From positions 1 to 64,000 of the forward strand of contig LT635915.1 in the NCBI GenBank assembly GCA_900128565.1: DNA of 64,000 nt, read 5' to 3'. The stretch's first letter is position 1. Each line of letters opens with the position of its first letter. The stretch is from Stramenopiles sp. TOSAG23-6 (lineage: Eukaryota; Sar). The position numbers and the translations under genes are program-made. Below are positions 1 to 64,000 of this stretch, piece by piece. The notes under the pieces are model-generated. The model had not been told where the DNA came from, did not search any database, and saw nothing but the letters and a program-made list of their open reading frames with translations.

Positions 1-155
1 CTAAAGATGATTCCAGCAGGATTTCGTGTCATTCCTTCCCAATTCTATAACCTTGAAGGGAATGATAAGACTTCGCGAATCGCGATGACCAATGGCCATT
101 GACCATCGATGACCCAGAGCGTATAAACCAACCGTTCAAGAATTATTTTTCTAGT

Positions 156-1037
156 ATGATGAAGTTAGCTGCTTCCTCGACTTACAGGTTTGCAACACGC
201 ATTAGTTTTAAACCAAAGCAGTGCAATACTCTTTACAGTGTACATCGTTTATTTTCTGCCTCTACAGAAGGAGTTGTCGATACAAGTGAGTATGATGAAA
301 CTCAACTCGCCATGATGGAAGAGCTTTGTATTGTATGTGACTTAGACGATAATATTGTAGGGTCAGATACTAAAAAGAATGTTCACCTAATTGATGGTAT
401 ATCGATGAAGTCTGGTGGTTTGCCCCATAGAGCTTTTAGTGTATTCCTTTTCAATGAAAAATATGAATTATTGTTACAGAAGCGGTCGAGTGAAAAAATT
501 TTATTTCCATTGCACTGGGCCAACACTTGTTGCTCACACCCTTTGGCAGCTGGTGCTACATTTCTTGGAAACACTATAAATGGTGAAGAAAAGGGATCAC
601 CAGGAACCGTACAAGCTGCCCGTCGAAAATTAGAGCAAGAACTTGGAATAGATCCTGAAAGTATACCTACTGATGCATTTCATTTTGTCACAAAAGTGCA
701 TTACAAAGCACCTTTGCCTGGGCCAAATCCTAAGTGGGGCGAACATGAGATTGATTACATTTTGCTTGCACAGGTTTCTCAAGATACCATTGAATCATCT
801 TTGAAGCCAAATCCTGGAGAAGTTTGTGATATTCAATGGATAAGCCAAAGTGCGTGTCGTGCGTTTGTTGAAACTTCAAGCGACCCTCACAAAGAATATG
901 ATAGTGGTAGTGGTGAATGGATATCTCCATGGTTTTCAGCGATCGAAGGTTCTTTACTTCACAATTGGTGGGATAAAATGAAAGCTGGTGAGAGTGTGGA
1001 ACCTGATGGTAAGATTCATAGACTGAAGGGAGTGTAA
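156..1037 (+). CDS. IDI1: Isopentenyl-diphosphate delta-isomerase, type I
   Basis: Interconverts IPP and DMAPP for isoprenoid synthesis. The Nudix-fold type I family is recognised from TNTCCSHPL, which holds the catalytic cysteine near residue 124, the Nudix helix AARRKLEQELGI near 155-166, and GEHEIDYILL near 195 with the metal/catalytic glutamates. The reading frame is open further upstream, but the first in-frame ATG is at 156 (a second follows at 159), giving about 293 aa. The first 30-40 residues are basic and Ser/Ala-rich with no acidic residues, as in an organelle presequence, so mitochondrial or plastid targeting is possible. It converges on the UBR gene with a 63-bp gap, and an AATAAA on the + strand overlaps that gene's stop codon. 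Function is near certain; compartment is inferred. Confidence 0.95.
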   Translation: MMKLAASSTYRFATRISFKPKQCNTLYSVHRLFSASTEGVVDTSEYDETQLAMMEELCIVCDLDDNIVGSDTKKNVHLIDGISMKSGGLPHRAFSVFLFNEKYELLLQKRSSEKILFPLHWANTCCSHPLAAGATFLGNTINGEEKGSPGTVQAARRKLEQELGIDPESIPTDAFHFVTKVHYKAPLPGPNPKWGEHEIDYILLAQVSQDTIESSLKPNPGEVCDIQWISQSACRAFVETSSDPHKEYDSGSGEWISPWFSAIEGSLLHNWWDKMKAGESVEPDGKIHRLKGV

Positions 1038-1100
1038 TATATAATATATACTTTTGTCATTTATTTTTTTATAAAAGTAATGATTACTAGACCATTTTTT

Positions 1101-4100
1101 TTAATAAAGCATTCCATTATGTTGCCTCGTCATTGAGAGTACTCGCGTACTTTGACCAAAACTATTCCAAACCATAAGTTGTCTTAATTGCTCAAGTCGC
1201 GAAGCGCTTAAATATAATGGCTTTCCACGGCGTAAATTTCGGTCTTCTTCACCATGTTCATNAAGGTACAATGATCCCCACATGCATCGCCTACGACGTC
1301 CCATGGTCAATAATACCAGTGATTCACGAAGAAGAAGAAAACATCCTGAACCTGCTCCACAACAATCCGAATGTCGAGTAACTTCTCCACATCCATCTAC
1401 TAGACAACATTTAGATAACCAGCACAATAACCTACCACACACAAGGCACAATGCAGCCATTTGAGGTACCTTATTACAAACGATGCACTTTTTCTCACGA
1501 TTATCTAAATAAATACGAGCGTAAATCTTTGGTAGCGGTATAAGTTGAAAAGGCTCACTTAGGTTGAATGAAGGAAGTAATGCTTGGATAGGTGTTGCTG
1601 AACCTCGTAGTGCATTTTGCATTTGTGACATCCAAACACCTATTAAAGATCTATGATTCCTTACGACATTTAAATGATTCTTCGAATTAGGCGCTTTGGC
1701 CGTGAAACAAAACTGCACATCTCTCAATTGTAAGTGAGCACATAGTACATTTAATTCAGCTTGTACATTTCTCCTATGTATACTATTAGTTGGATCGTGT
1801 GTTGAAGATGTTTCATCCATCTTTTCCTCATTTTTTAATGGCATCGAGAGATTAATTGTAGACATGTCTTGCCCTATCGTTCCTAAAGCAGTCATTAGCA
1901 ACGACAATTTACGTAGTAAAGACAATATCAATTCATTCACAATACATTTGAGTTCATTTTCAACTCCTACTGTGGTCTCCTTTGGAAAGAGACTATTACA
2001 ACATAATTGAACAACTGATTTAGGTAATACAACATTTGAAATTGTATCATCTAGGGGACATGAACCATCATCTCGTTTACGGTGCATTTCTCTCCAAATC
2101 CAAATGTATGCCTCTAATAGTGTGGTCGGTGGATTTCCTGGATCATTTGGAGGTTTTGGTGGATTTCCTAAAATAGATTGGTGTGTATCTTCACAAAATG
2201 GTCCAGGTAATCCAGAGCGTGCACGGCATACACAAATACAAAACAAAGCTTGCATGACTGCAGCAGGATAAAATAGATCAACCATCTTCGAAGCAGCCGT
2301 ACCTAAGCCTGAAAATGGAACACGTAAAGTTGCAGCTGACCCAAACAACCATCTTGTTAATACAGGAAATAAATCTAAAGATAATACAGATTGTACATCA
2401 TTGCTGCTTCTTAGATTACATGTTTTAATACCTTTCAACTTCCGCGGTAATACATGTGTCGAAATATGTACAAAAGCATTAGTAACAAAGTCTGGAACAA
2501 TTGGCATTCTTGATACACGAGGTTGATTGCCAGATCTATATAATGATAATGCATAAATGCACTGCGCTAAATGCAACATTGTTGTTTTCCGTCGCTCAGG
2601 TAAGCTTGAAACACATTTTGATCGGAGAGCAAATTCATCCATTGCAACATTTGTCGCAATTGTATTTGACATATTCAACAGAAATATTCGAAGTGGTGAT
2701 CGTGAAAGTAATGCATTTGAACCATGTTGTGCTTCTAGTAATAATTGTCCAAAATTAAGCAAGTTTGTGAGTAATGGATTACCAAAAGGTCTTTGAGTGC
2801 ATTTCTCTGAAATCTGCGAAACTTCTTCACCCCAGACATAACCTGCAACCCATAGAGCTAGATTATGTCGATTAGATAGTTCTGAATTTTCCTCGAGGAT
2901 ACTACTGTTATTATTAGCAGGTATTCCCGTTGCCCCAGGCATTTCCCTTGGTATTGATGTACTGACTAAACCTAATGCAATTCGCTCAGAAAGACGACGT
3001 GACTCATTCTCACCAGAAAATGACATACGTTTTGACTCACTAACAACAGGAGAAGATTTTGGACAATGACCCGTCATTGCCTGTGATATTGAAACTGTTT
3101 TGATTTTCGTGTCATTAAATTCTGTCCCCGATGTGGAACTTGACGGAATATTAGGCAACAATGGAATTAACGAATTTCCTAGACGACGACAAATTGGACA
3201 AAGAAATTCATGATCGTCTATATTAACAACTAAATGACCTTCAAATGTCTGCCTTTGTATATGTCGTTCCTGTAGTGATAAATAATACGATTCGAAGCAC
3301 TGCGTATGAATAAAATGCCCACAACTTTGAACGTGTGCTGATTTATTTTGTTTTGAAGTGGAGCTCCCACCACTAGTTATATCGGAACATAACATATTTC
3401 TATAACAAGCATTAATTTCATTGGACGAGCAACCAACATTTACTACACCATCGGTATCTTTGACCGATAAAGATTGTTCATCATCTCCTTCGAGACTCGC
3501 ATCTTCAGAAGACTCTTTGAGAAGTTGTTTTAACTTCGCATTTGCCTCTGCTAATTCTTCGTTTGCAATAGCTAGACGTGCAATAAGACCAGATTTATCC
3601 ATCACAGAACAATTTGAAGGTAACAAAGCCTGTGTAGCTTCCATTTGTGCTTGTTTTTTCTGGCTTGCATTCATGCGCGCAAGAGCTAACTCACTTATAT
3701 TGTGACTACCCCCTCCAAAACATTTTTCTGACAATACATTTGCAGCAGCACAACGGCGCATTGCCGATATGCCACCGCGTAATTCCTCACGTTTTGACAT
3801 CCAACTACAATATTGTTTTTCACCTATAGAATTTCCTGCATATGTTGTTGTATATTCTGTCTTTGATTCAGTTATTTCAGCCATGCAATTTTCATCGTCA
3901 CCCTGATAACTATGTGATGGACACGCTTCAGGTTCTCTCCAGGCAGCGACGCCATTGTGTAACATTCGAGATGGTTGAACAAACGCAACAAGTGCAAATG
4001 GATTTAGACCTGCTGCAGTACTCCCTACGACACCTTTTTTTCTACATAGAACGCACTCAACACAAGATTGAGCACGTCCACGGATACGTGGCTGAGTAGC

Positions 4101-7100
4101 TCCAAGTACAGGAGAAGACATAGTATCTTTCATTCTAGGTAATGATTCTCCACAAATCTTTTCACGCGCGTCTTTTTCTGCAGCATCAATATGTGCTAAA
4201 GCAGTTTTCTGTTGTTGTTTAGCTAATTGTTTATTATCCTGTACATCAAGATCCATATCAGTAGACGAAAGTCTCCGACGTCGCTGAGACCGAAGGGTAG
4301 GTTTCCACGTACCTCCATTGACGACAACTGTTGAAGAACTTGTATCCATCGTATCATTTCTTGTACCAACCAAGTTCTCCAAATTTTCTGAAGTAGAAGG
4401 ACTTACATATTGGCTAGTATTGTTTACGGCTTCTTGATCACTACATTTTTCTTCCCCACTCATATTTGAGTCTTCTTCACCTGACGATGAAGTAGATATA
4501 TCGTAAAGATCCATAAAATTAGAAAACTGCTCTTGTTTCTTTTTCATAGCATCAATTGCAGCCGCTTGACGATCACTAGACATACGACGACGCATTTCTG
4601 AATTAGACTCGGCTGTACCTTTACCTTCATCTGCAACAGCTTGTTTCTTTCGTAAAATATCAACTTTTGCAGCACTATCTGGAGAATGTTCATGTAATAA
4701 TTGAAATATGCTTTCTATATACTCATGTTGTTCAGAGAAAGATTCTGTCCCTAACATAATTGACAATATTTCTCCAATATTTCTTGAGATTTCCGGTTTG
4801 GTATCAGTATCTTCAGTTTTTGTACCTACATTGGGAATGTCGATAGGATGCCAAACATTTGTGAATGGATTTGATGTAGGATAACATATAGTGTGTATAC
4901 AAAACTTGGGAATTCTACCTCCTTGCACAGTAAAAAACTCTTCAAACATCGTGGCAGGAACACTATAATGTCCTCTTCCTTCTTCTTCATCTTTACTCTC
5001 AGGACTATTTGATGTACATCGCACGGAAGAATAATCCATGTAATCACTTGTTGAACTCGACGCATCATTATTCTCTTCATGATCAATATCCATTTGGAAA
5101 CTTTCATCAGTCGGCATTGAAAGTATAGGAGTTCCTCCTTCTTTATTTACTGAAACACTATTGCTTTTATTCTCGTAATAATTTGGAACTAATCCATTTT
5201 CCATCTCTTCATCGGACCATTCAGAGTCATTCAATTGAAGTGCTAAAGCTAATACATATAATGCAGCACTAACACATCCATCAGATGATCTTTTACTACC
5301 CCATAAAGCATTTTGTAACACGCAGAAAATTATACCATGTAGGGGAGCATTCCATAATACTTGCCACGGTAAAGTCTTTAGTGCAGGGAATGTATCTACC
5401 ATTATTTGAACAGGTAAAAGTTGTGTGCTGCCACTACCAAAGATACTATTAGATCTTTCACGACTACGAGAGAGGAAACCATGCGAGGATGCATTAGATG
5501 AATCATTTGCTACAAGAGATGGCCCAGCAGACATGCTTTCAGATCTACTTGTATATCGAGGTCGAGTGCGCTGAATATGTTGTTGGTACTGTTGCTCCAT
5601 CTGCTGTCGGTCGAGGCGACTATAATGCAGAAAATATGGATTCACTTCCCTCCAGGCTTCAGGTTTTAAACGATAATGACCACTTTCCATTCGACCAGCA
5701 ACCATACCTGGCTCTATGAACGAAGATGATTTCTTAATAGAATCTTCAAACGCATCCAAAGCAGTTAAACGCGACGCAACGCGGCTACTTAATTGAGAAT
5801 GACTCATTTTACCAGTTGCAAGAATATGTAATACTTCCTTCTCCACTGCAGCTTTGGGTGTAAGGCCAGACCGACGTCTATCTGAAGCCAGAATAATGAT
5901 CATACTCAAAAGTTCTTCCGTCATGTATGCATCCCACTCTTCAGGTGGTTCTAATATATTGCTTTCGGTAGTTGCGTTGCTAGTTACATCCACTGGATGG
6001 TTGTCACCTGATACATTAAATAATCCTAAATCTCCTCTTTCAGCTGCATTTACAGAAGCAGCAACGATTTCACTATCATAACTACTATTGAAATCTTCGC
6101 CATCTAAACGTTCTGAATCAATCGAGAGTAATGACGGCATTTCAGTAGCATTTCTTTGAGGTATTCCATTGGAGTTATTTTCAGTTTTTTCTACTGGTGG
6201 ATCTAATTGAAGAAAATTTTCCGACTCAAAAGAGCGCGCCATTAATGGTATCAATTCTTTACCCCCCAACATAACAAATAATACTTGTAATAACATCACA
6301 TCCAAATCCAACCCAGTATCGTGCCAATAACGACTATAATAATATGCCACTTCTGACCACATGGCATCTCCATTGCGTACCCACATACCTGCTTGAACTT
6401 GGCGCACCAACACCTGAACACGAAGTGGCCGACTTACTAATGAGCGAAGCATGTCACGACTAAAACAAGACAGCGGCAGTAATTCTGTCAATGAAGCCCC
6501 AGGTAGTACTGCTAAAGATTCATGCAACATCCATGCAGTGAAGCGATGCAAAGGTAAATGAAAACTTGTCTTGTGCTTTGAAACACGGAAGAAACGACCA
6601 CGCTGTGTACATGGAGCCTTATCGTTGGCATCAGAAATATGTTGCTTCAGAGCTTCACCACACTGTAGAAGGAATCTAGCAGCCGTTTCTGTGCTTCGTA
6701 ATTCATCTAACATGGACCTATCCGCCAATCTAGTACGGTATCCGTCTACAACAGTACCACACAAAAGCATCATTTCGTGTGATAGAATAAAAGCTGATTG
6801 CCAAACAGCATCATCATACTCAACATGCTCCTCTAACTGTCTTACTTGTGGATTCATATCTTCCATGAGTGATAATAACTGTAATAATGACTTAGTTACA
6901 GGAGAATGATCTGATGCAAAGAGTACATAACTCGATACAATCTGATGAGAAAGCACAGTACGCAAATCTGCAACCATTCTTGAATAGATATTATCCTTTA
7001 CCAAACTATGAGAACAATCTACTGGACCACACCCGGCGACCAAACGTAAACTACTTAAATCAGTGTCAACATCTTCACAACTACTAGTTCCTTCTATGTC

Positions 7101-9041
7101 ACACACTTTCCTCTTTCGTTTCCCTGATGGAGTACTCACTCCATCAACTGGACTTGAAGAGAATGTTCTAGTAAGAGAAGTGTCACTTTGGTTAGAAGCA
7201 GTTTCCTTCATTTGTTTCACATTTTTAATTCTATTTCTACGACATCGATCAGATCTTGCTCTATTTCCAAAATAACCTCGACCTAAACCCTCTCCTATAC
7301 CTAACGAAATCTTTCGCGATTGTCCCTTTGAAGTTGTTTGAAGAAACAGAAACACAACCTTCCTTAATAAACCAGAGACCAAACGTTTTCGTTTAACAAG
7401 ACGTAATACTTGTTGTGGATTATGAAACAATTGACAAAAAATCCTATCTAGAAATCTGCTTAGTCCTTTGCTCACCTCAGGATCTGAAGGTTGCACTAAA
7501 TAATCTAATAAACGAGCATAGTGACGTACAAAGCATTCAGTATAAAATTCTTTGAACCTAGAATCAAACAGAAGTTTTAGATATAAAACACCTAAATCAT
7601 CTTGCTGTTCCCCAGGTAAAAGAAGTCCAGATGCCATTAGTCCATCAAGTAGAGTTATGACTGGTGGTTCTATTTTTCTCTGACGTTTTCTANCTTTTTT
7701 TGAAGAATTTGATTCATTACTATTTGAAATTCCAGAAAAAGTATACCGTAGATTATCTTCTGCATTTTTCATATTTTGAGCTACAATAGTTTCATTCATA
7801 GAAGTCTTTGTATCTTCATCTATCACTTTAAATTCTTTAGAAACTGTACTAAATGTATTTGACTTTGTTTCTTGTCTACGAGCTTCAATTGGACTATAGC
7901 AACTATTACTACTATCACTTGCGGGATCAAAATCTCCAAATCCACTGTCACTTGTAAAGCGAAGTTTTTGTTGAAATAATAAACTTGGACTAGTCCGTCG
8001 ATCAGTAGAACTTTGAGATACAGACTGCAATACACGCGATGGAACTGGATTATATGCTTCAAAGCATGTTGACACATTGCCACTTCCTCCAAATCCAGAC
8101 CCAAGGCGAAGAACTCGAGGTTCTTGAAATACATTACATACTAAGTGACGTAAAGCACAACACAACTCACAGGACTTTTGCAACCATAGGACAACTTTTT
8201 GAACAAGCAGTGATTGATTTTGCATTTCTTCCCGCATACGTCGTGGTGTGATATTAGAATCAGATAATGGCGTATCTTTGGATTCCTCGAAAGATGAAGA
8301 AGTAGCAGCAGCACTAATATTTCTAGAGGGTGAAGTGAAGCTATCTCCAAGAAATGTATTTGTTCTTGACTGATCACTGGAGTACTGAGATAATAGTGAG
8401 GGTCGATTTCTTTTCCGTGCAAGCTCATCATGATATTTACCAATATTTTCAACAAGATAAACGAGATAATATACAGCTGCACGAACCGCCAGAGTCGCGC
8501 CCTGTCTAATATTTGGTGAAAGTTCTTTGAAGTCATTAGCCGCGCCATCACCTGTTCGGTTACGACGATGCTTTTTACAAAATCCTTTTGGATCCCAAGC
8601 TAAAGGATCCCCACAGTCACAACAACCACCAGAAGAAGATCTATACATGCGATAATCATGTCCAATATGATCCTCTGGATCAAAGCATTTTACACACATA
8701 CAACTTGACTCACTGATACCACACGTTTTGCATCGGTAAGCAATGTGGTCGTCCGTCCAAACTTCTTCACACTTTACATCCGCAGGATAAGTCTGTCGAA
8801 TATGCGCAAGTGTTATCAATGGATTTTCACCACCTGCCATAAGCCAATCTAGAAGAGTCAAACAAAGATCAAGTTTATGTTGTGCTGCGCTATTGACATG
8901 TTCATTATTTAAATTATCTAAAAATATAGTGACGAGAATATTTAGCGCAACTGGAAGCTTCAAACCTAGTAATTTCTTAGCAGTTGCCGTCGGGGTTTTT
9001 ATATCATATCCTGAGGGCTTATCACTCTCTTGAGCTCCCAT
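1101..9041 (-). CDS. UBR-box N-recognin E3 ubiquitin ligase (UBR1/PRT6 type)
   Basis: A 2646-aa protein, an E3 ligase that would bind destabilising N-termini (N-degron pathway). The UBR box lies at about residues 91-160 with the closely spaced Cys/His ligands, including GGCCDCGDP and FCKKHR. A split RING-H2 starts with CVLC near 1660 and continues with CGHFIHTQCF near 1900 and FLCPICRRLGNSLIPLLP. The C-terminal zinc-binding cap (near 2520 onward) ends in the family signature around HGEEDRNLRRGKPLYL. It is longer than typical UBR1/PRT6 (roughly 1750-2000 aa); the excess is Ser/Thr/Asp-rich linker. I cannot identify a ClpS-like type-2 pocket by eye. Two Ns fall inside (7693, 1262); the latter hits the position where the family has Asp. 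No introns are needed. Confidence 0.93.
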   Translation of the reverse strand: MGAQESDKPSGYDIKTPTATAKKLLGLKLPVALNILVTIFLDNLNNEHVNSAAQHKLDLCLTLLDWLMAGGENPLITLAHIRQTYPADVKCEEVWTDDHIAYRCKTCGISESSCMCVKCFDPEDHIGHDYRMYRSSSGGCCDCGDPLAWDPKGFCKKHRRNRTGDGAANDFKELSPNIRQGATLAVRAAVYYLVYLVENIGKYHDELARKRNRPSLLSQYSSDQSRTNTFLGDSFTSPSRNISAAATSSSFEESKDTPLSDSNITPRRMREEMQNQSLLVQKVVLWLQKSCELCCALRHLVCNVFQEPRVLRLGSGFGGSGNVSTCFEAYNPVPSRVLQSVSQSSTDRRTSPSLLFQQKLRFTSDSGFGDFDPASDSSNSCYSPIEARRQETKSNTFSTVSKEFKVIDEDTKTSMNETIVAQNMKNAEDNLRYTFSGISNSNESNSSKKXRKRQRKIEPPVITLLDGLMASGLLLPGEQQDDLGVLYLKLLFDSRFKEFYTECFVRHYARLLDYLVQPSDPEVSKGLSRFLDRIFCQLFHNPQQVLRLVKRKRLVSGLLRKVVFLFLQTTSKGQSRKISLGIGEGLGRGYFGNRARSDRCRRNRIKNVKQMKETASNQSDTSLTRTFSSSPVDGVSTPSGKRKRKVCDIEGTSSCEDVDTDLSSLRLVAGCGPVDCSHSLVKDNIYSRMVADLRTVLSHQIVSSYVLFASDHSPVTKSLLQLLSLMEDMNPQVRQLEEHVEYDDAVWQSAFILSHEMMLLCGTVVDGYRTRLADRSMLDELRSTETAARFLLQCGEALKQHISDANDKAPCTQRGRFFRVSKHKTSFHLPLHRFTAWMLHESLAVLPGASLTELLPLSCFSRDMLRSLVSRPLRVQVLVRQVQAGMWVRNGDAMWSEVAYYYSRYWHDTGLDLDVMLLQVLFVMLGGKELIPLMARSFESENFLQLDPPVEKTENNSNGIPQRNATEMPSLLSIDSERLDGEDFNSSYDSEIVAASVNAAERGDLGLFNVSGDNHPVDVTSNATTESNILEPPEEWDAYMTEELLSMIIILASDRRRSGLTPKAAVEKEVLHILATGKMSHSQLSSRVASRLTALDAFEDSIKKSSSFIEPGMVAGRMESGHYRLKPEAWREVNPYFLHYSRLDRQQMEQQYQQHIQRTRPRYTSRSESMSAGPSLVANDSSNASSHGFLSRSRERSNSIFGSGSTQLLPVQIMVDTFPALKTLPWQVLWNAPLHGIIFCVLQNALWGSKRSSDGCVSAALYVLALALQLNDSEWSDEEMENGLVPNYYENKSNSVSVNKEGGTPILSMPTDESFQMDIDHEENNDASSSTSDYMDYSSVRCTSNSPESKDEEEGRGHYSVPATMFEEFFTVQGGRIPKFCIHTICYPTSNPFTNVWHPIDIPNVGTKTEDTDTKPEISRNIGEILSIMLGTESFSEQHEYIESIFQLLHEHSPDSAAKVDILRKKQAVADEGKGTAESNSEMRRRMSSDRQAAAIDAMKKKQEQFSNFMDLYDISTSSSGEEDSNMSGEEKCSDQEAVNNTSQYVSPSTSENLENLVGTRNDTMDTSSSTVVVNGGTWKPTLRSQRRRRLSSTDMDLDVQDNKQLAKQQQKTALAHIDAAEKDAREKICGESLPRMKDTMSSPVLGATQPRIRGRAQSCVECVLCRKKGVVGSTAAGLNPFALVAFVQPSRMLHNGVAAWREPEACPSHSYQGDDENCMAEITESKTEYTTTYAGNSIGEKQYCSWMSKREELRGGISAMRRCAAANVLSEKCFGGGSHNISELALARMNASQKKQAQMEATQALLPSNCSVMDKSGLIARLAIANEELAEANAKLKQLLKESSEDASLEGDDEQSLSVKDTDGVVNVGCSSNEINACYRNMLCSDITSGGSSTSKQNKSAHVQSCGHFIHTQCFESYYLSLQERHIQRQTFEGHLVVNIDDHEFLCPICRRLGNSLIPLLPNIPSSSTSGTEFNDTKIKTVSISQAMTGHCPKSSPVVSESKRMSFSGENESRRLSERIALGLVSTSIPREMPGATGIPANNNSSILEENSELSNRHNLALWVAGYVWGEEVSQISEKCTQRPFGNPLLTNLLNFGQLLLEAQHGSNALLSRSPLRIFLLNMSNTIATNVAMDEFALRSKCVSSLPERRKTTMLHLAQCIYALSLYRSGNQPRVSRMPIVPDFVTNAFVHISTHVLPRKLKGIKTCNLRSSNDVQSVLSLDLFPVLTRWLFGSAATLRVPFSGLGTAASKMVDLFYPAAVMQALFCICVCRARSGLPGPFCEDTHQSILGNPPKPPNDPGNPPTTLLEAYIWIWREMHRKRDDGSCPLDDTISNVVLPKSVVQLCCNSLFPKETTVGVENELKCIVNELILSLLRKLSLLMTALGTIGQDMSTINLSMPLKNEEKMDETSSTHDPTNSIHRRNVQAELNVLCAHLQLRDVQFCFTAKAPNSKNHLNVVRNHRSLIGVWMSQMQNALRGSATPIQALLPSFNLSEPFQLIPLPKIYARIYLDNREKKCIVCNKVPQMAALCLVCGRLLCWLSKCCLVDGCGEVTRHSDCCGAGSGCFLLLRESLVLLTMGRRRRCMWGSLYLXEHGEEDRNLRRGKPLYLSASRLEQLRQLMVWNSFGQSTRVLSMTRQHNGMLY

Positions 9042-9406
9042 TTTACTGAATGATCAACCCAGACCCAGATTGCGCCAAGAAATGACGATAGGATACACAA
9101 CACAATGTCATAAGGACGTCTCTAGTGTACAAAAATGAATTTCAAGAGATAACGTACACCATCCACTTTTTTTTTTTTAACCCGGTACTGGCAAAAAAAG
9201 TTCATCATCGGTGGGTAAAAAATTGAAAAGAAAATAATACACAATTCACATAATAATTTTAATCTTTTTTATTGGGAATTATAATCATACAAAAAAATAT
9301 ATTGATGCTTATACAAGTTATATACATTATCATCAAATTTGGGGGACACGGATAATACAGAAAGAATCGGGAAATAAATACATAGGAAAGAGAGATCAAG
9401 AGAGTT
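9042..9406. promoter_or_regulatory. Gap between two co-oriented genes: UBR promoter and deoxynucleoside kinase 3' end
   Basis: No convincing gene in these 365 bp. Near 9267 the minus strand reads AATAAA, a plausible poly(A) signal for the deoxynucleoside kinase. A run of T at about 9168-9178 and the word CCCGGTAC near 9182 lie upstream of the UBR start. This is one of only two places in the window where neighbours share a strand. Confidence 0.5.
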
Positions 9407-10444
9407 CTAAAAAAAATCATCTAATATCGAAATTGGTGACATTTCCATACATTTGTTATTCTCGGTGTTATTTCTCTTAAATGGTGTTTTGATATTGGAT
9501 ATTTGAGCATTGTGTTGTTTCGAATTGAAAGAATTTTCTTTATTCTGACGACAATTTTCGAGATGGATTTCACGGGAAGCTTCAGCAGGCATAATTATCA
9601 TTTCTTTCTGAGTCACTAAAGATGGATCCTCACTATTAGGGATTTTTCTTGCTAACTCAATCAAATCAGGTGGAATTGAAATCGAAGAAAGTTCCAAACG
9701 AGCTGACACCAAATCATCGTTAAAAATAAAAGTCTCAAGAGTTTTTCTCTCGAAATCAGAACCTAAGACACAGTGATTTCGAGAAGAACATAAGTCAAGG
9801 ATCTTGTTAGCCATTTCGTTGACTTTTCCAAAATTTGACCAATCCTTTCTGTATACCGTGCAACGGTTCCCAGCTACAATTTTAAACTCAGAAATAAAGT
9901 TTAAATAACATTCGTGAAGTCCATTAAGATAAGCAATAGGAATTGCTTCTTCGCATTCTCTTTTGCGGACGCAATGTACCCTTCTATAGCACTCTGTTGG
10001 AGACACATCTAAATATACCATAACATCTGGCGGGGGCAACTCCTTTAAAAGTTGTTCTCGAAGTGTACAATAGAAGTCGAAACCTGCCTGATCTATATTC
10101 CCATCCTGAAAGTTCTTTAGTGCAAAAACAGAGTCACTCCATATTGAGCGGTCTAAAAGAACACCATTTACATTGGACTTGTTACTTTCATTGGCAATGA
10201 ACTTAAGTGCATTAATGTATGTAATATAGCGCTGTTTGAGGATCCATATTTGAAGCGCTAGAGCATATTTCTTCGGGTTCATATAATATAGCTCCAAAAA
10301 TGGATTTGCAGTGGTTGGTTCAAGAAATGTTGCAAAGCCAAGGTGCTCGCCTACTTGGTGACAAAGGGTACTTTTTCCAGCACTAATATTGCCCTCAATA
10401 ATAATGAGCCGTGGCATTTTACATTTATTTGTCTTCCTCATCAT
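9407..10444 (-). CDS. Deoxynucleoside kinase (dCK/dGK/dNK family)
   Basis: Phosphorylates deoxynucleosides in the salvage route to dNTPs. Near the N-terminus the P-loop reads IEGNISAGKST. It is followed by the substrate-site stretch EPTTANPFLELYY, then LDRSIWSDSVF with the DRS motif, and an arginine-rich LID (RRVHCVRKRECEEAIP). The frame stays open to 10570, but only a TTG lies there. In-frame ATGs at 10444, 10441 and 10417 are the realistic starts; 10444 gives 345 aa. About 100 C-terminal residues after the kinase fold are low-complexity and unassigned. Nucleoside specificity (dG, dA, dC, T) cannot be read by eye. The promoter shared with the CobW gene carries two perfect E2F-type sites, fitting S-phase expression. 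Confidence 0.9.
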   Translation of the reverse strand: MMRKTNKCKMPRLIIIEGNISAGKSTLCHQVGEHLGFATFLEPTTANPFLELYYMNPKKYALALQIWILKQRYITYINALKFIANESNKSNVNGVLLDRSIWSDSVFALKNFQDGNIDQAGFDFYCTLREQLLKELPPPDVMVYLDVSPTECYRRVHCVRKRECEEAIPIAYLNGLHECYLNFISEFKIVAGNRCTVYRKDWSNFGKVNEMANKILDLCSSRNHCVLGSDFERKTLETFIFNDDLVSARLELSSISIPPDLIELARKIPNSEDPSLVTQKEMIIMPAEASREIHLENCRQNKENSFNSKQHNAQISNIKTPFKRNNTENNKCMEMSPISILDDFF

Positions 10445-10728
10445 GATTAATGATAATTTTCTGAATGAAAGGCACGAAGGAGTAATAAAGAGAAATATGT
10501 GAAAGACTGAAGAGTGAGAAAAGCTTTGCGCGCCAAAACGAAAAATATAAGCGAATAAAGTACTAGTCAAAATTTTGGCGCGAACCGAACCCCAACCCTA
10601 GCTAAAATATAGCTTAATTCGGTCGAGTCATGAATGAAAGTCAGTGTGATACTTTAATCTAACTGAGGCAGGACTCTACATAATCTTATTATTACATCAC
10701 AAATTTGAAATATCTACACCAAAAGAAA
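10445..10728. promoter_or_regulatory. Divergent promoter with paired inverted E2F-type sites
   Basis: This 284-bp spacer separates the start codons of the deoxynucleoside kinase (-) and the CobW GTPase (+). TTTTGGCGCG, a perfect E2F/DP consensus, occurs twice in opposite orientation: minus strand at 10529-10538 and plus strand at 10573-10582. They are 34 bp apart and 85-140 bp upstream of the kinase start. A GTCAAA word sits beside the second site at 10566-10571. E2F control of nucleotide-supply genes is established in animals and plants; its use here is inferred. Confidence 0.7.
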
Positions 10729-11748
10729 ATGACCGAAAATAAGGATAATGATACCCGTGTTCCTGTTACTGTACTTACTGGCTTTCTTGGTAGTGGTAAA
10801 ACCACTCTTCTGAACTACATTCTCAAGGAGCAAACTGGATTGAAGATTGCCGTCATTGAGAACGAATTTGGGGAAGTTGGTGTTGATGATGCTCTAGTTC
10901 GAAAGAAATATGACACAGAGGAAGAAATTTTTGAAATGAACAATGGATGTATTTGCTGTACAGTTCGTGGTGATTTAATTCGTATTCTCGGAAAAATTTT
11001 TAGACGTAAGACTAAACTTGACGCTGTGATTATTGAGACTACTGGTCTCGCTGACCCTGCCCCTGTCGCTCAAACATTCTTTATGGACGAAGATTTAAAG
11101 AGTAAAGCACGATTAGATGGTGTATTAACAGTAGTTGATTGTAAGCATATCATTCAACACCTCGACGAAATCAAACCAAAAGGAGTTGAAAACGAGGCAG
11201 TTGAACAAGTTGCTTTTGCTGACCGCCTTCTGGTGAACAAAACTGATCTTGTTGACGCCGCAACTTTAGCCACTGTGAAATCTCGCCTCAAGGCACTTAA
11301 CCCCGCTGCGAAGCAGATTGAATGCCAGTATTCACAAGTTGATCTCAAGGAGCTAATGGGACTCGGAGGTTTTAATTTGAAAAGAGTCCTAGAATTCGAG
11401 CCTGATTTTCTTGAAGAAAGTTCTGGCCATGAGCATGAGCATGATTCTTCAGTTTCTTCTGTTGGTATTACTGAACCGGGTGAGCTTGATATGAATAGAC
11501 TCAATGGTTGGCTTCAAAAGCTACTCAAGGAAGAGGGTCAAAATATTTACAGAATGAAGGGTGTCATGGCAATTCGTGATATGCCACAGAAATTTGTTTT
11601 CCAAGGTGTTCACATGTTATTTGATGGACAGCCAATGGAAGGTTGTGAATGGAAGGAAGGTGAAGTAAAGGCCAATAAACTTATATTTATTGGAAAAAAC
11701 CTTGATCGGGATTCATTAATAAGCTCATTCAAAAAGTGTCTTGTATAA
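10729..11748 (+). CDS. CobW/COG0523 G3E GTPase, metallochaperone
   Basis: GTP-dependent metal insertase of the CobW/ZNG1 family, 339 aa from the first ATG (the frame is open to a TTG at 10705). Motifs in order: Walker A GFLGSGKTT (about residues 18-26), EFGEVGVDD, the metal-binding CICC (about 74-77), ETTGLADP, switch-like DGVLTVVDCKH, G4 NKTD, then an acidic/His linker with HEHEHD and a CobW C-terminal domain. Metazoan and fungal ZNG1 carries an N-terminal CPELVPI motif that docks methionine aminopeptidase; it is absent here, since the protein begins only about 17 residues before the P-loop. The partner and metal are therefore unknown; zinc is most likely from the family. Confidence 0.9.
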   Translation: MTENKDNDTRVPVTVLTGFLGSGKTTLLNYILKEQTGLKIAVIENEFGEVGVDDALVRKKYDTEEEIFEMNNGCICCTVRGDLIRILGKIFRRKTKLDAVIIETTGLADPAPVAQTFFMDEDLKSKARLDGVLTVVDCKHIIQHLDEIKPKGVENEAVEQVAFADRLLVNKTDLVDAATLATVKSRLKALNPAAKQIECQYSQVDLKELMGLGGFNLKRVLEFEPDFLEESSGHEHEHDSSVSSVGITEPGELDMNRLNGWLQKLLKEEGQNIYRMKGVMAIRDMPQKFVFQGVHMLFDGQPMEGCEWKEGEVKANKLIFIGKNLDRDSLISSFKKCLV

Positions 11749-11886
11749 ATATAAGCTGACAGTTTGTGTATGAACCTTCTGTACATTATTACTCTCTATA
11801 AAACACAGTTCTTAGTCTTTTCATATAGTATTACAAAAATGTCATTCTCCTCTAACATAATATTTACCGATGCTCCAATTGCATCA

Positions 11887-14343
11887 CTATACTTCATTTG
11901 AACTAGTTTGACTCAAATTTGCGTTTACAATTGGAGAGTTAAGAGCTCTACGAAACGATAAGTATCGCAGAGGCTTATTTCTTCTTGATCGAAGAAATAT
12001 TTGAATATCCTCAAAGGGTCTCCGGAACACCAATGTTCTATCTATTGCAATAATAATGTAGCCTTTTTTTACACCTGCCTTTTTTAATGGGCCTTTTCTT
12101 GCTATTGAGACGATGGCACCTTTTTTGTCTACTGTTGGTTTCAATGAAATTCCAGTTGATTCTCCATTATATAACTTTACAACAATGACATCACCAATAC
12201 CAGGCATATTACTGTCAATGGACTTAGTCACTTTTATTTTCTTAACTGTATTAGACCCACTATTGATTGGGTTTCCAAATGTTAATTCTCTTTCTTTGTT
12301 AATTCGATTACTGAGGAGCATTGTAATTTCATTAAATGGCATCTCAGAAATATTATGTTTTCCAATGTAAAGTAACTGCATACCAATTGTTATACCATGA
12401 TTTTGAAGATAGCCATACGATGGCAAAGGTACCTCTTTTTCTTTTACAGGCAAAGGGACCTCTTTATTTTGTATAGATTGTATTCCTAAGTCAGCTTCAA
12501 AGCCAATTTTGATTCTTGCCATTTGAGCTTCAATATCTGCAAATTTTTCTTCAAATGATTCCGTTTCAGTTTTTACTGTTTTTATTGGCTCCACTGTATC
12601 TATTTTCTCTATTGATTTCTCAACTTCTCTTTCTTCAAACTTTGCAATGACGGCTCCAATGCGGTCGTGTCCAAATGTTACTGTGTTCTGCTTACAATTC
12701 TTGATGGCTACTGCATCAAATGGATCTGTTGAAAATGTAGGAACGATTGGAGAAAATATGGCATCTAATTTAATTCCACGAGGGACACAAACAGTGATAG
12801 ACGAATTTTTAGTTTTAGACTTTGTGTCTATATTTGCTCGAAAGTCAATATCAGCTTTGGGTAGATCTTCAATCATTTCAACTTTTGTAAACTCATGTTC
12901 TATTTTCGTTTCTTCCTTTTCTTCTTTATCTTTGTTCTTTTTATTTTCCTCATCAGTTTTCTTCATTTCCCATGGAATTTTAGTAGTTTCTAAGTGACAG
13001 GATTGAATTTTTGGCGTTCTTAATAAACACATTGCACATTTAGATTGCTTAGGAGCTATATTTATAGGGAGAGTTAAGCCACACCTAAAACATTTCCAAA
13101 CAACAGATGAATCACCAGATGGTCTACTGTTAAATTTCAATTTTGCATTACTACTACATAAACTGCACTGATGTTTTTCTGGAGCAAGTTCCATTGGAAC
13201 AGTCATATCACATGTTTGACATTTCCATGGTATACTTGCATGATGATGATATAGATTTTTAGATTTTCTTGAAGTTAAAACTTTACCAGTATCTACATTA
13301 TCTATTTCATCTTCATTATCTAGTTCTAAATCCTTATGTTTCTTCGTGATTTCCTCCACAATTAAATCAATATCTTTATCAAATTGTGTTTTTTTGATAG
13401 AGACTACATGTGGGTTTAGCTCATCTTCATATTTTTTAGCTAAAGACTGCCATGAATTTCCAAAAGTTTGAGTTAGTTCACCAAGTAGTTCAATCTCTGC
13501 TGTGCATGGTTTACAAAAATCACCCATAGTCATAGCAGAAATTTCAGCGATACCACAACGTGGACATCTCCAATCTGGCTCTTCATTATTATTATTTTTT
13601 CTACTACTTTTACTATTTACCAAACATTTCTTTGGTTGTAAAGTCGGTAAAGTCTTTCCTTCAATATTCTCAATATTTCTGGTATTTGTCGTATTTGTGT
13701 CTTGAGTGCTATCTACTGCTTTACTTGTGTCTTTTGTTATCAAATCCTTGCTTATAGAATTAATTTGACACTTGTTCGCAGCCCAATTTACATCGCGAAA
13801 TAAAACCAAAGGTTTAGCAGATAAATTACATGGAAGTTTATCCATTTTGAAGCGTTGATTTATACTTGAGTCTTCTATTTCAAGTGTATGAAGTTCATTC
13901 AACTTTTGTTTATATTCATTTTGACGTATCTCTGATAATTTCGGCATTTCTAAACTGCGACCAAATACAAATTCTGCGTATGTTTCTGGATATAATAAGC
14001 GAGTTTTATTATCATTAGCTTGTGCCTGGTTACCTGAGCTACCTGAGTGTTTATTTTTCTGCTTTGTGGACAAATGTTTTGTTTTAGCTGTTTCATCAGC
14101 CAACTTTAGCTGTCGTTTTGTATTACACATTTCACAGAATGAACGACCACCATGATTCAAAAAGGTACATATTGTACACACCCAATCTATTTTCTTCTGC
14201 TGAACTTTTTTATTCTTTCTTCTACTTTTACCCGTTTTACCCTTCCAAAACTTTCTTGCTTTTTTTGCGTTCCCTCTCAGTTGAGGAAGGAGAGTAGAAT
14301 CTATTGCTGGTTTTCGCTGGAGATTATTATGCTTGAATGACAT
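11887..14343 (-). CDS. Zinc-finger and PDZ-domain protein
   Basis: About 818 aa from the first ATG (open frame extends to a TTG at 14376). Four C4 fingers are visible: one of RanBP2 type near residues 53-72 (WVCTICTFLNHGGRSFCEMC), and others near 259-283, 372-396 and 415-440 with the CxxC...CxxC pattern. The last two resemble each other closely (WKCQTCDMTVPMELAPEKHQ and WKCFRCGLTLPINIAPKQSK), so they are probably a duplication. A charged linker follows. The C-terminal 170 residues hold a degenerate PDZ-like unit and a clearer PDZ near 718-790 (GPLKKAGVKKGYIIIAID). RanBP2 fingers bind RNA or ubiquitin and PDZ domains bind C-termini, so an adaptor role is likely. I know no exact family. Confidence 0.8.
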   Translation of the reverse strand: MSFKHNNLQRKPAIDSTLLPQLRGNAKKARKFWKGKTGKSRRKNKKVQQKKIDWVCTICTFLNHGGRSFCEMCNTKRQLKLADETAKTKHLSTKQKNKHSGSSGNQAQANDNKTRLLYPETYAEFVFGRSLEMPKLSEIRQNEYKQKLNELHTLEIEDSSINQRFKMDKLPCNLSAKPLVLFRDVNWAANKCQINSISKDLITKDTSKAVDSTQDTNTTNTRNIENIEGKTLPTLQPKKCLVNSKSSRKNNNNEEPDWRCPRCGIAEISAMTMGDFCKPCTAEIELLGELTQTFGNSWQSLAKKYEDELNPHVVSIKKTQFDKDIDLIVEEITKKHKDLELDNEDEIDNVDTGKVLTSRKSKNLYHHHASIPWKCQTCDMTVPMELAPEKHQCSLCSSNAKLKFNSRPSGDSSVVWKCFRCGLTLPINIAPKQSKCAMCLLRTPKIQSCHLETTKIPWEMKKTDEENKKNKDKEEKEETKIEHEFTKVEMIEDLPKADIDFRANIDTKSKTKNSSITVCVPRGIKLDAIFSPIVPTFSTDPFDAVAIKNCKQNTVTFGHDRIGAVIAKFEEREVEKSIEKIDTVEPIKTVKTETESFEEKFADIEAQMARIKIGFEADLGIQSIQNKEVPLPVKEKEVPLPSYGYLQNHGITIGMQLLYIGKHNISEMPFNEITMLLSNRINKERELTFGNPINSGSNTVKKIKVTKSIDSNMPGIGDVIVVKLYNGESTGISLKPTVDKKGAIVSIARKGPLKKAGVKKGYIIIAIDRTLVFRRPFEDIQIFLRSRRNKPLRYLSFRRALNSPIVNANLSQTSSNEV

Positions 14344-14614
14344 TGTTTCGTGAAATATTCGAATGAATACTTTCAACTGTCGTTGGGTAGTATCATCAGG
14401 TTCTTTCTACAGGACTTCAACGATATAATAATATCATCCAGAACGTAACTGTAATGATGATTCAATGATTGTTGTTAAAGTGTAGCAAGACAGGTTTGCG
14501 CGCTGAGAGCGAGTGCTAGAAATTGGAAAGAAAATGTCATATTATATAAGAAAATTTTTGAAGATCGATCTCAGATCGCCCATTTAAATAATAGGAAGAA
14601 TAAGTTCCATTAGA
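14344..14614. promoter_or_regulatory. Divergent promoter, zinc-finger/PDZ gene and receptor pseudokinase
   Basis: A 271-bp spacer between opposing start codons. It contains a TTTGCGCGC stretch near 14494 that only partly matches an E2F site. No other element stands out. Confidence 0.5.
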
Positions 14615-17600
14615 ATGGGAATTGTTGGAATGATGTTGGTTACACTAAATAGAAATATAAATACAATATCTGTATTGGGCAGAAAATCTAGGGCCGTTAA
14701 GCCAATTGTGCTCTACAGTCGAGCCATCTTGATTAGTTTTCTTTTGCTTAGCGTTTTTGATTTTGTTGCGGGTTCCTCTCAAGAGCAGGTCAATACGCAC
14801 ACAAACAGTGTTGAAAGCACTCCAGTTGATAATCCAAATATAAGGAGTGAGATGTCATGTCCAAAGATTAAAGAAATGCATACAAATCGCGAATACTTGT
14901 ATAAAGGTGTGAGCACAGTCACTGAAACGTATGTAAAGTTTCGTGTAAAAAGTTTAAGTGATGCGCATATTGCGCTAGGTCCGTTTGCCGGCCAACATGA
15001 ACCTCACTACGAAATAGTTTTAGGCGGTTGGAAGAATACGGCTTCTGTGATTCGCTATTGCAATCAAGGAGAAAATATTGCTCATCATAAAGGTAAAGTT
15101 CTATCAAGTACAACGTTTAGCTCATTTTGGATTTCGTGGGATCAAGACGACGACGGGTATTTACGAGTAGGTCAGGGAGATATCGTTGGAAATCAAGAGA
15201 TAATGAAAGCAAAGCTAACCGTGGAAATGCCTAAATGGGCTACAGAACAGTCATCAAATATGTGTTTTGGTCCAGATTGTACAGAAGTGGAGATTGATGA
15301 TCCGTTTGAATTACCAGAAGATTCATTTGACCGTTTTGCTGAATTTGATCCGTTTGATCCATTTGGTGATGAATTTCCTTTCAACTTTGAGAAAGATGAA
15401 GGCAAAGAATCACTAAATCATCAAGGCGATGAGTCATTAAATCAACAAGGCGATATATTGCAAAGTACGCAAAGTAATGCAGGCTCTTTCAATGATGAAA
15501 CTAGTACTTCTTTCGGTTCAGATGCTTTTAGTTCTGAAGAATTATCCGATGTAATGAAGGAAACATTGGAAGAGCATAAATTAGTGATGCATAGACACAT
15601 TATAGACTATATGAGTGTTAGTACAGGTTGGGGTTCTTCTGGTACTTGGGAAATATGTGTTGCCCCAGAAAAAAATAGAAATTGCGTTGGTGGATGCGGC
15701 GCTGGTACAATTAATTTATCTGTCGCGAAGTTTATTGCAAAAACAGATTTGTTACCTCTCCCATTTAGATCTAAAGATGATCCTAAAAGTAAATCTTTCC
15801 TAACATTTTGGGAAGCTTATGAACAATGTGAAAGTATTGGTCTGGTACCAGTAGAACCACCAAGTTCAGAAGTTAATATGGCAACTGTGTATCGGAGAGG
15901 AGGAAATAAACCTATTTGGGTAGGTGGGTATTACACCGCTGATTTAAAAGACGATTCAAAGGTTGTACAAGATGGAGAAATTAATAAAATCATTGTTGAA
16001 GCTTTATTTCCTGCGTATCCTGTATTAAAACCAGTGAATAATAATGACGTAGCATGGAATATATTGAAGAAAATATTTCAAAAGAGGCCTACAAGTACTA
16101 CTATGGATAATTTTCGTACAATCATTTCTACGTTTGTACCACCAAGAGGACATTCAAAGAATGATGTTGAATNTTTTGATATGCTTTTTGATTGCATTAA
16201 AATGGAAAAGGGTAAGGGTTTTGTTCACGCGGATTGTAATACAAGACTACCAGTAGTATGTGAAAGACCAAAACGTGATTTTGTAGAATCACATGATAAT
16301 GATGAAAATGAGCGTGATAAAGATGTTCACGATAAAGATACAAAAGAAGATGATGAATCTTTATGTATGTTACCAGGAAATAAAGCATCTTCTTTTGACC
16401 TTTGTGGAGTTTGTGGTGGAGATAGTTCTTCCTGCTCTCTAGCCGCTACATTTATGACAAAGGTATATCCAGATAGAACATGGGGAGAAGAATGGTTTGT
16501 TGATATGGACTGCACAAAAGCAACTAATGGTCCATTACAAACCGTATGGGCACGTGAATTGGCAGATGCAATGGGTGTAGAAGTAAATAGAATACCCATA
16601 AAAAATATTGTCCTTGTTGGTGGCACTGCTGAAAAACTGTGTAAAACTGCACAGGCAAATAGTAAAAGGCGTAAATTACGCACATATTTTACATTTGTGG
16701 ATAAAGTGAAAAATCAATTATCTCAAATGTATCGTCGACTTGTTGGTGGATCTCAGAGTGAAAGTATACTGGTATCATCAGTAGTATTGCCAAGCTCAGA
16801 CTCTGGAAGTAAAAGTACCGCAGATGTATATTATGAGTTGTATGATGATGGCAGTGCAGCATTCAAGTCCAGTGGAGATGGGTCAGTAGTAGTTGAAAAT
16901 GTTCCCTTTTTTGCCTTTACTGGTGTATGCGGAAATTGTCATTGTGAGGTAGGCGAAACATGGAAAACTTGCTCAAGTGATTGTAAAGAGGGAAATTCAT
17001 CATGCGTTACAGGTAGTAGTTCAGGTAGTAGTAGTGGACGTGACGATAGTTCAAGTGACAAGAAAGGTAAAGGGGATGATAATCTTACAGTGATCATATC
17101 AGCTATTTCTGGTGTTAGTGTTATTTTGATTATTTCTTTTATGTTTCTAGTAAGAAGATGGAAATACGGATCACAAAGCATGAGAGATCTTCCTATTATT
17201 GAAGCAAAGCGATTAGTCTGTTTATCACATATAAGTACAACTAGAAGAGCATCATTAACTCCAAAGGTACAGAAGACGACATTAAAATCTTCAAAGGGTT
17301 GGTCTTCGTCATTGATAAGACTGATCTACACTGCATCTGGATTAGAAAATACTACTAATGAAACATCAGAACAAACTAAAAGTAGTTCGAGTAATTTTGA
17401 AACATCTAGTGTTGGTACTGCTGTCACAGTAGATAATAGTAATCATTGTACTTCACTACCAGTATGCAGTGTATTTATAGGCAGATATGATGACCGCAAA
17501 GTTGCAATTTTTAGATATCTATCGTTAAACCGATTTAATGCAAGATTAGCTAAGCTGCGACACCCTTGTTTATCAAAGATTTTTGGATTCACTTTTCTAG

Positions 17601-18454
17601 ATGGAAAACATAAAAGAATAGAAAAATTGACTCAAAGTGAAAAAACTATTGCGTCTAGTTTCTCATCCCATTCAAAGTCTAAATCAGATCTCGGCGGTAA
17701 AGATAAAGAAATGAATGATTCATCTACCGATAAACAAAAAGCGAATAAAGGATCTGATGTTGATGCAATAAAGGCTTGCGAAGCTAAGCTTACAGTCGTC
17801 ACAGAATATCTTCCAGTAGCATTAACTGATTTTCTTAGTAAAGATAAACCAAAGGAGAATAAAGTTCTTATGCAAGATCAACTATTGGCGATATTACAGC
17901 AGGTATGTGCTGCGGTTGGAGCTGTCCATTCTTTGGGTCTATCCCATGGCCACATTCATCCAGATAATATTCGATTTTCGAATCATTGGAAAACACACCT
18001 AGAAACTCAAAGTAAGACCTCGGTAGATACTACCATTGATATTAATTTAGATAGTAATGTTTGCAATGTAAATGAAAAACAAAAAAATGACAATTTTTTG
18101 ATGCTACACCCTAAATTATGTGACTATTATTTTAACCCATTAAATTCAAATCAAAAGGACGACATTTACAGCATTGGTGTAATTATCTGGTCCTTGTACC
18201 AAAAAAAACATATTCCGGGGGCTTTCAAAGGATGTGGTAACGAGACCGAAGCGTTGGCAGAAGCTGCGAAAATACGAAAAAACATAAGTGAAGAGTCATT
18301 TGAAACTCCAAATTTATTATATACATTGATTGCAGACTGTATTCATTGTGACTCGGAAAAACGACCCGATATATCAGAGATTCAACGCAGATTGCAAGAT
18401 CCTAATATCATGAATAAAGTGGGGGATAAACTAGAAAATTCTACATACCTGTGA
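14615..18454 (+). CDS. Single-pass receptor-like protein with extracellular lectin-like modules and cytoplasmic pseudokinase
   Basis: 1279 aa. A hydrophobic signal/anchor lies near residues 30-52. The ectodomain starts with a farnesoic-acid O-methyltransferase-like (Methyltransf_FA) fold near 95-200, recognised from ALGPFAGQHEPHYEIVLGGW and SFWISWDQDDDGYLRVGQG. An acidic linker with a 24-bp tandem duplication (15410-15457) leads to a C-type-lectin-like region near 395-550 (WVGGYY; final Cys pair in HADCNTRLPVVCERP), then CGVCGGDSSSC near 597. A transmembrane helix spans about 823-848. The cytoplasmic part (about 940-1270) has a protein-kinase fold but lacks catalysis: VAIK is VAIF, HRD is HGH, and DFG is CDY, while the F-helix DDIYSIGVIIWSL is intact. 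An N at 16173 masks one residue. Ligand and signalling output are unknown. Confidence 0.85.
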   Translation: MGIVGMMLVTLNRNINTISVLGRKSRAVKPIVLYSRAILISFLLLSVFDFVAGSSQEQVNTHTNSVESTPVDNPNIRSEMSCPKIKEMHTNREYLYKGVSTVTETYVKFRVKSLSDAHIALGPFAGQHEPHYEIVLGGWKNTASVIRYCNQGENIAHHKGKVLSSTTFSSFWISWDQDDDGYLRVGQGDIVGNQEIMKAKLTVEMPKWATEQSSNMCFGPDCTEVEIDDPFELPEDSFDRFAEFDPFDPFGDEFPFNFEKDEGKESLNHQGDESLNQQGDILQSTQSNAGSFNDETSTSFGSDAFSSEELSDVMKETLEEHKLVMHRHIIDYMSVSTGWGSSGTWEICVAPEKNRNCVGGCGAGTINLSVAKFIAKTDLLPLPFRSKDDPKSKSFLTFWEAYEQCESIGLVPVEPPSSEVNMATVYRRGGNKPIWVGGYYTADLKDDSKVVQDGEINKIIVEALFPAYPVLKPVNNNDVAWNILKKIFQKRPTSTTMDNFRTIISTFVPPRGHSKNDVEXFDMLFDCIKMEKGKGFVHADCNTRLPVVCERPKRDFVESHDNDENERDKDVHDKDTKEDDESLCMLPGNKASSFDLCGVCGGDSSSCSLAATFMTKVYPDRTWGEEWFVDMDCTKATNGPLQTVWARELADAMGVEVNRIPIKNIVLVGGTAEKLCKTAQANSKRRKLRTYFTFVDKVKNQLSQMYRRLVGGSQSESILVSSVVLPSSDSGSKSTADVYYELYDDGSAAFKSSGDGSVVVENVPFFAFTGVCGNCHCEVGETWKTCSSDCKEGNSSCVTGSSSGSSSGRDDSSSDKKGKGDDNLTVIISAISGVSVILIISFMFLVRRWKYGSQSMRDLPIIEAKRLVCLSHISTTRRASLTPKVQKTTLKSSKGWSSSLIRLIYTASGLENTTNETSEQTKSSSSNFETSSVGTAVTVDNSNHCTSLPVCSVFIGRYDDRKVAIFRYLSLNRFNARLAKLRHPCLSKIFGFTFLDGKHKRIEKLTQSEKTIASSFSSHSKSKSDLGGKDKEMNDSSTDKQKANKGSDVDAIKACEAKLTVVTEYLPVALTDFLSKDKPKENKVLMQDQLLAILQQVCAAVGAVHSLGLSHGHIHPDNIRFSNHWKTHLETQSKTSVDTTIDINLDSNVCNVNEKQKNDNFLMLHPKLCDYYFNPLNSNQKDDIYSIGVIIWSLYQKKHIPGAFKGCGNETEALAEAAKIRKNISEESFETPNLLYTLIADCIHCDSEKRPDISEIQRRLQDPNIMNKVGDKLENSTYL

Positions 18455-19473
18455 TATGTAGTATGTTATAAAGTTTCAATGTAAAAATAAAAGATGAAAA
18501 TAAAGTTTGTAAATATTATGAATGGATTCAAATTTCGGCATACCTTCCTCTGTGAGTATTGGCTAAAGTTTATTCAAAATAAAGTTATATACCCATGGNA
18601 ANAAATNAATNTTTCNTATCATGTAACCATATATCGTAAAGAACAGATAGGGCAGACGAAGTAACATTTGCATGGATCAAAATGACAGATTTATATCATA
18701 GGCATACCCTTTGTAAGAACACTCCATCTACGTCCCTCTGTGAGTGTTGGCTAAACTTTATTCAAAATAAAGTTATGTATCCATGGGAATAAATCAACGT
18801 TTCAGTATCATGTAACCATATATCGTAAAGAACAGATAGGGCAGACGAAGTAACATTTGCATGGATCAAAATGACAGATTTATATCATAGGCATACCCTT
18901 TGTAAGAACACTCCATCTACGTTCCTCTGTGAGTGTTGGCTAAACTTTATTCAAAATAAAGTTATGCATCCATGGGAATGAATCAACGTTTCTGCATCAA
19001 ATAACCTTATATCTTAGAGAAAAGATAGGGCAGACGCAATGTAATTTTACAATATATATGTACTGAGAAATGGTGGAGTATTTGAACTACTTCTCGATAC
19101 CGCATTGTACATGATTGTACAGTCACAATATCAAGTTGTGGGATTCTCTCTCTCTACCCCGAGGAAAACCTTTTAACAAAAAACATCCGGAATAATTAGT
19201 TCATATTTATTCTTTGGCAACAAGAAGGCGAATTGATTACATCCGACAGAGTGATAATATAAATCATATCGATAATAAATTAATAATAGCAATATGGTTC
19301 TTTAATCGATTCGAGATCAGATGGCGATCGAATCGATGGCGTGGCCAGTGCGAGTGGCCACTAAATAATGGTGGTCAGTTTGAAATTGCGTCATTAATAA
19401 TTGATTTGGCCGAGCCAACAAAAAATATTTTCTTATTTAAGTCTGCCCAGCCTTTCAAAGTATTCATTAAGTT
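18455..19473. other. Gene-free region carrying the tandem repeats
   Basis: About 1 kb without a credible gene. The receptor 3' end has AATAAA-like words at about 18487-18505. The tandem repeats occupy about 18540-19045, and the remainder (about 19046-19473) is the promoter of the gene at 19474. An open frame at 19214-19492 begins with TTG and shows no family signature, so I do not call it a gene. Confidence 0.6.
18540..19045. repeat. ~189-bp tandem repeat, about 2.7 copies
   Basis: CCTCTGTGAGT recurs at 18547, 18735 and 18924, a period of 188-189 bp. Copies 1 and 2 match over almost their full length; copy 3 diverges after about 19000. Each unit contains ATTCAAAATAAAGTTAT, so a poly(A)-signal-like word is repeated. 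The Ns in copy 1 (18599-18616) fall in the same short segment that differs between copies, which suggests a collapsed repeat and a true copy number possibly above three. No coding frame persists through the unit. Confidence 0.9.
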
Positions 19474-21849
19474 ATGGGCAATGCAAATTTGAAGACTTTA
19501 GCAGGAGTTTATGATGCTGTATACGTTCGTGGCGACGATGGCCTTGGTAAATGGAGTACTGCAATGCATATTCAACTCCAAATCGCTCAAAATGGTACCT
19601 TTGTATATATAGAAAATGGTTTTGCTAATGACCCACGTGATAGCTTTGACACTGATCTAAGAAAGACCTCTAAAGTTGACGCAACGGATGCAACCCCTTC
19701 TAAAGTTTTGAAAGTTACAGAAATATTGACAGTTGGAATGTATGTTACAAGTTTGGTTGGTACGGGAAAAATTGTGGATATTCGCAACTCTGAAGATGGT
19801 GAAATCGTTGTGGTCCAACTTTCATTTGGGCTAGGTTTTTTCCAGCGCTCTTGTGTAAAAGTGATTCAGCCGTTATCGAATAATACAGACGATATTTCTG
19901 AGATAACTTCTACTGTTGAAACTACTATTGAATCAAATGATGGTGTAAAACTAATGTCAGCGGGTAAGTTTGCTGGAATATCAGATAGAATTCGTGTACT
20001 TGTTTCAGTTAGAGAAGGTGTAGCTGAAATACAAAGAAAAGGCGAATCATTCACAAAGTTAGGACTTGACTGTAATTTGGAAGCAGAAAAAGTTATGGAA
20101 CTTAGATGGCATGATATACCACCATTTGCTGGCGTAATACAGGAATCTGTTTGTGCTTTGAACCCCCCATTTAAAATAAATATACGTGTTGTCAATAAAG
20201 GTACTTCTCTTACGTACAGAAAAGGAAGACTAGCTGTCAAACTTTATAAAACTGGTACAGCTAAATGGGAGACAGAGGTGCAACCTCTATGGAACAAACT
20301 ACAACAGCTTACCGCGACACCTTTGCAGCGTGTTCCAATACCGATTGAGAAGCAATTAACGCTTCCAGGCGCTATTGACCACTATAAAAAATTGATTAAT
20401 TCAATGACAATGTATGATCCGTCGGTACAAGACAACATTGGCCTATTGCGGCAACAACGATCTCTTGAAAGAGACATGGAAATATCTGGTGCACCAGAGA
20501 ATGATATGGAAGACTTAGAAGGTTCTCCATCCAGTAATCTTTTAATTAAGAACCTTGACAAAGGTGGTGAACTGACTTCAGTTGAGGAACTGTGTATCGG
20601 ATTAAATGCATTACCAACAGGTCAGCGCGATACACCTCTTCCTCCTATAACGAGACCGGCACCAGTTAAAAGAGTAGGTATACTAACCTCCAAGAAGATG
20701 GTTGGCGATAGGCTGCTTTTGAACAGTAGAAAGCAACGTAGTAAAAAACGTGCTAAAGATGCTTTAAAAAATGAGAGCCTAGGTAATGTAGTATTACAGG
20801 CTCCACCTAGTTCCTTTGATAGTGTAGGATGGAATTGGAGTTCAAGTGCTATGTCAAGCCCCAAAAATGACACATCTAAAATTGAGTCCCCGATCAATAG
20901 CAACCCATTTGAATTTAATAGTAACACAAACAAAGTCACAAAAACGGATTACACAAATCAACTGAAATCCCCAAATGATGAAACTATCTTTGACGAAACC
21001 AAAAGAAGGTGCAAGACTTTCAAACAGGAACTCCCCGAAGAGAATACTTCCTTGATAGCGAGATCACACGAAGACGCTGAACGAGTCGCCATTGAAGCAG
21101 AAGAAGCTGGAATCAAAGCTTCACATGTTATAACAATGTCGAGTGTATTCACGGATGCTTATAAGGGTATGATTGGTAGAGCTGACGATGTTGTAGGTGT
21201 TTTATCAGGTGTAGCATTTTCGGCTGAGGCTCTTGTAGGATTAAAAAGTAGCAAAAATAGTTTGGAAGAAAATATGAAACAAACCAAAGATGTTAATAAT
21301 AAGGAAAATGCAGACGTAGTTATGACTGTCGAAACTCCCGTACATCCTATTTCGAATAAGCATCTTTCGGAAGACGGTCAAAATATATTCAACAACGAAA
21401 AAAATACAATTTTTGTTGGCGAAAAGTTGGAAGAACTTGTAGAATTAGAAGATACGTGGAAGATGATACTCTCAGAGGAAGAGCGGATTGTCTTCGATAA
21501 CAAAAGGACGGTTCTTCTTCAAGCTTTTGCTGGATGCGGAAATCTTGATAATGCCGAAGTTGCTTTGCCAATTATTGTTGCAGCTTTTCGTTCATTATCT
21601 GCTAGTTTTTTTGGTTATAGTGAGAAGGAAAATATTGATAAAACTGGAAGTGCTGTGTTGACACATGATGAAGGCGAGGTCGCTGAATCATGTCGTTCAT
21701 GGTGGACCGTTGAGTGTATCCATGATATTATTAATGGTGATACCATTCGCGAAGTAGACGCTTGGCACTGGATTAGAGCTGTATATATTCATTGGCGAAG
21801 TGCAGGTTTTTATGCAGACTTCAGCGTACCTCCTTTTTCCGAAAGATAA
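19474..21849 (+). CDS. Uncharacterised 791-aa protein with a possible Tudor/SH3-like barrel
   Basis: I do not recognise the family. The ATG at 19474 gives MGNANLK; Gly2 is present, but residue 6 is not Ser/Thr, so N-myristoylation is doubtful. At about residues 85-130 the pattern VGMYVTSLVGTGKIVDIR followed by EIVVVQLSFG and YVQ-like FFQRSCV looks like a small beta-barrel with a conserved GTGKI turn. Residues about 165-300 form a second ordered region. The middle is Ser/Asn-rich and basic (KKRAKDALKN). The last 150 residues are ordered again and Trp-rich at the end (WWTVECIHDI, DAWHWIRAVYIHWRS). It converges on the IQ protein with an 84-bp gap. Confidence 0.75.
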   Translation: MGNANLKTLAGVYDAVYVRGDDGLGKWSTAMHIQLQIAQNGTFVYIENGFANDPRDSFDTDLRKTSKVDATDATPSKVLKVTEILTVGMYVTSLVGTGKIVDIRNSEDGEIVVVQLSFGLGFFQRSCVKVIQPLSNNTDDISEITSTVETTIESNDGVKLMSAGKFAGISDRIRVLVSVREGVAEIQRKGESFTKLGLDCNLEAEKVMELRWHDIPPFAGVIQESVCALNPPFKINIRVVNKGTSLTYRKGRLAVKLYKTGTAKWETEVQPLWNKLQQLTATPLQRVPIPIEKQLTLPGAIDHYKKLINSMTMYDPSVQDNIGLLRQQRSLERDMEISGAPENDMEDLEGSPSSNLLIKNLDKGGELTSVEELCIGLNALPTGQRDTPLPPITRPAPVKRVGILTSKKMVGDRLLLNSRKQRSKKRAKDALKNESLGNVVLQAPPSSFDSVGWNWSSSAMSSPKNDTSKIESPINSNPFEFNSNTNKVTKTDYTNQLKSPNDETIFDETKRRCKTFKQELPEENTSLIARSHEDAERVAIEAEEAGIKASHVITMSSVFTDAYKGMIGRADDVVGVLSGVAFSAEALVGLKSSKNSLEENMKQTKDVNNKENADVVMTVETPVHPISNKHLSEDGQNIFNNEKNTIFVGEKLEELVELEDTWKMILSEEERIVFDNKRTVLLQAFAGCGNLDNAEVALPIIVAAFRSLSASFFGYSEKENIDKTGSAVLTHDEGEVAESCRSWWTVECIHDIINGDTIREVDAWHWIRAVYIHWRSAGFYADFSVPPFSER

Positions 21850-21933
21850 GAAATTCTGTATGCGTACTAGGGTATTCACAACTATAACTATTTTTTATAA
21901 ATATCAATAAATTAAATTAACGACAGCATTTTT

Positions 21934-24900
21934 TCAAAACTTTGATTGAGTATGTGATACGAAGTTACATTTACAACGAACTTTTCCGCATAGTAAACAC
22001 ATTGGTTGTTTTTTACGAGCAGCTCCTTCGTGAAGCTTTAGAGACCATGCGTGTACTCCGTGATTCAAGGTTTCTTTCATGACCTGATCTGTCCGATTAA
22101 ATTCTTCCCTCCATTTTGGATTTTTCTCTCCTCGCTGTAACTTAAGTTTCCAATTCAAAGCTTGTTTTCGTGCGGACATTAGCTTTTGCCACCTTTCTAA
22201 AATCATTTTCCTTGCAATTATATCCTTCGTAGAAACCGACGGCATTTTGATATCCGGATCTCGATTTGGTGATGGTTTGATATACTTCCCAAGTTTAGTT
22301 AGATGACGTTTAATTGTTGCTTTTCGTAGATCTTGGTCTTGTACACCCCATCTTACTTGCTGTGTTCGAACACGTCGGTCCCATTCTTGGCTAACCCTAT
22401 ATTCTACCTTTGTTATCTCTGATAAGCGAAGCATTTCTGTCTCACGAACATATTGCATTTCACATTCATCTAAGTCCATTTCCAATTCTTCTACCTGCAG
22501 CATCCATATTTCAATTTGCTCTTCGAAATTTCTAAGCTGAAATCTTTTACTTAGTAACTCTTCTGCACTCATCGCAGCGCGGTTCTGGAGTTGTTCCCAC
22601 TCACGCTCAAGTGCTTCCATCCAGCCTCGCTCAATATCTTCGTCTGTTAACTTGTCAATTTCATCTTCAACATCAGGTATCCTCTGCTGCATAGTTCTTC
22701 TGTGTTTCCGAAGACTTGATATTTGCCGCTCCACACGTCGTTTTACACGTCGAGCATACTTCAGGTCTTCTTGAAGATCAACACATTCATCCCTTATTTC
22801 TTGACCATCTTCTGTACATTCACGCAAGACACGCAAACCCCATTTTCGTTCTTGCAGAAACCTCTTTTCCTTTACCGCTCTTCTGGCGTACATACACCTT
22901 ATGCCACGTTGAAGTGTCATTGCAGCTTGTGATGCTAGACCTCTCGATACACGTATTTTAACGAAGAAATCACGCCGAGCAACCCATCCGCGATATAGAG
23001 CTTGTAGCGAAGCTGCAGCAAGACCCTTGTGTTGTAATGCCATCTTTTCCCATAGTTTAATCATGGTACGTTTTGCGAGAATCTGGCGCCATAAACCTTG
23101 CATCTTTGTTGCAGCGATGTTCTTATGGATGGTGTCACGAATTATTTTTCGAGTTAAATAACTACGGTACTTCGCTTGAACATGTAAAACTGCCGGAAGC
23201 ACAACATGATGGTGCCGTCGATATTGATATCGCTGGAATCGTAGGCATTTTGCAATATAACATCTTGCCATAGCTTGAAGCCGTGTTGCTGTTACTTCTT
23301 CCAGCTGTTTACGGCGTACTTTCCGTGCTTTCCTTCTGCCTAAGTACCCATTAAACAATCTTGATATCAATGAAGCATTTTTTGCCACACACTTCAACAT
23401 CGCTATTCTTTTTCGACCAAGGTAACTTCTATAAACTTTTTGAAGTAACTTAATTGCAGGCATTTCTTTTTTGCAATGATAAGCTTGCTTTGCCATTCTT
23501 TTCAAAGCTATCCAACCCAAATAGCTTCTCCATGCCTTCTGTATGATACACACTGAAGGGTATATAAAGACGTCAAAATATCGTCTGGCTATAACACGCT
23601 TAGTTTCATTTCTACCGCGATATCCACGCACGTATCTTTGAATTGTACGCGCAGCACGACCATAAATTTTCTCTCTTTCTAACCATTTCCGTGTTAATCT
23701 ACCTCGTATCATAGGCTGAATGAAGAGAACTGCCTTAAAAAATGCCAGTAATAGTGCCTTTGCTTGTTTCCTACTTTGCTTCGAACGATATGTTGACGAA
23801 AACATCACTGCAGCTTTAATCTTTAGGTATCGATAGTGCTTGAAAAAAACTCGAGCTTTATATGCTCGATATACTCTTTGTATTGTGAGGGTATGTCTAT
23901 TCCTTACAAGCCATTTTCGGACTTGCACGTGTGACTGCCGTCGTCTAAATAAATGTTGAAGTGATTTTGCTGCTAAAATGTACTGTCTGTCACTCTTGGA
24001 CATATTTTCATACTCGTTAATGGCGTTTCTACCTCGTGTAGTATTTTCATTGCTTGTAGTTGGTCTTTTAGCCTCAAAGATTGATTGTGCTTTCTTCACC
24101 CGACGAGACTTGTGCAAAAGTATTTTTTGTTGCTTTAGTTGTTTGGAAATGAGATCTTTAGCAACTTTACTCAAGCTATGATAAAAGACACCTACTTTTG
24201 AATTTTCACTATTATTTTCACTGTTTGTTACTGTTGATCCATGACGCGATATTTGCTTATATAGTTGTGACGATGTCGCGGAGCCGGAACGAGATGATAC
24301 TTCCCGGGTTAATTCCTCTTGAACTTCTATTTTTCTAAGAGCTTCCGGGTCCATTAGAGCAAGAAGTTCTTTTTTCCCTATTTTCCCCTTGACACTTTCA
24401 AGTTTTCCTTCTTCTAAGTGACTTTTTCCGAGGTGATGCTCGATTAAATTTCCATATTTACGTGGTTTCCACTCTGCCTTAGTCTGAAGTTTCAAGCTCA
24501 AAGTGAACCCAAAATTCCTAAAGTGAGGCAGATTTCGAACATTACTACCTACAATTCCAAATTTTCTCCAACTAGAGCACTGAAGCATTGATAAATCTTG
24601 GTGCGTAACTTTTATTTTTTTATTTTTCATAGGTTTTGGTTTTCTAGGATACGCTTTAACTTTCCAAACTTGCTTCATAAGTTCATTAAACACGATTTCA
24701 CATCGATCATAATAGTTTCTATATGAAAAGAAATCGCTCACAAGGTGAATATTAAAGGCTGTGGCTTTATGGTAAACTGGATCTGAATCTTGCGGTGGCT
24801 TATCTCGAGCTTTTGCAGCTTTTTCGCATGCACGATAACATTCTACTTCTGAAGTATAACTTCCGACAAATCGCTCAACAAACTCACCGCCTGAGTTAGG

Positions 24901-25686
24901 GCAACTCCATATTCGCCCTTCCCATCGTTGCGTAGTTTTGTTCTGTATTACTCCTCTATATCTCATTTTGTTATTCCCAATCCGCGATCTGTTCATTTCA
25001 TAATAACTTTGATTTTCTACTTTAATATACTCAATTTGTGGAATCACATTTGTTATCGTATTTTCTATTTCTTTCCGCAAATCTATTAGAAGTCTTCCAG
25101 TTTTACTTCTTCTTACATTGAAGCTATATGGATGATTTTTTAGTACTTTGATTTGTGCATTGTCTATTAGAGTTTTCGTATCATTTTTTGATAGCCTATT
25201 GGTATTATGGTTAGTTGTTCCTTTACTTTCACTTAGGGTTAGGGTTGTTCCTTTACTTTCACTTACACCATCACTAATATCTAATATCACTTCTGAACTT
25301 CTACTTTCATTAATATGATGTTTAAATAACATATCCCATGGAAGCGGTGTTTTCCTCAGGTGTTCTAGTGTCTGTTCTCTTGTTTCAAAGGCTAAGTCTA
25401 CATTATTGAGAGCAACAAGCCAATCACCGATAATAAGTCTATCACTAGCTTCTACAACACCTTTACCCATTGCAACGGGTAGCCATTTACCTATACAAAG
25501 TGTGGAGAATTGATCGGACCAGTCAAATGCAACACCAATAGGAAAACTCTGAGCCCTAATTAATACGTCGTGTAGTTGGGTTGACATAGGTGGTTTCTGG
25601 CCTGGGTACATTTGTTCCATTCCGTTGTTATCTGTGGTTGTTTTTTTGTGCGTCTCTGTGTCTGAAGTGTCAATTGATCTATTCAT
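21934..25686 (-). CDS. PDZ-like / AP2-like / multi-IQ motif protein
   Basis: 1250 aa. Near residues 40-125 is a PDZ-like module (IGDWLVALNNVDLAFETREQ). At about 240-295 a segment reads like an AP2/ERF DNA-binding domain: MRYRGVIQNKTTQRWEGRIW, then RFVGSYTSEVECYRACEKAA, with the YRGV start, the WEGRIW strand and a helix. From about 575 to 935 roughly twelve IQ motifs follow (for example TIQRYVRGYRGR, LLQKVYRSYLGRKR, SLQALYRGWVARRD), which bind calmodulin or light chains. A charged coiled coil spans about 940-1100 and the tail has CLLCGKVRCKC, a possible zinc knuckle. An in-frame 30-bp duplication (25214-25265) encodes SESKGTT twice. Multi-IQ coiled-coil proteins are common in cilia and cytoskeleton; the AP2-like part is unexpected there. 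Confidence 0.8.
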   Translation of the reverse strand: MNRSIDTSDTETHKKTTTDNNGMEQMYPGQKPPMSTQLHDVLIRAQSFPIGVAFDWSDQFSTLCIGKWLPVAMGKGVVEASDRLIIGDWLVALNNVDLAFETREQTLEHLRKTPLPWDMLFKHHINESRSSEVILDISDGVSESKGTTLTLSESKGTTNHNTNRLSKNDTKTLIDNAQIKVLKNHPYSFNVRRSKTGRLLIDLRKEIENTITNVIPQIEYIKVENQSYYEMNRSRIGNNKMRYRGVIQNKTTQRWEGRIWSCPNSGGEFVERFVGSYTSEVECYRACEKAAKARDKPPQDSDPVYHKATAFNIHLVSDFFSYRNYYDRCEIVFNELMKQVWKVKAYPRKPKPMKNKKIKVTHQDLSMLQCSSWRKFGIVGSNVRNLPHFRNFGFTLSLKLQTKAEWKPRKYGNLIEHHLGKSHLEEGKLESVKGKIGKKELLALMDPEALRKIEVQEELTREVSSRSGSATSSQLYKQISRHGSTVTNSENNSENSKVGVFYHSLSKVAKDLISKQLKQQKILLHKSRRVKKAQSIFEAKRPTTSNENTTRGRNAINEYENMSKSDRQYILAAKSLQHLFRRRQSHVQVRKWLVRNRHTLTIQRVYRAYKARVFFKHYRYLKIKAAVMFSSTYRSKQSRKQAKALLLAFFKAVLFIQPMIRGRLTRKWLEREKIYGRAARTIQRYVRGYRGRNETKRVIARRYFDVFIYPSVCIIQKAWRSYLGWIALKRMAKQAYHCKKEMPAIKLLQKVYRSYLGRKRIAMLKCVAKNASLISRLFNGYLGRRKARKVRRKQLEEVTATRLQAMARCYIAKCLRFQRYQYRRHHHVVLPAVLHVQAKYRSYLTRKIIRDTIHKNIAATKMQGLWRQILAKRTMIKLWEKMALQHKGLAAASLQALYRGWVARRDFFVKIRVSRGLASQAAMTLQRGIRCMYARRAVKEKRFLQERKWGLRVLRECTEDGQEIRDECVDLQEDLKYARRVKRRVERQISSLRKHRRTMQQRIPDVEDEIDKLTDEDIERGWMEALEREWEQLQNRAAMSAEELLSKRFQLRNFEEQIEIWMLQVEELEMDLDECEMQYVRETEMLRLSEITKVEYRVSQEWDRRVRTQQVRWGVQDQDLRKATIKRHLTKLGKYIKPSPNRDPDIKMPSVSTKDIIARKMILERWQKLMSARKQALNWKLKLQRGEKNPKWREEFNRTDQVMKETLNHGVHAWSLKLHEGAARKKQPMCLLCGKVRCKCNFVSHTQSKF

Positions 25687-26142
25687 AATTTGTGAAAGAT
25701 TCTTGATTGAATCACTTAGGCTCAGTATGTTGATGTCAACAGTTGCTCATGTGGTCAAATAAATTCGTGATAGAAATGCATTTCTTTTGCAGCAAAACTA
25801 ATTTTAAACTACAAAGAAGTAGTTTAGTGTAATTTGTAGTGAACACGACAGTTACGCACTCAATGGAAAACACGAAATCGGGATGATTTTTGACACGTGT
25901 GAGAATTATAAAAGAGTTGTTGTGAGGTACCTGTACTAGTAGTACTAATATTATGTGTATTGCTGTGGTTTTATCTGAAACATATTGCATTTACGTAAAT
26001 GCTGCATTATGCGACACTAGGAATTAGTATACATGTCAACCATTTATACAGAGTTATGTTAGTTTGTCTTTAAAATCGCTGCAGTTGTCTCTATATTATT
26101 TTAGTCGAGGGGTTAGTCTCAAAAGGACTGCAACTGAACTAA
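25687..26142. promoter_or_regulatory. Divergent promoter, multi-IQ and PPR genes
   Basis: The longest divergent spacer, 456 bp. TTTGAC at 25889-25894 overlaps CACGTG at 25894-25899. A GGTACC lies near 25926, with GTACTAGTAGTAC just downstream. An open frame at 25736-25990 on the minus strand is hydrophobic, has no family signature and is not called. Confidence 0.5.
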
Positions 26143-28221
26143 ATGTTTCGACATATTCAGGTTAATTGTCTTCGAAGAAGCTTTCATGTTGCACCTTTTT
26201 TCCATCCACAAATGCGATATTCTGTGATGAATAATAATAGATTGCTTTATAGAATGATCAGTATGAATACACTTAGTAAGTTGGAGTTTTTATATATGGT
26301 CTCGCGCAACTCGTCTCATAAAGTTCATTTTCCGAGAAAACTTACTTTTGCCCTCCAACCTTCCAAAACATCATCTATATTAGAAAATAAGACAAATCGA
26401 TTCATCAATACAATATCTAGTCGTAGATGGGATAGACAGAAATTACTGAATGAATCAAAAGATAAACGGAAACATAGTAGTAGTGAATGTACTAAAGAAA
26501 TCACTCAAAAGCCTGAAAGCTCTACACCACTGAGTATGGCACGCTGCAGCGCTCTCCGACGTTACTTAGATGAAGGAGACGAAGACGGTGTTGCACGTGC
26601 GTACAATTTGTTTGATCGTCTTCTTGCTGCTGATGAAGCTAATGTCTATCAATGTAATGAAATTGTAAGATATTATCGCTGGAGTCCAGAAGCAATTAAC
26701 GAAGTGTTGTGCTTAATGAAGTGTAAGAATATTTTTCCAAATGTTGCTACATATACAATGCTTATGCAATCGTTTATTAGAGTAGGTAACTACAAAGAAG
26801 CAAATACAGTGTTGAATGTTATGAAGCATAATAATATGTCAGAACACGAAATATTGACAACNGAGATTTTATCAAAACGAGCGTATGGTTCACAAAATAG
26901 TTATTCCGTTCTTCATACACTGCTGCAGAGGTTTGATAGAGATAGTAAATTACATGCAAATATATTTTTCATGTGTCTTTTACAAAATGGTCTATTACAT
27001 TCTTCTCATGTTGAACTAATGTTTTCTAAATGCATGAGTGTAGAAGAAATAATTACTAGAATTGAACAGATAAAAAATGCAAATGAAACTGCCGTGTTGA
27101 ATACAGAGTGTTACAATATACTTATCACGAAATATCAGCTCTTAGGACAATATAGTAAAGCAAAAAGTGTAGTAAATAATGAAATGTATGCTTTAGGAAT
27201 CCTACCGAATGATGCCACATATAAATCATTAAAAAGAAAAAAAGGTGTTTTGTCGCAACTTCGTATAGTAGAGCTTAGTCGATTGTGTGATCCACGACTT
27301 GATAATATTGCTATAGATGAAGCAATGAGACTTTTTGCTGCTTTATTTGTTTTAGATGAAACATGTGAACAATTGAACCAACATATGGCTACTTTATGTA
27401 GTACGTGTACGTTGACTGAAGCATTAATTCGAGAAATTATACTTGCTGCAAATAATATTGGGTCATCTCCAAGTCTAGATAAATTTAGTGAATTTAGAGA
27501 TCAAATAGTAAAGTGTGGGAATGTTGATGCTGTACAGTCATTTGATAATGTTATAGATACGGGAAATATTAATCATTTGAAACTGCAATATAATGAATGT
27601 ACAATACAACATTCATTTGAAACGCCGATAGCAATAGCTGATTATCCTTATAATTCTTTACGTAATATAATTAATGATGTCCATGCGACTCAATATAAAT
27701 ATTTGTGTATTGATAAATGTAAACTAAATAGTAGGAATATCATGAACAATAATAATACAAACAAAATTAATAGTAAAACCATTAAAAATAGAAAGAGTAG
27801 AAAAACCATAAAAAATAGTAAGAGTAGAAAAACAAGTAAACACCAAACAGAAACAAATACTAACACTTTGAATCAAGGTAATTATATGACACATGTAATC
27901 AACAAAAGTAGCAAATCAAGTGATACGGTGAAACAAATGCGTCAAAGACATGAAAATATTGAAAATAATATTAATTTGAAGTATACAAATACCGTTAGCA
28001 AATATAATACACCATTGAAAACTAAATCTGGTTTCTATACAAAAGAGAATTCAGACACCAAGAAAACATTGATCAAAGTATTAAATAAAAATAAAGCATT
28101 AATGCGTCGATTATCATATGTGGAGAGACAACGAAAACGACATGCAGCATGGGTGAAACAATCTCGTTCTAAACGTAGATACTACCACAGACATAGTCAA
28201 CAACATAAGAATAAAGTATGA
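26143..28221 (+). CDS. Pentatricopeptide-repeat protein, probably mitochondrial
   Basis: 692 aa. The first 100 residues are rich in Arg, Ser and His with almost no acidic residues (MFRHIQVNCLRRSFHVAPFF), typical of a mitochondrial presequence. PPR-type helical pairs appear near residues 200-240 (NVATYTMLMQSFIRVGNYKE) and 325-370 (TECYNILITKYQLLGQYSKA), with weaker ones between. PPR proteins bind organelle RNA for processing or translation. The C-terminal 170 residues are Lys/Asn/Arg-rich, low-complexity, and contain a 27-bp in-frame duplication (27781-27834). An N at 26862 hides one residue. The target transcript cannot be inferred. Confidence 0.8.
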   Translation: MFRHIQVNCLRRSFHVAPFFHPQMRYSVMNNNRLLYRMISMNTLSKLEFLYMVSRNSSHKVHFPRKLTFALQPSKTSSILENKTNRFINTISSRRWDRQKLLNESKDKRKHSSSECTKEITQKPESSTPLSMARCSALRRYLDEGDEDGVARAYNLFDRLLAADEANVYQCNEIVRYYRWSPEAINEVLCLMKCKNIFPNVATYTMLMQSFIRVGNYKEANTVLNVMKHNNMSEHEILTXEILSKRAYGSQNSYSVLHTLLQRFDRDSKLHANIFFMCLLQNGLLHSSHVELMFSKCMSVEEIITRIEQIKNANETAVLNTECYNILITKYQLLGQYSKAKSVVNNEMYALGILPNDATYKSLKRKKGVLSQLRIVELSRLCDPRLDNIAIDEAMRLFAALFVLDETCEQLNQHMATLCSTCTLTEALIREIILAANNIGSSPSLDKFSEFRDQIVKCGNVDAVQSFDNVIDTGNINHLKLQYNECTIQHSFETPIAIADYPYNSLRNIINDVHATQYKYLCIDKCKLNSRNIMNNNNTNKINSKTIKNRKSRKTIKNSKSRKTSKHQTETNTNTLNQGNYMTHVINKSSKSSDTVKQMRQRHENIENNINLKYTNTVSKYNTPLKTKSGFYTKENSDTKKTLIKVLNKNKALMRRLSYVERQRKRHAAWVKQSRSKRRYYHRHSQQHKNKV

Positions 28222-28316
28222 TATTGCAAACTCTGTGATTTAATTATAATAATAAATCTAAATTTTCATAGATTAGAAAAAAATGTAGGATTTAACTTTT
28301 CTATGTTGATATTTTT

Positions 28317-29654
28317 TCAAGAAATCAATGCTTTAGTTTCATCCTCCAGATACATTGCAGAATTTAATGGCGCGAGTGTTGACATTTCAACTACTGGAAT
28401 ACTTTGATCCATATCACAATCAATACTTTGACGCATTCGTGCAATCACTGGATAAACCTCTGTAACGATAGAATGCTTTGGAAAAGCGGTGATTGTTGGA
28501 AGCTCCTCATTTTTCACAGTGGCTTCTTCTTGAACTAATTCAACAACACTTTGTTTTTCATCTTGTGGGATAATTTGTAATTTCCTCGAGTTAAATTGCG
28601 TTGTAAACCAATTTTCAATACGCTTATCCAAAGCATAAACAAATACACCTAAACAAACTCCAATTGTACCAATTACTTTAACAGGATTCATGCATTGAGC
28701 TTTATCATGAGAGCAGAATATGAAGTGACTGAACACAAATACAGCTGTGGCTTGTAATGCTTTGTTAATACCCGAACTAACAGCAGCGACTTTACCAAAG
28801 GATACAACATAATAAAAACCAATTTGATGAAGTCCATCAACAATTAAAATGATTAGAAATAATCCAATCGAATATAATGGAGATGCCTTTGTTTCACCTA
28901 AAGTGTCTTCCACAGCTTTCATAGGCTCAGTGACAAAATTCCTCCAATTTGGAAGTGCAACAAGTGCCAAATATACTAAGCATACGACAGATTCCATAAG
29001 ACTCACAACAAGTAACATACATGTTTGCGATAATACTGGTTTTTTATCTATTTTGGAACTAACAAGGGTGGAATTTGGGTCTCTCATGAATTCTGCGCTA
29101 AGTAAACTGTACATAGTACCATATGAACATGTTGCACCGATAGCAAATGCTATTCCAGTTGTAGTACGATTTCCTTTGCCCTNCTCATCATCACCTAATT
29201 GCCCCAGTGCTGACAACGCAACACAAAATGTTATCAGGATAAGGGCGATCCAACGAAGCCTTGAAACATCATATCCTAAGTAATATTTATTCAAAATTGC
29301 AATATATACTACTATTACGGAGTAAATAACGATGAAGATGCCAGAACCAATTAGTGCAACACTTACTTGAGTACAAACTGCACCAAGCATATCTAGCAGT
29401 GCAAAGTGCCAAAAACTTTTTAAAAGAACCTTAAAACCATATTGTTGGATTGTATCGAGATTCCCTTTAATGAAAATAGTGCACAGTACACTGCCTAGTG
29501 GTACAGCGGCTGCCAAAAGATTATTTTCAGATCGTTTTCCAAAACCAGTTTCATCGAGCTCATAAGAGATAAGTAACTGAACAACACCAGTCCAGAGAAA
29601 TGTGAAATTACTCCATAATAGAGTCCCGCGTGGAATTACTTTATCCCTCGACAT
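28317..29654 (-). CDS. DMT-superfamily (SLC35/EamA-like) membrane transporter
   Basis: 445 aa with about ten hydrophobic helices, the usual count for drug/metabolite transporters and nucleotide-sugar-type SLC35 carriers. The C-terminal half contains the pair of helices around VDGLHQIGFYYVVSFGKVAA and GINKALQATAVFVFSHF, where SLC35F/EamA proteins have a conserved substrate-facing stretch. A hydrophilic tail of about 95 residues faces one side. Substrate is unknown; nucleotide sugar, thiamine or other metabolites are possible in this superfamily. An N at 29183 falls in a loop. Start at 29654 is the first ATG, 250 bp from the divergent prefoldin gene. Confidence 0.75.
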   Translation of the reverse strand: MSRDKVIPRGTLLWSNFTFLWTGVVQLLISYELDETGFGKRSENNLLAAAVPLGSVLCTIFIKGNLDTIQQYGFKVLLKSFWHFALLDMLGAVCTQVSVALIGSGIFIVIYSVIVVYIAILNKYYLGYDVSRLRWIALILITFCVALSALGQLGDDEXGKGNRTTTGIAFAIGATCSYGTMYSLLSAEFMRDPNSTLVSSKIDKKPVLSQTCMLLVVSLMESVVCLVYLALVALPNWRNFVTEPMKAVEDTLGETKASPLYSIGLFLIILIVDGLHQIGFYYVVSFGKVAAVSSGINKALQATAVFVFSHFIFCSHDKAQCMNPVKVIGTIGVCLGVFVYALDKRIENWFTTQFNSRKLQIIPQDEKQSVVELVQEEATVKNEELPTITAFPKHSIVTEVYPVIARMRQSIDCDMDQSIPVVEMSTLAPLNSAMYLEDETKALIS

Positions 29655-29904
29655 TTTGAAATGATTAAGCTTTTTTTCAAAGGTTTAAGTTTTGAAGAGT
29701 CTAATGATATATTAGCAAGTTACCTCGCAGAGGAGAGAGAAGAATGTCATTTAATTCTCATTCATTTTTACTATTTTGATGGCCAATCAGATTCTGATTG
29801 CTTGCATTGCCACGTGTCACTGTCACACACACATTGGCCGCCATTTTTTCTACACTTCCCAGTAGCTAATAGACCATTTTTCACTACTATATTGATTTTA
29901 TAAC
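29655..29904. promoter_or_regulatory. Divergent promoter, DMT transporter and prefoldin 4
   Basis: 250 bp. A CCAAT box (29783-29787, in GGCCAATCAG), CACGTG (29811-29816) and a reverse CCAAT (ATTGGCCGCC, near 29828) lie within about 55 bp, some 70-120 bp upstream of the prefoldin start. Confidence 0.55.
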
Positions 29905-30303
29905 ATGGACCGCATTGCTGCTACTGATTCAGAACAAATAAACACACCGGTGCGAGAGATAGATCAAAAGGCAATCAATGAGTTTTCTAGAAACAATTCG
30001 AGGTTGAGTGATTTACAAGCAGACACAAAAGAGAAGAAACAGTTACTCGAGACCCTGAGTGATGCACAGGATGAGATTGCTCTTGTTGACGATGACGGCG
30101 AATCTATCAAACTAAAATTGGGTGATTCATACATTAATGTTGATGAAGATGCGGCAGATGAGGTACTCTCCAAGCGTATCGATGATTTACAGTCATCTTT
30201 AGACGATTCTAGTGAAGAGATTTCTGCACTGCAGAAGCGCCAGGCGGTTCTAAAAAAACAACTTTATGCTAGATTTGGTACTGCGATCAATCTTGAGAAG
30301 TAA
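29905..30303 (+). CDS. PFDN4: Prefoldin subunit 4 (beta-type)
   Basis: 132 aa, the usual size for a beta-type prefoldin subunit. Two long amphipathic helices (residues about 18-55 and 90-128) flank a beta hairpin, DDDGESIKLKLGDSYINVDE, whose LGDSYINV matches the family's LGE/D-x-F strand. Prefoldin is a cytosolic hexamer that hands actin and tubulin to the CCT chaperonin. No intron. Confidence 0.9.
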   Translation: MDRIAATDSEQINTPVREIDQKAINEFSRNNSRLSDLQADTKEKKQLLETLSDAQDEIALVDDDGESIKLKLGDSYINVDEDAADEVLSKRIDDLQSSLDDSSEEISALQKRQAVLKKQLYARFGTAINLEK

Positions 30304-30513
30304 TGAGGAATCCCTTTGACACAAAGGATTGCAGTGCATACGCGAAGTAATTTACATTATTATATTTGTTGGAAATTGACTCTTATTGTTGCTCTCTTTT
30401 TATGTGCTTATGATATAAATATTTTCTTGAACGATTCTACAATTTATTTATATCTCAAGTGTTTACAAAGTTTCTTTCGAAAAAATTATGGCCAGTGAGT
30501 TACATGCAAATTC

Positions 30514-32877
30514 CTATTTCTTTCTAGTTTTTTTCCTGCGTAACCTTTGTGGATTGCAAAGTCTATCTAAAATGCGCGCTATGTCGATGCGGCTAACTCG
30601 CGGTTTTGTTTTTCTACGATTCAAAACTTTTCTTCGTGAGTGTTTCTTTTTCTTTACGAACCTGAGTGAGATTCGAGATGTGGTATTTGATTCTCCCGTC
30701 TGTAAACTTTCAGGTATTGTAGTTCCAATAAAATGAGACTTTCGATTAATTTTCTTTTTACTCTTCCGTTTGATCTTTACATTTAATTTATGTTGTTTTC
30801 TTTTGATATTTACATTTACTTTCTGTTTCCCACAAAGTTTACTTTTATACTTGGATATATTTCTATTTAAAGGTACTTGATTTGTTACCATTTTTTTTTT
30901 CAGAGAAAATTTTATTTTCTTCTTTGTCTTTGACTGGGGTGTAGTTTTCTGTTCCTTTTTCCTATGCACTATTTTCTTTATTTTTGAATATGATGTAATA
31001 GTCGTCTTGTTCGAATTAATACTTAATTGGGACGATATGTGTAATTTCTTCTTACCAAGGTTTCGATTTTGTTTTTGAAATAATTCATTTATATTCGATG
31101 ACGGAGGAGTGACACGCGTAGATAATACTTCACCGTGTAAAGCATCTTGACATTTTGGTACTACAAGGGTTTTAGGATTATTATGGTTAGAGTACCTAGT
31201 TTTATCCTCTCTTCGCTTCACCAATTGTTTATATTTTGTTCGATTACTTTTAGGAGATTCTTTCTTTGTTTGCCGTGATTTCAACCATTCAGCTATACCA
31301 AAGCGGCGGGGATACTCTATGGGTTTTTGCCATGGTATAAAAATATCCTCTGTGTCTATATTGGAACATTTTTCGATATTTGATACAATATCGTCTTTTT
31401 CAATGTCTTCTGGAGCTGATGCTGTAATGGAAAGATGTGTGAGGTCCTCATCTAGAAGGTAATCCTTACGTTCAATATCATCCTCATTGACAACTACAAT
31501 TTCATCAATTGTTTTAGACATATCGACTATTTTTTCAACGGTTTCGTTATTTGCTGAACATCGATGATCATGTGACCACATTCCACCTCTTTCGCAAAAT
31601 TCACACTTCTCACAAGGTTTCCATACAAATACATCACATTTTTCAAGTAATGTAGACGACGAATGTTTTGTACATTTCTCTGGTTCGTTTTTTACTACTA
31701 TGGATTTCATAGTAGACCATGCTTTTTTAGGAGTTCTGTGATTTAGTGTAATATTTGTCATTGTATTTGCAGACTCTAAATAGGTTGTACTAGTAGTAAT
31801 TAAAACACCTAGTGGGGACACACACATGTCACTAAATGAGTATTTATATTCGCTAACTTGTGCTTGCTCATCACTAGCTCTGTGTATATAGCGCGTACTA
31901 TATATTTCACGATTAATTTCTCCAAGAGATGTACTTTCACTGACATTAATTGTTTCTTTGGAAGAATATTTACTTAAATTTCTAATTAAAGAAACATTGT
32001 CTTCTATATATTTCCAACACATTATCATCCCATTGGATGTTGTAAATATAGTTGAAAGACCACAGCGAACTACTATCATGTTTATAATGGGTATATTTTG
32101 ATTAATTGTCGAAATACAATCACATGTATCTGTTCGCCACCGTTTAATAGTTCCATCTAAACTACAACTTAATAAGAAAACTTCCTGTGTTACACAGTCA
32201 CCAGTAGTATTATATGTATCAGTAAGCGGACCATATGCTATGCGTAATTGTGTTACACTACTAGTGTGACCTCGCAAAATTAAGCCTGAAAAATTGTCAG
32301 ATAAAGGAAGTAATGTAGGTATCGGATAGCCTTTTATGTAAATGTCTCCATTTGAAAGACCAATATAGGCTACAGAAACAGTATTATAATATGGAGCTAC
32401 CAAATGCGAAAGCGTAGATGAGTTTGATACTACAGCACTGACGGCAGCGGGAAATTTTCCTATAATAAAGAAATCACTACTTACACCACTAAGCTTCCTT
32501 TGGTAAACTTTTCTGTCTAATGAACCTGTAAGGATTGTTGATGTATTTTCATCGTAGCTCAAACAAGTGATAGCGTCTTCGTGGAAGTGTAGACGACAGC
32601 GTGGTCTCCAAGAATGGGTACAAAATACCTTGATAGTTCCATCAGAACTGCCCGTGTACAGGAGTCGTCTAGTGGAAAACATACAAGTGACTTCATTTCC
32701 TCGATGAGCATAAAATTGATGTTTTATATGCATTGTACGATGACAAATTACTACCACTATTCCATCAGTAATACCACACAATATCCACGTACCACAAGCA
32801 GTGACGGTTATCGACGAGCAACGTAATTTGTTGTTCGACCACAGTAATTTTCGAGTTGGGAGGAGTTGATCACTCAT
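30514..32877 (-). CDS. WD40-repeat protein with a very basic C-terminus
   Basis: 787 aa. The first ~290 residues are WD40 blades: GSSDGTIKVFCTHSW, GSLDRKVYQRKL, RGHTSSVTQLRIAY and CSLDGTIKRWRTDTCDC are recognisable. A central region holds a Cys-rich segment, PCEKCEFCERGG, possibly metal binding. From about 560 to the end the chain is extremely Lys/Arg-rich (for example KKKIKFSLKKK), suggesting nucleolar or nucleic-acid binding. I cannot match it to a named family; a ribosome-biogenesis factor is a guess. It converges on prefoldin 4 with a 210-bp gap. Confidence 0.75.
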   Translation of the reverse strand: MSDQLLPTRKLLWSNNKLRCSSITVTACGTWILCGITDGIVVVICHRTMHIKHQFYAHRGNEVTCMFSTRRLLYTGSSDGTIKVFCTHSWRPRCRLHFHEDAITCLSYDENTSTILTGSLDRKVYQRKLSGVSSDFFIIGKFPAAVSAVVSNSSTLSHLVAPYYNTVSVAYIGLSNGDIYIKGYPIPTLLPLSDNFSGLILRGHTSSVTQLRIAYGPLTDTYNTTGDCVTQEVFLLSCSLDGTIKRWRTDTCDCISTINQNIPIINMIVVRCGLSTIFTTSNGMIMCWKYIEDNVSLIRNLSKYSSKETINVSESTSLGEINREIYSTRYIHRASDEQAQVSEYKYSFSDMCVSPLGVLITTSTTYLESANTMTNITLNHRTPKKAWSTMKSIVVKNEPEKCTKHSSSTLLEKCDVFVWKPCEKCEFCERGGMWSHDHRCSANNETVEKIVDMSKTIDEIVVVNEDDIERKDYLLDEDLTHLSITASAPEDIEKDDIVSNIEKCSNIDTEDIFIPWQKPIEYPRRFGIAEWLKSRQTKKESPKSNRTKYKQLVKRREDKTRYSNHNNPKTLVVPKCQDALHGEVLSTRVTPPSSNINELFQKQNRNLGKKKLHISSQLSINSNKTTITSYSKIKKIVHRKKEQKTTPQSKTKKKIKFSLKKKMVTNQVPLNRNISKYKSKLCGKQKVNVNIKRKQHKLNVKIKRKSKKKINRKSHFIGTTIPESLQTGESNTTSRISLRFVKKKKHSRRKVLNRRKTKPRVSRIDIARILDRLCNPQRLRRKKTRKK

Positions 32878-33151
32878 TTGTGGGACGCAATTAGCCTTTC
32901 TGCAATATACTCAATGAAGAAGATTACATTGTCGATTAGTTACTTCATTTGCAATATGACTTAAAAGTCGGGGGGTGGAGTCAATCTGTCATTTTCTTTA
33001 CTCCGTAGTAAAATTCTTACAGTACGTATACGTACTCTATATAACCGTTCGTAACGTTCGTAACGGATTTGACAGTATTTGACAGTCGTTACCTCGCACT
33101 TACCTACTTATGAGTTTTTTTGACAAGGCATAGTGATAGTCCTTGCAAAAT
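32878..33151. promoter_or_regulatory. Divergent promoter, WD40 and esterase genes, with palindrome and short repeats
   Basis: 274 bp. A perfect 16-bp palindrome, AGTACGTATACGTACT, is at 33021-33036. Immediately after it CGTTCGTAA occurs twice in tandem (about 33046-33063), with CCGTT and AACGG at its borders, which are MYB-like cores. TTTGACAGT follows twice (33068 and 33078). Confidence 0.55.
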
Positions 33152-34981
33152 ATGGTGTGGCACTTCCACGTTGAGTGCGACTTTGAAGATTTGAGACGCG
33201 ATGGAAAGCGGACGACAACCAGCGAGCTTTTTAAATGGAAAGAAGGACCTGGGAAATGGTCAGGTTGTACACTTACTGCTGGACTACACGAAGTGAAAAT
33301 TTCTGATTGCGCAGGCGGTTCGGTCCAAAATTGTGGCGGTCACTGGCCTGTTGAGATAGTATTTGATGGGAAAACAGTTCATTGGGGATACAATGGTGAT
33401 GGAAAACTTCACTTACGACTCAAACATAAATCTTTGTACATTAACAATAACGCGTATCGTTGGCCTCGAGCTGTGAACAAGATACCAGAAGAAGCCCCTT
33501 TACTAAAAATACCTGCAAATGTTCTCGGAACGGCTTTATTTAGGGATGGCACAGGCAAACAGCCTGATGAGAAAATTACTACTGCATCGGTAGTTGTCAT
33601 ATCTGGTGCTAAAGCTATACCAAAAAATGAAGTTTTTAATAATTGGATTGCAAAAGTACAAAATACTCCGGAACGAAAAACCGAGATGGCAGGTGGGAAA
33701 ACTCGCCAGGGAAATGGTGTCATCCAATATGGACAGTTTTCTATGCGTTTTTATTTTACGACAAAAGGAAGACCTGGTAGAAATGGGAAATATCCTTGCT
33801 TTATTTGTTTGCATGGAGGAGGTGGATGTCCTGCCAGTACTAATGATGGACAGTGGAATGCAATGAAAAACTATTGGGCTCCCTTGTGTTCAAGTGGTGT
33901 GTACATCGCACCTCGTGGTATCACCAATTCATGGAAGCTTCATTGGGAAGATGCTAGTTTCCCTTGCTATGATCGGATAATAGAGAATGCAATTGCGTTC
34001 TTAGATGTTGACCCAAACCGTGTGTATATGATGGGATACTCTGCCGGTGGAGACGGGGTGTATCGTATTGTACCCGTTCTAAGTGATCGTTTTGCGGCTG
34101 GTAATATGTGTGCAGGACATCACAATTATGTGAATTTTGTGAATTTCATAAATACACCAATGAGGGCCCAATGTGGCGAGCTTGATACTGCATATTCTAG
34201 ACATAAACTCACAGCAGAGTTTGGTATGCATCTACAGAAACTTCGCGGAGAATGCATGCTCAGACGTCAAAAACTTGGCCTTCCAGGTGTACCTCATGAT
34301 GCTCATGGACCCCCTTATCACTGCGAAGCATTGATACATCGTGAGAAACGACATAGCGGCATTCCTGATTGGGGGCGAACGTCTAACATTGTTCATAATT
34401 GCGGAGCCTGGGTGAGTGAAGGATGTTCGCGTGGACAATGTGGTGGCACTAAGTCTCTACGTTGTGACTCTATAGGATGGTCATTATCATTTCAACGCAA
34501 TCCAACACCTGACTATGTTATGTGGAATCCAAATGTTAGTCCTGTTCGAGATCCCCCCGCATATGGCGAAGTACCTGGTCCAATGAAAAAGGCAAAACGT
34601 CATCAGCTACATTACTGGTTAGATATTTCAATAGGCAAATGGCCATATGATGCTTCAATTATAGAAGCGACGCTTCATAAAACACAAAATATGAGCACAA
34701 TTACATTGCATCAATGCGGTTCAAGGATTCGTGTTTTAATTAACGACACAATGATATCTTCTGGATGCCAAAAACTTACACTTAATGTTGCTCCAAATGC
34801 ATTTGGAACATCTAAGGCATCAAGTTTTTCATTTTCAAGATTTCAGTTTCAAAGGAATATTCAGGAAAGAACTATGGCTGAGCGTGGTGATCCGAATTTT
34901 TGCTTTGGTGCAGAAGTGTCCTTGGCATGTGAGAAGAATGGCCAGTGGATCTGTTTATCAGTGGTTGGCCTAATATATTGA
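33152..34981 (+). CDS. Alpha/beta-hydrolase esterase with an N-terminal accessory domain
   Basis: 609 aa from the first ATG; the open frame starts at a TTG nine bases earlier. The oxyanion-hole motif CLHGGGGCP is near residue 220 and the nucleophile elbow GYSAGGDGVYR near 295, with the helix-capping Gly pair. The layout resembles polyhydroxybutyrate-depolymerase/LpqC-like and feruloyl-esterase-like enzymes. The first ~120 residues form a separate domain, rich in Gly and Trp (CGGHWPVEIVFDGKTVHWGY). The C-terminal ~150 residues are another beta-rich region. Neither flanking domain has a family I can name. No clear signal peptide, so a cytosolic ester hydrolase is most likely. The substrate is unknown. 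Confidence 0.75.
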   Translation: MVWHFHVECDFEDLRRDGKRTTTSELFKWKEGPGKWSGCTLTAGLHEVKISDCAGGSVQNCGGHWPVEIVFDGKTVHWGYNGDGKLHLRLKHKSLYINNNAYRWPRAVNKIPEEAPLLKIPANVLGTALFRDGTGKQPDEKITTASVVVISGAKAIPKNEVFNNWIAKVQNTPERKTEMAGGKTRQGNGVIQYGQFSMRFYFTTKGRPGRNGKYPCFICLHGGGGCPASTNDGQWNAMKNYWAPLCSSGVYIAPRGITNSWKLHWEDASFPCYDRIIENAIAFLDVDPNRVYMMGYSAGGDGVYRIVPVLSDRFAAGNMCAGHHNYVNFVNFINTPMRAQCGELDTAYSRHKLTAEFGMHLQKLRGECMLRRQKLGLPGVPHDAHGPPYHCEALIHREKRHSGIPDWGRTSNIVHNCGAWVSEGCSRGQCGGTKSLRCDSIGWSLSFQRNPTPDYVMWNPNVSPVRDPPAYGEVPGPMKKAKRHQLHYWLDISIGKWPYDASIIEATLHKTQNMSTITLHQCGSRIRVLINDTMISSGCQKLTLNVAPNAFGTSKASSFSFSRFQFQRNIQERTMAERGDPNFCFGAEVSLACEKNGQWICLSVVGLIY

Positions 34982-35165
34982 ATAGAAATAAAAAATAGTC
35001 TACATAGAGAAAGTTAAAATTGAAACAAACGCTCACATCAAACTCTTTTGTACCAACCAATACGCTCATCAAAAATGTATTAAAGAGTCTCGCTACACAA
35101 ATCAAATATCTACTCACAAAACGACACAAGCGTTTATGACTATATATTTTAATTTTTATATTTTA

Positions 35166-36560
35166 TTAAGAGTTGTGGGATTCAACTTTTTGTAGTATAA
35201 TATTATTTCTTTCTTTAGTTCTTATAATTGCCTTTTCTAACTGATGTGCTAATAAAGGGTTTTGTTTATCTATCCATTTCAGATGTTTTGACGACGTTGA
35301 GGAAGCACTGACATTAGGAGAAAGTCGAAGGTCAAAATTTATACTTTCGACATCCGAACCTAATTGAGTTTCATTACTATAATTACTTTGGCTTATAGAG
35401 TCTTTGAATATTTCTGCACCAGACATGGTAGACGTTCTCCCACAATCAAATATATCCGAAGAAAACGATGTGTTTACACTATTTCTATATATTGGTGTTT
35501 TTGCTCTAATTTCTGGCGAAGTTGGCATGATAACTATATCCGACTGTGATGCACAACTGAATCGTATTTCGCCGTTTGTCTTGGGAGAACGACTTTCGAC
35601 CCAAGAATCACCAGAAAAGCCCCAAGCACCAACAATTTCATCTCCAATGTCATCTACACAAATGTCACATATTCTCTGCTTTCCTTTAGCCCCATCAAAA
35701 AAATCTCGCCCACGGGTGCATTTATCACACATAACACGCCCACATAATCTACAATGATGTTTCCTATGTTTAAAAAAATTGAAGGTTTCATTGCATAGGC
35801 AGCAAACATCGACCTCACTTTTTTGTATCCAAAAGTGTTTATCTAAAATATGCTTATTTTCTCTATTTTTATCCGACAACTTTGATTTCTTTTTATGACG
35901 AATAGCAATCGTCAAATTTCTTAGTAAACGCCATCTTTTGCGAGCTCTTACACGAGATTCATCATCATATGACTTTTTTTCGACTAAATTGATATCATTA
36001 TCATCACTAAGACAATGAACACTGGAATAATTGCGTAACCTACTTACACCACTTTGCGACACTGACGCCAAACTTCGCGGGGAAGCAGCTAAAGATCGTC
36101 CATCCAAATTAAAAAGGATTTCTCGTCTACGCCTGCTTCTACTATTGTAGCTGGCACGCCTACGGCGTGCACTCGCTCGTCGTGGTTTTGTTGATACTAA
36201 TAAAGTTTCAGACTTTGCACGAGGGATTGGAGAAACAACAGGAGAAATTCTTTTGGCTGATCGAGATATACGAATTGCTTCGACCCACTTATTTGCACAC
36301 TCACAACCTCTAACACGCAAACGGTGAACATGTCCCCCTATCCCAACTTCGAAAACGTCTGCAGCGCTGAAATCCTGTGAAAGAGAGCAGGTTACTGCAT
36401 CAATGTCGTAAACGTGGTGGTGCTTATCTTTCGTTTGACTTGCATCACTAAACACTGTTAAGCTTTTCGAAGTTAGAACAAGATATCTCTGACACCATTT
36501 ATGAAAGGTCTTCGTTTGCTTCCAAACATTTCCCTCCATTAAAACTTGAAGGGGTGGCAT
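35166..36560 (-). CDS. PH and FYVE domain protein
   Basis: 464 aa. A PH domain covers about residues 5-105 (MEGNVWKQTKTFHKWCQRYL start; helix CANKWVEAIRISR end). A FYVE zinc finger is at about 243-305: DVCCLCNETF, then RKHHCRLCGRVMC and QRICDIC, giving the eight Cys/His ligands. The R(R/K)HHCR motif that binds phosphatidylinositol 3-phosphate is present as RKHHCR. Between them lies an Arg/Ser-rich linker. Such proteins act on endosomes. PH before FYVE also resembles the phafin (PLEKHF) family, but the linker here is much longer. Confidence 0.9.
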   Translation of the reverse strand: MPPLQVLMEGNVWKQTKTFHKWCQRYLVLTSKSLTVFSDASQTKDKHHHVYDIDAVTCSLSQDFSAADVFEVGIGGHVHRLRVRGCECANKWVEAIRISRSAKRISPVVSPIPRAKSETLLVSTKPRRASARRRRASYNSRSRRRREILFNLDGRSLAASPRSLASVSQSGVSRLRNYSSVHCLSDDNDINLVEKKSYDDESRVRARKRWRLLRNLTIAIRHKKKSKLSDKNRENKHILDKHFWIQKSEVDVCCLCNETFNFFKHRKHHCRLCGRVMCDKCTRGRDFFDGAKGKQRICDICVDDIGDEIVGAWGFSGDSWVESRSPKTNGEIRFSCASQSDIVIMPTSPEIRAKTPIYRNSVNTSFSSDIFDCGRTSTMSGAEIFKDSISQSNYSNETQLGSDVESINFDLRLSPNVSASSTSSKHLKWIDKQNPLLAHQLEKAIIRTKERNNIILQKVESHNS

Positions 36561-36878
36561 AATGAATCAATGGAGGGGGAGTCCTTAATTACGTGGCCTC
36601 TCTTCCTTAGTTCCTGTTGTTGACCATCGGACGGGTAATAAATATATTCAGTAAAAAGTATCATATTTTATGATATTTTTGCTGTTTATTTTCGGTTCCC
36701 GGTACCCCGGTCAAATTTTGTAACTGCCACCAGTCAAATCTTTTGTAAAATATTACAAATGTATTACTCCTATCCGTAAATATTACAAATTATTACTCCT
36801 ATCCGTAAGTCCCAGAAAATTCTGAGTGCAGTCATTAACTCAACATTAAAATAAAAGGATTTCGCGATATAAAATAAT
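36561..36878. promoter_or_regulatory. Divergent promoter, FYVE and ankyrin genes, with a 30-bp tandem duplication
   Basis: 318 bp. A unit starting TATTACAAAT and ending TATCCGTAA is repeated in tandem at 36751-36780 and 36781-36809. GTCAAA occurs at 36710 and 36733, and CCCGGTACCCCGG near 36698. Confidence 0.6.
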
Positions 36879-37253
36879 ATGGATGCCCATACCTTAGAAT
36901 TAACTCGTAATTTGATACAAGCTGCTGAAAATGGAGATAATGACAGAGTTAACGATTGCTTAGAAAAGGGAGCTTCAGCCCGACTTCGAGGAGAAAATGG
37001 AGAGTTGGCTCTTATATTGGCAGCTCAACGCGGTCATACGGCCGTCGTCGCTACTTTACTAGATAATGGAGCCACCGTTGACATGAAAACGATAGATGGA
37101 AATAATGCTCTTACGTTAGCTGCAAGAAATAATAAAGTCGCTGTTGTGCGACTACTCCTTCATAGAGGATCAAGCATTGAACTAAATGATCCCGAGGATT
37201 CAGATACGCTGACATGGGTTTGCGAAATGGTAAGACAAAGAAAGACTAAATAA
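36879..37253 (+). CDS. Small ankyrin-repeat protein
   Basis: 124 aa consisting almost entirely of three ankyrin repeats with their consensus turns: NGDNDRVNDCLEKGASARLR, GELALILAAQRGHTAVVATL with LLDNGATVDMK, and NNALTLAARNNKVAVVRLLL with HRGSSIEL. It is a protein-binding scaffold; the partner is unknown. The ATG at 36879 leaves little room for extra domains, and no splice sites are evident. Confidence 0.85.
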   Translation: MDAHTLELTRNLIQAAENGDNDRVNDCLEKGASARLRGENGELALILAAQRGHTAVVATLLDNGATVDMKTIDGNNALTLAARNNKVAVVRLLLHRGSSIELNDPEDSDTLTWVCEMVRQRKTK

Positions 37254-37369
37254 GCCCGCTAAAGCGAATAACGTGACTAAAAAGGAGTTCATGTACGAAT
37301 GATTATTCCATATAAATAAAATGCACTTGTATTATTTCTCTACATTCCTTTTGCACTAAAAGAAAAGTT

Positions 37370-40300
37370 TTATAGCTTTTGTACCATAATATCTGTTGCT
37401 CTTTGAACCACATTCTCAGGAAGTCCTGCAATGCGTGCCACATTAACGCCATAAGAACTTGATGCAATGCCACTCACTACACGGTGCGTAAATATAGGCT
37501 TTGAGCTACATTTGGTTTTGCTATCAGTATTAGTAATAGCAACTTCGAGAGTTCGTAGTGCTACACCTGGGACTTGCACCAAGTCATGAAAGTGAGTTGC
37601 AAAAAGTGTTCTACAATCACGTTGAATAAGTTCTTCTAAAACAGCTTGGGCAATAGCTTGTCCATCAGATGGAGCTGTTCCCCGCCCTACTTCATCAATC
37701 ACTACTAACGATCTAGAAGTTGCAGAAGCAAGTATTGCTGCTGTTTCTTCCATTTCAACAAGAAATGTCGAACGACCTCTAGATATATCATCTGATGCAC
37801 CAACTCTTGAAAATACACGATCAACAATGCCAATACGCGCAGCAGTGGCGGGAACAAATGATCCAGACTGAGCCATACATGCAATTTGAGCGCATTGGCG
37901 TAAGAATGTTGTTTTGCCGCCCATATTTGGACCTGTAATAAGCCAAATTCTTGAAGTATTTTCTTCAGATTTTTCATCAACATTTTGTGTACAACTATTT
38001 GTTTTGTTATCAGTCCAAGGCGGAAAAGATTCAGAATTACTACAGGATAGGGAGACGTTATTGGGAACGAACGTTATTGGAGGATGATTAGAAAGATACG
38101 CGGATTCCACGACGATATGACGACCATCAAGAACAAACAAATCTCTTGAATTATCAAGTATTGGTTTCACTAAGTCTAATTTTCTTGCTGCTTCGGCCAT
38201 ACTAATATGTACATCAACAGTAGCAATAAATTCTGATAATTCCGATATAGATTTTGAATGATCGACACAAGCATTTCGAAGATCTCTAAATATCTGTTTC
38301 TCTAATTTAATCGCGTCATTGCCGGCATTTTTTATTTGAACATCTAACTTGGATAATTGTTTTGTTTTGTATCGTCTATATAGATTACTTGAGCGAACAC
38401 ATTCAAATACAGTTGTTTCGTGTTTTTCATTTTCTCCTAATATTGCGCTACTACTTAATAATGATTCTAAATTATTATTAACACCATGAGCATCATTTAT
38501 ACTACCAGAAAATCTATCAGAAGAATCAACTACTCTTTGGCCATTTTCTTTTTTTAATCTATCAGAAGAATCAACTACCCTTTGGCCTTGTTCTTTTTTT
38601 CCTGTTTTTTTGCCACTAGTTTTGCTTGCGGAAGATATTCTTACCGATAATGCATCACATGATTCAATATCCCATCCACTTGTTCGCACTTCAATAAAAT
38701 AGCCCAGCATATTATTTTGTTTAATACTTAATTTTGATGGAGGACACGAAAGTTCTGCTTTATATTCTTCTTCAACAGCTTTGACATGTTCAGATGCATC
38801 CCGACGAAGATTGCGTTTCTCATCAACAAATTTGTTAAATCCATCTTGAATAAATCCCCCTAAATTGATATTGGCTGGTATTTTATCCTCAACCAAGGCA
38901 TCGTTTAGAGATGTGTATAAGTCAATAAGTTCTGAATTTGGTAGTAATGGATCAATTACATAAGGAATATCAAACTCATTGCACATTGTCGATGATAAAA
39001 AATCAGAATCCACTGTTTTAGTCACATCTTTATCCAGAATTGGACAAAGAGAACGTCTTAGCTCACTAGCTTGTTTGATCGTCGTACCGATACACTTTAA
39101 ATCTCGTGGACTGCCACGTCCTAATGCAAGTCGTTGTAGACTTCGTTCCATATCACCACACTGTTTCAAGATACGCTTTGCTGTATCGCAAATGTCATCT
39201 AAATCCTTGAAAAATATGGATACCGTTTCTAAGCGTCTATTAATTGTATTGACATCTGTAAGTGGTGCTGATATTCGAGCAGAAAGCTCCCTACCTCCTG
39301 CAGCAGTAAGTGTATTTCTTAATTTGGATAATAATGTGTCATTTCCTCTTGATTGATTACTAGATGTGGTTAACTCAAGTGATACACGAGAAGCTGCATC
39401 GATTACCATACAATCTTTTGGTGATATTTGTGTTAATGGTCTAAGGGTTGGTTTGCTCCCACATTGTGTATGATTTACATATTGCAAAATTAATTCCACG
39501 CCAGATCTCTCTACTTGTGAAAGAGACAGATGATCTGTAACCTTATGACTGTAATTATTACAGTGATTCATACCATAGACATCATCAATATTCCCAGAGT
39601 CACCATCAGTTGCAATTAAAGGAAATAGTGTCAAACAACAGTTTTTACCAGCGATTGCAGCGAGATTTGCAGAATCCCAAAATCTATCTTCTTTGGTCAC
39701 AATATCATCCAATTTCACTTCATCGTCAAAACGTTCCATTGTTTCTCTCCTCATCAATATTTCCGATGGTCGAATGCTAGATAAATGACTACCTAACTCA
39801 CTCAAACCTGTTTTTCGGCACTTGAATTCCCCTGTTGACAAATCTAACCAAGCTAAACCGATGGACAAATCACCACAAGTTGTATGTGCTTGACAATGAT
39901 CAATATCTATAGCACATAAGAATGATGAAAAGTTGGGATCTAGTTGTTCTTCATCTGTTAGAGTACCAGGTGTTACCAAGCGTTCAATTTTACGTTCTAT
40001 AATAGAACCAACTCCACGTTGTTTGGCTTCGGTAGTTGTTTCAACTTGGTTGCATATTGCAACCTTGTGTCCGTTTGTAACTAATTTGCGTAAGTTATCT
40101 TGTAAAGAAGCAAGTGGGAAACCACACATTGGTACTTCTCTACCGTCATAAACACGTTTAGTGAGTTGTATGTCTAATTGTGCTGAAGCAGTGATTGCAT
40201 CGGTTTCAAAGAGTTCATAAAAATCACCAAGCTGAAAAAATAAAATATAATTAGAAAACTTGTTCTTTTGACTAGCATATTGCTGCATCAGTTTTGATGT

Positions 40301-40429
40301 TTTTTTCTTCCCTTTTACCACTGATGTTGTCGAGATGGTCGTAAGAGACGTGCTCCCAAATTGTCGATTTTGAAACCCACTAACAGCATATCGCCAAAGT
40401 ATAGATTTATAATTTGAATGGAGCGTCAT
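37370..40429 (-). CDS. Bacterial-type MutS homologue, probably mitochondrial (MSH1-like)
   Basis: 1019 aa from the first ATG (a GTG lies 24 bases upstream). The first ~35 residues are basic, fitting a mitochondrial presequence. The mismatch-reading domain has QLGDFYELFETDA, with the Phe-x-Glu element that stacks on mispairs, placing it with bacterial MutS1 and mitochondrial MSH1. The ATPase near 825-1000 shows Walker A TGPNMGGKTTFLRQ, the S-loop, Walker B LVVIDEVGRGTA and the His switch ATHFHDL. It ends about 50 residues after the ATPase, so the GIY-YIG nuclease of plant and some algal MSH1 is absent. A 45-bp in-frame duplication (38511-38600) encodes VVDSSDR twice. Role: mismatch repair or recombination surveillance, likely of mtDNA. 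Confidence 0.9.
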   Translation of the reverse strand: MTLHSNYKSILWRYAVSGFQNRQFGSTSLTTISTTSVVKGKKKTSKLMQQYASQKNKFSNYILFFQLGDFYELFETDAITASAQLDIQLTKRVYDGREVPMCGFPLASLQDNLRKLVTNGHKVAICNQVETTTEAKQRGVGSIIERKIERLVTPGTLTDEEQLDPNFSSFLCAIDIDHCQAHTTCGDLSIGLAWLDLSTGEFKCRKTGLSELGSHLSSIRPSEILMRRETMERFDDEVKLDDIVTKEDRFWDSANLAAIAGKNCCLTLFPLIATDGDSGNIDDVYGMNHCNNYSHKVTDHLSLSQVERSGVELILQYVNHTQCGSKPTLRPLTQISPKDCMVIDAASRVSLELTTSSNQSRGNDTLLSKLRNTLTAAGGRELSARISAPLTDVNTINRRLETVSIFFKDLDDICDTAKRILKQCGDMERSLQRLALGRGSPRDLKCIGTTIKQASELRRSLCPILDKDVTKTVDSDFLSSTMCNEFDIPYVIDPLLPNSELIDLYTSLNDALVEDKIPANINLGGFIQDGFNKFVDEKRNLRRDASEHVKAVEEEYKAELSCPPSKLSIKQNNMLGYFIEVRTSGWDIESCDALSVRISSASKTSGKKTGKKEQGQRVVDSSDRLKKENGQRVVDSSDRFSGSINDAHGVNNNLESLLSSSAILGENEKHETTVFECVRSSNLYRRYKTKQLSKLDVQIKNAGNDAIKLEKQIFRDLRNACVDHSKSISELSEFIATVDVHISMAEAARKLDLVKPILDNSRDLFVLDGRHIVVESAYLSNHPPITFVPNNVSLSCSNSESFPPWTDNKTNSCTQNVDEKSEENTSRIWLITGPNMGGKTTFLRQCAQIACMAQSGSFVPATAARIGIVDRVFSRVGASDDISRGRSTFLVEMEETAAILASATSRSLVVIDEVGRGTAPSDGQAIAQAVLEELIQRDCRTLFATHFHDLVQVPGVALRTLEVAITNTDSKTKCSSKPIFTHRVVSGIASSSYGVNVARIAGLPENVVQRATDIMVQKL

Positions 40430-40739
40430 CAGTATAGAGAGTTTGAGTATCACTTTGAGTGGTACGTAAGGAAGTTCTTATATCAGATTCAAGAGTTTGA
40501 ATAATCACAAGAGAAATTTGAGAATTTAGTAGCTAATTTTTGTGACCCGGACATTCATTCATCTTAGCCGTTAGGTATGAAATTTTCGTACGGCGCCCCC
40601 ATCGCCATCATCAGATGTGTGTGCTCGCTTCAAAAGAAGTTTCTGTTCGAGTTCTCGAAAGAACTTTTTGAGAAACGTTTGAAATTGAATATTCAATATT
40701 ACAGCTTAAATAATTGAAATTAGGTAAGCAGATTTCAAT
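40430..40739. promoter_or_regulatory. Divergent promoter, MutS and WBP2-like genes
   Basis: 310 bp without a gene. AGTTCTCGAAAGAACT (40650-40665) is a hairpin-type inverted repeat containing alternating TTC/GAA units that resemble a heat-shock element. ATTGAATATTCAAT near 40686 is a perfect palindrome. Confidence 0.45.
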
Positions 40740-41408
40740 ATGTCACTTAACCCAGCACTTGTGGGCTCTATACCAGCTGACGGTGAATATTTTATACTTC
40801 GAAGGGACTCAATAGACTTTACTGTTGATGTCGAGGGCGTAGGGAAGTTCAAATCGAGCAAAGGCAGCTTGTTCTTTACTACCCTTAGAATGGTATTCAT
40901 TAGCAAAGACGTGTCAAAAAATAGAGATCCAGATGCATTTTATGGGTTTGATATTCCTTTAGCTAAAATTCAGGGAGAAGAATTCCATCAACCAATTTTT
41001 GGGGCAAATAATCTTACTGGAAGTGTAGAAAAATGGCGTGTCGGTCCCTCTAACTTTAAGATTACATTTCGTAGTGGAGGTGTAGGTACGTTTTTACCAC
41101 TACTCATTCGATTTTTAGATAAGCATCGCCGTCAACAAATGCAATCTGGGGGTCAATTTTATCAGTTTGTCCATCAAGGTGGCCTAATTCAAGGTTCTCA
41201 AGCTGCTTTTGTAGACCCCTCGGACCCAAGTGTCATTTTTATTAGTCAGCCATTTGCTACTGAAGTTGCAGAACCTGTAGTTAACGATCGGGGTGAACAG
41301 GAATATACTCCTGTTGCACAGCCTTTAAACACTGCTTCTCCCGCTTCTGGTAGTCGTAGCATGTATTCGCAATATTTGTTAGGTACTCCTGTTATCCTTC
41401 CTATGTGA
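40740..41408 (+). CDS. WBP2-like GRAM-domain protein
   Basis: 222 aa. Residues about 1-135 match the GRAM/PH-like domain of WW-domain-binding protein 2: SLFFTTLRMVFISKD, then FDIPLAKIQGEEFHQPIFGA and FKITFRSGGVGTFLPLL. These lie in the order and spacing of the animal protein. The C-terminal part is short and contains few prolines, with no PPxY motif, so WW-domain binding is not supported here. WBP2-type proteins occur across eukaryotes, and their general function outside animals is unclear. Confidence 0.85.
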   Translation: MSLNPALVGSIPADGEYFILRRDSIDFTVDVEGVGKFKSSKGSLFFTTLRMVFISKDVSKNRDPDAFYGFDIPLAKIQGEEFHQPIFGANNLTGSVEKWRVGPSNFKITFRSGGVGTFLPLLIRFLDKHRRQQMQSGGQFYQFVHQGGLIQGSQAAFVDPSDPSVIFISQPFATEVAEPVVNDRGEQEYTPVAQPLNTASPASGSRSMYSQYLLGTPVILPM

Positions 41409-41517
41409 GCGTAAAATTTATAGTATTGTAAGAAGGCGTATGAAAAAATTATATAAGAAGTGGCCGAAACTTGAAATATTTGGGAAATAGTTTACAGCCA
41501 TGGTTTTTATAACAAAA

Positions 41518-42930
41518 TTAAAAAATATCAAAATATGTATCTTCGCAAAATGCAACTTCAAACATACTATTAAAATCTTCACAATAACGAATTTCCAACT
41601 TATCTAAAAATTCTATACAAGCTTTAACTGTTTCATAGTCTTGATGGGAAATACTTTTTCCTATCGATCTTTTTCTCATTCTTTCTAACGTATTGTTCAC
41701 ATCTTCTTCATTTGCTTTTGGTAGTATCAAACATTGTGTATTAGAATAAACAGTTGCTAATAAACATTGCTCAACAAGTCCTGCATCCGCCGGAATTATA
41801 TCCACATCGCTACTAATAGAACCTAATATACCAACATCTGGTCTAAGACCTCTTCCTAATGCTTTTGAAACAAAACTAAGAGCCATTGCACATGAACTTC
41901 CATTTTCTACAGCAGTATTACCACTTAATGTTATACAAAAATTGTTCTCCTGGAGCGATTTGACATTAGATAAGTACGCACGCATGAATTTCTGTGATGC
42001 GGCTAAAGCATTTTCAGCTTCCCTTTGTACTGATAGATTATCATTTGCACAGCTATCCAACGTGTTCCATTTGTTTTCTCTATATCTAATTTGTATTTTA
42101 CCATCGTTTTGTATTTCCTTTCCAAAATCTACTATTGAAACATCCATAAAAAGGGGTCCATGTTGGTCCATTGACGTAGCGGAGAGACTCATACAGTGAC
42201 CAGGTGGAGGTATTTCAAACCTCATGGGCGGCGATAAGGCTAATATATTGTATGTAGAATTCACTGTATCAACCGAACTACTGACTAAATCACTGTTATC
42301 AATTTCTATAACTTTGTTTATATCACTAGATAAGTATGGCACTCCAAGTTGGATGAAACCCGCAGGTTCCAGGACACTTTTTACAAATTGTTTTGTCTTA
42401 TTTCCAAACTTGATACTATCATCACCATCACCACGCGGTAGAGCTAACAATACAATACCACGTTTAATTGCTGTTAACTGTGAAAGTCTCTTTAAAATAC
42501 GGCAAGTATTCTGTAAAGATGTGGCAGTCAGTGCTCGTGGTAAAACTCTCAATGCTACGTCAAAAGCCTCACCATGAGGTGAATATTTTCCAGAAAAGGA
42601 TATGGAGCTAGACTTTTGAAGTACAGAAGGACGCGGGTCTTTTTCTCCCATAATACGATAACTAATTTTGCTAGAGTCAAAATAAGAGGATATACGTCGC
42701 AATCGCCACGATAACTTCATACGATTCAACATTGATGTTTCACAAGCGGTAACTTCGCCAAACAAAGAACCAATTTGGAGGGTATTTTCCCCAGTTCCTG
42801 CATCGACATGTACAAGAGACATTGATTTTAATAAAGAAACAACTTTCGAAGCGTCAGTCTCATTTCGAGTCGAAATTGCCTTGCGAAGAAATGCAAGCCA
42901 CTGAGGCGTTTTCATTACCGGAAGCGACAT
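41518..42930 (-). CDS. Lon-protease-fold (S16-like) protein lacking the catalytic lysine
   Basis: 470 aa. The C-terminal ~140 residues resemble the Lon proteolytic domain. VENGSSCAMALSFVSKALGR (341-360) aligns with DGPSAG-A--A--SA--GR, and DVGILGSISSDVDIIPADAG is followed by LVEQCLLA and LILPKANEEDV, matching the Lon order to the end. Ser346 sits at the nucleophile. The lysine of the Ser-Lys dyad (GGLKEK in Lon) is replaced by Val386 (AGLVEQ). No AAA+ module precedes it. The N-terminal half is unfamiliar. It is probably a non-proteolytic relative. I rest on motif order alone, so the assignment is moderate. Confidence 0.55.
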   Translation of the reverse strand: MSLPVMKTPQWLAFLRKAISTRNETDASKVVSLLKSMSLVHVDAGTGENTLQIGSLFGEVTACETSMLNRMKLSWRLRRISSYFDSSKISYRIMGEKDPRPSVLQKSSSISFSGKYSPHGEAFDVALRVLPRALTATSLQNTCRILKRLSQLTAIKRGIVLLALPRGDGDDSIKFGNKTKQFVKSVLEPAGFIQLGVPYLSSDINKVIEIDNSDLVSSSVDTVNSTYNILALSPPMRFEIPPPGHCMSLSATSMDQHGPLFMDVSIVDFGKEIQNDGKIQIRYRENKWNTLDSCANDNLSVQREAENALAASQKFMRAYLSNVKSLQENNFCITLSGNTAVENGSSCAMALSFVSKALGRGLRPDVGILGSISSDVDIIPADAGLVEQCLLATVYSNTQCLILPKANEEDVNNTLERMRKRSIGKSISHQDYETVKACIEFLDKLEIRYCEDFNSMFEVAFCEDTYFDIF

Positions 42931-43248
42931 TTAGTTTTTAGACTCTCCAATACAGTCGAAAGGATTCAATAAAAGCTCTGTCAATACTGATGTTGACGAA
43001 ATATGTAGAAATAATCTAATTAAATTGTAGCTGAATTATTGTATTAGTAGTCCTAATGGCGCAAGGTTTACTATGACGACAGAGACAGTGTGTGTACGCA
43101 GAAACTTTTTGACCACATTCGACACGAAAATCCAAAGACATCAAGAAATTCAAACATCAATCTTTCTAATCAAAACTAAAAAAAATACGAGTTTGGAAAC
43201 TTTGGAACTTGGAACGAAGAGTCTCGAAGAATCGCACGTGTCTAAACT
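42931..43248. promoter_or_regulatory. Divergent promoter, Lon-fold and CBS-TPR genes
   Basis: 318 bp. CACGTG at 43235-43240 lies only 9 bp before the CBS-TPR start codon; TTTGAC is at 43108-43113. A frame from 43073 begins with ATG but is out of phase with the CBS gene, and a TAA lies 6 bp before that gene's ATG. An upstream exon joined by splicing cannot be excluded. Confidence 0.45.
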
Positions 43249-45636
43249 ATGGTTTATCAGGATGCAGTTGTTGCAGCATCTGCTTCTGTATATGATGCTG
43301 CGGTGCTGATGAAGAATCATCGTGCTAGTGCTGTCGTTGTTTTGGATTCTAATCAAAAAGTTGCTGGCATCATCAGTGAAAAGGACCTCTGTCGCTTTGT
43401 GGTTGCTCACAACGGGACTGTAAATGGTGATACCGTAGAAATGTCTAGTGGCCAAGCAGCGCACAAAGTCAAGGTTTCCAAAGTTATGACACGCCGTCCT
43501 ACATGTGCAGTGATTTCTGGTGATGAATCAAAAAAGGCTGCTGAGTTTCGCGAGATAATGGAGACAATGCAGAGACGCCATTTTCGTCACATGCCAGTTA
43601 CCGACTCCCAGGGTCGTTTCCTGGAGTTGCTAGATGTACTTTCCGTGACTAAGCAACTGGCAATTTTAGAGCAGGAACATTTCAATGATTCCGAAGAATC
43701 AGAAAGTTCAGAAAAGCCTCTGAAGAGTAAATCTTGGCTTAAGTCGCTTGTCCGCCATTTGACCAGAACAACAAAAAGTGATGGTCAAACAGGAAAGACT
43801 CAAGATTTGAATAATGACGGAATGTCTCAAGTATCATGTGCTCTTGTTTCATCATTACTACTTGAGTCAATTAGTCTTGATAATGATGATGATACTCCTC
43901 AGCTTATGCAAAAAGGGAATCATGGACGCAGATTACACTGTCAGCTACCACCAACAGCGACAGTGACTGACGCATTGAATATGATGCTTGATCAAAGAAC
44001 TAGTGCGGTACTTGTTGAAGCGGTGGACAAATCAGAGGACGAAAATAAATTGGTTGGTATTTTCACCGAGAGAGATTTAGTAAGTCGTGTTCTTTCTGAA
44101 GGATGTAACCCACATACTACTCAACTAGGTCTTGGTGGGACACGTGGCACCGGTGTTATGACTGCGAAACCATTCACAGTAAATACATACAGTTCAGTAG
44201 AGAGTGCACTACAATTGTTAATATCGAAACAATTTCGTCATTTACCTGTTGTAAATAAACGTGGTTGTGTCGTAGGACTTTTAGATATTCTCCAAATTAC
44301 AACTCATTTTTTTGATACGAAAACACGTGCAACGAACGAAGAAGAAGACTCGAAAGATAATACATTAGATACCATTGATAATACTAAGAAACAGAAAAAA
44401 CGAAAAACTTGGGGTGCAAAATTACTCGGTAAATTTGCTGCTCGTTTTGGTAGCAAACGTAAAGGTGAAGAATCGAATAGTCCAGTTCCATTAAAACGGA
44501 GTCGAACTAACGATACTAGTTGTAGAAATAGTAAAGATATTGGAGTATGTGTACAAAATGACTCTTCACCTGATATTACTACATTAAATGATGATACTAC
44601 ATTAAATGATGACACTACATTAAATGATGATGGTAATATGGATGCGTCAAAAGGTGTGTCAGCTACAAGAGACTCAAAAGAGTCACCTGCTTGGATGGTT
44701 GCAGCTAAACTTGGAGACGGCAGATTGCTTGAAGGTGATTTTGAAGCTGCTGTTAGATGCTATTCGGATGCAATAATCCCATCTGGTATATCAAAGGAGA
44801 ACACAACTCAACCAGTTCCAGTTCCAGTTAAAGCCCGATTACTCATACGCCGTGCGAATGCACTTTTCGGTTTACACAGATNNNNNNNNNNNNNNNCTCA
44901 GCGTGACTATGAGAATGTTCTTGAACTATGTGGTGATGCTGAAGCTGCAACACGTGCAAGAAATGATGCTCTCTGTGGATTAGCTGAAATAATGACATCA
45001 AAAAAAATGTTTGAGGTTGCAGGTCAGAAACTCGCAATGGTCACCAATATTAAGAAACGTGCCGAGACTGCAGCTGTTACACTTCGAGCTGCTGCAGAGA
45101 CTGCAAAGGCGGCAGGTAATGCTGATTACTCCAATGGGCTATTTCCTGTAGCAATGGGTTGCTATACTGTTGCACTGCGGGCTAACGCAGCTCTTCGTGT
45201 CGCGGAAGGCAATGATGGAAAGAAGACACAAAAAGAATCTTTAGCGTTACAAGCGTTTGATCATGTTGTGCTCTCGAATCGTGCAGCATGTTACCAACAA
45301 ATGGGTGATCATCGCATGGCATTGGGAGATTGTAAAGCATCAATTAAAGTAGAACGAAAATATGCCAAGGCATGGCGCCGCTTAGCTGCTTCATATGCAT
45401 CTTTAGGTAATTTTGCAGAAAGTTTGGAGGCTGCGTTAAATGGTCTAAAATCGTGCCCCGGAGATGAACAACTGAATGCTGCTGTGAAAACTGCATCAGA
45501 AAAAATACCTTCTAAACAAGCTAGTTCTAATGTACTGCCATTATCAGAAAGTAAACAAAACCAAAGCAATCATACTGAAAAGCGTGCATCTGTATCAATG
45601 TTGGCAAATCTCATGCGAAAACAACAGGCACAGTAG
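43249..45636 (+). CDS. Four-CBS-domain protein with C-terminal TPR repeats
   Basis: 795 aa. Two CBS pairs (Bateman modules) are clear. CBS1/2 has VYDAAVLMKNHRASAVVVLD with GIISEKDL, and HFRHMPVTDSQGRFLELLD. CBS3/4 has VTDALNMMLDQRTSAVLVEA with GIFTERDL, and FRHLPVVNKRGCVVGLLDIL. These modules sense adenine nucleotides. The C-terminal third carries TPR helices (EGDFEAAVRCYSDAI, DYSNGLFPVAMGCYTVAL, SNRAACYQQMGDHRMALGDC), suggesting chaperone or scaffold binding. The linker has an 18-bp x3 repeat (44578-44631, TTLNDD). The ATG sits just before CBS1, so a few residues could be missing from an unseen upstream exon. A 15-N run (44882-44896) keeps the frame. Confidence 0.85.
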   Translation: MVYQDAVVAASASVYDAAVLMKNHRASAVVVLDSNQKVAGIISEKDLCRFVVAHNGTVNGDTVEMSSGQAAHKVKVSKVMTRRPTCAVISGDESKKAAEFREIMETMQRRHFRHMPVTDSQGRFLELLDVLSVTKQLAILEQEHFNDSEESESSEKPLKSKSWLKSLVRHLTRTTKSDGQTGKTQDLNNDGMSQVSCALVSSLLLESISLDNDDDTPQLMQKGNHGRRLHCQLPPTATVTDALNMMLDQRTSAVLVEAVDKSEDENKLVGIFTERDLVSRVLSEGCNPHTTQLGLGGTRGTGVMTAKPFTVNTYSSVESALQLLISKQFRHLPVVNKRGCVVGLLDILQITTHFFDTKTRATNEEEDSKDNTLDTIDNTKKQKKRKTWGAKLLGKFAARFGSKRKGEESNSPVPLKRSRTNDTSCRNSKDIGVCVQNDSSPDITTLNDDTTLNDDTTLNDDGNMDASKGVSATRDSKESPAWMVAAKLGDGRLLEGDFEAAVRCYSDAIIPSGISKENTTQPVPVPVKARLLIRRANALFGLHRXXXXXXQRDYENVLELCGDAEAATRARNDALCGLAEIMTSKKMFEVAGQKLAMVTNIKKRAETAAVTLRAAAETAKAAGNADYSNGLFPVAMGCYTVALRANAALRVAEGNDGKKTQKESLALQAFDHVVLSNRAACYQQMGDHRMALGDCKASIKVERKYAKAWRRLAASYASLGNFAESLEAALNGLKSCPGDEQLNAAVKTASEKIPSKQASSNVLPLSESKQNQSNHTEKRASVSMLANLMRKQQAQ
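44882..44896. other. Assembly gap of 15 Ns
   Basis: A run of 15 Ns inside the first TPR hairpin of the CBS-TPR gene. The frame is open on both sides with this length, so the estimated size is consistent with the protein. Confidence 0.95.
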
Positions 45637-45722
45637 TGAAGGTTTTGTACTAATAACAGTAGTAAGCAATACATCAATGCTTTTTGAAATTTCAATAAAG
45701 TATTGTTGAGTAGGAAGGAAAT

Positions 45723-46538
45723 TTATTTAGTTTTGAAATGATTCGAATGTTTCTTTTTGTTTTTTAATCTTTTGCTTCTAGAAAGTTCCGGAACTGCCAC
45801 ACCTTGTTTACTAGAATTTGAAGCCGCACCTGTTCCATGCCGTTCAAATCCTTTAGCTACACCCGTAGCTGGTGTAGAGGATTTGACACTATCTGTATTA
45901 GAAAGTGATGAAGAAGGCAACATTGCGTTGAATGTATCCAATGAATAACCTGATAAAAATTCCCCCTTAGTTTTATCTAAGAGTAAATTTGACTTATGTG
46001 TAAAAACTTTTAAAGGTTGAAAACGGTCTCGACCTTCTTGTGTTGTAGACCTGGGTGGAATCACACGAACAATATTATGTAGTGCAACCTCAAATGGCTC
46101 GCCAATTCCATACATTGAATGTGGTGTTATAGAAAGTCGTTGTGGTAATTTTTGCTTCGTGCAAATTGGAAGCAAGTGTATTTCGTGAATAACATGTTTT
46201 GCGAACCATGGGACCGCCAACACAACTGCTGTTGATGCTATCGCTGTAACACATGTCATTGCCATGCCATAACTCTCTAAACCTCCAGGTATATTCATCG
46301 CAAGCACTGCAGAGTTGGTAGTAAAAGCCCATTGTGCAGCCATACACATTGACGAAATACGAAAAGCCCATTTATGGTTACAGTGATAAATAAAAACACG
46401 ATTATCACCAACTTGATGCCTAGTATCACCTACTTGTTCCAGCGAAGCCGCGGTAGTTCGAAAGCTCACCTTGGGGGTAAAACCGAAGAGCAACCCCCTT
46501 ATTGATGGCAAAGAACGTGAATACAACTTGCGCAACAT
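45723..46538 (-). CDS. TMEM223/TMEM70-like mitochondrial membrane protein
   Basis: 271 aa. The first ~45 residues are basic and Ser-rich, as in a mitochondrial presequence. VFIYHCNHKWAFRISSMCMA followed by a hydrophobic stretch, and a second helix near CVTAIASTAVVLAVPWFA, give two transmembrane segments separated by a short loop. A beta-rich soluble part follows (RLSITPHSMYGIGEPFEVAL). This layout matches the TMEM70/TMEM186/TMEM223 group, which assists inner-membrane complex assembly; the opening of the first helix is most like TMEM223. The assignment is by layout and a short motif, so only moderate. The tail is Lys-rich. Confidence 0.5.
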   Translation of the reverse strand: MLRKLYSRSLPSIRGLLFGFTPKVSFRTTAASLEQVGDTRHQVGDNRVFIYHCNHKWAFRISSMCMAAQWAFTTNSAVLAMNIPGGLESYGMAMTCVTAIASTAVVLAVPWFAKHVIHEIHLLPICTKQKLPQRLSITPHSMYGIGEPFEVALHNIVRVIPPRSTTQEGRDRFQPLKVFTHKSNLLLDKTKGEFLSGYSLDTFNAMLPSSSLSNTDSVKSSTPATGVAKGFERHGTGAASNSSKQGVAVPELSRSKRLKNKKKHSNHFKTK

Positions 46539-46768
46539 TAAGAAACTGCAGTAGTTGTGATAAGTGGTATAGTAGTAGTAGTACTACACCTTACCTGCTG
46601 TTGAGGAGGATAGAACCGGACAAGAAATGTTGACATGGCCAATGCGCGCCACGTGGCATTTTTAGCTATATTTTTTTCAAGCAATATTGCTCCTGTGTCG
46701 TGTGTGATGATTGAGATTACCTTTTTAAACGATAATATCTACCATCAAACCGCTGTGGTATTCTCAAA
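46539..46768. promoter_or_regulatory. Divergent promoter, TMEM223-like and sulfotransferase genes
   Basis: The shortest divergent spacer, 230 bp. A CCAAT box (46639-46643) is followed by GCGCGCC and CACGTG (46650-46655), the same GGCCAAT-then-CACGTG order seen upstream of prefoldin 4. A (TAG)n-like stretch lies near 46570. Confidence 0.5.
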
Positions 46769-49060
46769 ATGGCAACATCATCGTTTCCAGCTCACCGTAG
46801 TTGCTTACATATATATGTTGTTTTGCTATTACTTTATTTTCCGAGTTTTACTGCGACATATATTGAACTGACAAAAGATTGCCAAGGAAACGACTTGAAG
46901 TTTATTGTTGATCCCAGTATACCTATCGAGGAAATAGAAAAAAACAGTATCACAGGATTATTTTCAAACAATCAAACTGAGTTCATCTGTAACTCTGAGT
47001 GTGACCATGATTTTCGCTGCGCTGGTTTTACGGTCAATTTCAATAGAAAAAAGAAGAATGATTGGATTTGCATCCTGAAGTCGAAAACATGTAACAATCA
47101 CAAAGGAGAGTGTGTAGAAGATACGTGTTTCTTTCACCGAGACTCATGTATTGGCTGGGATGTGCTACTTAATGAAGCAAATCCCAATAGAAGTAAAGTT
47201 TTAAGAATTCAGCAGCTCTTCCATAGAGTTATTCAGAACTTAAGACGTTGCTCTTTCGAGAAACCCAGTGACTGGAGGTCACAATACAACTTTGGTGCAG
47301 TCTTGTTTAACGCCATGGAAAAGGGATATGCTTCACCGGCATTTAGTCAATATGAATATACAATAGAAAATGTCGCTATATTGTTTAAACGTGCAGCTAC
47401 ATTACAACCAGGAGATCCATTTATTCTTTATCCTTTCACAAAGGTTGCAATTATGGTTGGCATAGAAGCAAGTGTTGAGGCTTGGAATTTGGTAACCCCA
47501 GTATTTTTAGCTGCATTTCCACACACAGATAATAAGTGCACACCTGAAACTCCAACTAATTCTAACAATGGGATCTGCGAGCCTTCAACGCAAATTGCAA
47601 TTAACAAAGATACGAATGATCAGTTAATCATTCTTGCCCTTGCTTGGGCAAAGCTTGTCATAAAACTTCGCAAAATAGACATAAAGGATTTGAATAATAT
47701 ACTAACAGTAAAGTCTCCCGTAGACTATATTATAACAGCTAAAACAATTCTTCTTGATATCATTCGACTCTATCATATTGGTAAACTCGATAACCACGGT
47801 GAGACTATAACTGATGCATTCACAACTCTTACAAAGATATCATCTAAAGATTCTAACCCATCCAGGGAGAAGCTTTACCATGATTTCACAAAATTACGAC
47901 GTAAAGAACTTCGAATTGGTTCTGATGCTCACAAAACACAAAAATATTCTAAATATGCTTTGACCGAAGCTTCATTTCTTAATGTAACAACTCAAATATA
48001 TACTTCAGATGTCTTCCGTGAATTAATGTATCATAGACGTATACACGTTCAGCGTGAATTAAAGAAACGCCAGAATACTGGTGATACTAATGTACCTACC
48101 GTACCATATTTGGTCTTTATTGTTGGATTTTCGAGATCAGGGACATCAATGCTTGAAGCGATGCTTTCTACCATTCCACAAGTTCTTGCTCGAGGTGAAA
48201 TTCCTTCATTAGATACAATTGCTCCTTCTCTCAGTACATATTTTCAAACTAATGATAAAAAGCATTTTCCTCCTCTCGCAATACAGCAAATATTGGGACG
48301 CGGGCCAGATGTAAACACAACCGATGCTGATAGCATTGCTTCAATGAGGGCGCAAGGTAATGCAGTACTTGATGCGAAAGCAGCCGAATTTAGAGATATG
48401 TTACTGCGACCACCATATAATGCAAATCTTCATACACATATTACAAACAAATTTCCGGAGCATGCATGGAAATTGGCTGTTTTAAGACTTCTTTATCCTT
48501 ATAGTATTATGGATGATGATAGTGCATCGATACTTAAGAATACGACACGTTTGTCGTTTCTCCAAATGATACGAAATCCACTTGATGTGGCTGTATCTAA
48601 TTATGAAGCTCCTTACTCAGAAAATAACATGGGTTGGACATGGCAGTTTCAAGATATTGCATTAGTTTTATCTCACCACCGAAAATTAATGCTTCATTGG
48701 AGAGCAATTGGAATCGTAACAACAGATATTAGATACGAAGATGTTGTCTTTCACCCTCGTACAGTCATGAAACGTATTTTAAAAGCAATACGACTACCCT
48801 CGGATGAAACTAGTATCGCTGAATGTTTAAATTTCCACTTGTCTAAACGAGTGACACAAACACAAAGTAATCAACAAGTACAACAACCTTTATACTCATC
48901 ATCTGTAGGGCGTTGGAAACATTATACAACTGAAGGAATATTACCGCTAATAAATACTCTCTCGGATGTGATACAAAAAAAAGGAAATATTACAAAGAAT
49001 TCAAGTCAAAATTCCTATGATACTTTTGACTGGTGGCTTCGTCCTGAAGATAGTAATTGA
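46769..49060 (+). CDS. Secretory-pathway sulfotransferase with N-terminal Cys-rich domain
   Basis: 763 aa. A signal peptide or anchor occupies about residues 10-35 (HIYVVLLLLYFPSFTA). Residues about 35-130 are Cys-rich (CNSECDHDFRCAGFTV, then CILKSKTCNNHKGEC), like a PAN/apple module. A helical region of about 300 residues follows. The sulfotransferase fold starts at VPYLVFIVGFSRSGTSMLEA (PAPS 5'-phosphosulfate loop near 452), with the 3'-phosphate motif LQMIRNPLDVAVSNYE near 598 and the later RYEDVVFHP and GRWKHYTT elements. Golgi-lumenal orientation would suit protein or glycan sulfation; it resembles the tyrosylprotein-sulfotransferase/Sulfotransfer_3 group. The acceptor is unknown. Confidence 0.8.
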   Translation: MATSSFPAHRSCLHIYVVLLLLYFPSFTATYIELTKDCQGNDLKFIVDPSIPIEEIEKNSITGLFSNNQTEFICNSECDHDFRCAGFTVNFNRKKKNDWICILKSKTCNNHKGECVEDTCFFHRDSCIGWDVLLNEANPNRSKVLRIQQLFHRVIQNLRRCSFEKPSDWRSQYNFGAVLFNAMEKGYASPAFSQYEYTIENVAILFKRAATLQPGDPFILYPFTKVAIMVGIEASVEAWNLVTPVFLAAFPHTDNKCTPETPTNSNNGICEPSTQIAINKDTNDQLIILALAWAKLVIKLRKIDIKDLNNILTVKSPVDYIITAKTILLDIIRLYHIGKLDNHGETITDAFTTLTKISSKDSNPSREKLYHDFTKLRRKELRIGSDAHKTQKYSKYALTEASFLNVTTQIYTSDVFRELMYHRRIHVQRELKKRQNTGDTNVPTVPYLVFIVGFSRSGTSMLEAMLSTIPQVLARGEIPSLDTIAPSLSTYFQTNDKKHFPPLAIQQILGRGPDVNTTDADSIASMRAQGNAVLDAKAAEFRDMLLRPPYNANLHTHITNKFPEHAWKLAVLRLLYPYSIMDDDSASILKNTTRLSFLQMIRNPLDVAVSNYEAPYSENNMGWTWQFQDIALVLSHHRKLMLHWRAIGIVTTDIRYEDVVFHPRTVMKRILKAIRLPSDETSIAECLNFHLSKRVTQTQSNQQVQQPLYSSSVGRWKHYTTEGILPLINTLSDVIQKKGNITKNSSQNSYDTFDWWLRPEDSN

Positions 49061-49128
49061 CTTCAAATCAACAATACCAGATGTACCAATAAAAGTAAAA
49101 TAAAATATAATCATTCTGACTTTATAAT

Positions 49129-49971
49129 TTATGGTGCTGCAGTTGCAGATTTGAAAAATGTGTATGATAATGTAATACTCTGTACATCTTCCATTTCTGG
49201 GTCATCTAAAAATGCCGGATCTACAAAGAAAAATACTGGCATATCTACTTCTTCATTTCCCTTCAGCCTTTGCTCATCGAAACAAAAACATTGAACTTTG
49301 TTAAAGTATACACCAGCTTTCATTGGAAGTACGTTATACGTCGCTACACCTATAATTGGTTCGGGTGAACTATTTGATGCCGTATAAAAAGCTAAAGCTG
49401 TTTCTCCAGGTACAACCTTCACTGATTTTTGTTGAGCCGTAAAAGACCAAGGTAACGAACTCGACACAGAGGAAGTAAAATTAATAGTAAGAGGTCTTGA
49501 ATCAACAACAGGTGTCATCTTAGCTATTTGGTCTGCTGTTGCTACCCGTGTGGTTCCACCATATCCAGTCGCCTGGCAAAATACTTTATATAGTGGAACA
49601 GCTGCATATGCTAAACCAAATACACTAATTGCGGTCGCAAATAAATACAAAGCGGTATTTTTACCACGCTCATTCTGCTGTTTTCGATAAATATTTTGAG
49701 AAAAGCTCCTACTAAACGAATGCATGTATGGTATAGTGTAGATAATGCTATTAGTGTAACCAATACGTGCACGAAAAGGTACATAATCAGTACGTGGAAC
49801 ACAATATGTTCTTAAAGTGAAGTCTCGACTAGATCTAACGTAACCTTTTGAAAGCAACTTCAAAGATGAAAAATCAAACTTGCCATGGCTTCTAATTGAT
49901 GCAGAATACAAAATATTCGAGGAGGCATGTATATTCATCAAAGAACGTCGGGAAAACATGGGGAAGAGCAT
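49129..49971 (-). CDS. COX11: Cytochrome c oxidase assembly protein COX11/CtaG
   Basis: 280 aa. Delivers copper to the Cu(B) site of cytochrome oxidase subunit 1 at the mitochondrial inner membrane. A long Arg/Ser-rich presequence (about 100 residues) leads to a transmembrane helix (LFATAISVFGLAYAAVPLYK), then FCQATGYGGTTR. The copper-binding pair is in VQCFCFDEQ near residue 227. The C-terminal FFVDPAFLDD and TLSYTFFKS motifs are intact. Everything expected of the family is present. Confidence 0.97.
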   Translation of the reverse strand: MLFPMFSRRSLMNIHASSNILYSASIRSHGKFDFSSLKLLSKGYVRSSRDFTLRTYCVPRTDYVPFRARIGYTNSIIYTIPYMHSFSRSFSQNIYRKQQNERGKNTALYLFATAISVFGLAYAAVPLYKVFCQATGYGGTTRVATADQIAKMTPVVDSRPLTINFTSSVSSSLPWSFTAQQKSVKVVPGETALAFYTASNSSPEPIIGVATYNVLPMKAGVYFNKVQCFCFDEQRLKGNEEVDMPVFFFVDPAFLDDPEMEDVQSITLSYTFFKSATAAP

Positions 49972-50232
49972 TATAACCTGAAGCTACTTGTAGAACGATT
50001 CAAAGTTGCTCATGCGTTCTGGGCTTGCTGCTTGTTTCTGTTGTGACCGAATCGAAATACAAGTCAAGTCAGATTGTCATTTGAGATTTCTCTACGGTAC
50101 CAGTCAGCTTACCAATTACAGTATTCAATATCCTACAGTCAGCGGTGTGATATAATATAAATTATATTACTTTAGATTTCGTTCACACTCAATGCATTTA
50201 CACATGCATATTTAGAACGCAATAGCGTTACA
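49972..50232. promoter_or_regulatory. Divergent promoter, COX11 and pseudouridine synthase
   Basis: 261 bp with no gene. GGTACC lies near 50097 and an AT-rich tract near 50150-50170. Neither CACGTG nor TTTGAC is present. Confidence 0.4.
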
Positions 50233-52044
50233 ATGAGTGCAGATTCGGAGTGCAAACTATATAGATATGAAAGCACTAAAGTTCAAGGTAGTATAAAGCA
50301 ACCACTTGAAATCCGGCATTTTTTATCTGCTGCGGTAGAAGAAGCTAAAGGGGCATTATCATTTGATGAGTTAACGAGGACTTTGACGGTATATAATGCC
50401 ACTTTGTCCAAATCAGCTATTTTGCGACTTCGATGTCGCGGTTTTCTTTTATGGTCTCTCGAAAAAGAAGGAAGAGTTATCAGCAAAAAGGCCGCAAAAC
50501 GCTTAGCTAAAGCAGCGAGAAATCGTACACCTGAGGCACGTGCTTTTCGCAAAGAAAAGAGAATGAAATCCAAAGCTATTAAGCGGAGTATATCTAGTGT
50601 AAATAAAACCAATGCGCTTTCTTCATATCGTGATGGCCGAAATGTAAGAAATGTTCAAGCAGATAGATCTGTCAAAGTTATCATTCTTCCCACTTCCGTT
50701 CGCTTTGGTAATATTACTATGCGTCTCCGTGCTGTAGCTCCTTATGTTTATAAATTTGAGTGTGCAGCCAAAGAGCGATGGGTGGGTGAATCATTATTGA
50801 ACATACTTAGACGCGCATTTACGAACGGAGATAATTCTTTACCTCTTGAGTATTATACTGCAGCAATATCCGCCGGTACACTAACTATTGATGATGCCCA
50901 AACGAGTCCTGACACAATCATACATCAAGGTGCAATTTTACGTCATACTCTTATTCGTCGAGAACCTCCTGTGTGGGTAACACAACACTCTGTTGCTCAA
51001 GTTAATGATGTGGATAATTCAAGTGATAGTAAAGGTGGTATAAATAATGTTGATATCTCAAACGAAAACTGTTTTTCTAAATATATACATATTAAGTGGA
51101 TAGGAGACGTTGGTGTTGTAAATAAACCTGCTGGAATGCCAGTTCATCCGTGTGGTCCATATCGTCACAATTCTGTTTTACATTCGCTTGAAACGCAATT
51201 GTCCCAAACAGTGCGAAGTAATTCATCTAGGGAAGATAATTTTCAATACAAGAAATTTAAAAGAGATTTAGATAATGATAGTAAAAATGACGTGAAGTTG
51301 TACCCTGCACATCGTCTTGATAGACTAACTAGTGGTTTGTTACTGATTTGTCGTACAGTCGAAGCAGTGCGTGAATTATCTTCAAAGATTAAATTAGCAA
51401 CTGATTCTACCAACAAAGATGTATCTAATGTATCAAATACTTCAAGGTTTTGTCGCAAACGCTATGTAGCACGTGTCGCAGGATTTTTTCCTGATGGTGT
51501 AGTGAATTGTGATGAACGAATTCATAAACTTGAATCTTCGTCTTCTCGTCGTTGCTGTCATCCTGATGGGCAATATGCTCGCACAAGCTTCAAGCGTATG
51601 CATTATTCTACAAATACAAGTGAAAACCATGATAAAGAACACAAGGATATTGGATATAGTATTGTAGAATGTTTCCCAGAAACTGGGCGTACACATCAAA
51701 TTAGATGTCATTTGAGTCATATTGGTTTTCCTATTGAAAATGATCCTATCTATGCTGATGATGGTAGTAACTCACAGTGGGTTGAACGAAATAGTTCAAA
51801 AATAGAAGACATGAAAGTGGCACTACGACGTTTTAAAAAATGGCAAACGAGTCAACTTGAATTACTAATACGAGAAAATAATCAATGTAATCAAAATGAA
51901 TTGCAGAACTTGAAAAATATTGACTGTGGTCCAAAGTTTTCTCATGAACAGCTGTACTGTACCGGTATCTGGCTTCATGCATTGAGTTATGATATTAATG
52001 GTAGACATTATGAAGTTCCTTTACCCGAATGGGCAATAAAGTAA
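50233..52044 (+). CDS. RluA-family RNA pseudouridine synthase
   Basis: 603 aa. Converts uridine to pseudouridine in rRNA or tRNA. The catalytic motif YPAHRLDRLTSGLLL near residues 355-370 holds the conserved Asp. GDVGVVNKPAGMPVHPCG precedes it, and KRYVARVAGFFP plus ETGRTHQIRCHLSHIGFPIE follow in the usual order. The N-terminal ~260 residues contain a basic segment and a region like the S4-type or RIB2/PUS8-PUS9 N-domain; I cannot choose between RPUSD2-like and Pus9-like. Several Ser/Asn-rich inserts enlarge the catalytic domain. A 33-bp duplication begins at its stop codon. Confidence 0.9.
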   Translation: MSADSECKLYRYESTKVQGSIKQPLEIRHFLSAAVEEAKGALSFDELTRTLTVYNATLSKSAILRLRCRGFLLWSLEKEGRVISKKAAKRLAKAARNRTPEARAFRKEKRMKSKAIKRSISSVNKTNALSSYRDGRNVRNVQADRSVKVIILPTSVRFGNITMRLRAVAPYVYKFECAAKERWVGESLLNILRRAFTNGDNSLPLEYYTAAISAGTLTIDDAQTSPDTIIHQGAILRHTLIRREPPVWVTQHSVAQVNDVDNSSDSKGGINNVDISNENCFSKYIHIKWIGDVGVVNKPAGMPVHPCGPYRHNSVLHSLETQLSQTVRSNSSREDNFQYKKFKRDLDNDSKNDVKLYPAHRLDRLTSGLLLICRTVEAVRELSSKIKLATDSTNKDVSNVSNTSRFCRKRYVARVAGFFPDGVVNCDERIHKLESSSSRRCCHPDGQYARTSFKRMHYSTNTSENHDKEHKDIGYSIVECFPETGRTHQIRCHLSHIGFPIENDPIYADDGSNSQWVERNSSKIEDMKVALRRFKKWQTSQLELLIRENNQCNQNELQNLKNIDCGPKFSHEQLYCTGIWLHALSYDINGRHYEVPLPEWAIK

Positions 52045-52106
52045 TCAATGATATATAAAAAAAATAATGAAAAGTAATCAATGATATATAAAAAAAATAA
52101 TGAAAA
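52041..52106. repeat. 33-bp direct duplication spanning a stop codon
   Basis: GTAATCAATGATATATAAA... occurs at 52041-52073 and again at 52074-52106, identical over almost the whole unit. The first copy includes the TAA stop of the pseudouridine synthase, so the stop and adjacent 3' UTR are duplicated. Confidence 0.9.
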
Positions 52107-52124
52107 ACTGTATACGGAAATGTA

Positions 52125-53597
52125 TTATGTATTAATTAAAAGACATTCATGTGATCTAGCCTCCACATTAGCAAAATCAACAACTTTGTTATTATCTAAA
52201 AGTAAAACCGTTTCAGCTAAGTTCATCGCAGGGCAAATGTGTGTTGGTACCAAATATACTTCCTGGCCACGCTCGAGTTTCTTCAATAAAGTAACACCTG
52301 TACTATTATCTGTAGATTCATTTTTAATATTATCTGTAGATTCATTTGTTGACTCAACACCAGTGACAAAATCATCAGATCGCCTTAAACCTATCTCTGA
52401 CCCTTGGCATGAGGCATCTAGAGGCAAATGTTCTTCACTGGGTGATAATGGAAGCAGCTGTTGATGACCAATGACTAAACAAGGAGGATTCCCAGGGTCA
52501 ATTGGAATTGTTTTCGATCCAGCGTCAATTGTAGCATATTGCGGCATTGGATTTGATAAAACTCTAGACATTACCACAGCAGCAGGAACCAATGACAAGT
52601 CTTCATTTTCTAAATCACTTTTTAAATCATGTAAAACAACTGTTCCAGCAGAAGTCCGATGAATACCAGAACTTTTTAGACCACAATGTTCTAAAGAAGC
52701 TGTTAAGGAAGGAGTTCCTGATGTAATTACTTCGTGCGTTTCTATCCCTTTGTTAGTAGCTATCGCGACAATATTTAGTAATTGATCATATAAAGTATGT
52801 ACCTTACTCTTACGAGAAGCACCTCCATTCCAAGTGCCTGCATGTCCATCATACATATGAAGGCCTCTGTAACAAATATTATGCTTTGCTGTTGTTTCCA
52901 TAATAGAAATAATATCAGCAACTACAAGTGAAGTGCTCTTATTTTCATCATTATCACGATGTAACATTTGGATCCCAGTACGATTTTGGCCACAATTCAA
53001 GTCAATGAAAATACCAATATTCCATTTTTTTTTAAAATTAGACGAAGCTAAAGAAGTAATCGCTGCTACCTCCAAAACTCCTTTCGTATCTTCAACGAGA
53101 ACTGAAAAATTGATATCTGGGTATGTACATACTATTTCAGCATATCGATAAAGATTGGCACCACGCAACGACATTGCTAAGAGAATGTCTGTCTCTTGAC
53201 CGAAGCCTTCTTTAGTCATAGTACGTGCTAGACATTCAGCTTCTTTTGTTGTGGCACACTTAAAATTATGTATTCCTAATGAGGAGAGCTCCCGCCATAT
53301 TTCTGGAACCTTTGTGGTTTTTATATGTGGTCGCCACCTGTTAGGATCCCCGCCACAAAGAGCCAATATAGCATTGCAATTTGATCGAACCTTGTCAAGG
53401 TGAACACAAACTACTGGTGATAAGATACGCCGTGCAATAGACGCTGGTAACGCATAGTCGTTGACTTTTAATATTTTGCCTAGACGAGATGTTTCACAGA
53501 CATTTTTCAAGCCAACGCTACTTACATACCTCACCAAACGGTTTTTAATTCTTCTAAAATTAGAAATATGAGGTGACAATCGTTGAGAATGAAGCAT
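52125..53597 (-). CDS. D-threonine aldolase / D-serine dehydratase-like PLP enzyme (fold type III)
   Basis: 490 aa. The alanine-racemase-like barrel has the PLP lysine in WRPHIKTTK (Lys93), then GLHMYDGHAG, VITSGTPSL and the phosphate-site stretch IHRTSAGTVVLHD. The C-terminal beta domain carries PTHICPAMN, the His-x-Cys metal pair typical of D-threonine aldolase and eukaryotic D-serine dehydratase. The reaction is cleavage of D-3-hydroxy-amino acids or D-serine deamination; which one cannot be read by eye. The first ~45 residues are Arg/Ser/Val-rich, so mitochondrial import is possible. A 24-bp tandem duplication (52305-52352) encodes an extra NESTDN. Confidence 0.88.
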   Translation of the reverse strand: MLHSQRLSPHISNFRRIKNRLVRYVSSVGLKNVCETSRLGKILKVNDYALPASIARRILSPVVCVHLDKVRSNCNAILALCGGDPNRWRPHIKTTKVPEIWRELSSLGIHNFKCATTKEAECLARTMTKEGFGQETDILLAMSLRGANLYRYAEIVCTYPDINFSVLVEDTKGVLEVAAITSLASSNFKKKWNIGIFIDLNCGQNRTGIQMLHRDNDENKSTSLVVADIISIMETTAKHNICYRGLHMYDGHAGTWNGGASRKSKVHTLYDQLLNIVAIATNKGIETHEVITSGTPSLTASLEHCGLKSSGIHRTSAGTVVLHDLKSDLENEDLSLVPAAVVMSRVLSNPMPQYATIDAGSKTIPIDPGNPPCLVIGHQQLLPLSPSEEHLPLDASCQGSEIGLRRSDDFVTGVESTNESTDNIKNESTDNSTGVTLLKKLERGQEVYLVPTHICPAMNLAETVLLLDNNKVVDFANVEARSHECLLINT

Positions 53598-53878
53598 ATT
53601 ATAATGACTGTTCGTCGCTTTCGTTCACGAAAGGAAAATGAGGAAAATAATATCTGGCTATCGTAGCAAAGGCGATAGCAGCACACCAAGTGATCGGAGA
53701 CCATTCAAACCAAAGTCTTGCGTCAGCTGATGTCAACAGCTGACCGTCATTTCGGATTTGACCAGTGCGCAATTTTTGTAACTGTAAAAACGACAAGCAA
53801 AAGGATTTATAATCCAAAGGGTTTATTACCTTTGTATAATCTCATCTAGAATTTTGTACTACATATTAGATTGCAAAA
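53598..53878. promoter_or_regulatory. Divergent promoter, D-threonine aldolase-like and coiled-coil genes
   Basis: 281 bp. TTTGAC at 53757-53762 and TCAGCTGA near 53724 are visible. A hydrophobic minus-strand open frame (53599-53817) lies inside and is discussed as a possible spliced small protein. Confidence 0.4.
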
Positions 53879-56800
53879 ATGCCGCAGGGAAAACCAAAGT
53901 CAGTTCTACAGGTACTTAAAGATGAGTTAGAAGCTGCGCGTGAGAAAATAGAAGATCGTGATCGTCTTGCACAAGAAGTTTTAGCTCTCAAGGTCAAGTG
54001 TGCTAATGCGGGTGAGTTAGAAAAAGCTATGATTGCAATGAAACGGGAAATGGAGGAAGCAAATACTAGAGCTGATACCATAGAAAATAGAATGTCTGAT
54101 GTTCAGAAAGAAAAGCTAAATTTGGAGGAGCAACTAAAAACTATCGACAAAACACTGAAAATGAAACTTTATGCTATTCGACGTCTTGAGAAAAACATGT
54201 CATGGGAAAAACGCGCTTTAGAAAGTTCGAAGAATAAGGTTCGGGAAATGGAGCGCAAGAATAAAATGTTGGATGCAAGTGCTAAACTTGATCGAGAATT
54301 AAAAGAAAAGATGGAAGCTGATCTTAAGGATCAAACAGGACAGGTCACTAGAGAGCGTGCACTTCGTTTGCTGCAGTTACACAAACACGAACGAGTTGTC
54401 CGTAAGCAACAGGAACTTATAAATACAGCAGTTGGATTACCAGAAAAAGCAAAACTGTATGAGAAACTTGTTGATGCCATGAAACAAGAAATGATTATTA
54501 TGAAACAAGCTATTAAAGTTGAACAAGGAATGAATAATTCTCTAGAAGAAGAATTAGAACGTAATACAATAAAGATTGCGAACTTAGAGTCTCGCAGTAA
54601 AGATATGGAACGAGTAATCCGCAAACGAGCCCGGGAAAACCAAGAATGGCGTGATCGGTTTGATAATTTACGTAGCAAATTTGAGTGGATGCAGTCAAAA
54701 CTTGTTAGTCGACTCCGTGGAATGAATTCGGCATCAGAAGTAGCTGAAGTAATGGCAGTAACTGCTCCTGCAATTCCATCAATGCTTGACTCTGACTGGG
54801 GTTTTGGAGACGGAAGAAATAGAGATCGTTTAGATGCCTTACCAAATTATATGAGCAATACACATAGTCACCAACAGCGTATTCGTGGTAAACCACCCCA
54901 AGAAGTTATGTCTATCCTGGAAAATGAATTATTGGGTCATCAAGAGACATTGCAAAATCTTAGACATGAATTAGACGAACGAATTAAAGAGCATTCTGCC
55001 TCAGAACTTCGCCGTGAAGCATTAGTAAAACAGGTTGAAGTCAAGCTCCTTGAAGTTAATCAGAAAAAAGAAATTCGGGACGCAGCAAATATAGACCTAG
55101 AAACTCTCGTAAAAAAATTATTTGATGTTCGAGCAGAAGCACGACAAAGGACAGATTTGCTTCGTCGACGACGTGTACGAGAACAAGAGGAAAAAGATCC
55201 ATATGCAGCACCTAGAAAATTAAAGCGAGGGTACAAACTTCCAGATACTCACACAGCTGCAATTAGAGTACAAGCTGCGAGTCGAAGTCGACATGCACGT
55301 CGATCATTTGTAGAAAAAATGGAAACTCTTCAAACAAATCTTCAGTCTGAAATTGATGAACAAAAACGTGTATGTGCTGAATTTCCAGGACAAATTGAGA
55401 GACTTGAGGAAGTTTTATCTGGGATGGAAACAAAACTGACTCTACAACGTGATGCCACTTTTGAAATAGCAGGTAAGATTCGAGAATTGAGAGTAAAACG
55501 CATTCCTCGCGAAGAGAAACTCCTCGAAGCCAAGGCAGAGGGGTTACAGGATGCTAAACGACAAGTAGATCAGGCAAATATGAATTTTGAATTTGGTTTA
55601 GCTGATACACTTACATCAACAATAGAATACGGTTTACAGGGTCATATGGGAATCCCAAATGGAAATTTAAGTTCAATAGTAATACCTGAAGACACCGCAG
55701 TGTCGATGCAAAGCAAATTTACATACTCTGCGAAAAGCGCTGCCAAAGTAGATGCAGCAATCGCTAATTTAACTGAATCAATAGCAAAAGAACGGGGGTG
55801 GAATTCAGGGGGGCATGGAGCACCTAGATATGGATTGAAACGTAGTTTACCTGGAAAGCCCTTAGCATTTCCAGCCCTACTACCTCCTCGGGTAAGACGT
55901 AGTTTAAGAGATCACGAACGCCAAGTTCTTTTGGATGCAATGGTAAATGGTGAATTTGATGAAGAATGGGATGAAAATGATGAGGATGGAGATATAATTG
56001 ATAACAGCATGTCAGTATATAGCCGCAATGTCTCACGTCAGTCATCTCGAATGACATCACGAATGCCAACATCGCGGACATCAATTAGTGCTGAAACAAA
56101 CATACATTCTTCAATGGAACAGAATTTGGCTAATGACAGCAATGAATACAATTTCAGCAAACAATCACTTTCAGCAGATAAAGCCCATGCCTTGCTTCGC
56201 AATATACTTTCGGGTCCAGAATCTCCATGGGGTGTTGATGACTCATTTAATAGATCTGAACACAAAAGTGTAACAAACTTCAGTACTTTGCCAAAATTAG
56301 GTGCCATCAAATATAAACGACCAGAACGAGAAAATATCGATGATGGAATAAGTGTTTCAACAAAAGATGGATCTGGTAATATAAGTGCTAGATCTGGTAA
56401 TATAAGTGCTAGATCTGGTAATATAAGTGCTAGATCGAGTAGCGTCTTGAGTATAAAATCAGGCGTTGGTTTTCGAGGTAGGTCAAGTAACAACTTCAGT
56501 AGAAAAGCATCAACCCGTAAAAAAACACCAAAGTCTCTGCGTTCGGTATCAAGGAAGAGTAGTACTTATGGTTCCAGAAGATCAGCTGCAAAAGCATCAT
56601 TTGGAAGTGAAGGAACTTCAGCCAACAACAATTTCACTCAAAGTACAAACCGAAAAGGTTCAATGTTTCTTGCTGGCCAAGCAAAGAGTGATTATATGGT
56701 TAACGCAGATGACATTCAACGTCAGTTACCTGTTGATACACGAGGATCTGCGAAGATGGTAGTATCTAGAATTAGAAAGTCTATACAGGAAGCAGAGCTC

Positions 56801-56887
56801 TCAAAAAGAGAGATTGTCCCGGAGGACGAAGTATCAAATAGTACAAGTGGAACGAGTATCCAGCAAGCACAAGAAGTAAAAATATAA
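53879..56887 (+). CDS. Long coiled-coil protein with an IQ motif
   Basis: 1002 aa. From residue 8 to about 290 and again from about 345 to 570 the chain is a heptad-rich coiled coil (KDELEAAREKIEDRDRLAQE start). A single IQ-like motif, AAIRVQAASRSRHARRSFVE, is near 460. The last 300 residues are Ser/Arg-rich and disordered, with a 21-bp x3 in-frame repeat (56370-56432) encoding GNISARS. Such proteins serve as cytoskeletal or ciliary structural elements; there is no enzymatic motif. I know no specific family. Confidence 0.8.
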   Translation: MPQGKPKSVLQVLKDELEAAREKIEDRDRLAQEVLALKVKCANAGELEKAMIAMKREMEEANTRADTIENRMSDVQKEKLNLEEQLKTIDKTLKMKLYAIRRLEKNMSWEKRALESSKNKVREMERKNKMLDASAKLDRELKEKMEADLKDQTGQVTRERALRLLQLHKHERVVRKQQELINTAVGLPEKAKLYEKLVDAMKQEMIIMKQAIKVEQGMNNSLEEELERNTIKIANLESRSKDMERVIRKRARENQEWRDRFDNLRSKFEWMQSKLVSRLRGMNSASEVAEVMAVTAPAIPSMLDSDWGFGDGRNRDRLDALPNYMSNTHSHQQRIRGKPPQEVMSILENELLGHQETLQNLRHELDERIKEHSASELRREALVKQVEVKLLEVNQKKEIRDAANIDLETLVKKLFDVRAEARQRTDLLRRRRVREQEEKDPYAAPRKLKRGYKLPDTHTAAIRVQAASRSRHARRSFVEKMETLQTNLQSEIDEQKRVCAEFPGQIERLEEVLSGMETKLTLQRDATFEIAGKIRELRVKRIPREEKLLEAKAEGLQDAKRQVDQANMNFEFGLADTLTSTIEYGLQGHMGIPNGNLSSIVIPEDTAVSMQSKFTYSAKSAAKVDAAIANLTESIAKERGWNSGGHGAPRYGLKRSLPGKPLAFPALLPPRVRRSLRDHERQVLLDAMVNGEFDEEWDENDEDGDIIDNSMSVYSRNVSRQSSRMTSRMPTSRTSISAETNIHSSMEQNLANDSNEYNFSKQSLSADKAHALLRNILSGPESPWGVDDSFNRSEHKSVTNFSTLPKLGAIKYKRPERENIDDGISVSTKDGSGNISARSGNISARSGNISARSSSVLSIKSGVGFRGRSSNNFSRKASTRKKTPKSLRSVSRKSSTYGSRRSAAKASFGSEGTSANNNFTQSTNRKGSMFLAGQAKSDYMVNADDIQRQLPVDTRGSAKMVVSRIRKSIQEAELSKREIVPEDEVSNSTSGTSIQQAQEVKI

Positions 56888-57051
56888 ATATGAAACTTAA
56901 GATGAAAACAATTTCTCAATGTGTTGTTTATACACCAAAACATAAATAAACATAAATAAATGATCTCTCTCTCTATATATATATATACATACCGTTTGTA
57001 AGTATGTAATTATATATTATACCAAAGCATAGCATTCTAGAACTATTTCAA
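56888..57051. repeat. Convergent spacer with CT/AT microsatellite
   Basis: Between the stop codons of the coiled-coil and EF-hand genes, (CT)n runs into (AT)n at about 56963-56987. AATAAA words near 56944 and 56955 would serve the plus-strand gene. Confidence 0.7.
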
Positions 57052-57777
57052 TTATCTTCGTTTTCCTTTTGGACTAACTTTTTTTTTTTTTTCTGGAATC
57101 CTTTTTTCTACAACACGTAAATATTCACTGAATGATAGCTCACCATCACCATCATTCGTCTTTAAATCTTTACCAAATAACTTTTGTAGTTCTGACTCTA
57201 GTCGGTCTTTCCCGTACCTCTGATAAAGCATTGTCATTGTTTCATCTATAGAAACAGCGCCACTATTATCCTTATCATACATCATAAACTGTACCACATT
57301 AAACAGCTGGAAAGGTTCCAAGCCTGTCGTATCGGACATATTCCGTTCAAACATTAACTGGAATTCTTCCCAATCAACACAACCATCCAAGTTTTCATCA
57401 ACCTCCCAAATCATTTCCTCAATTTCCTGTCGCTTCTTTGTGACACCTAAGGTTTTCAGTGCTTCGTTTATGTCTGAGACTTTCACTTTAGCGTCACTTG
57501 AAGCTATAATTTTTTCTATACCACTCTTTATTGTTGCTACTTCATATTGCAGTTGATCATATTTTGAATCTAGATCAGCATCACTCATTTCCTTTCCATT
57601 ATCGTCATGGATCTTCAATACATTTGGACGTTTCCGATAGCTCTGTATTTTTTCAAGCCACTGCAATTTTGGTTTCAACTCGACGTGTTTTCTTTCCTTT
57701 TCTGCAAAGTTGCATAAACGAGTAAAAACTCGTTCCAATTCTTTCTGCTCATTTGTCCATCCCGATTTATTGGACAT
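57052..57777 (-). CDS. EF-hand calcium-binding protein
   Basis: 241 aa from the first ATG; the frame is open to a TTG at 57891. Two canonical EF-hand loops are present, DENLDGCVDWEE and DKDNSGAVSIDE. A third, near the C-terminus (TNDGDGELSFSE), has Thr in place of the first acidic ligand. A degenerate hand precedes them (SDAKVKVSDINEAL). The N-terminal ~100 residues are charged and helical and the tail is Lys-rich. The overall shape resembles axonemal EF-hand proteins, but the exact family is uncertain. It shares a 344-bp promoter with the Rab gene. Confidence 0.85.
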   Translation of the reverse strand: MSNKSGWTNEQKELERVFTRLCNFAEKERKHVELKPKLQWLEKIQSYRKRPNVLKIHDDNGKEMSDADLDSKYDQLQYEVATIKSGIEKIIASSDAKVKVSDINEALKTLGVTKKRQEIEEMIWEVDENLDGCVDWEEFQLMFERNMSDTTGLEPFQLFNVVQFMMYDKDNSGAVSIDETMTMLYQRYGKDRLESELQKLFGKDLKTNDGDGELSFSEYLRVVEKRIPEKKKKVSPKGKRR

Positions 57778-58121
57778 TATTGTCTTTTTATACCCAAAAA
57801 TACAATCACTATAAACCTTCTTGAAGCAAAATAAGGCTATTGGATACTTTGAAAGTTGTAACGTCGTCGTCGTCGTCGACGAACGGGTCAAAAACTGTCA
57901 TTTTCAGATTTTTCGGAATTCGTGTTATTTTTTCTTGGCAATTGTCATTCTACGGACTACGGTGTTCATTGCACAGCAATATAACAAACTTGAAAACTTC
58001 ACAGAAGAAGAGTTATTCGGCATTAGTATTTCATCTTTAAGAGGAACATTTATTGAAATTATCGGTTGAATATCAGAAGCATTCCACTATATTTGAGTAG
58101 AGAAATCTGGTATATCCCACA
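57778..58121. promoter_or_regulatory. Divergent promoter, EF-hand and Rab genes, with CGT microsatellite
   Basis: 344 bp. A (CGT)n run at about 57862-57878 and GTCAAA at 57887-57892 lie just upstream of the EF-hand start. Confidence 0.45.
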
Positions 58122-58873
58122 ATGGATGACCTTGATGATTATGACGTACAGGTAATTAGTTTTTCTTCAATAATTCTTTTGCATATATTTTCTCCGCGTT
58201 TGAGCCTAACAGAATCATCTATATTCCGTTAATTACATTTCATTTTCTTATTTTACTTCCCTTACAACCTATTTTTACAATTTAGGTGAAACTGCTAATG
58301 ATTGGTGACTCAGGAGTCGGAAAGACGTGTTTGCTTCTACGATATGCACAGGATGCATTCTCAAAAACATTTATTACTACGATAGGCATCGACTTTAAGA
58401 ACAAACTACTGGACTATAAGGGCAAAAAAGTACGCTTACAGATATGGGATACGGCAGGACAGGAACGATTTCGGACAATAACTACTTCATATTTTCGGGG
58501 TGCTCAGGGAATTCTTTTGGTCTATGATATAACTGATCCAAACAGTTTCACAAATATCCATACTTGGGTATCTCAGATTGACCAGCACGCAGATAAGAGT
58601 GTGACAAAAGTTTTGATTGGAAATAAATGTGATGTTGCCAGCCAAAGGCGAGTAAGTATTGAGGAAGGTGAGAAAATTGCGAAGAAGTATGGCATGGCGT
58701 TTTTTGAAACCAGTGCGAAAGATAATATCAATGTAACAGAAGCATTTATGCAAGTTGCTCACACAACAGTTGATAGAATCTTAGAAGGTGGAATTGTAGA
58801 AAGGAGACAAACACGCCATACACAATTTTCACCTGGTACAACATCGGGAACTAAAAAATGTGCTTGTGGCTAA
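58122..58873 (+). CDS. Rab GTPase, Rab8/RabE-like; two exons
   Basis: Exons 58122-58151 and 58286-58873; joining them gives 205 aa starting [10 protein letters not shown]. The intron (58152-58285, 134 bp) begins GTAATT and ends ATTTAG. Motifs: P-loop GDSGVGKT (17-24), switch [36 protein letters not shown] and ETSAK. The switch regions are closest to Rab8/Rab10/Rab1. The C-terminus ends CACG, with two cysteines for geranylgeranylation in a CxCx arrangement. Role: vesicle traffic, probably post-Golgi exocytosis. Without the first exon the protein would begin inside the first beta strand, which supports the splice. Confidence 0.93.
58152..58285 (+). other. Spliceosomal intron in the Rab gene
   Basis: 134 bp, GT..AG, phase 0, directly after codon 10. 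The 3' end is pyrimidine-rich (CCTATTTTTACAATTTAG). Confidence 0.9.
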
Positions 58874-59062
58874 ATTGTATAAATTGTCTGCTTCAGATTT
58901 AGAGATATACTATAATATTTCCCCAGAAATGATTTGTCTTGCCCCCATATAAAATATGCGCACTAAATCTTTCTTCGCGGGATGCATTGTTTACTTTTAC
59001 ATGAAATATGTATTTATTGTATAGCAAATTTATTCGTTACATATTTTGGTTCAAAGCAATAA

Positions 59063-61138
59063 TTATTTAATGTTCCCTTTTGGGCCTTTGCAAGAAAAAA
59101 TAAAAATATTTTGTAAACGTAAGCGGCTTTTTGTGTTTTTTTCCCGTAACCATTGTGTTTTCATTGCCAGTGGAGCTGGTAAAATAGATGCCACCCAGAA
59201 TGAGAATAAATGTATACATATATCATTACGTATTCCATAAAAATTATCTTCATTGAAGGATTCATCAGTAAAATTCGAAATACATGAATGAATACTTGAT
59301 AGCTTTTCAAGTCCTTCAGGAAGATGTGACACTGAAGATAGTAACCACTTTGGAGAGGTATTATCTATGTCACATAGTCTACTATAGATATTATATATGT
59401 CTCTAGATTCTTCAGCAGACAAACTCGTTTTTGATTCATCTATTGCATTCTTCTCAGTATAAAAAGTAGGTTCTCTAATAGTGACTTGTGCAGATTTAGC
59501 TCCAAATGACATTGGTTTATACCATTCACGATGAATATCAAATATAGATAAACCTCGTACAAGTATACGACACTGACCATCAGTACGAATATCTTCAATA
59601 CTTATTACTTCAACCATTGTGCCTACACCAGTGTCATCGTTATATGTACACAAATCATTCAATTCTGAAATACTATTTTTGTCGAGGATTTCATCATTTC
59701 TAGTTTCCTCTGTAATTTCAAGTTCAACACCCAAAGCAACTCCATTTTCTATACAATCACGGGCAATGATTCTATCACTATGAGAGACTATATCAATATA
59801 ATGACACAAACCAGGATAAATAACAGACGTACTATACATTGAGCTTGTAGCTTGTACTTTTAGTAAATTAATAGTTAAATCCTGACATAATGGAGAGTCC
59901 AATTTTTGGTTATTAGTTTCGTCATTGTCCTCCAGGTATGTAAATCTCTCATATATGTTATCATCACTATCTTCTCTTTCAAAATCATAATCCTCTTCAG
60001 ATGCCCACAACTCTTCAAGTTTCTTATCATAATCAATTTCATCTTCATCATGATCATCCATTGAATTGTGCTCCTGTATATCGTTGAAGTTTTTTTCAAC
60101 TGTATTATCAAAATCTAATCGGTCTAAAGCAGATAATATATCTTGAGATGGAACGTGAGGTGTATTAGCTACATACTTTGTACTATTGTAATTATTTTGA
60201 GATCTAGATATCGTTTCAGATGTACTACTATGTGAATTTATTTGAAACATGAGTGCAGCAATGTCTTCGTATATGTGAAGTTTATTCCACTCCACATCAC
60301 CATAAATTGATTGTACTAATTCAGTTAAAAAACCCGCTGTTGGACTAGGTAAAGCAATTCCGACAGCTCCTTCTTTACAAACATGTTCACCAATGAAAAC
60401 ATTACCACCATATGAAACATCAAATTTATCACTGTTAATCGACTGGGACACCCCACAAACTGTAGCAGAATATGGATACATCGTTGATATTTGATCAATC
60501 AGTTTGTCATAGCAGAAGGAATTTGTACCAAAAAATAAAAAATGTGGACTACATATTTTGTCAAAAGATGTGGAAATATTTGACACTATTTCTGAAGGTA
60601 AAATAATTTCCCCTTCCGTTGTTAGTGGTATTAAACTATTCTCTTGAACATCCTTGATGCATAAAGGTTCGTTAGTTTGATCTTTAGTCTCTATTTTTGC
60701 TGCAGTGATTTGAACAAATCTTGTCGCTGCTGGACCTTCAGTAAGAGACTGTGTGTCAGTTCCAACAGCAAGCCAACCCTTTTTAGTTAATCGCCGACTA
60801 ACTAATCCCAAAGCATTTGGAAAATTTGTATGAACAACACATAATGATGGTTCGACATGGAAAAAACTATCAACATGGTTGATGCAATCATCAAGTGCGG
60901 CTTCTACGCTTGGATAGTGACTACGTGTTGTGAAGCATGTTGCTTCTGGCGTAGATGTTTTATTGACCATATTACGCATAGTAGATGACACTTGAGGATT
61001 TACGCTACCTCTATTTACCATATTTGCTGACGAATTTGATGTATGCTGTGCTATTGTGTTTTTCTTGGATTTTGGAGCGTTCTTTAGCGTCTCAAGAAGA
61101 TTTCCTTTCAACAGACGTGCTGTCTTTCTGCGAGCCAT
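59063..61138 (-). CDS. FIST_N / LON-substrate-domain fusion protein
   Basis: 691 aa. Residues about 75-290 look like a FIST_N sensory domain: EPSLCVVHTNF, LAVGTDTQS, then PHFLFFGTNSFCYDKLI and the closing KEGAVGIALPSPTAGF. After an acidic Asp/Glu linker (about 360-420), residues about 435-570 match the Lon N-terminal substrate-binding (LON) domain: SVIYPGLCHYIDIVS, VGTMVEVISIEDIRTDGQCR and ILVRGLSIFDIHREW. The helical end SFWVASILP with REKNTKSRLRLQ matches the closing helices of LON/cereblon-type proteins. Neither an ATPase nor a protease follows. FIST is found with signalling enzymes and in F-box protein FBXO22, and LON occurs in cereblon, so a substrate receptor is plausible. Confidence 0.7.
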   Translation of the reverse strand: MARRKTARLLKGNLLETLKNAPKSKKNTIAQHTSNSSANMVNRGSVNPQVSSTMRNMVNKTSTPEATCFTTRSHYPSVEAALDDCINHVDSFFHVEPSLCVVHTNFPNALGLVSRRLTKKGWLAVGTDTQSLTEGPAATRFVQITAAKIETKDQTNEPLCIKDVQENSLIPLTTEGEIILPSEIVSNISTSFDKICSPHFLFFGTNSFCYDKLIDQISTMYPYSATVCGVSQSINSDKFDVSYGGNVFIGEHVCKEGAVGIALPSPTAGFLTELVQSIYGDVEWNKLHIYEDIAALMFQINSHSSTSETISRSQNNYNSTKYVANTPHVPSQDILSALDRLDFDNTVEKNFNDIQEHNSMDDHDEDEIDYDKKLEELWASEEDYDFEREDSDDNIYERFTYLEDNDETNNQKLDSPLCQDLTINLLKVQATSSMYSTSVIYPGLCHYIDIVSHSDRIIARDCIENGVALGVELEITEETRNDEILDKNSISELNDLCTYNDDTGVGTMVEVISIEDIRTDGQCRILVRGLSIFDIHREWYKPMSFGAKSAQVTIREPTFYTEKNAIDESKTSLSAEESRDIYNIYSRLCDIDNTSPKWLLSSVSHLPEGLEKLSSIHSCISNFTDESFNEDNFYGIRNDICIHLFSFWVASILPAPLAMKTQWLREKNTKSRLRLQNIFIFSCKGPKGNIK

Positions 61139-61501
61139 TATCTCTAATCTTTCCCAAAGTAAAGAAGAGACTGATTATTATGTAAATATACTATACTACT
61201 TGAGTAAAATGTGTATGCAATGAATGAATTCTTTAGTTTACTCAATAAGAACTATTGTTCTAAAACCGTGTAAAGTACCTCCAGGTACAGCTCATATAGG
61301 TACTGTATATGTAACTCTTATTGGAATTACCAATTGAATTTTTTTAGGCACTAGGCCTATACTAGAATATGCGCTGAATCGAAAAATTCAAAAGGAAATT
61401 AGCTATTTCCGAAATTCCGATTTGCCACTTTTTGATGTTATATTTCTTGTACCTTTGATTGGATGTTGTTATTGATATTGACTTTTAGTATCACATACAA
61501 C
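61139..61501. promoter_or_regulatory. Divergent promoter, FIST-LON and mitochondrial carrier genes
   Basis: 324-363 bp, depending on the carrier start. Inverted GTACC/GGTAC words (near 61276 and 61284) and a run of short palindromes lie between about 61270 and 61370. No known element is identifiable. Confidence 0.4.
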
Positions 61502-62489
61502 ATGCAGGCTGCTAACGATGAACCGTTTTGGGTGAAGTTTTTTGCAGGTGCAATGGCAGGATCAATAGGTGAGGTCTTTACAATGCCTTGTGAAGTAATG
61601 AAAACAAGAATGCAACTTGCCCAAGGTTCAATGTGTGCTCGTGGGCGTAACTTACAGGTAATAACAGGCATCGTACAAAGTGAAGGACCTTTAGCGTTAT
61701 GGAAAGGAGTATCACCGGGAGTTGCACGGCAGGTCATTTACTGCGGAGGGAAATTGAATATCTATGAACCAGTTCGTGACTTTTACGCGACTTTATTTGG
61801 AAATAACTCCCTCTTTGGTAGTCTTTTGGCTGGTGGAACAGCTGGAGGACTCTCTAATCTTTGTTCAAATCCTGCTGATCTATTGAAAGTTCGATTCCAG
61901 GGTGATATTACCGGGAAATTGAGTGAAAGAGGTCTCATAGCATGCTGGAGAAATTGCATTGTTAACGATGGCGTTTTGTCTCTGTGGCGGGGTTGTTCTC
62001 CAACAGGTATGTTTTATTTTTTATTTCATGTACTATTTCGTTTTTATCGTCAAGTAATATTTAATCATAAGTTAATGAGTATCCTTCTTGATATATTTCG
62101 ATACAATAGTTTTACGTGCATTTTTCATCAACTCCGTGGAACTTGGTGGCTACGATTTGAGTAAAAAGTGGTTATTATCATATTTTCCAGGTAGTGACGA
62201 TAATATTTGGCTACACTTCTCGAGTGGTGCTATATCAGGAGTCTTGGCAGCATTTATTTCGCTACCCTTTGATGTTATTAAATCACGAATGATGATAAGC
62301 GGATCACAATTCACATCTATTGGCGACTGTGTTCGTGTCACAGTTAAGCATGAAGGTTTCGGTGCATTTTTTAAAGGGTTTGTACCAGTGGCTAGTCGTA
62401 TTGTTCCTTTCAATATAGTTCAATTTATAGTATTTGAGAGAGTACGAGCATTTCTTTCAAAGGATGTAAATAATTTGTACTCAATTTAA
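61502..62489 (+). CDS. Mitochondrial carrier (SLC25), UCP/dicarboxylate-carrier group; two exons
   Basis: Exons 61502-62006 and 62110-62489; the 103-bp intron starts GTATGT and ends CAATAG. The joined protein is 294 aa, the family's usual size; an upstream in-frame ATG at 61463 would add 13 residues. The three signature repeats are MPCEVMKTRMQ, NPADLLKVRFQ and LPFDVIKSRMM. The sequence around the splice, CSPTVLRAFFINSVELGGYD, reads like the dicarboxylate/oxoglutarate carrier and UCP group. It sits in the inner membrane. The substrate is probably a di- or tricarboxylate or an uncoupling-type anion, but is not determined. Confidence 0.92.
62007..62109 (+). other. Spliceosomal intron in the mitochondrial carrier gene
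   Basis: 103 bp, GTATGT..AATAG, phase 1, splitting a Val codon. Reading through it would end the protein at 62164 and lose the third carrier repeat. Confidence 0.92.
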
Positions 62490-62533
62490 AAAACGTTATA
62501 ATTTTATATTATTAAATAAATAGTACTTTTAAA

Positions 62534-64000
62534 TCAAACTAAATGATCCGCAGTTTCCGCACTCTCTTTGGTCTCCTTATACTTATTCGGAACGTTACCA
62601 GTATTCATTTCATGAGCTTCCTTCAATTGTTTCTCTTCGTACCAAGTAAGTAAATCCGAGTTAGTCGTTGTTTTGGCTTCGGGCGGCAGACGGAGAATAT
62701 TCGCCTCTTCTGGTTTACTTTTCCATTTTCCAGGGAATAAGAAACCTTGTTGATTTGGTGCATATATTTCACCTTTCTCTACGTAGTTGTCTCGAGCTTC
62801 TTTTGCTTCTCTTTCTCCAAGCGAAGGGTTTCTAGTATATTTTGATACANCACATAGTTTTTTTTCATCATCATATATACAAGCACCTACAATAGCAAGA
62901 CATACAACGTCACTAAGCAAATCTCTATCTTCAACGGTGGTACATATTTCAGCTCCAGAGCATGTGTTTTCTAAATAGTCGTACACGCATCCTCCAGCAG
63001 CATTTTCACATGCTTCAGCTGTATCAAGATTTTTGACAGTATCACATACAGATCCTCCAGCCCATATAATTCCAGGGGTATCATGAAGTTTTGATCCTAC
63101 TATAACACATTTATTTGTACCTTTATCAAATATACACATTTCTTCAATATCACATAAAGTATCAGTTTCAATTGTAGAGCATATTTTCTTTTCCTTTTCA
63201 GTTTTTTCTTTTTGTCCTTTCTTTGATTTTTCCATTTCTTCATTTTTAGCATCTTCTAGAGCTACTTCAGTATTATTTTCTGCGATAGCTTCATATGCAT
63301 CTACACATTCCACTGTTACCTCAGGTGATGCTATACCAAGAAATAGTGCATTTAATAACATTTTATTGTTCTCATTTACACAGACAAACATCTCTGTGAT
63401 TTGCATACTACCATTACTCATTGCACCAGCATTTGTTGGATTACCATTTGAGTCCACCCGTGCAGAATTGTTTGTTGCACCTTGATCTTCAAATCCAGTG
63501 CCATGGTTCGTATCCATATCCCACATAGGTTTACCTTTATCCAGACTAGGATCCATTAAGTGCTCATTCTTTACAGTATGTGGAAGGTCTGACAAATTTA
63601 TTTCTGCCGATGTTTCCAAATAGACAGTCTTTGCATTAAAACGCTTCATATAAGGATCATTTTGTATATTTTGCACCATTGTCGACATTTTATTTTGTCG
63701 CTCCCATTCTTCAGCTAATCCATCTAAACCTAATAAATCTTTCTCCGTGTTTGGATGTTGCTGTACCCAAATATTTTTGAGTTCCTCTTTACTTTGAAAA
63801 CGAAATGAATCTTTTGGTTCAGGCGGGATGCATCCTTTTTTTCCAGAGTTGTCATCTGAATATATTTCTGTACATTTTAACACAATACAATCCCATTTAC
63901 TCTTTGGAGTTTTAAATTTCTTATTACATGCTGCTCTCTGTTCTTTGGCAGTTTTAGATCTTTGATTATCTCTTTTCAACAACGCTTCATCTTTTTTAGT
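62534..64000 (-). CDS. Cysteine-repeat protein, 5' end cut by the window edge
   Basis: At least 488 aa; the frame runs open to base 64000 with no ATG, so the N-terminus is missing. Residues over about 63185-62850 form three related Cys-rich units of about 35-45 aa, each opening with ICSTIE, VCDTVK or ICTTVE and closing with CIFDKGTNKC, CVYDYLENTC or CIYDDEKKLC. This spacing resembles small disulfide-rich extracellular repeats. The upstream half is acidic with another four Cys near the cut end. The tail is charged (PPEAKTTTN region). An N at 62850 falls beside the last repeat. I do not recognise the family. A secreted or lumenal protein is likely if a signal peptide lies beyond the edge. Confidence 0.75.
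   Translation of the reverse strand, partial: TKKDEALLKRDNQRSKTAKEQRAACNKKFKTPKSKWDCIVLKCTEIYSDDNSGKKGCIPPEPKDSFRFQSKEELKNIWVQQHPNTEKDLLGLDGLAEEWERQNKMSTMVQNIQNDPYMKRFNAKTVYLETSAEINLSDLPHTVKNEHLMDPSLDKGKPMWDMDTNHGTGFEDQGATNNSARVDSNGNPTNAGAMSNGSMQITEMFVCVNENNKMLLNALFLGIASPEVTVECVDAYEAIAENNTEVALEDAKNEEMEKSKKGQKEKTEKEKKICSTIETDTLCDIEEMCIFDKGTNKCVIVGSKLHDTPGIIWAGGSVCDTVKNLDTAEACENAAGGCVYDYLENTCSGAEICTTVEDRDLLSDVVCLAIVGACIYDDEKKLCXVSKYTRNPSLGEREAKEARDNYVEKGEIYAPNQQGFLFPGKWKSKPEEANILRLPPEAKTTTNSDLLTWYEEKQLKEAHEMNTGNVPNKYKETKESAETADHLV

Follow-up and report, generated by a model that had tools for sequence, protein, structure and literature searches.

Twenty-four consecutive genes of a stramenopile nuclear contig, from 19474 (+) to 62534 (-), lie on alternating strands, giving 23 successive strand switches. 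We consider it fairly probable that this run shows, in extreme form, a tendency present throughout a compact nuclear genome, in which two-way promoters shared by divergent neighbours and short distances between convergent ends are favoured. Insofar as introns called without RNA are reliable, approximately 71-80% of neighbour pairs in the sample of other contigs alternate. A strict rule of alternation is rejected, given that real tandem pairs exist.

The alternating run and its limits

The window, i.e. the 64,000-nucleotide stretch analysed, covers most of a 65.9-kb nuclear contig. Its MutS homologue was identical to the EukProt protein GSMAST32 at 825 of 972 aligned columns, 142 of the remainder being gaps; on the basis of this match, near-exact apart from gaps, to an entry so labelled, the contig very probably comes from a MAST-3 stramenopile. 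A viral-contig scan with the same MutS found no relative.

The run was read from plain open reading frames (ORFs) of at least 40 aa combined with a gene choice by codon score, and is thus independent of introns. This reading bears out the strict alternation of 24 genes from 19474 that had been claimed in the preliminary description. The two smallest genes, 29905-30303 and 36879-37253, are missed by an ORF list with a 150-aa limit and included in the 40-aa list. Based on their Pfam matches to prefoldin (E 7.6e-15) and to ankyrin repeats (E 2e-16), respectively, these two genes, without which the run would be broken, are taken to be real. When 22 window genes were set to one strand as a control, no opposite-strand gene was called in 12 of 12 runs.

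The left limit of the run is set by a protein kinase gene (14615..18454, +; kinase domain C-terminal), which lies on the same strand as the gene at 19474. The gap between the two contains a 189-bp tandem repeat of 2.6 copies (18547..19036), seen at one place in the genome by a search method that may miss repeats. The run then comprises gene 1 (19474..21849, +; 791 aa, no Pfam match), gene 2 for an IQ-motif protein (21934..25686, -), gene 3 for a PPR protein (26143..28221, +), gene 4 (28317..29654, -; 445 aa, no Pfam match), the small prefoldin subunit gene 5 (29905..30303, +), gene 6 for a WD40 protein (30514..32877, -) and gene 7 (33152..34981, +; 609 aa, no Pfam match), for whose protein a phage search found no relative. 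Gene 8 encodes a PH and FYVE protein (35166..36560, -) and the small gene 9 an ankyrin-repeat protein (36879..37253, +), for which, despite the Pfam repeats, no homologue at E <= 0.001 was present among 24 candidates. These are followed by the MutS homologue (gene 10, 37370..40429, -), gene 11 (40740..41408, +; itself lacking a Pfam match, with a few relatives named or scored as GRAM-domain proteins), the Lon C-terminal-like gene 12 (41518..42930, -; E 4e-5), gene 13 for a CBS and TPR protein (43249..45636, +), the TMEM70-like gene 14 (45723..46538, -; slightly under the Pfam cut-off), a sulfotransferase (gene 15, 46769..49060, +), COX11 (gene 16, 49129..49971, -), a pseudouridine synthase (gene 17, 50233..52044, +), a D-serine dehydratase-like protein (gene 18, 52125..53597, -), gene 19 (53879..56887, +; 1002 aa, no Pfam match) and an EF-hand protein (gene 20, 57052..57777, -).

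Gene 21 encodes a Ras GTPase (58298..58873, +), of which residue 1 matches position 4 of the Pfam profile; a short first exon at 58122 is possible. Gene 22 encodes a LON substrate-binding domain protein (59063..61138, -) and gene 23 a mitochondrial carrier (61463..62489, +) that is probably interrupted by an intron at 62007-62109 (donor GTATGTTTT); without splicing, its ORF stops at 62164. Gene 24 (62534..64000, -) crosses the window edge, its ORF reaching 64885 on the contig, and is followed on the same strand by an ORF at 65267-65698, the right limit of the run. No tRNA was detected in the window or in 22 scanned loci, and a search of 144 kb gave no Rfam match at the gathering score.

On the window contig, 27 of 30 neighbour pairs alternate. 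The same-strand pairs are 14615+/19474+ and 62534-/65267-, which bound the run to the left and right, and 1101-/9407-, the UBR1-like/deoxynucleoside kinase (dNK) pair further left; 62534-/65267- extends beyond the window edge and partly rests on a weak COA3-like match below the Pfam cut-off. These flanking pairs and the post hoc choice of the run's start point count in favour of a lucky stretch picked from randomly oriented genes. However, such a run has a probability of approximately 5e-7 in 30 random-strand pairs, and random strands are therefore rejected as its source, as the preliminary description had argued. Taken with the orientation of neighbours on other contigs described below, we regard chance as very improbable.

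Neighbour orientation on other contigs

Neighbour orientation was tabulated in a sample of approximately 251 kb out of the 8.03-Mb assembly, using splice-aware gene models in which introns were called without RNA. At an intron penalty of -17, the strictest calibrated one, artificial tandem genes all remain separate (22 of 22). Here the alternating pairs number 35 of 49 on other contigs (71%, p 0.0019), 39 of 56 when the run is left out (p 0.0023) and 62 of 79 overall; at penalty -16 the value for other contigs is 35/48. Intermediate penalties gave 33/50 (p 0.016) and 33/53 (p 0.049). With introns in effect forbidden, 33 of 62 pairs alternate (53%, p 0.35) and 29 are tandem, while the loosest, gene-fusing model yields 33 of 35 (94%). 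The size of the effect thus rests on the intron calls, ranging over 53%, 71% and 94% with the intron setting. The apparent randomness with introns forbidden favours chance; the excess over one half at the calibrated setting speaks against it.

Neither extreme was accepted as a count. Unspliced ORFs give many tandem pairs on other contigs, where introns have a strong donor, GTAYGTTTT, so that exons are tallied as genes. The loose model was rejected because settings of that kind fuse artificial tandem genes, only 8-9 of 22 remaining at the loosest penalty. Such fusion could by itself create alternation on the other contigs through false introns. In keeping with this, the UBR1-like gene and dNK, and the last gene and its neighbour, were fused even at the settings used and had to be split manually by Pfam, and some long weak introns retained at -16 may be false fusions. 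On the other hand, alternation persists where all artificial tandem genes stay separate, the window run consists of plain ORFs, and in contig C400 the PA14 match at the start of an ORF enters the profile midway, which hints that exons account for some of the pairs that look tandem. An artefact of the gene models thus appears improbable.

Contig C408 was excluded from the counts because it consists of an 8.3-kb segment three times over at 100% identity; its unique part would give 2/3 alternating pairs, or 4/4 if a 67-aa gene called in one copy only is counted. The middle copy is inverted, so inverted chimeras from single-cell amplification, which would flip genes, seem to occur in this assembly. 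Chimeras are expected to break genes and to leave copies, whereas the switches of the run lie between complete genes with regular gap lengths, and a tandem-repeat scan of the window gave short arrays only. Of all explanations weighed, an origin of the run in assembly or amplification seems to us the least credible.

Tandem neighbours with distinct Pfam domains are found in the pairs UBR1-like/dNK, ING/YEATS and kinase/HSP70, the last with a doubtfully real 70-aa opposite-strand ORF between its members, and a complete ubiquitin-L40 gene is followed by another plus-strand gene. When 17 same-strand gaps were scanned for concealed opposite-strand genes, only 7917-8111 of contig C120 scored well (16), and this ORF had no Pfam match above cut-off. 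Weaker opposite-strand stretches occurred in a few other such gaps, the best (11) in C400, next to a far stronger coding signal on the same strand. Of the proposal that alternation is the basic unit of this genome, the tendency is therefore retained, extending as it does to other contigs (35/49), while 'without exception' has to be dropped. Tandem pairs do occur on other contigs, in part contradicting the preliminary description, and make up less than half at the calibrated setting; with introns forbidden they reach an ordinary frequency (29/62).

A further possibility, to which we give appreciably less weight than to a genome-wide tendency, is that alternation in the window contig has a regional cause, e.g. 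intron-poor housekeeping genes, and that the genome elsewhere is only mildly biased. At penalty -16 the window contig has 27/30 alternating pairs versus 35/48 elsewhere; if the rate were 0.73, as elsewhere, a contig of 31 genes would contain a run of 23 switches with a probability of approximately 0.002 (0.005 with rate uncertainty), and strong introns are few in the window (3/47). However, the difference between contigs is not significant (Fisher p 0.09, or 0.34 if four C400 pairs are one giant gene), and missed introns would lower the rate on the other contigs.

Gap lengths and motifs

Read as plain ORFs, the divergent gaps of the run range from 230 to 520 bp and the convergent ones from 68 to 369 bp, in rough agreement with the 230-456 and 44-210 bp given earlier. 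The earlier ranges are reproduced if the Ras first exon lies at 58122, reducing the 520-bp gap to 344, and if the carrier gene is spliced to end at 62489, reducing the 369-bp gap to 44.

At penalty -16, median gaps were 318 bp for divergent (n = 30), 133 bp for convergent (n = 32) and 390 bp for tandem neighbours (n = 15), the tandem and divergent lengths not differing significantly (Mann-Whitney p 0.24). All 30 divergent gaps fall within 166-749 bp from predicted start codon to predicted start codon. The tandem median of approximately 390 bp is the sum of one full divergent gap and one half of a convergent gap. Resampling with a whole divergent gap per gene predicts a tandem median of 397 bp (324-491), while a separate half per divergent gene predicts 234 bp (192-288); observed medians were 398 bp on 12 of the 16 gaps and approximately 386 bp on all 16. 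Only this additive comparison tells the shared from the separate promoter model, and the gap lengths fit two divergent genes sharing one promoter-sized unit.

Four motifs, selected after a scan of all 6- and 8-mers, have a higher density in divergent gaps than in convergent ones, and this holds for the window contig as well as for other contigs. In divergent, convergent and tandem gaps, respectively, TAGCTA occurs in 10/30, 1/32 and 2/15, TTGACC in 12/30, 1/32 and 1/15, and GTAACTG in 7/30, 0/32 and 1/15; for the fourth, GCGC, 21 of 25 occurrences in divergent gaps lie within the middle half. Enrichment of CACGTG was not replicated beyond the window contig. The motifs are rare in tandem gaps, although these too should contain a promoter; either the promoters of tandem genes differ or some tandem gaps are not promoters. 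The bidirectional promoters proposed in the preliminary description would thus agree with the gap lengths and find some support in the motifs.

Under the favoured genome-wide tendency, divergent neighbours would share one promoter-sized unit of approximately 300 bp, with a common open-chromatin region and two-way initiation, and the ends of convergent neighbours would be separated by approximately 130 bp or less. If the genome is under pressure to remain small, a tandem junction would cost a full promoter and terminator, approximately 390 bp, whereas alternating junctions would average approximately 225-245 bp; it would also leave the downstream promoter open to read-through. Owing to this cost and exposure, tandem order would be disfavoured and not forbidden.

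Related systems and implications

Strand alternation by shared two-way promoters has already been reported in the distantly related brown alga Ectocarpus, where the published account (PMC7784034) describes a strong tendency for neighbouring genes to lie on opposite strands and nucleosome-depleted regions shared in divergent gaps below approximately 600 bp. Likewise, opposite-strand neighbours here clearly exceed one half (35/49 on other contigs, 62/79 overall; 33/62 with introns forbidden), and many divergent gaps are short, with a median of 409 bp there and 318 bp here. The same account places 61.7% of genes flanking start-site gaps in divergent pairs, versus 60/75 (80%) by roughly the same measure here, or 38/53 (72%) minus the run; its tandem median is 2293 bp versus approximately 390 bp. 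The shared chromatin region was seen in Ectocarpus; here a putative counterpart is suggested by gap arithmetic and motif placement. As described there, expression of divergent partners is almost uncorrelated (Pearson 0.042 and 0.054). Common chromatin need not mean common regulation, and co-regulation of divergent partners, suggested earlier for pairs such as COX11/pseudouridine synthase and dNK/CobW (the latter at 9407-11748, outside the 19474-64000 stretch), is unsupported, since Ectocarpus has the same tendency without co-expression.

Bidirectional promoter pairs of eukaryotes, as defined in the literature, have divergent starts less than 1 kb apart. By predicted start codons this applies to 30/30 divergent gaps here; those are described as pairs, whereas here divergent and convergent order continues over 24 genes. 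The dinoflagellate Amoebophrya, as summarised in PMC7789003, also combines a compact protist genome with a lineage-wide rule of neighbour orientation, yet the rule is the opposite one, co-oriented blocks containing approximately 98% of genes in two strains and 83% in a third. Long same-strand blocks of this type were not seen in the 251 kb analysed, where neighbours mostly alternate. A term search for 'orientation' and 'strand' in the main text of three MAST-genome papers (PMC5778133, PMC12614181, PMC8163842) returned neither word.

A bolder version, which we hold to be unlikely, makes the two-way promoter the default in the MAST-3 genome: roughly nine in ten true pairs would alternate genome-wide, one-way promoters would be exceptional, and the remaining tandem pairs would mostly trace back to exons not recognised as such, small genes that were missed, or insertions of recent date. 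If true, alternation would be clearly stronger than in Ectocarpus, the one stramenopile report found. Strand alternation could be used as a prior in gene predictors for such genomes. Should the genome-wide rate be confirmed, this lineage would offer a clean system for the cause of alternation, be it compaction, an always-two-way promoter or avoidance of transcriptional interference. As it is heterotrophic and only distantly related to brown algae, the trait would then point to an old stramenopile feature or to repeated origin.

The alternating run and its source genome

The preliminary description had strands alternating without exception from 19474 rightward. This was borne out on C373, the contig whose bases 1-64000 make up the window: an ORF list and the gene choice agreed on 24 genes that do not overlap, the first at 19474(+) and the last at 62534(-), with strands alternating throughout. 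Two short genes are needed for an unbroken run, and both have family matches in Pfam (prefoldin and ankyrin). At the left edge lies a tandem pair, 14615(+)/19474(+), with a gap of 1019 bp containing a 189-bp tandem repeat (18547-19036, 2.6 copies), for which a genome search, of a kind that may miss repeats, gave a single site in the assembly. At the right edge, just beyond the window, 62534(-) and 65267(-) are also tandem; the ORF at 65267(-) has a COA3-like match only, weak and under Pfam's cut-off. With a third tandem pair at 1101(-)/9407(-) (UBR1-like/dNK), 27 of the 30 neighbour pairs on the entire contig alternate (65,862 bases, in an assembly of 8.03 Mb and 408 contigs).

The genes in the window are eukaryotic. 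The MutS protein encoded at 37370-40429 is identical to a EukProt protein labelled GSMAST32 in 825 of 972 alignment columns, 142 of the remainder being gaps. This near-identity, gaps aside, makes it very probable that the assembly comes from a MAST-3 stramenopile and resembles those of Seeleuthner et al. 2018 (PMC5778133); the lineage is read from the GSMAST32 label, and its letter is provisional. The EukProt model lacks the 142 residues in about ten pieces, which in the window are open reading frame; this suggests that the GSMAST32 MutS annotation contains spurious introns.

Neighbour orientation on other contigs

Eight other contigs, picked by place, were fetched in part or whole (C408 among them, later left out), and five 3.2-kb loci on further contigs were added from a family search. 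The sample besides C373 thus comprised 12 contigs or parts, chosen arbitrarily without random draw, and nine yielded neighbour pairs. C408 (26,092 bp) holds three 100% identical copies of an 8.3-kb segment, the second of them in inverted orientation, which probably reflects an artefact of amplification or assembly.

Unspliced ORFs on the other contigs gave many same-strand neighbours. Introns on these contigs share an unusually strong donor, GTAYGTTTT, so that tally counted exons as genes. Of 47 strong introns (60-320 bp), 44 lay outside C373 (e.g. on C389, C388, C340 and C300) and three on it, though it makes up about a quarter of the analysed sequence; intron density seems uneven between contigs. 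Neighbours were therefore counted with a purpose-written splice-aware gene finder, calibrated at six intron penalties on an artificial chromosome with 22 window genes all turned one way. Loose penalties fused neighbours; a penalty of -15 returned 20 genes and -17 all 22 separately, and no opposite-strand gene was invented on this chromosome at any of the six. Two fusions were split by hand, aided by Pfam, before counting.

At -17, 62/79 pairs alternated in total and 39/56 without the run (p 0.0023). At -16, used for gap-length and motif analyses, the counts were 62/78 and 39/55 (p 0.0013), with 35/48 on other contigs (p 0.0010); some long weak introns kept at this setting (e.g. C389 1153-2760, C200 758-2562) may be false fusions. 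On other contigs, 33 pairs alternated out of 41 at -13, 38 at -11 and 35 in the loosest model, and out of 50 at -19 (p 0.016) and 53 at -22 (p 0.049). Off C373, alternation is a preference at -17 (35/49, p 0.0019); with introns in effect forbidden the count is 33/62 (p 0.35).

Four same-strand pairs on C400 (~1-31555) probably belong to one giant surface-protein gene of about 10,000 codons with a TRP-like membrane end, judging from its domain order: a PA14 match starts in mid-profile at an ORF start, followed by PAN, laminin-G, FG-GAP and the TRP-like end. Merging them gives 35/44 alternating pairs on other contigs, a correction that affects tandem pairs alone and so leans towards alternation; any false fusions through the long weak introns kept at -16 would pull the opposite way once corrected.

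Gap lengths and motifs

Median gaps were 318 bp for divergent (n = 30), 133 bp for convergent (n = 32) and 390 bp for tandem pairs (n = 15). Two separate promoters per divergent gap would predict tandem gaps of about 234 bp, and one shared unit needed whole by a lone gene about 397 bp. The observed tandem median was 398 bp on 12 of 16 gaps (four C400 gaps of 94, 160, 202 and 363 bp dropped, the 62534/65267 gap added) and about 386 bp on all 16; taken alone, tandem and divergent lengths did not differ significantly (p 0.24). TAGCTA (self-complementary), TTGACC and GTAACTG, words picked after a scan, were enriched in divergent gaps and almost missing from convergent ones. GCGC clustered centrally in divergent gaps (21/25 occurrences within the middle half). 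Gap lengths and motifs together are consistent with each divergent gap holding a single putative two-way promoter at its centre. However, tandem gaps are also poor in the motifs (TAGCTA 2/15, TTGACC 1/15, GTAACTG 1/15), which counts against a simple promoter reading. On C389 (19503-20993), the genes for ribosomal protein S8e and ubiquitin-L40 are divergent neighbours, 232 bp apart. COX11/pseudouridine synthase and deoxynucleoside kinase/CobW, named as co-regulated in the preliminary description, are candidate pairs of that sort.

The run against the genome and known layouts

With random strands, such a run in 30 pairs has a chance of about 5e-7. At the rate seen elsewhere, the chance for one 31-gene contig is about 0.001-0.02, rising to 0.07-0.09 if the permissive penalty of -11 is used. 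Across some 2,500 genes in a genome, about 0.5 (rate 0.73) to 3 (rate 0.80) runs of this length would be expected with contig ends ignored, and fewer in these short contigs. C373 did not differ significantly from the other contigs (Fisher p 0.09 or 0.34). The run therefore appears to be where a genome-wide bias shows most strikingly, and regional factors may have contributed something.

In Amoebophrya, the neighbour-orientation rule is the opposite of that in the present genome (PMC7789003). In Ectocarpus (PMC7784034), 61.7% of genes flanking start-site gaps belong to divergent pairs; roughly the same measure gives 60/75 (80%) here and 38/53 (72%) without the run, and the present layout is therefore a stronger case of an already known kind.
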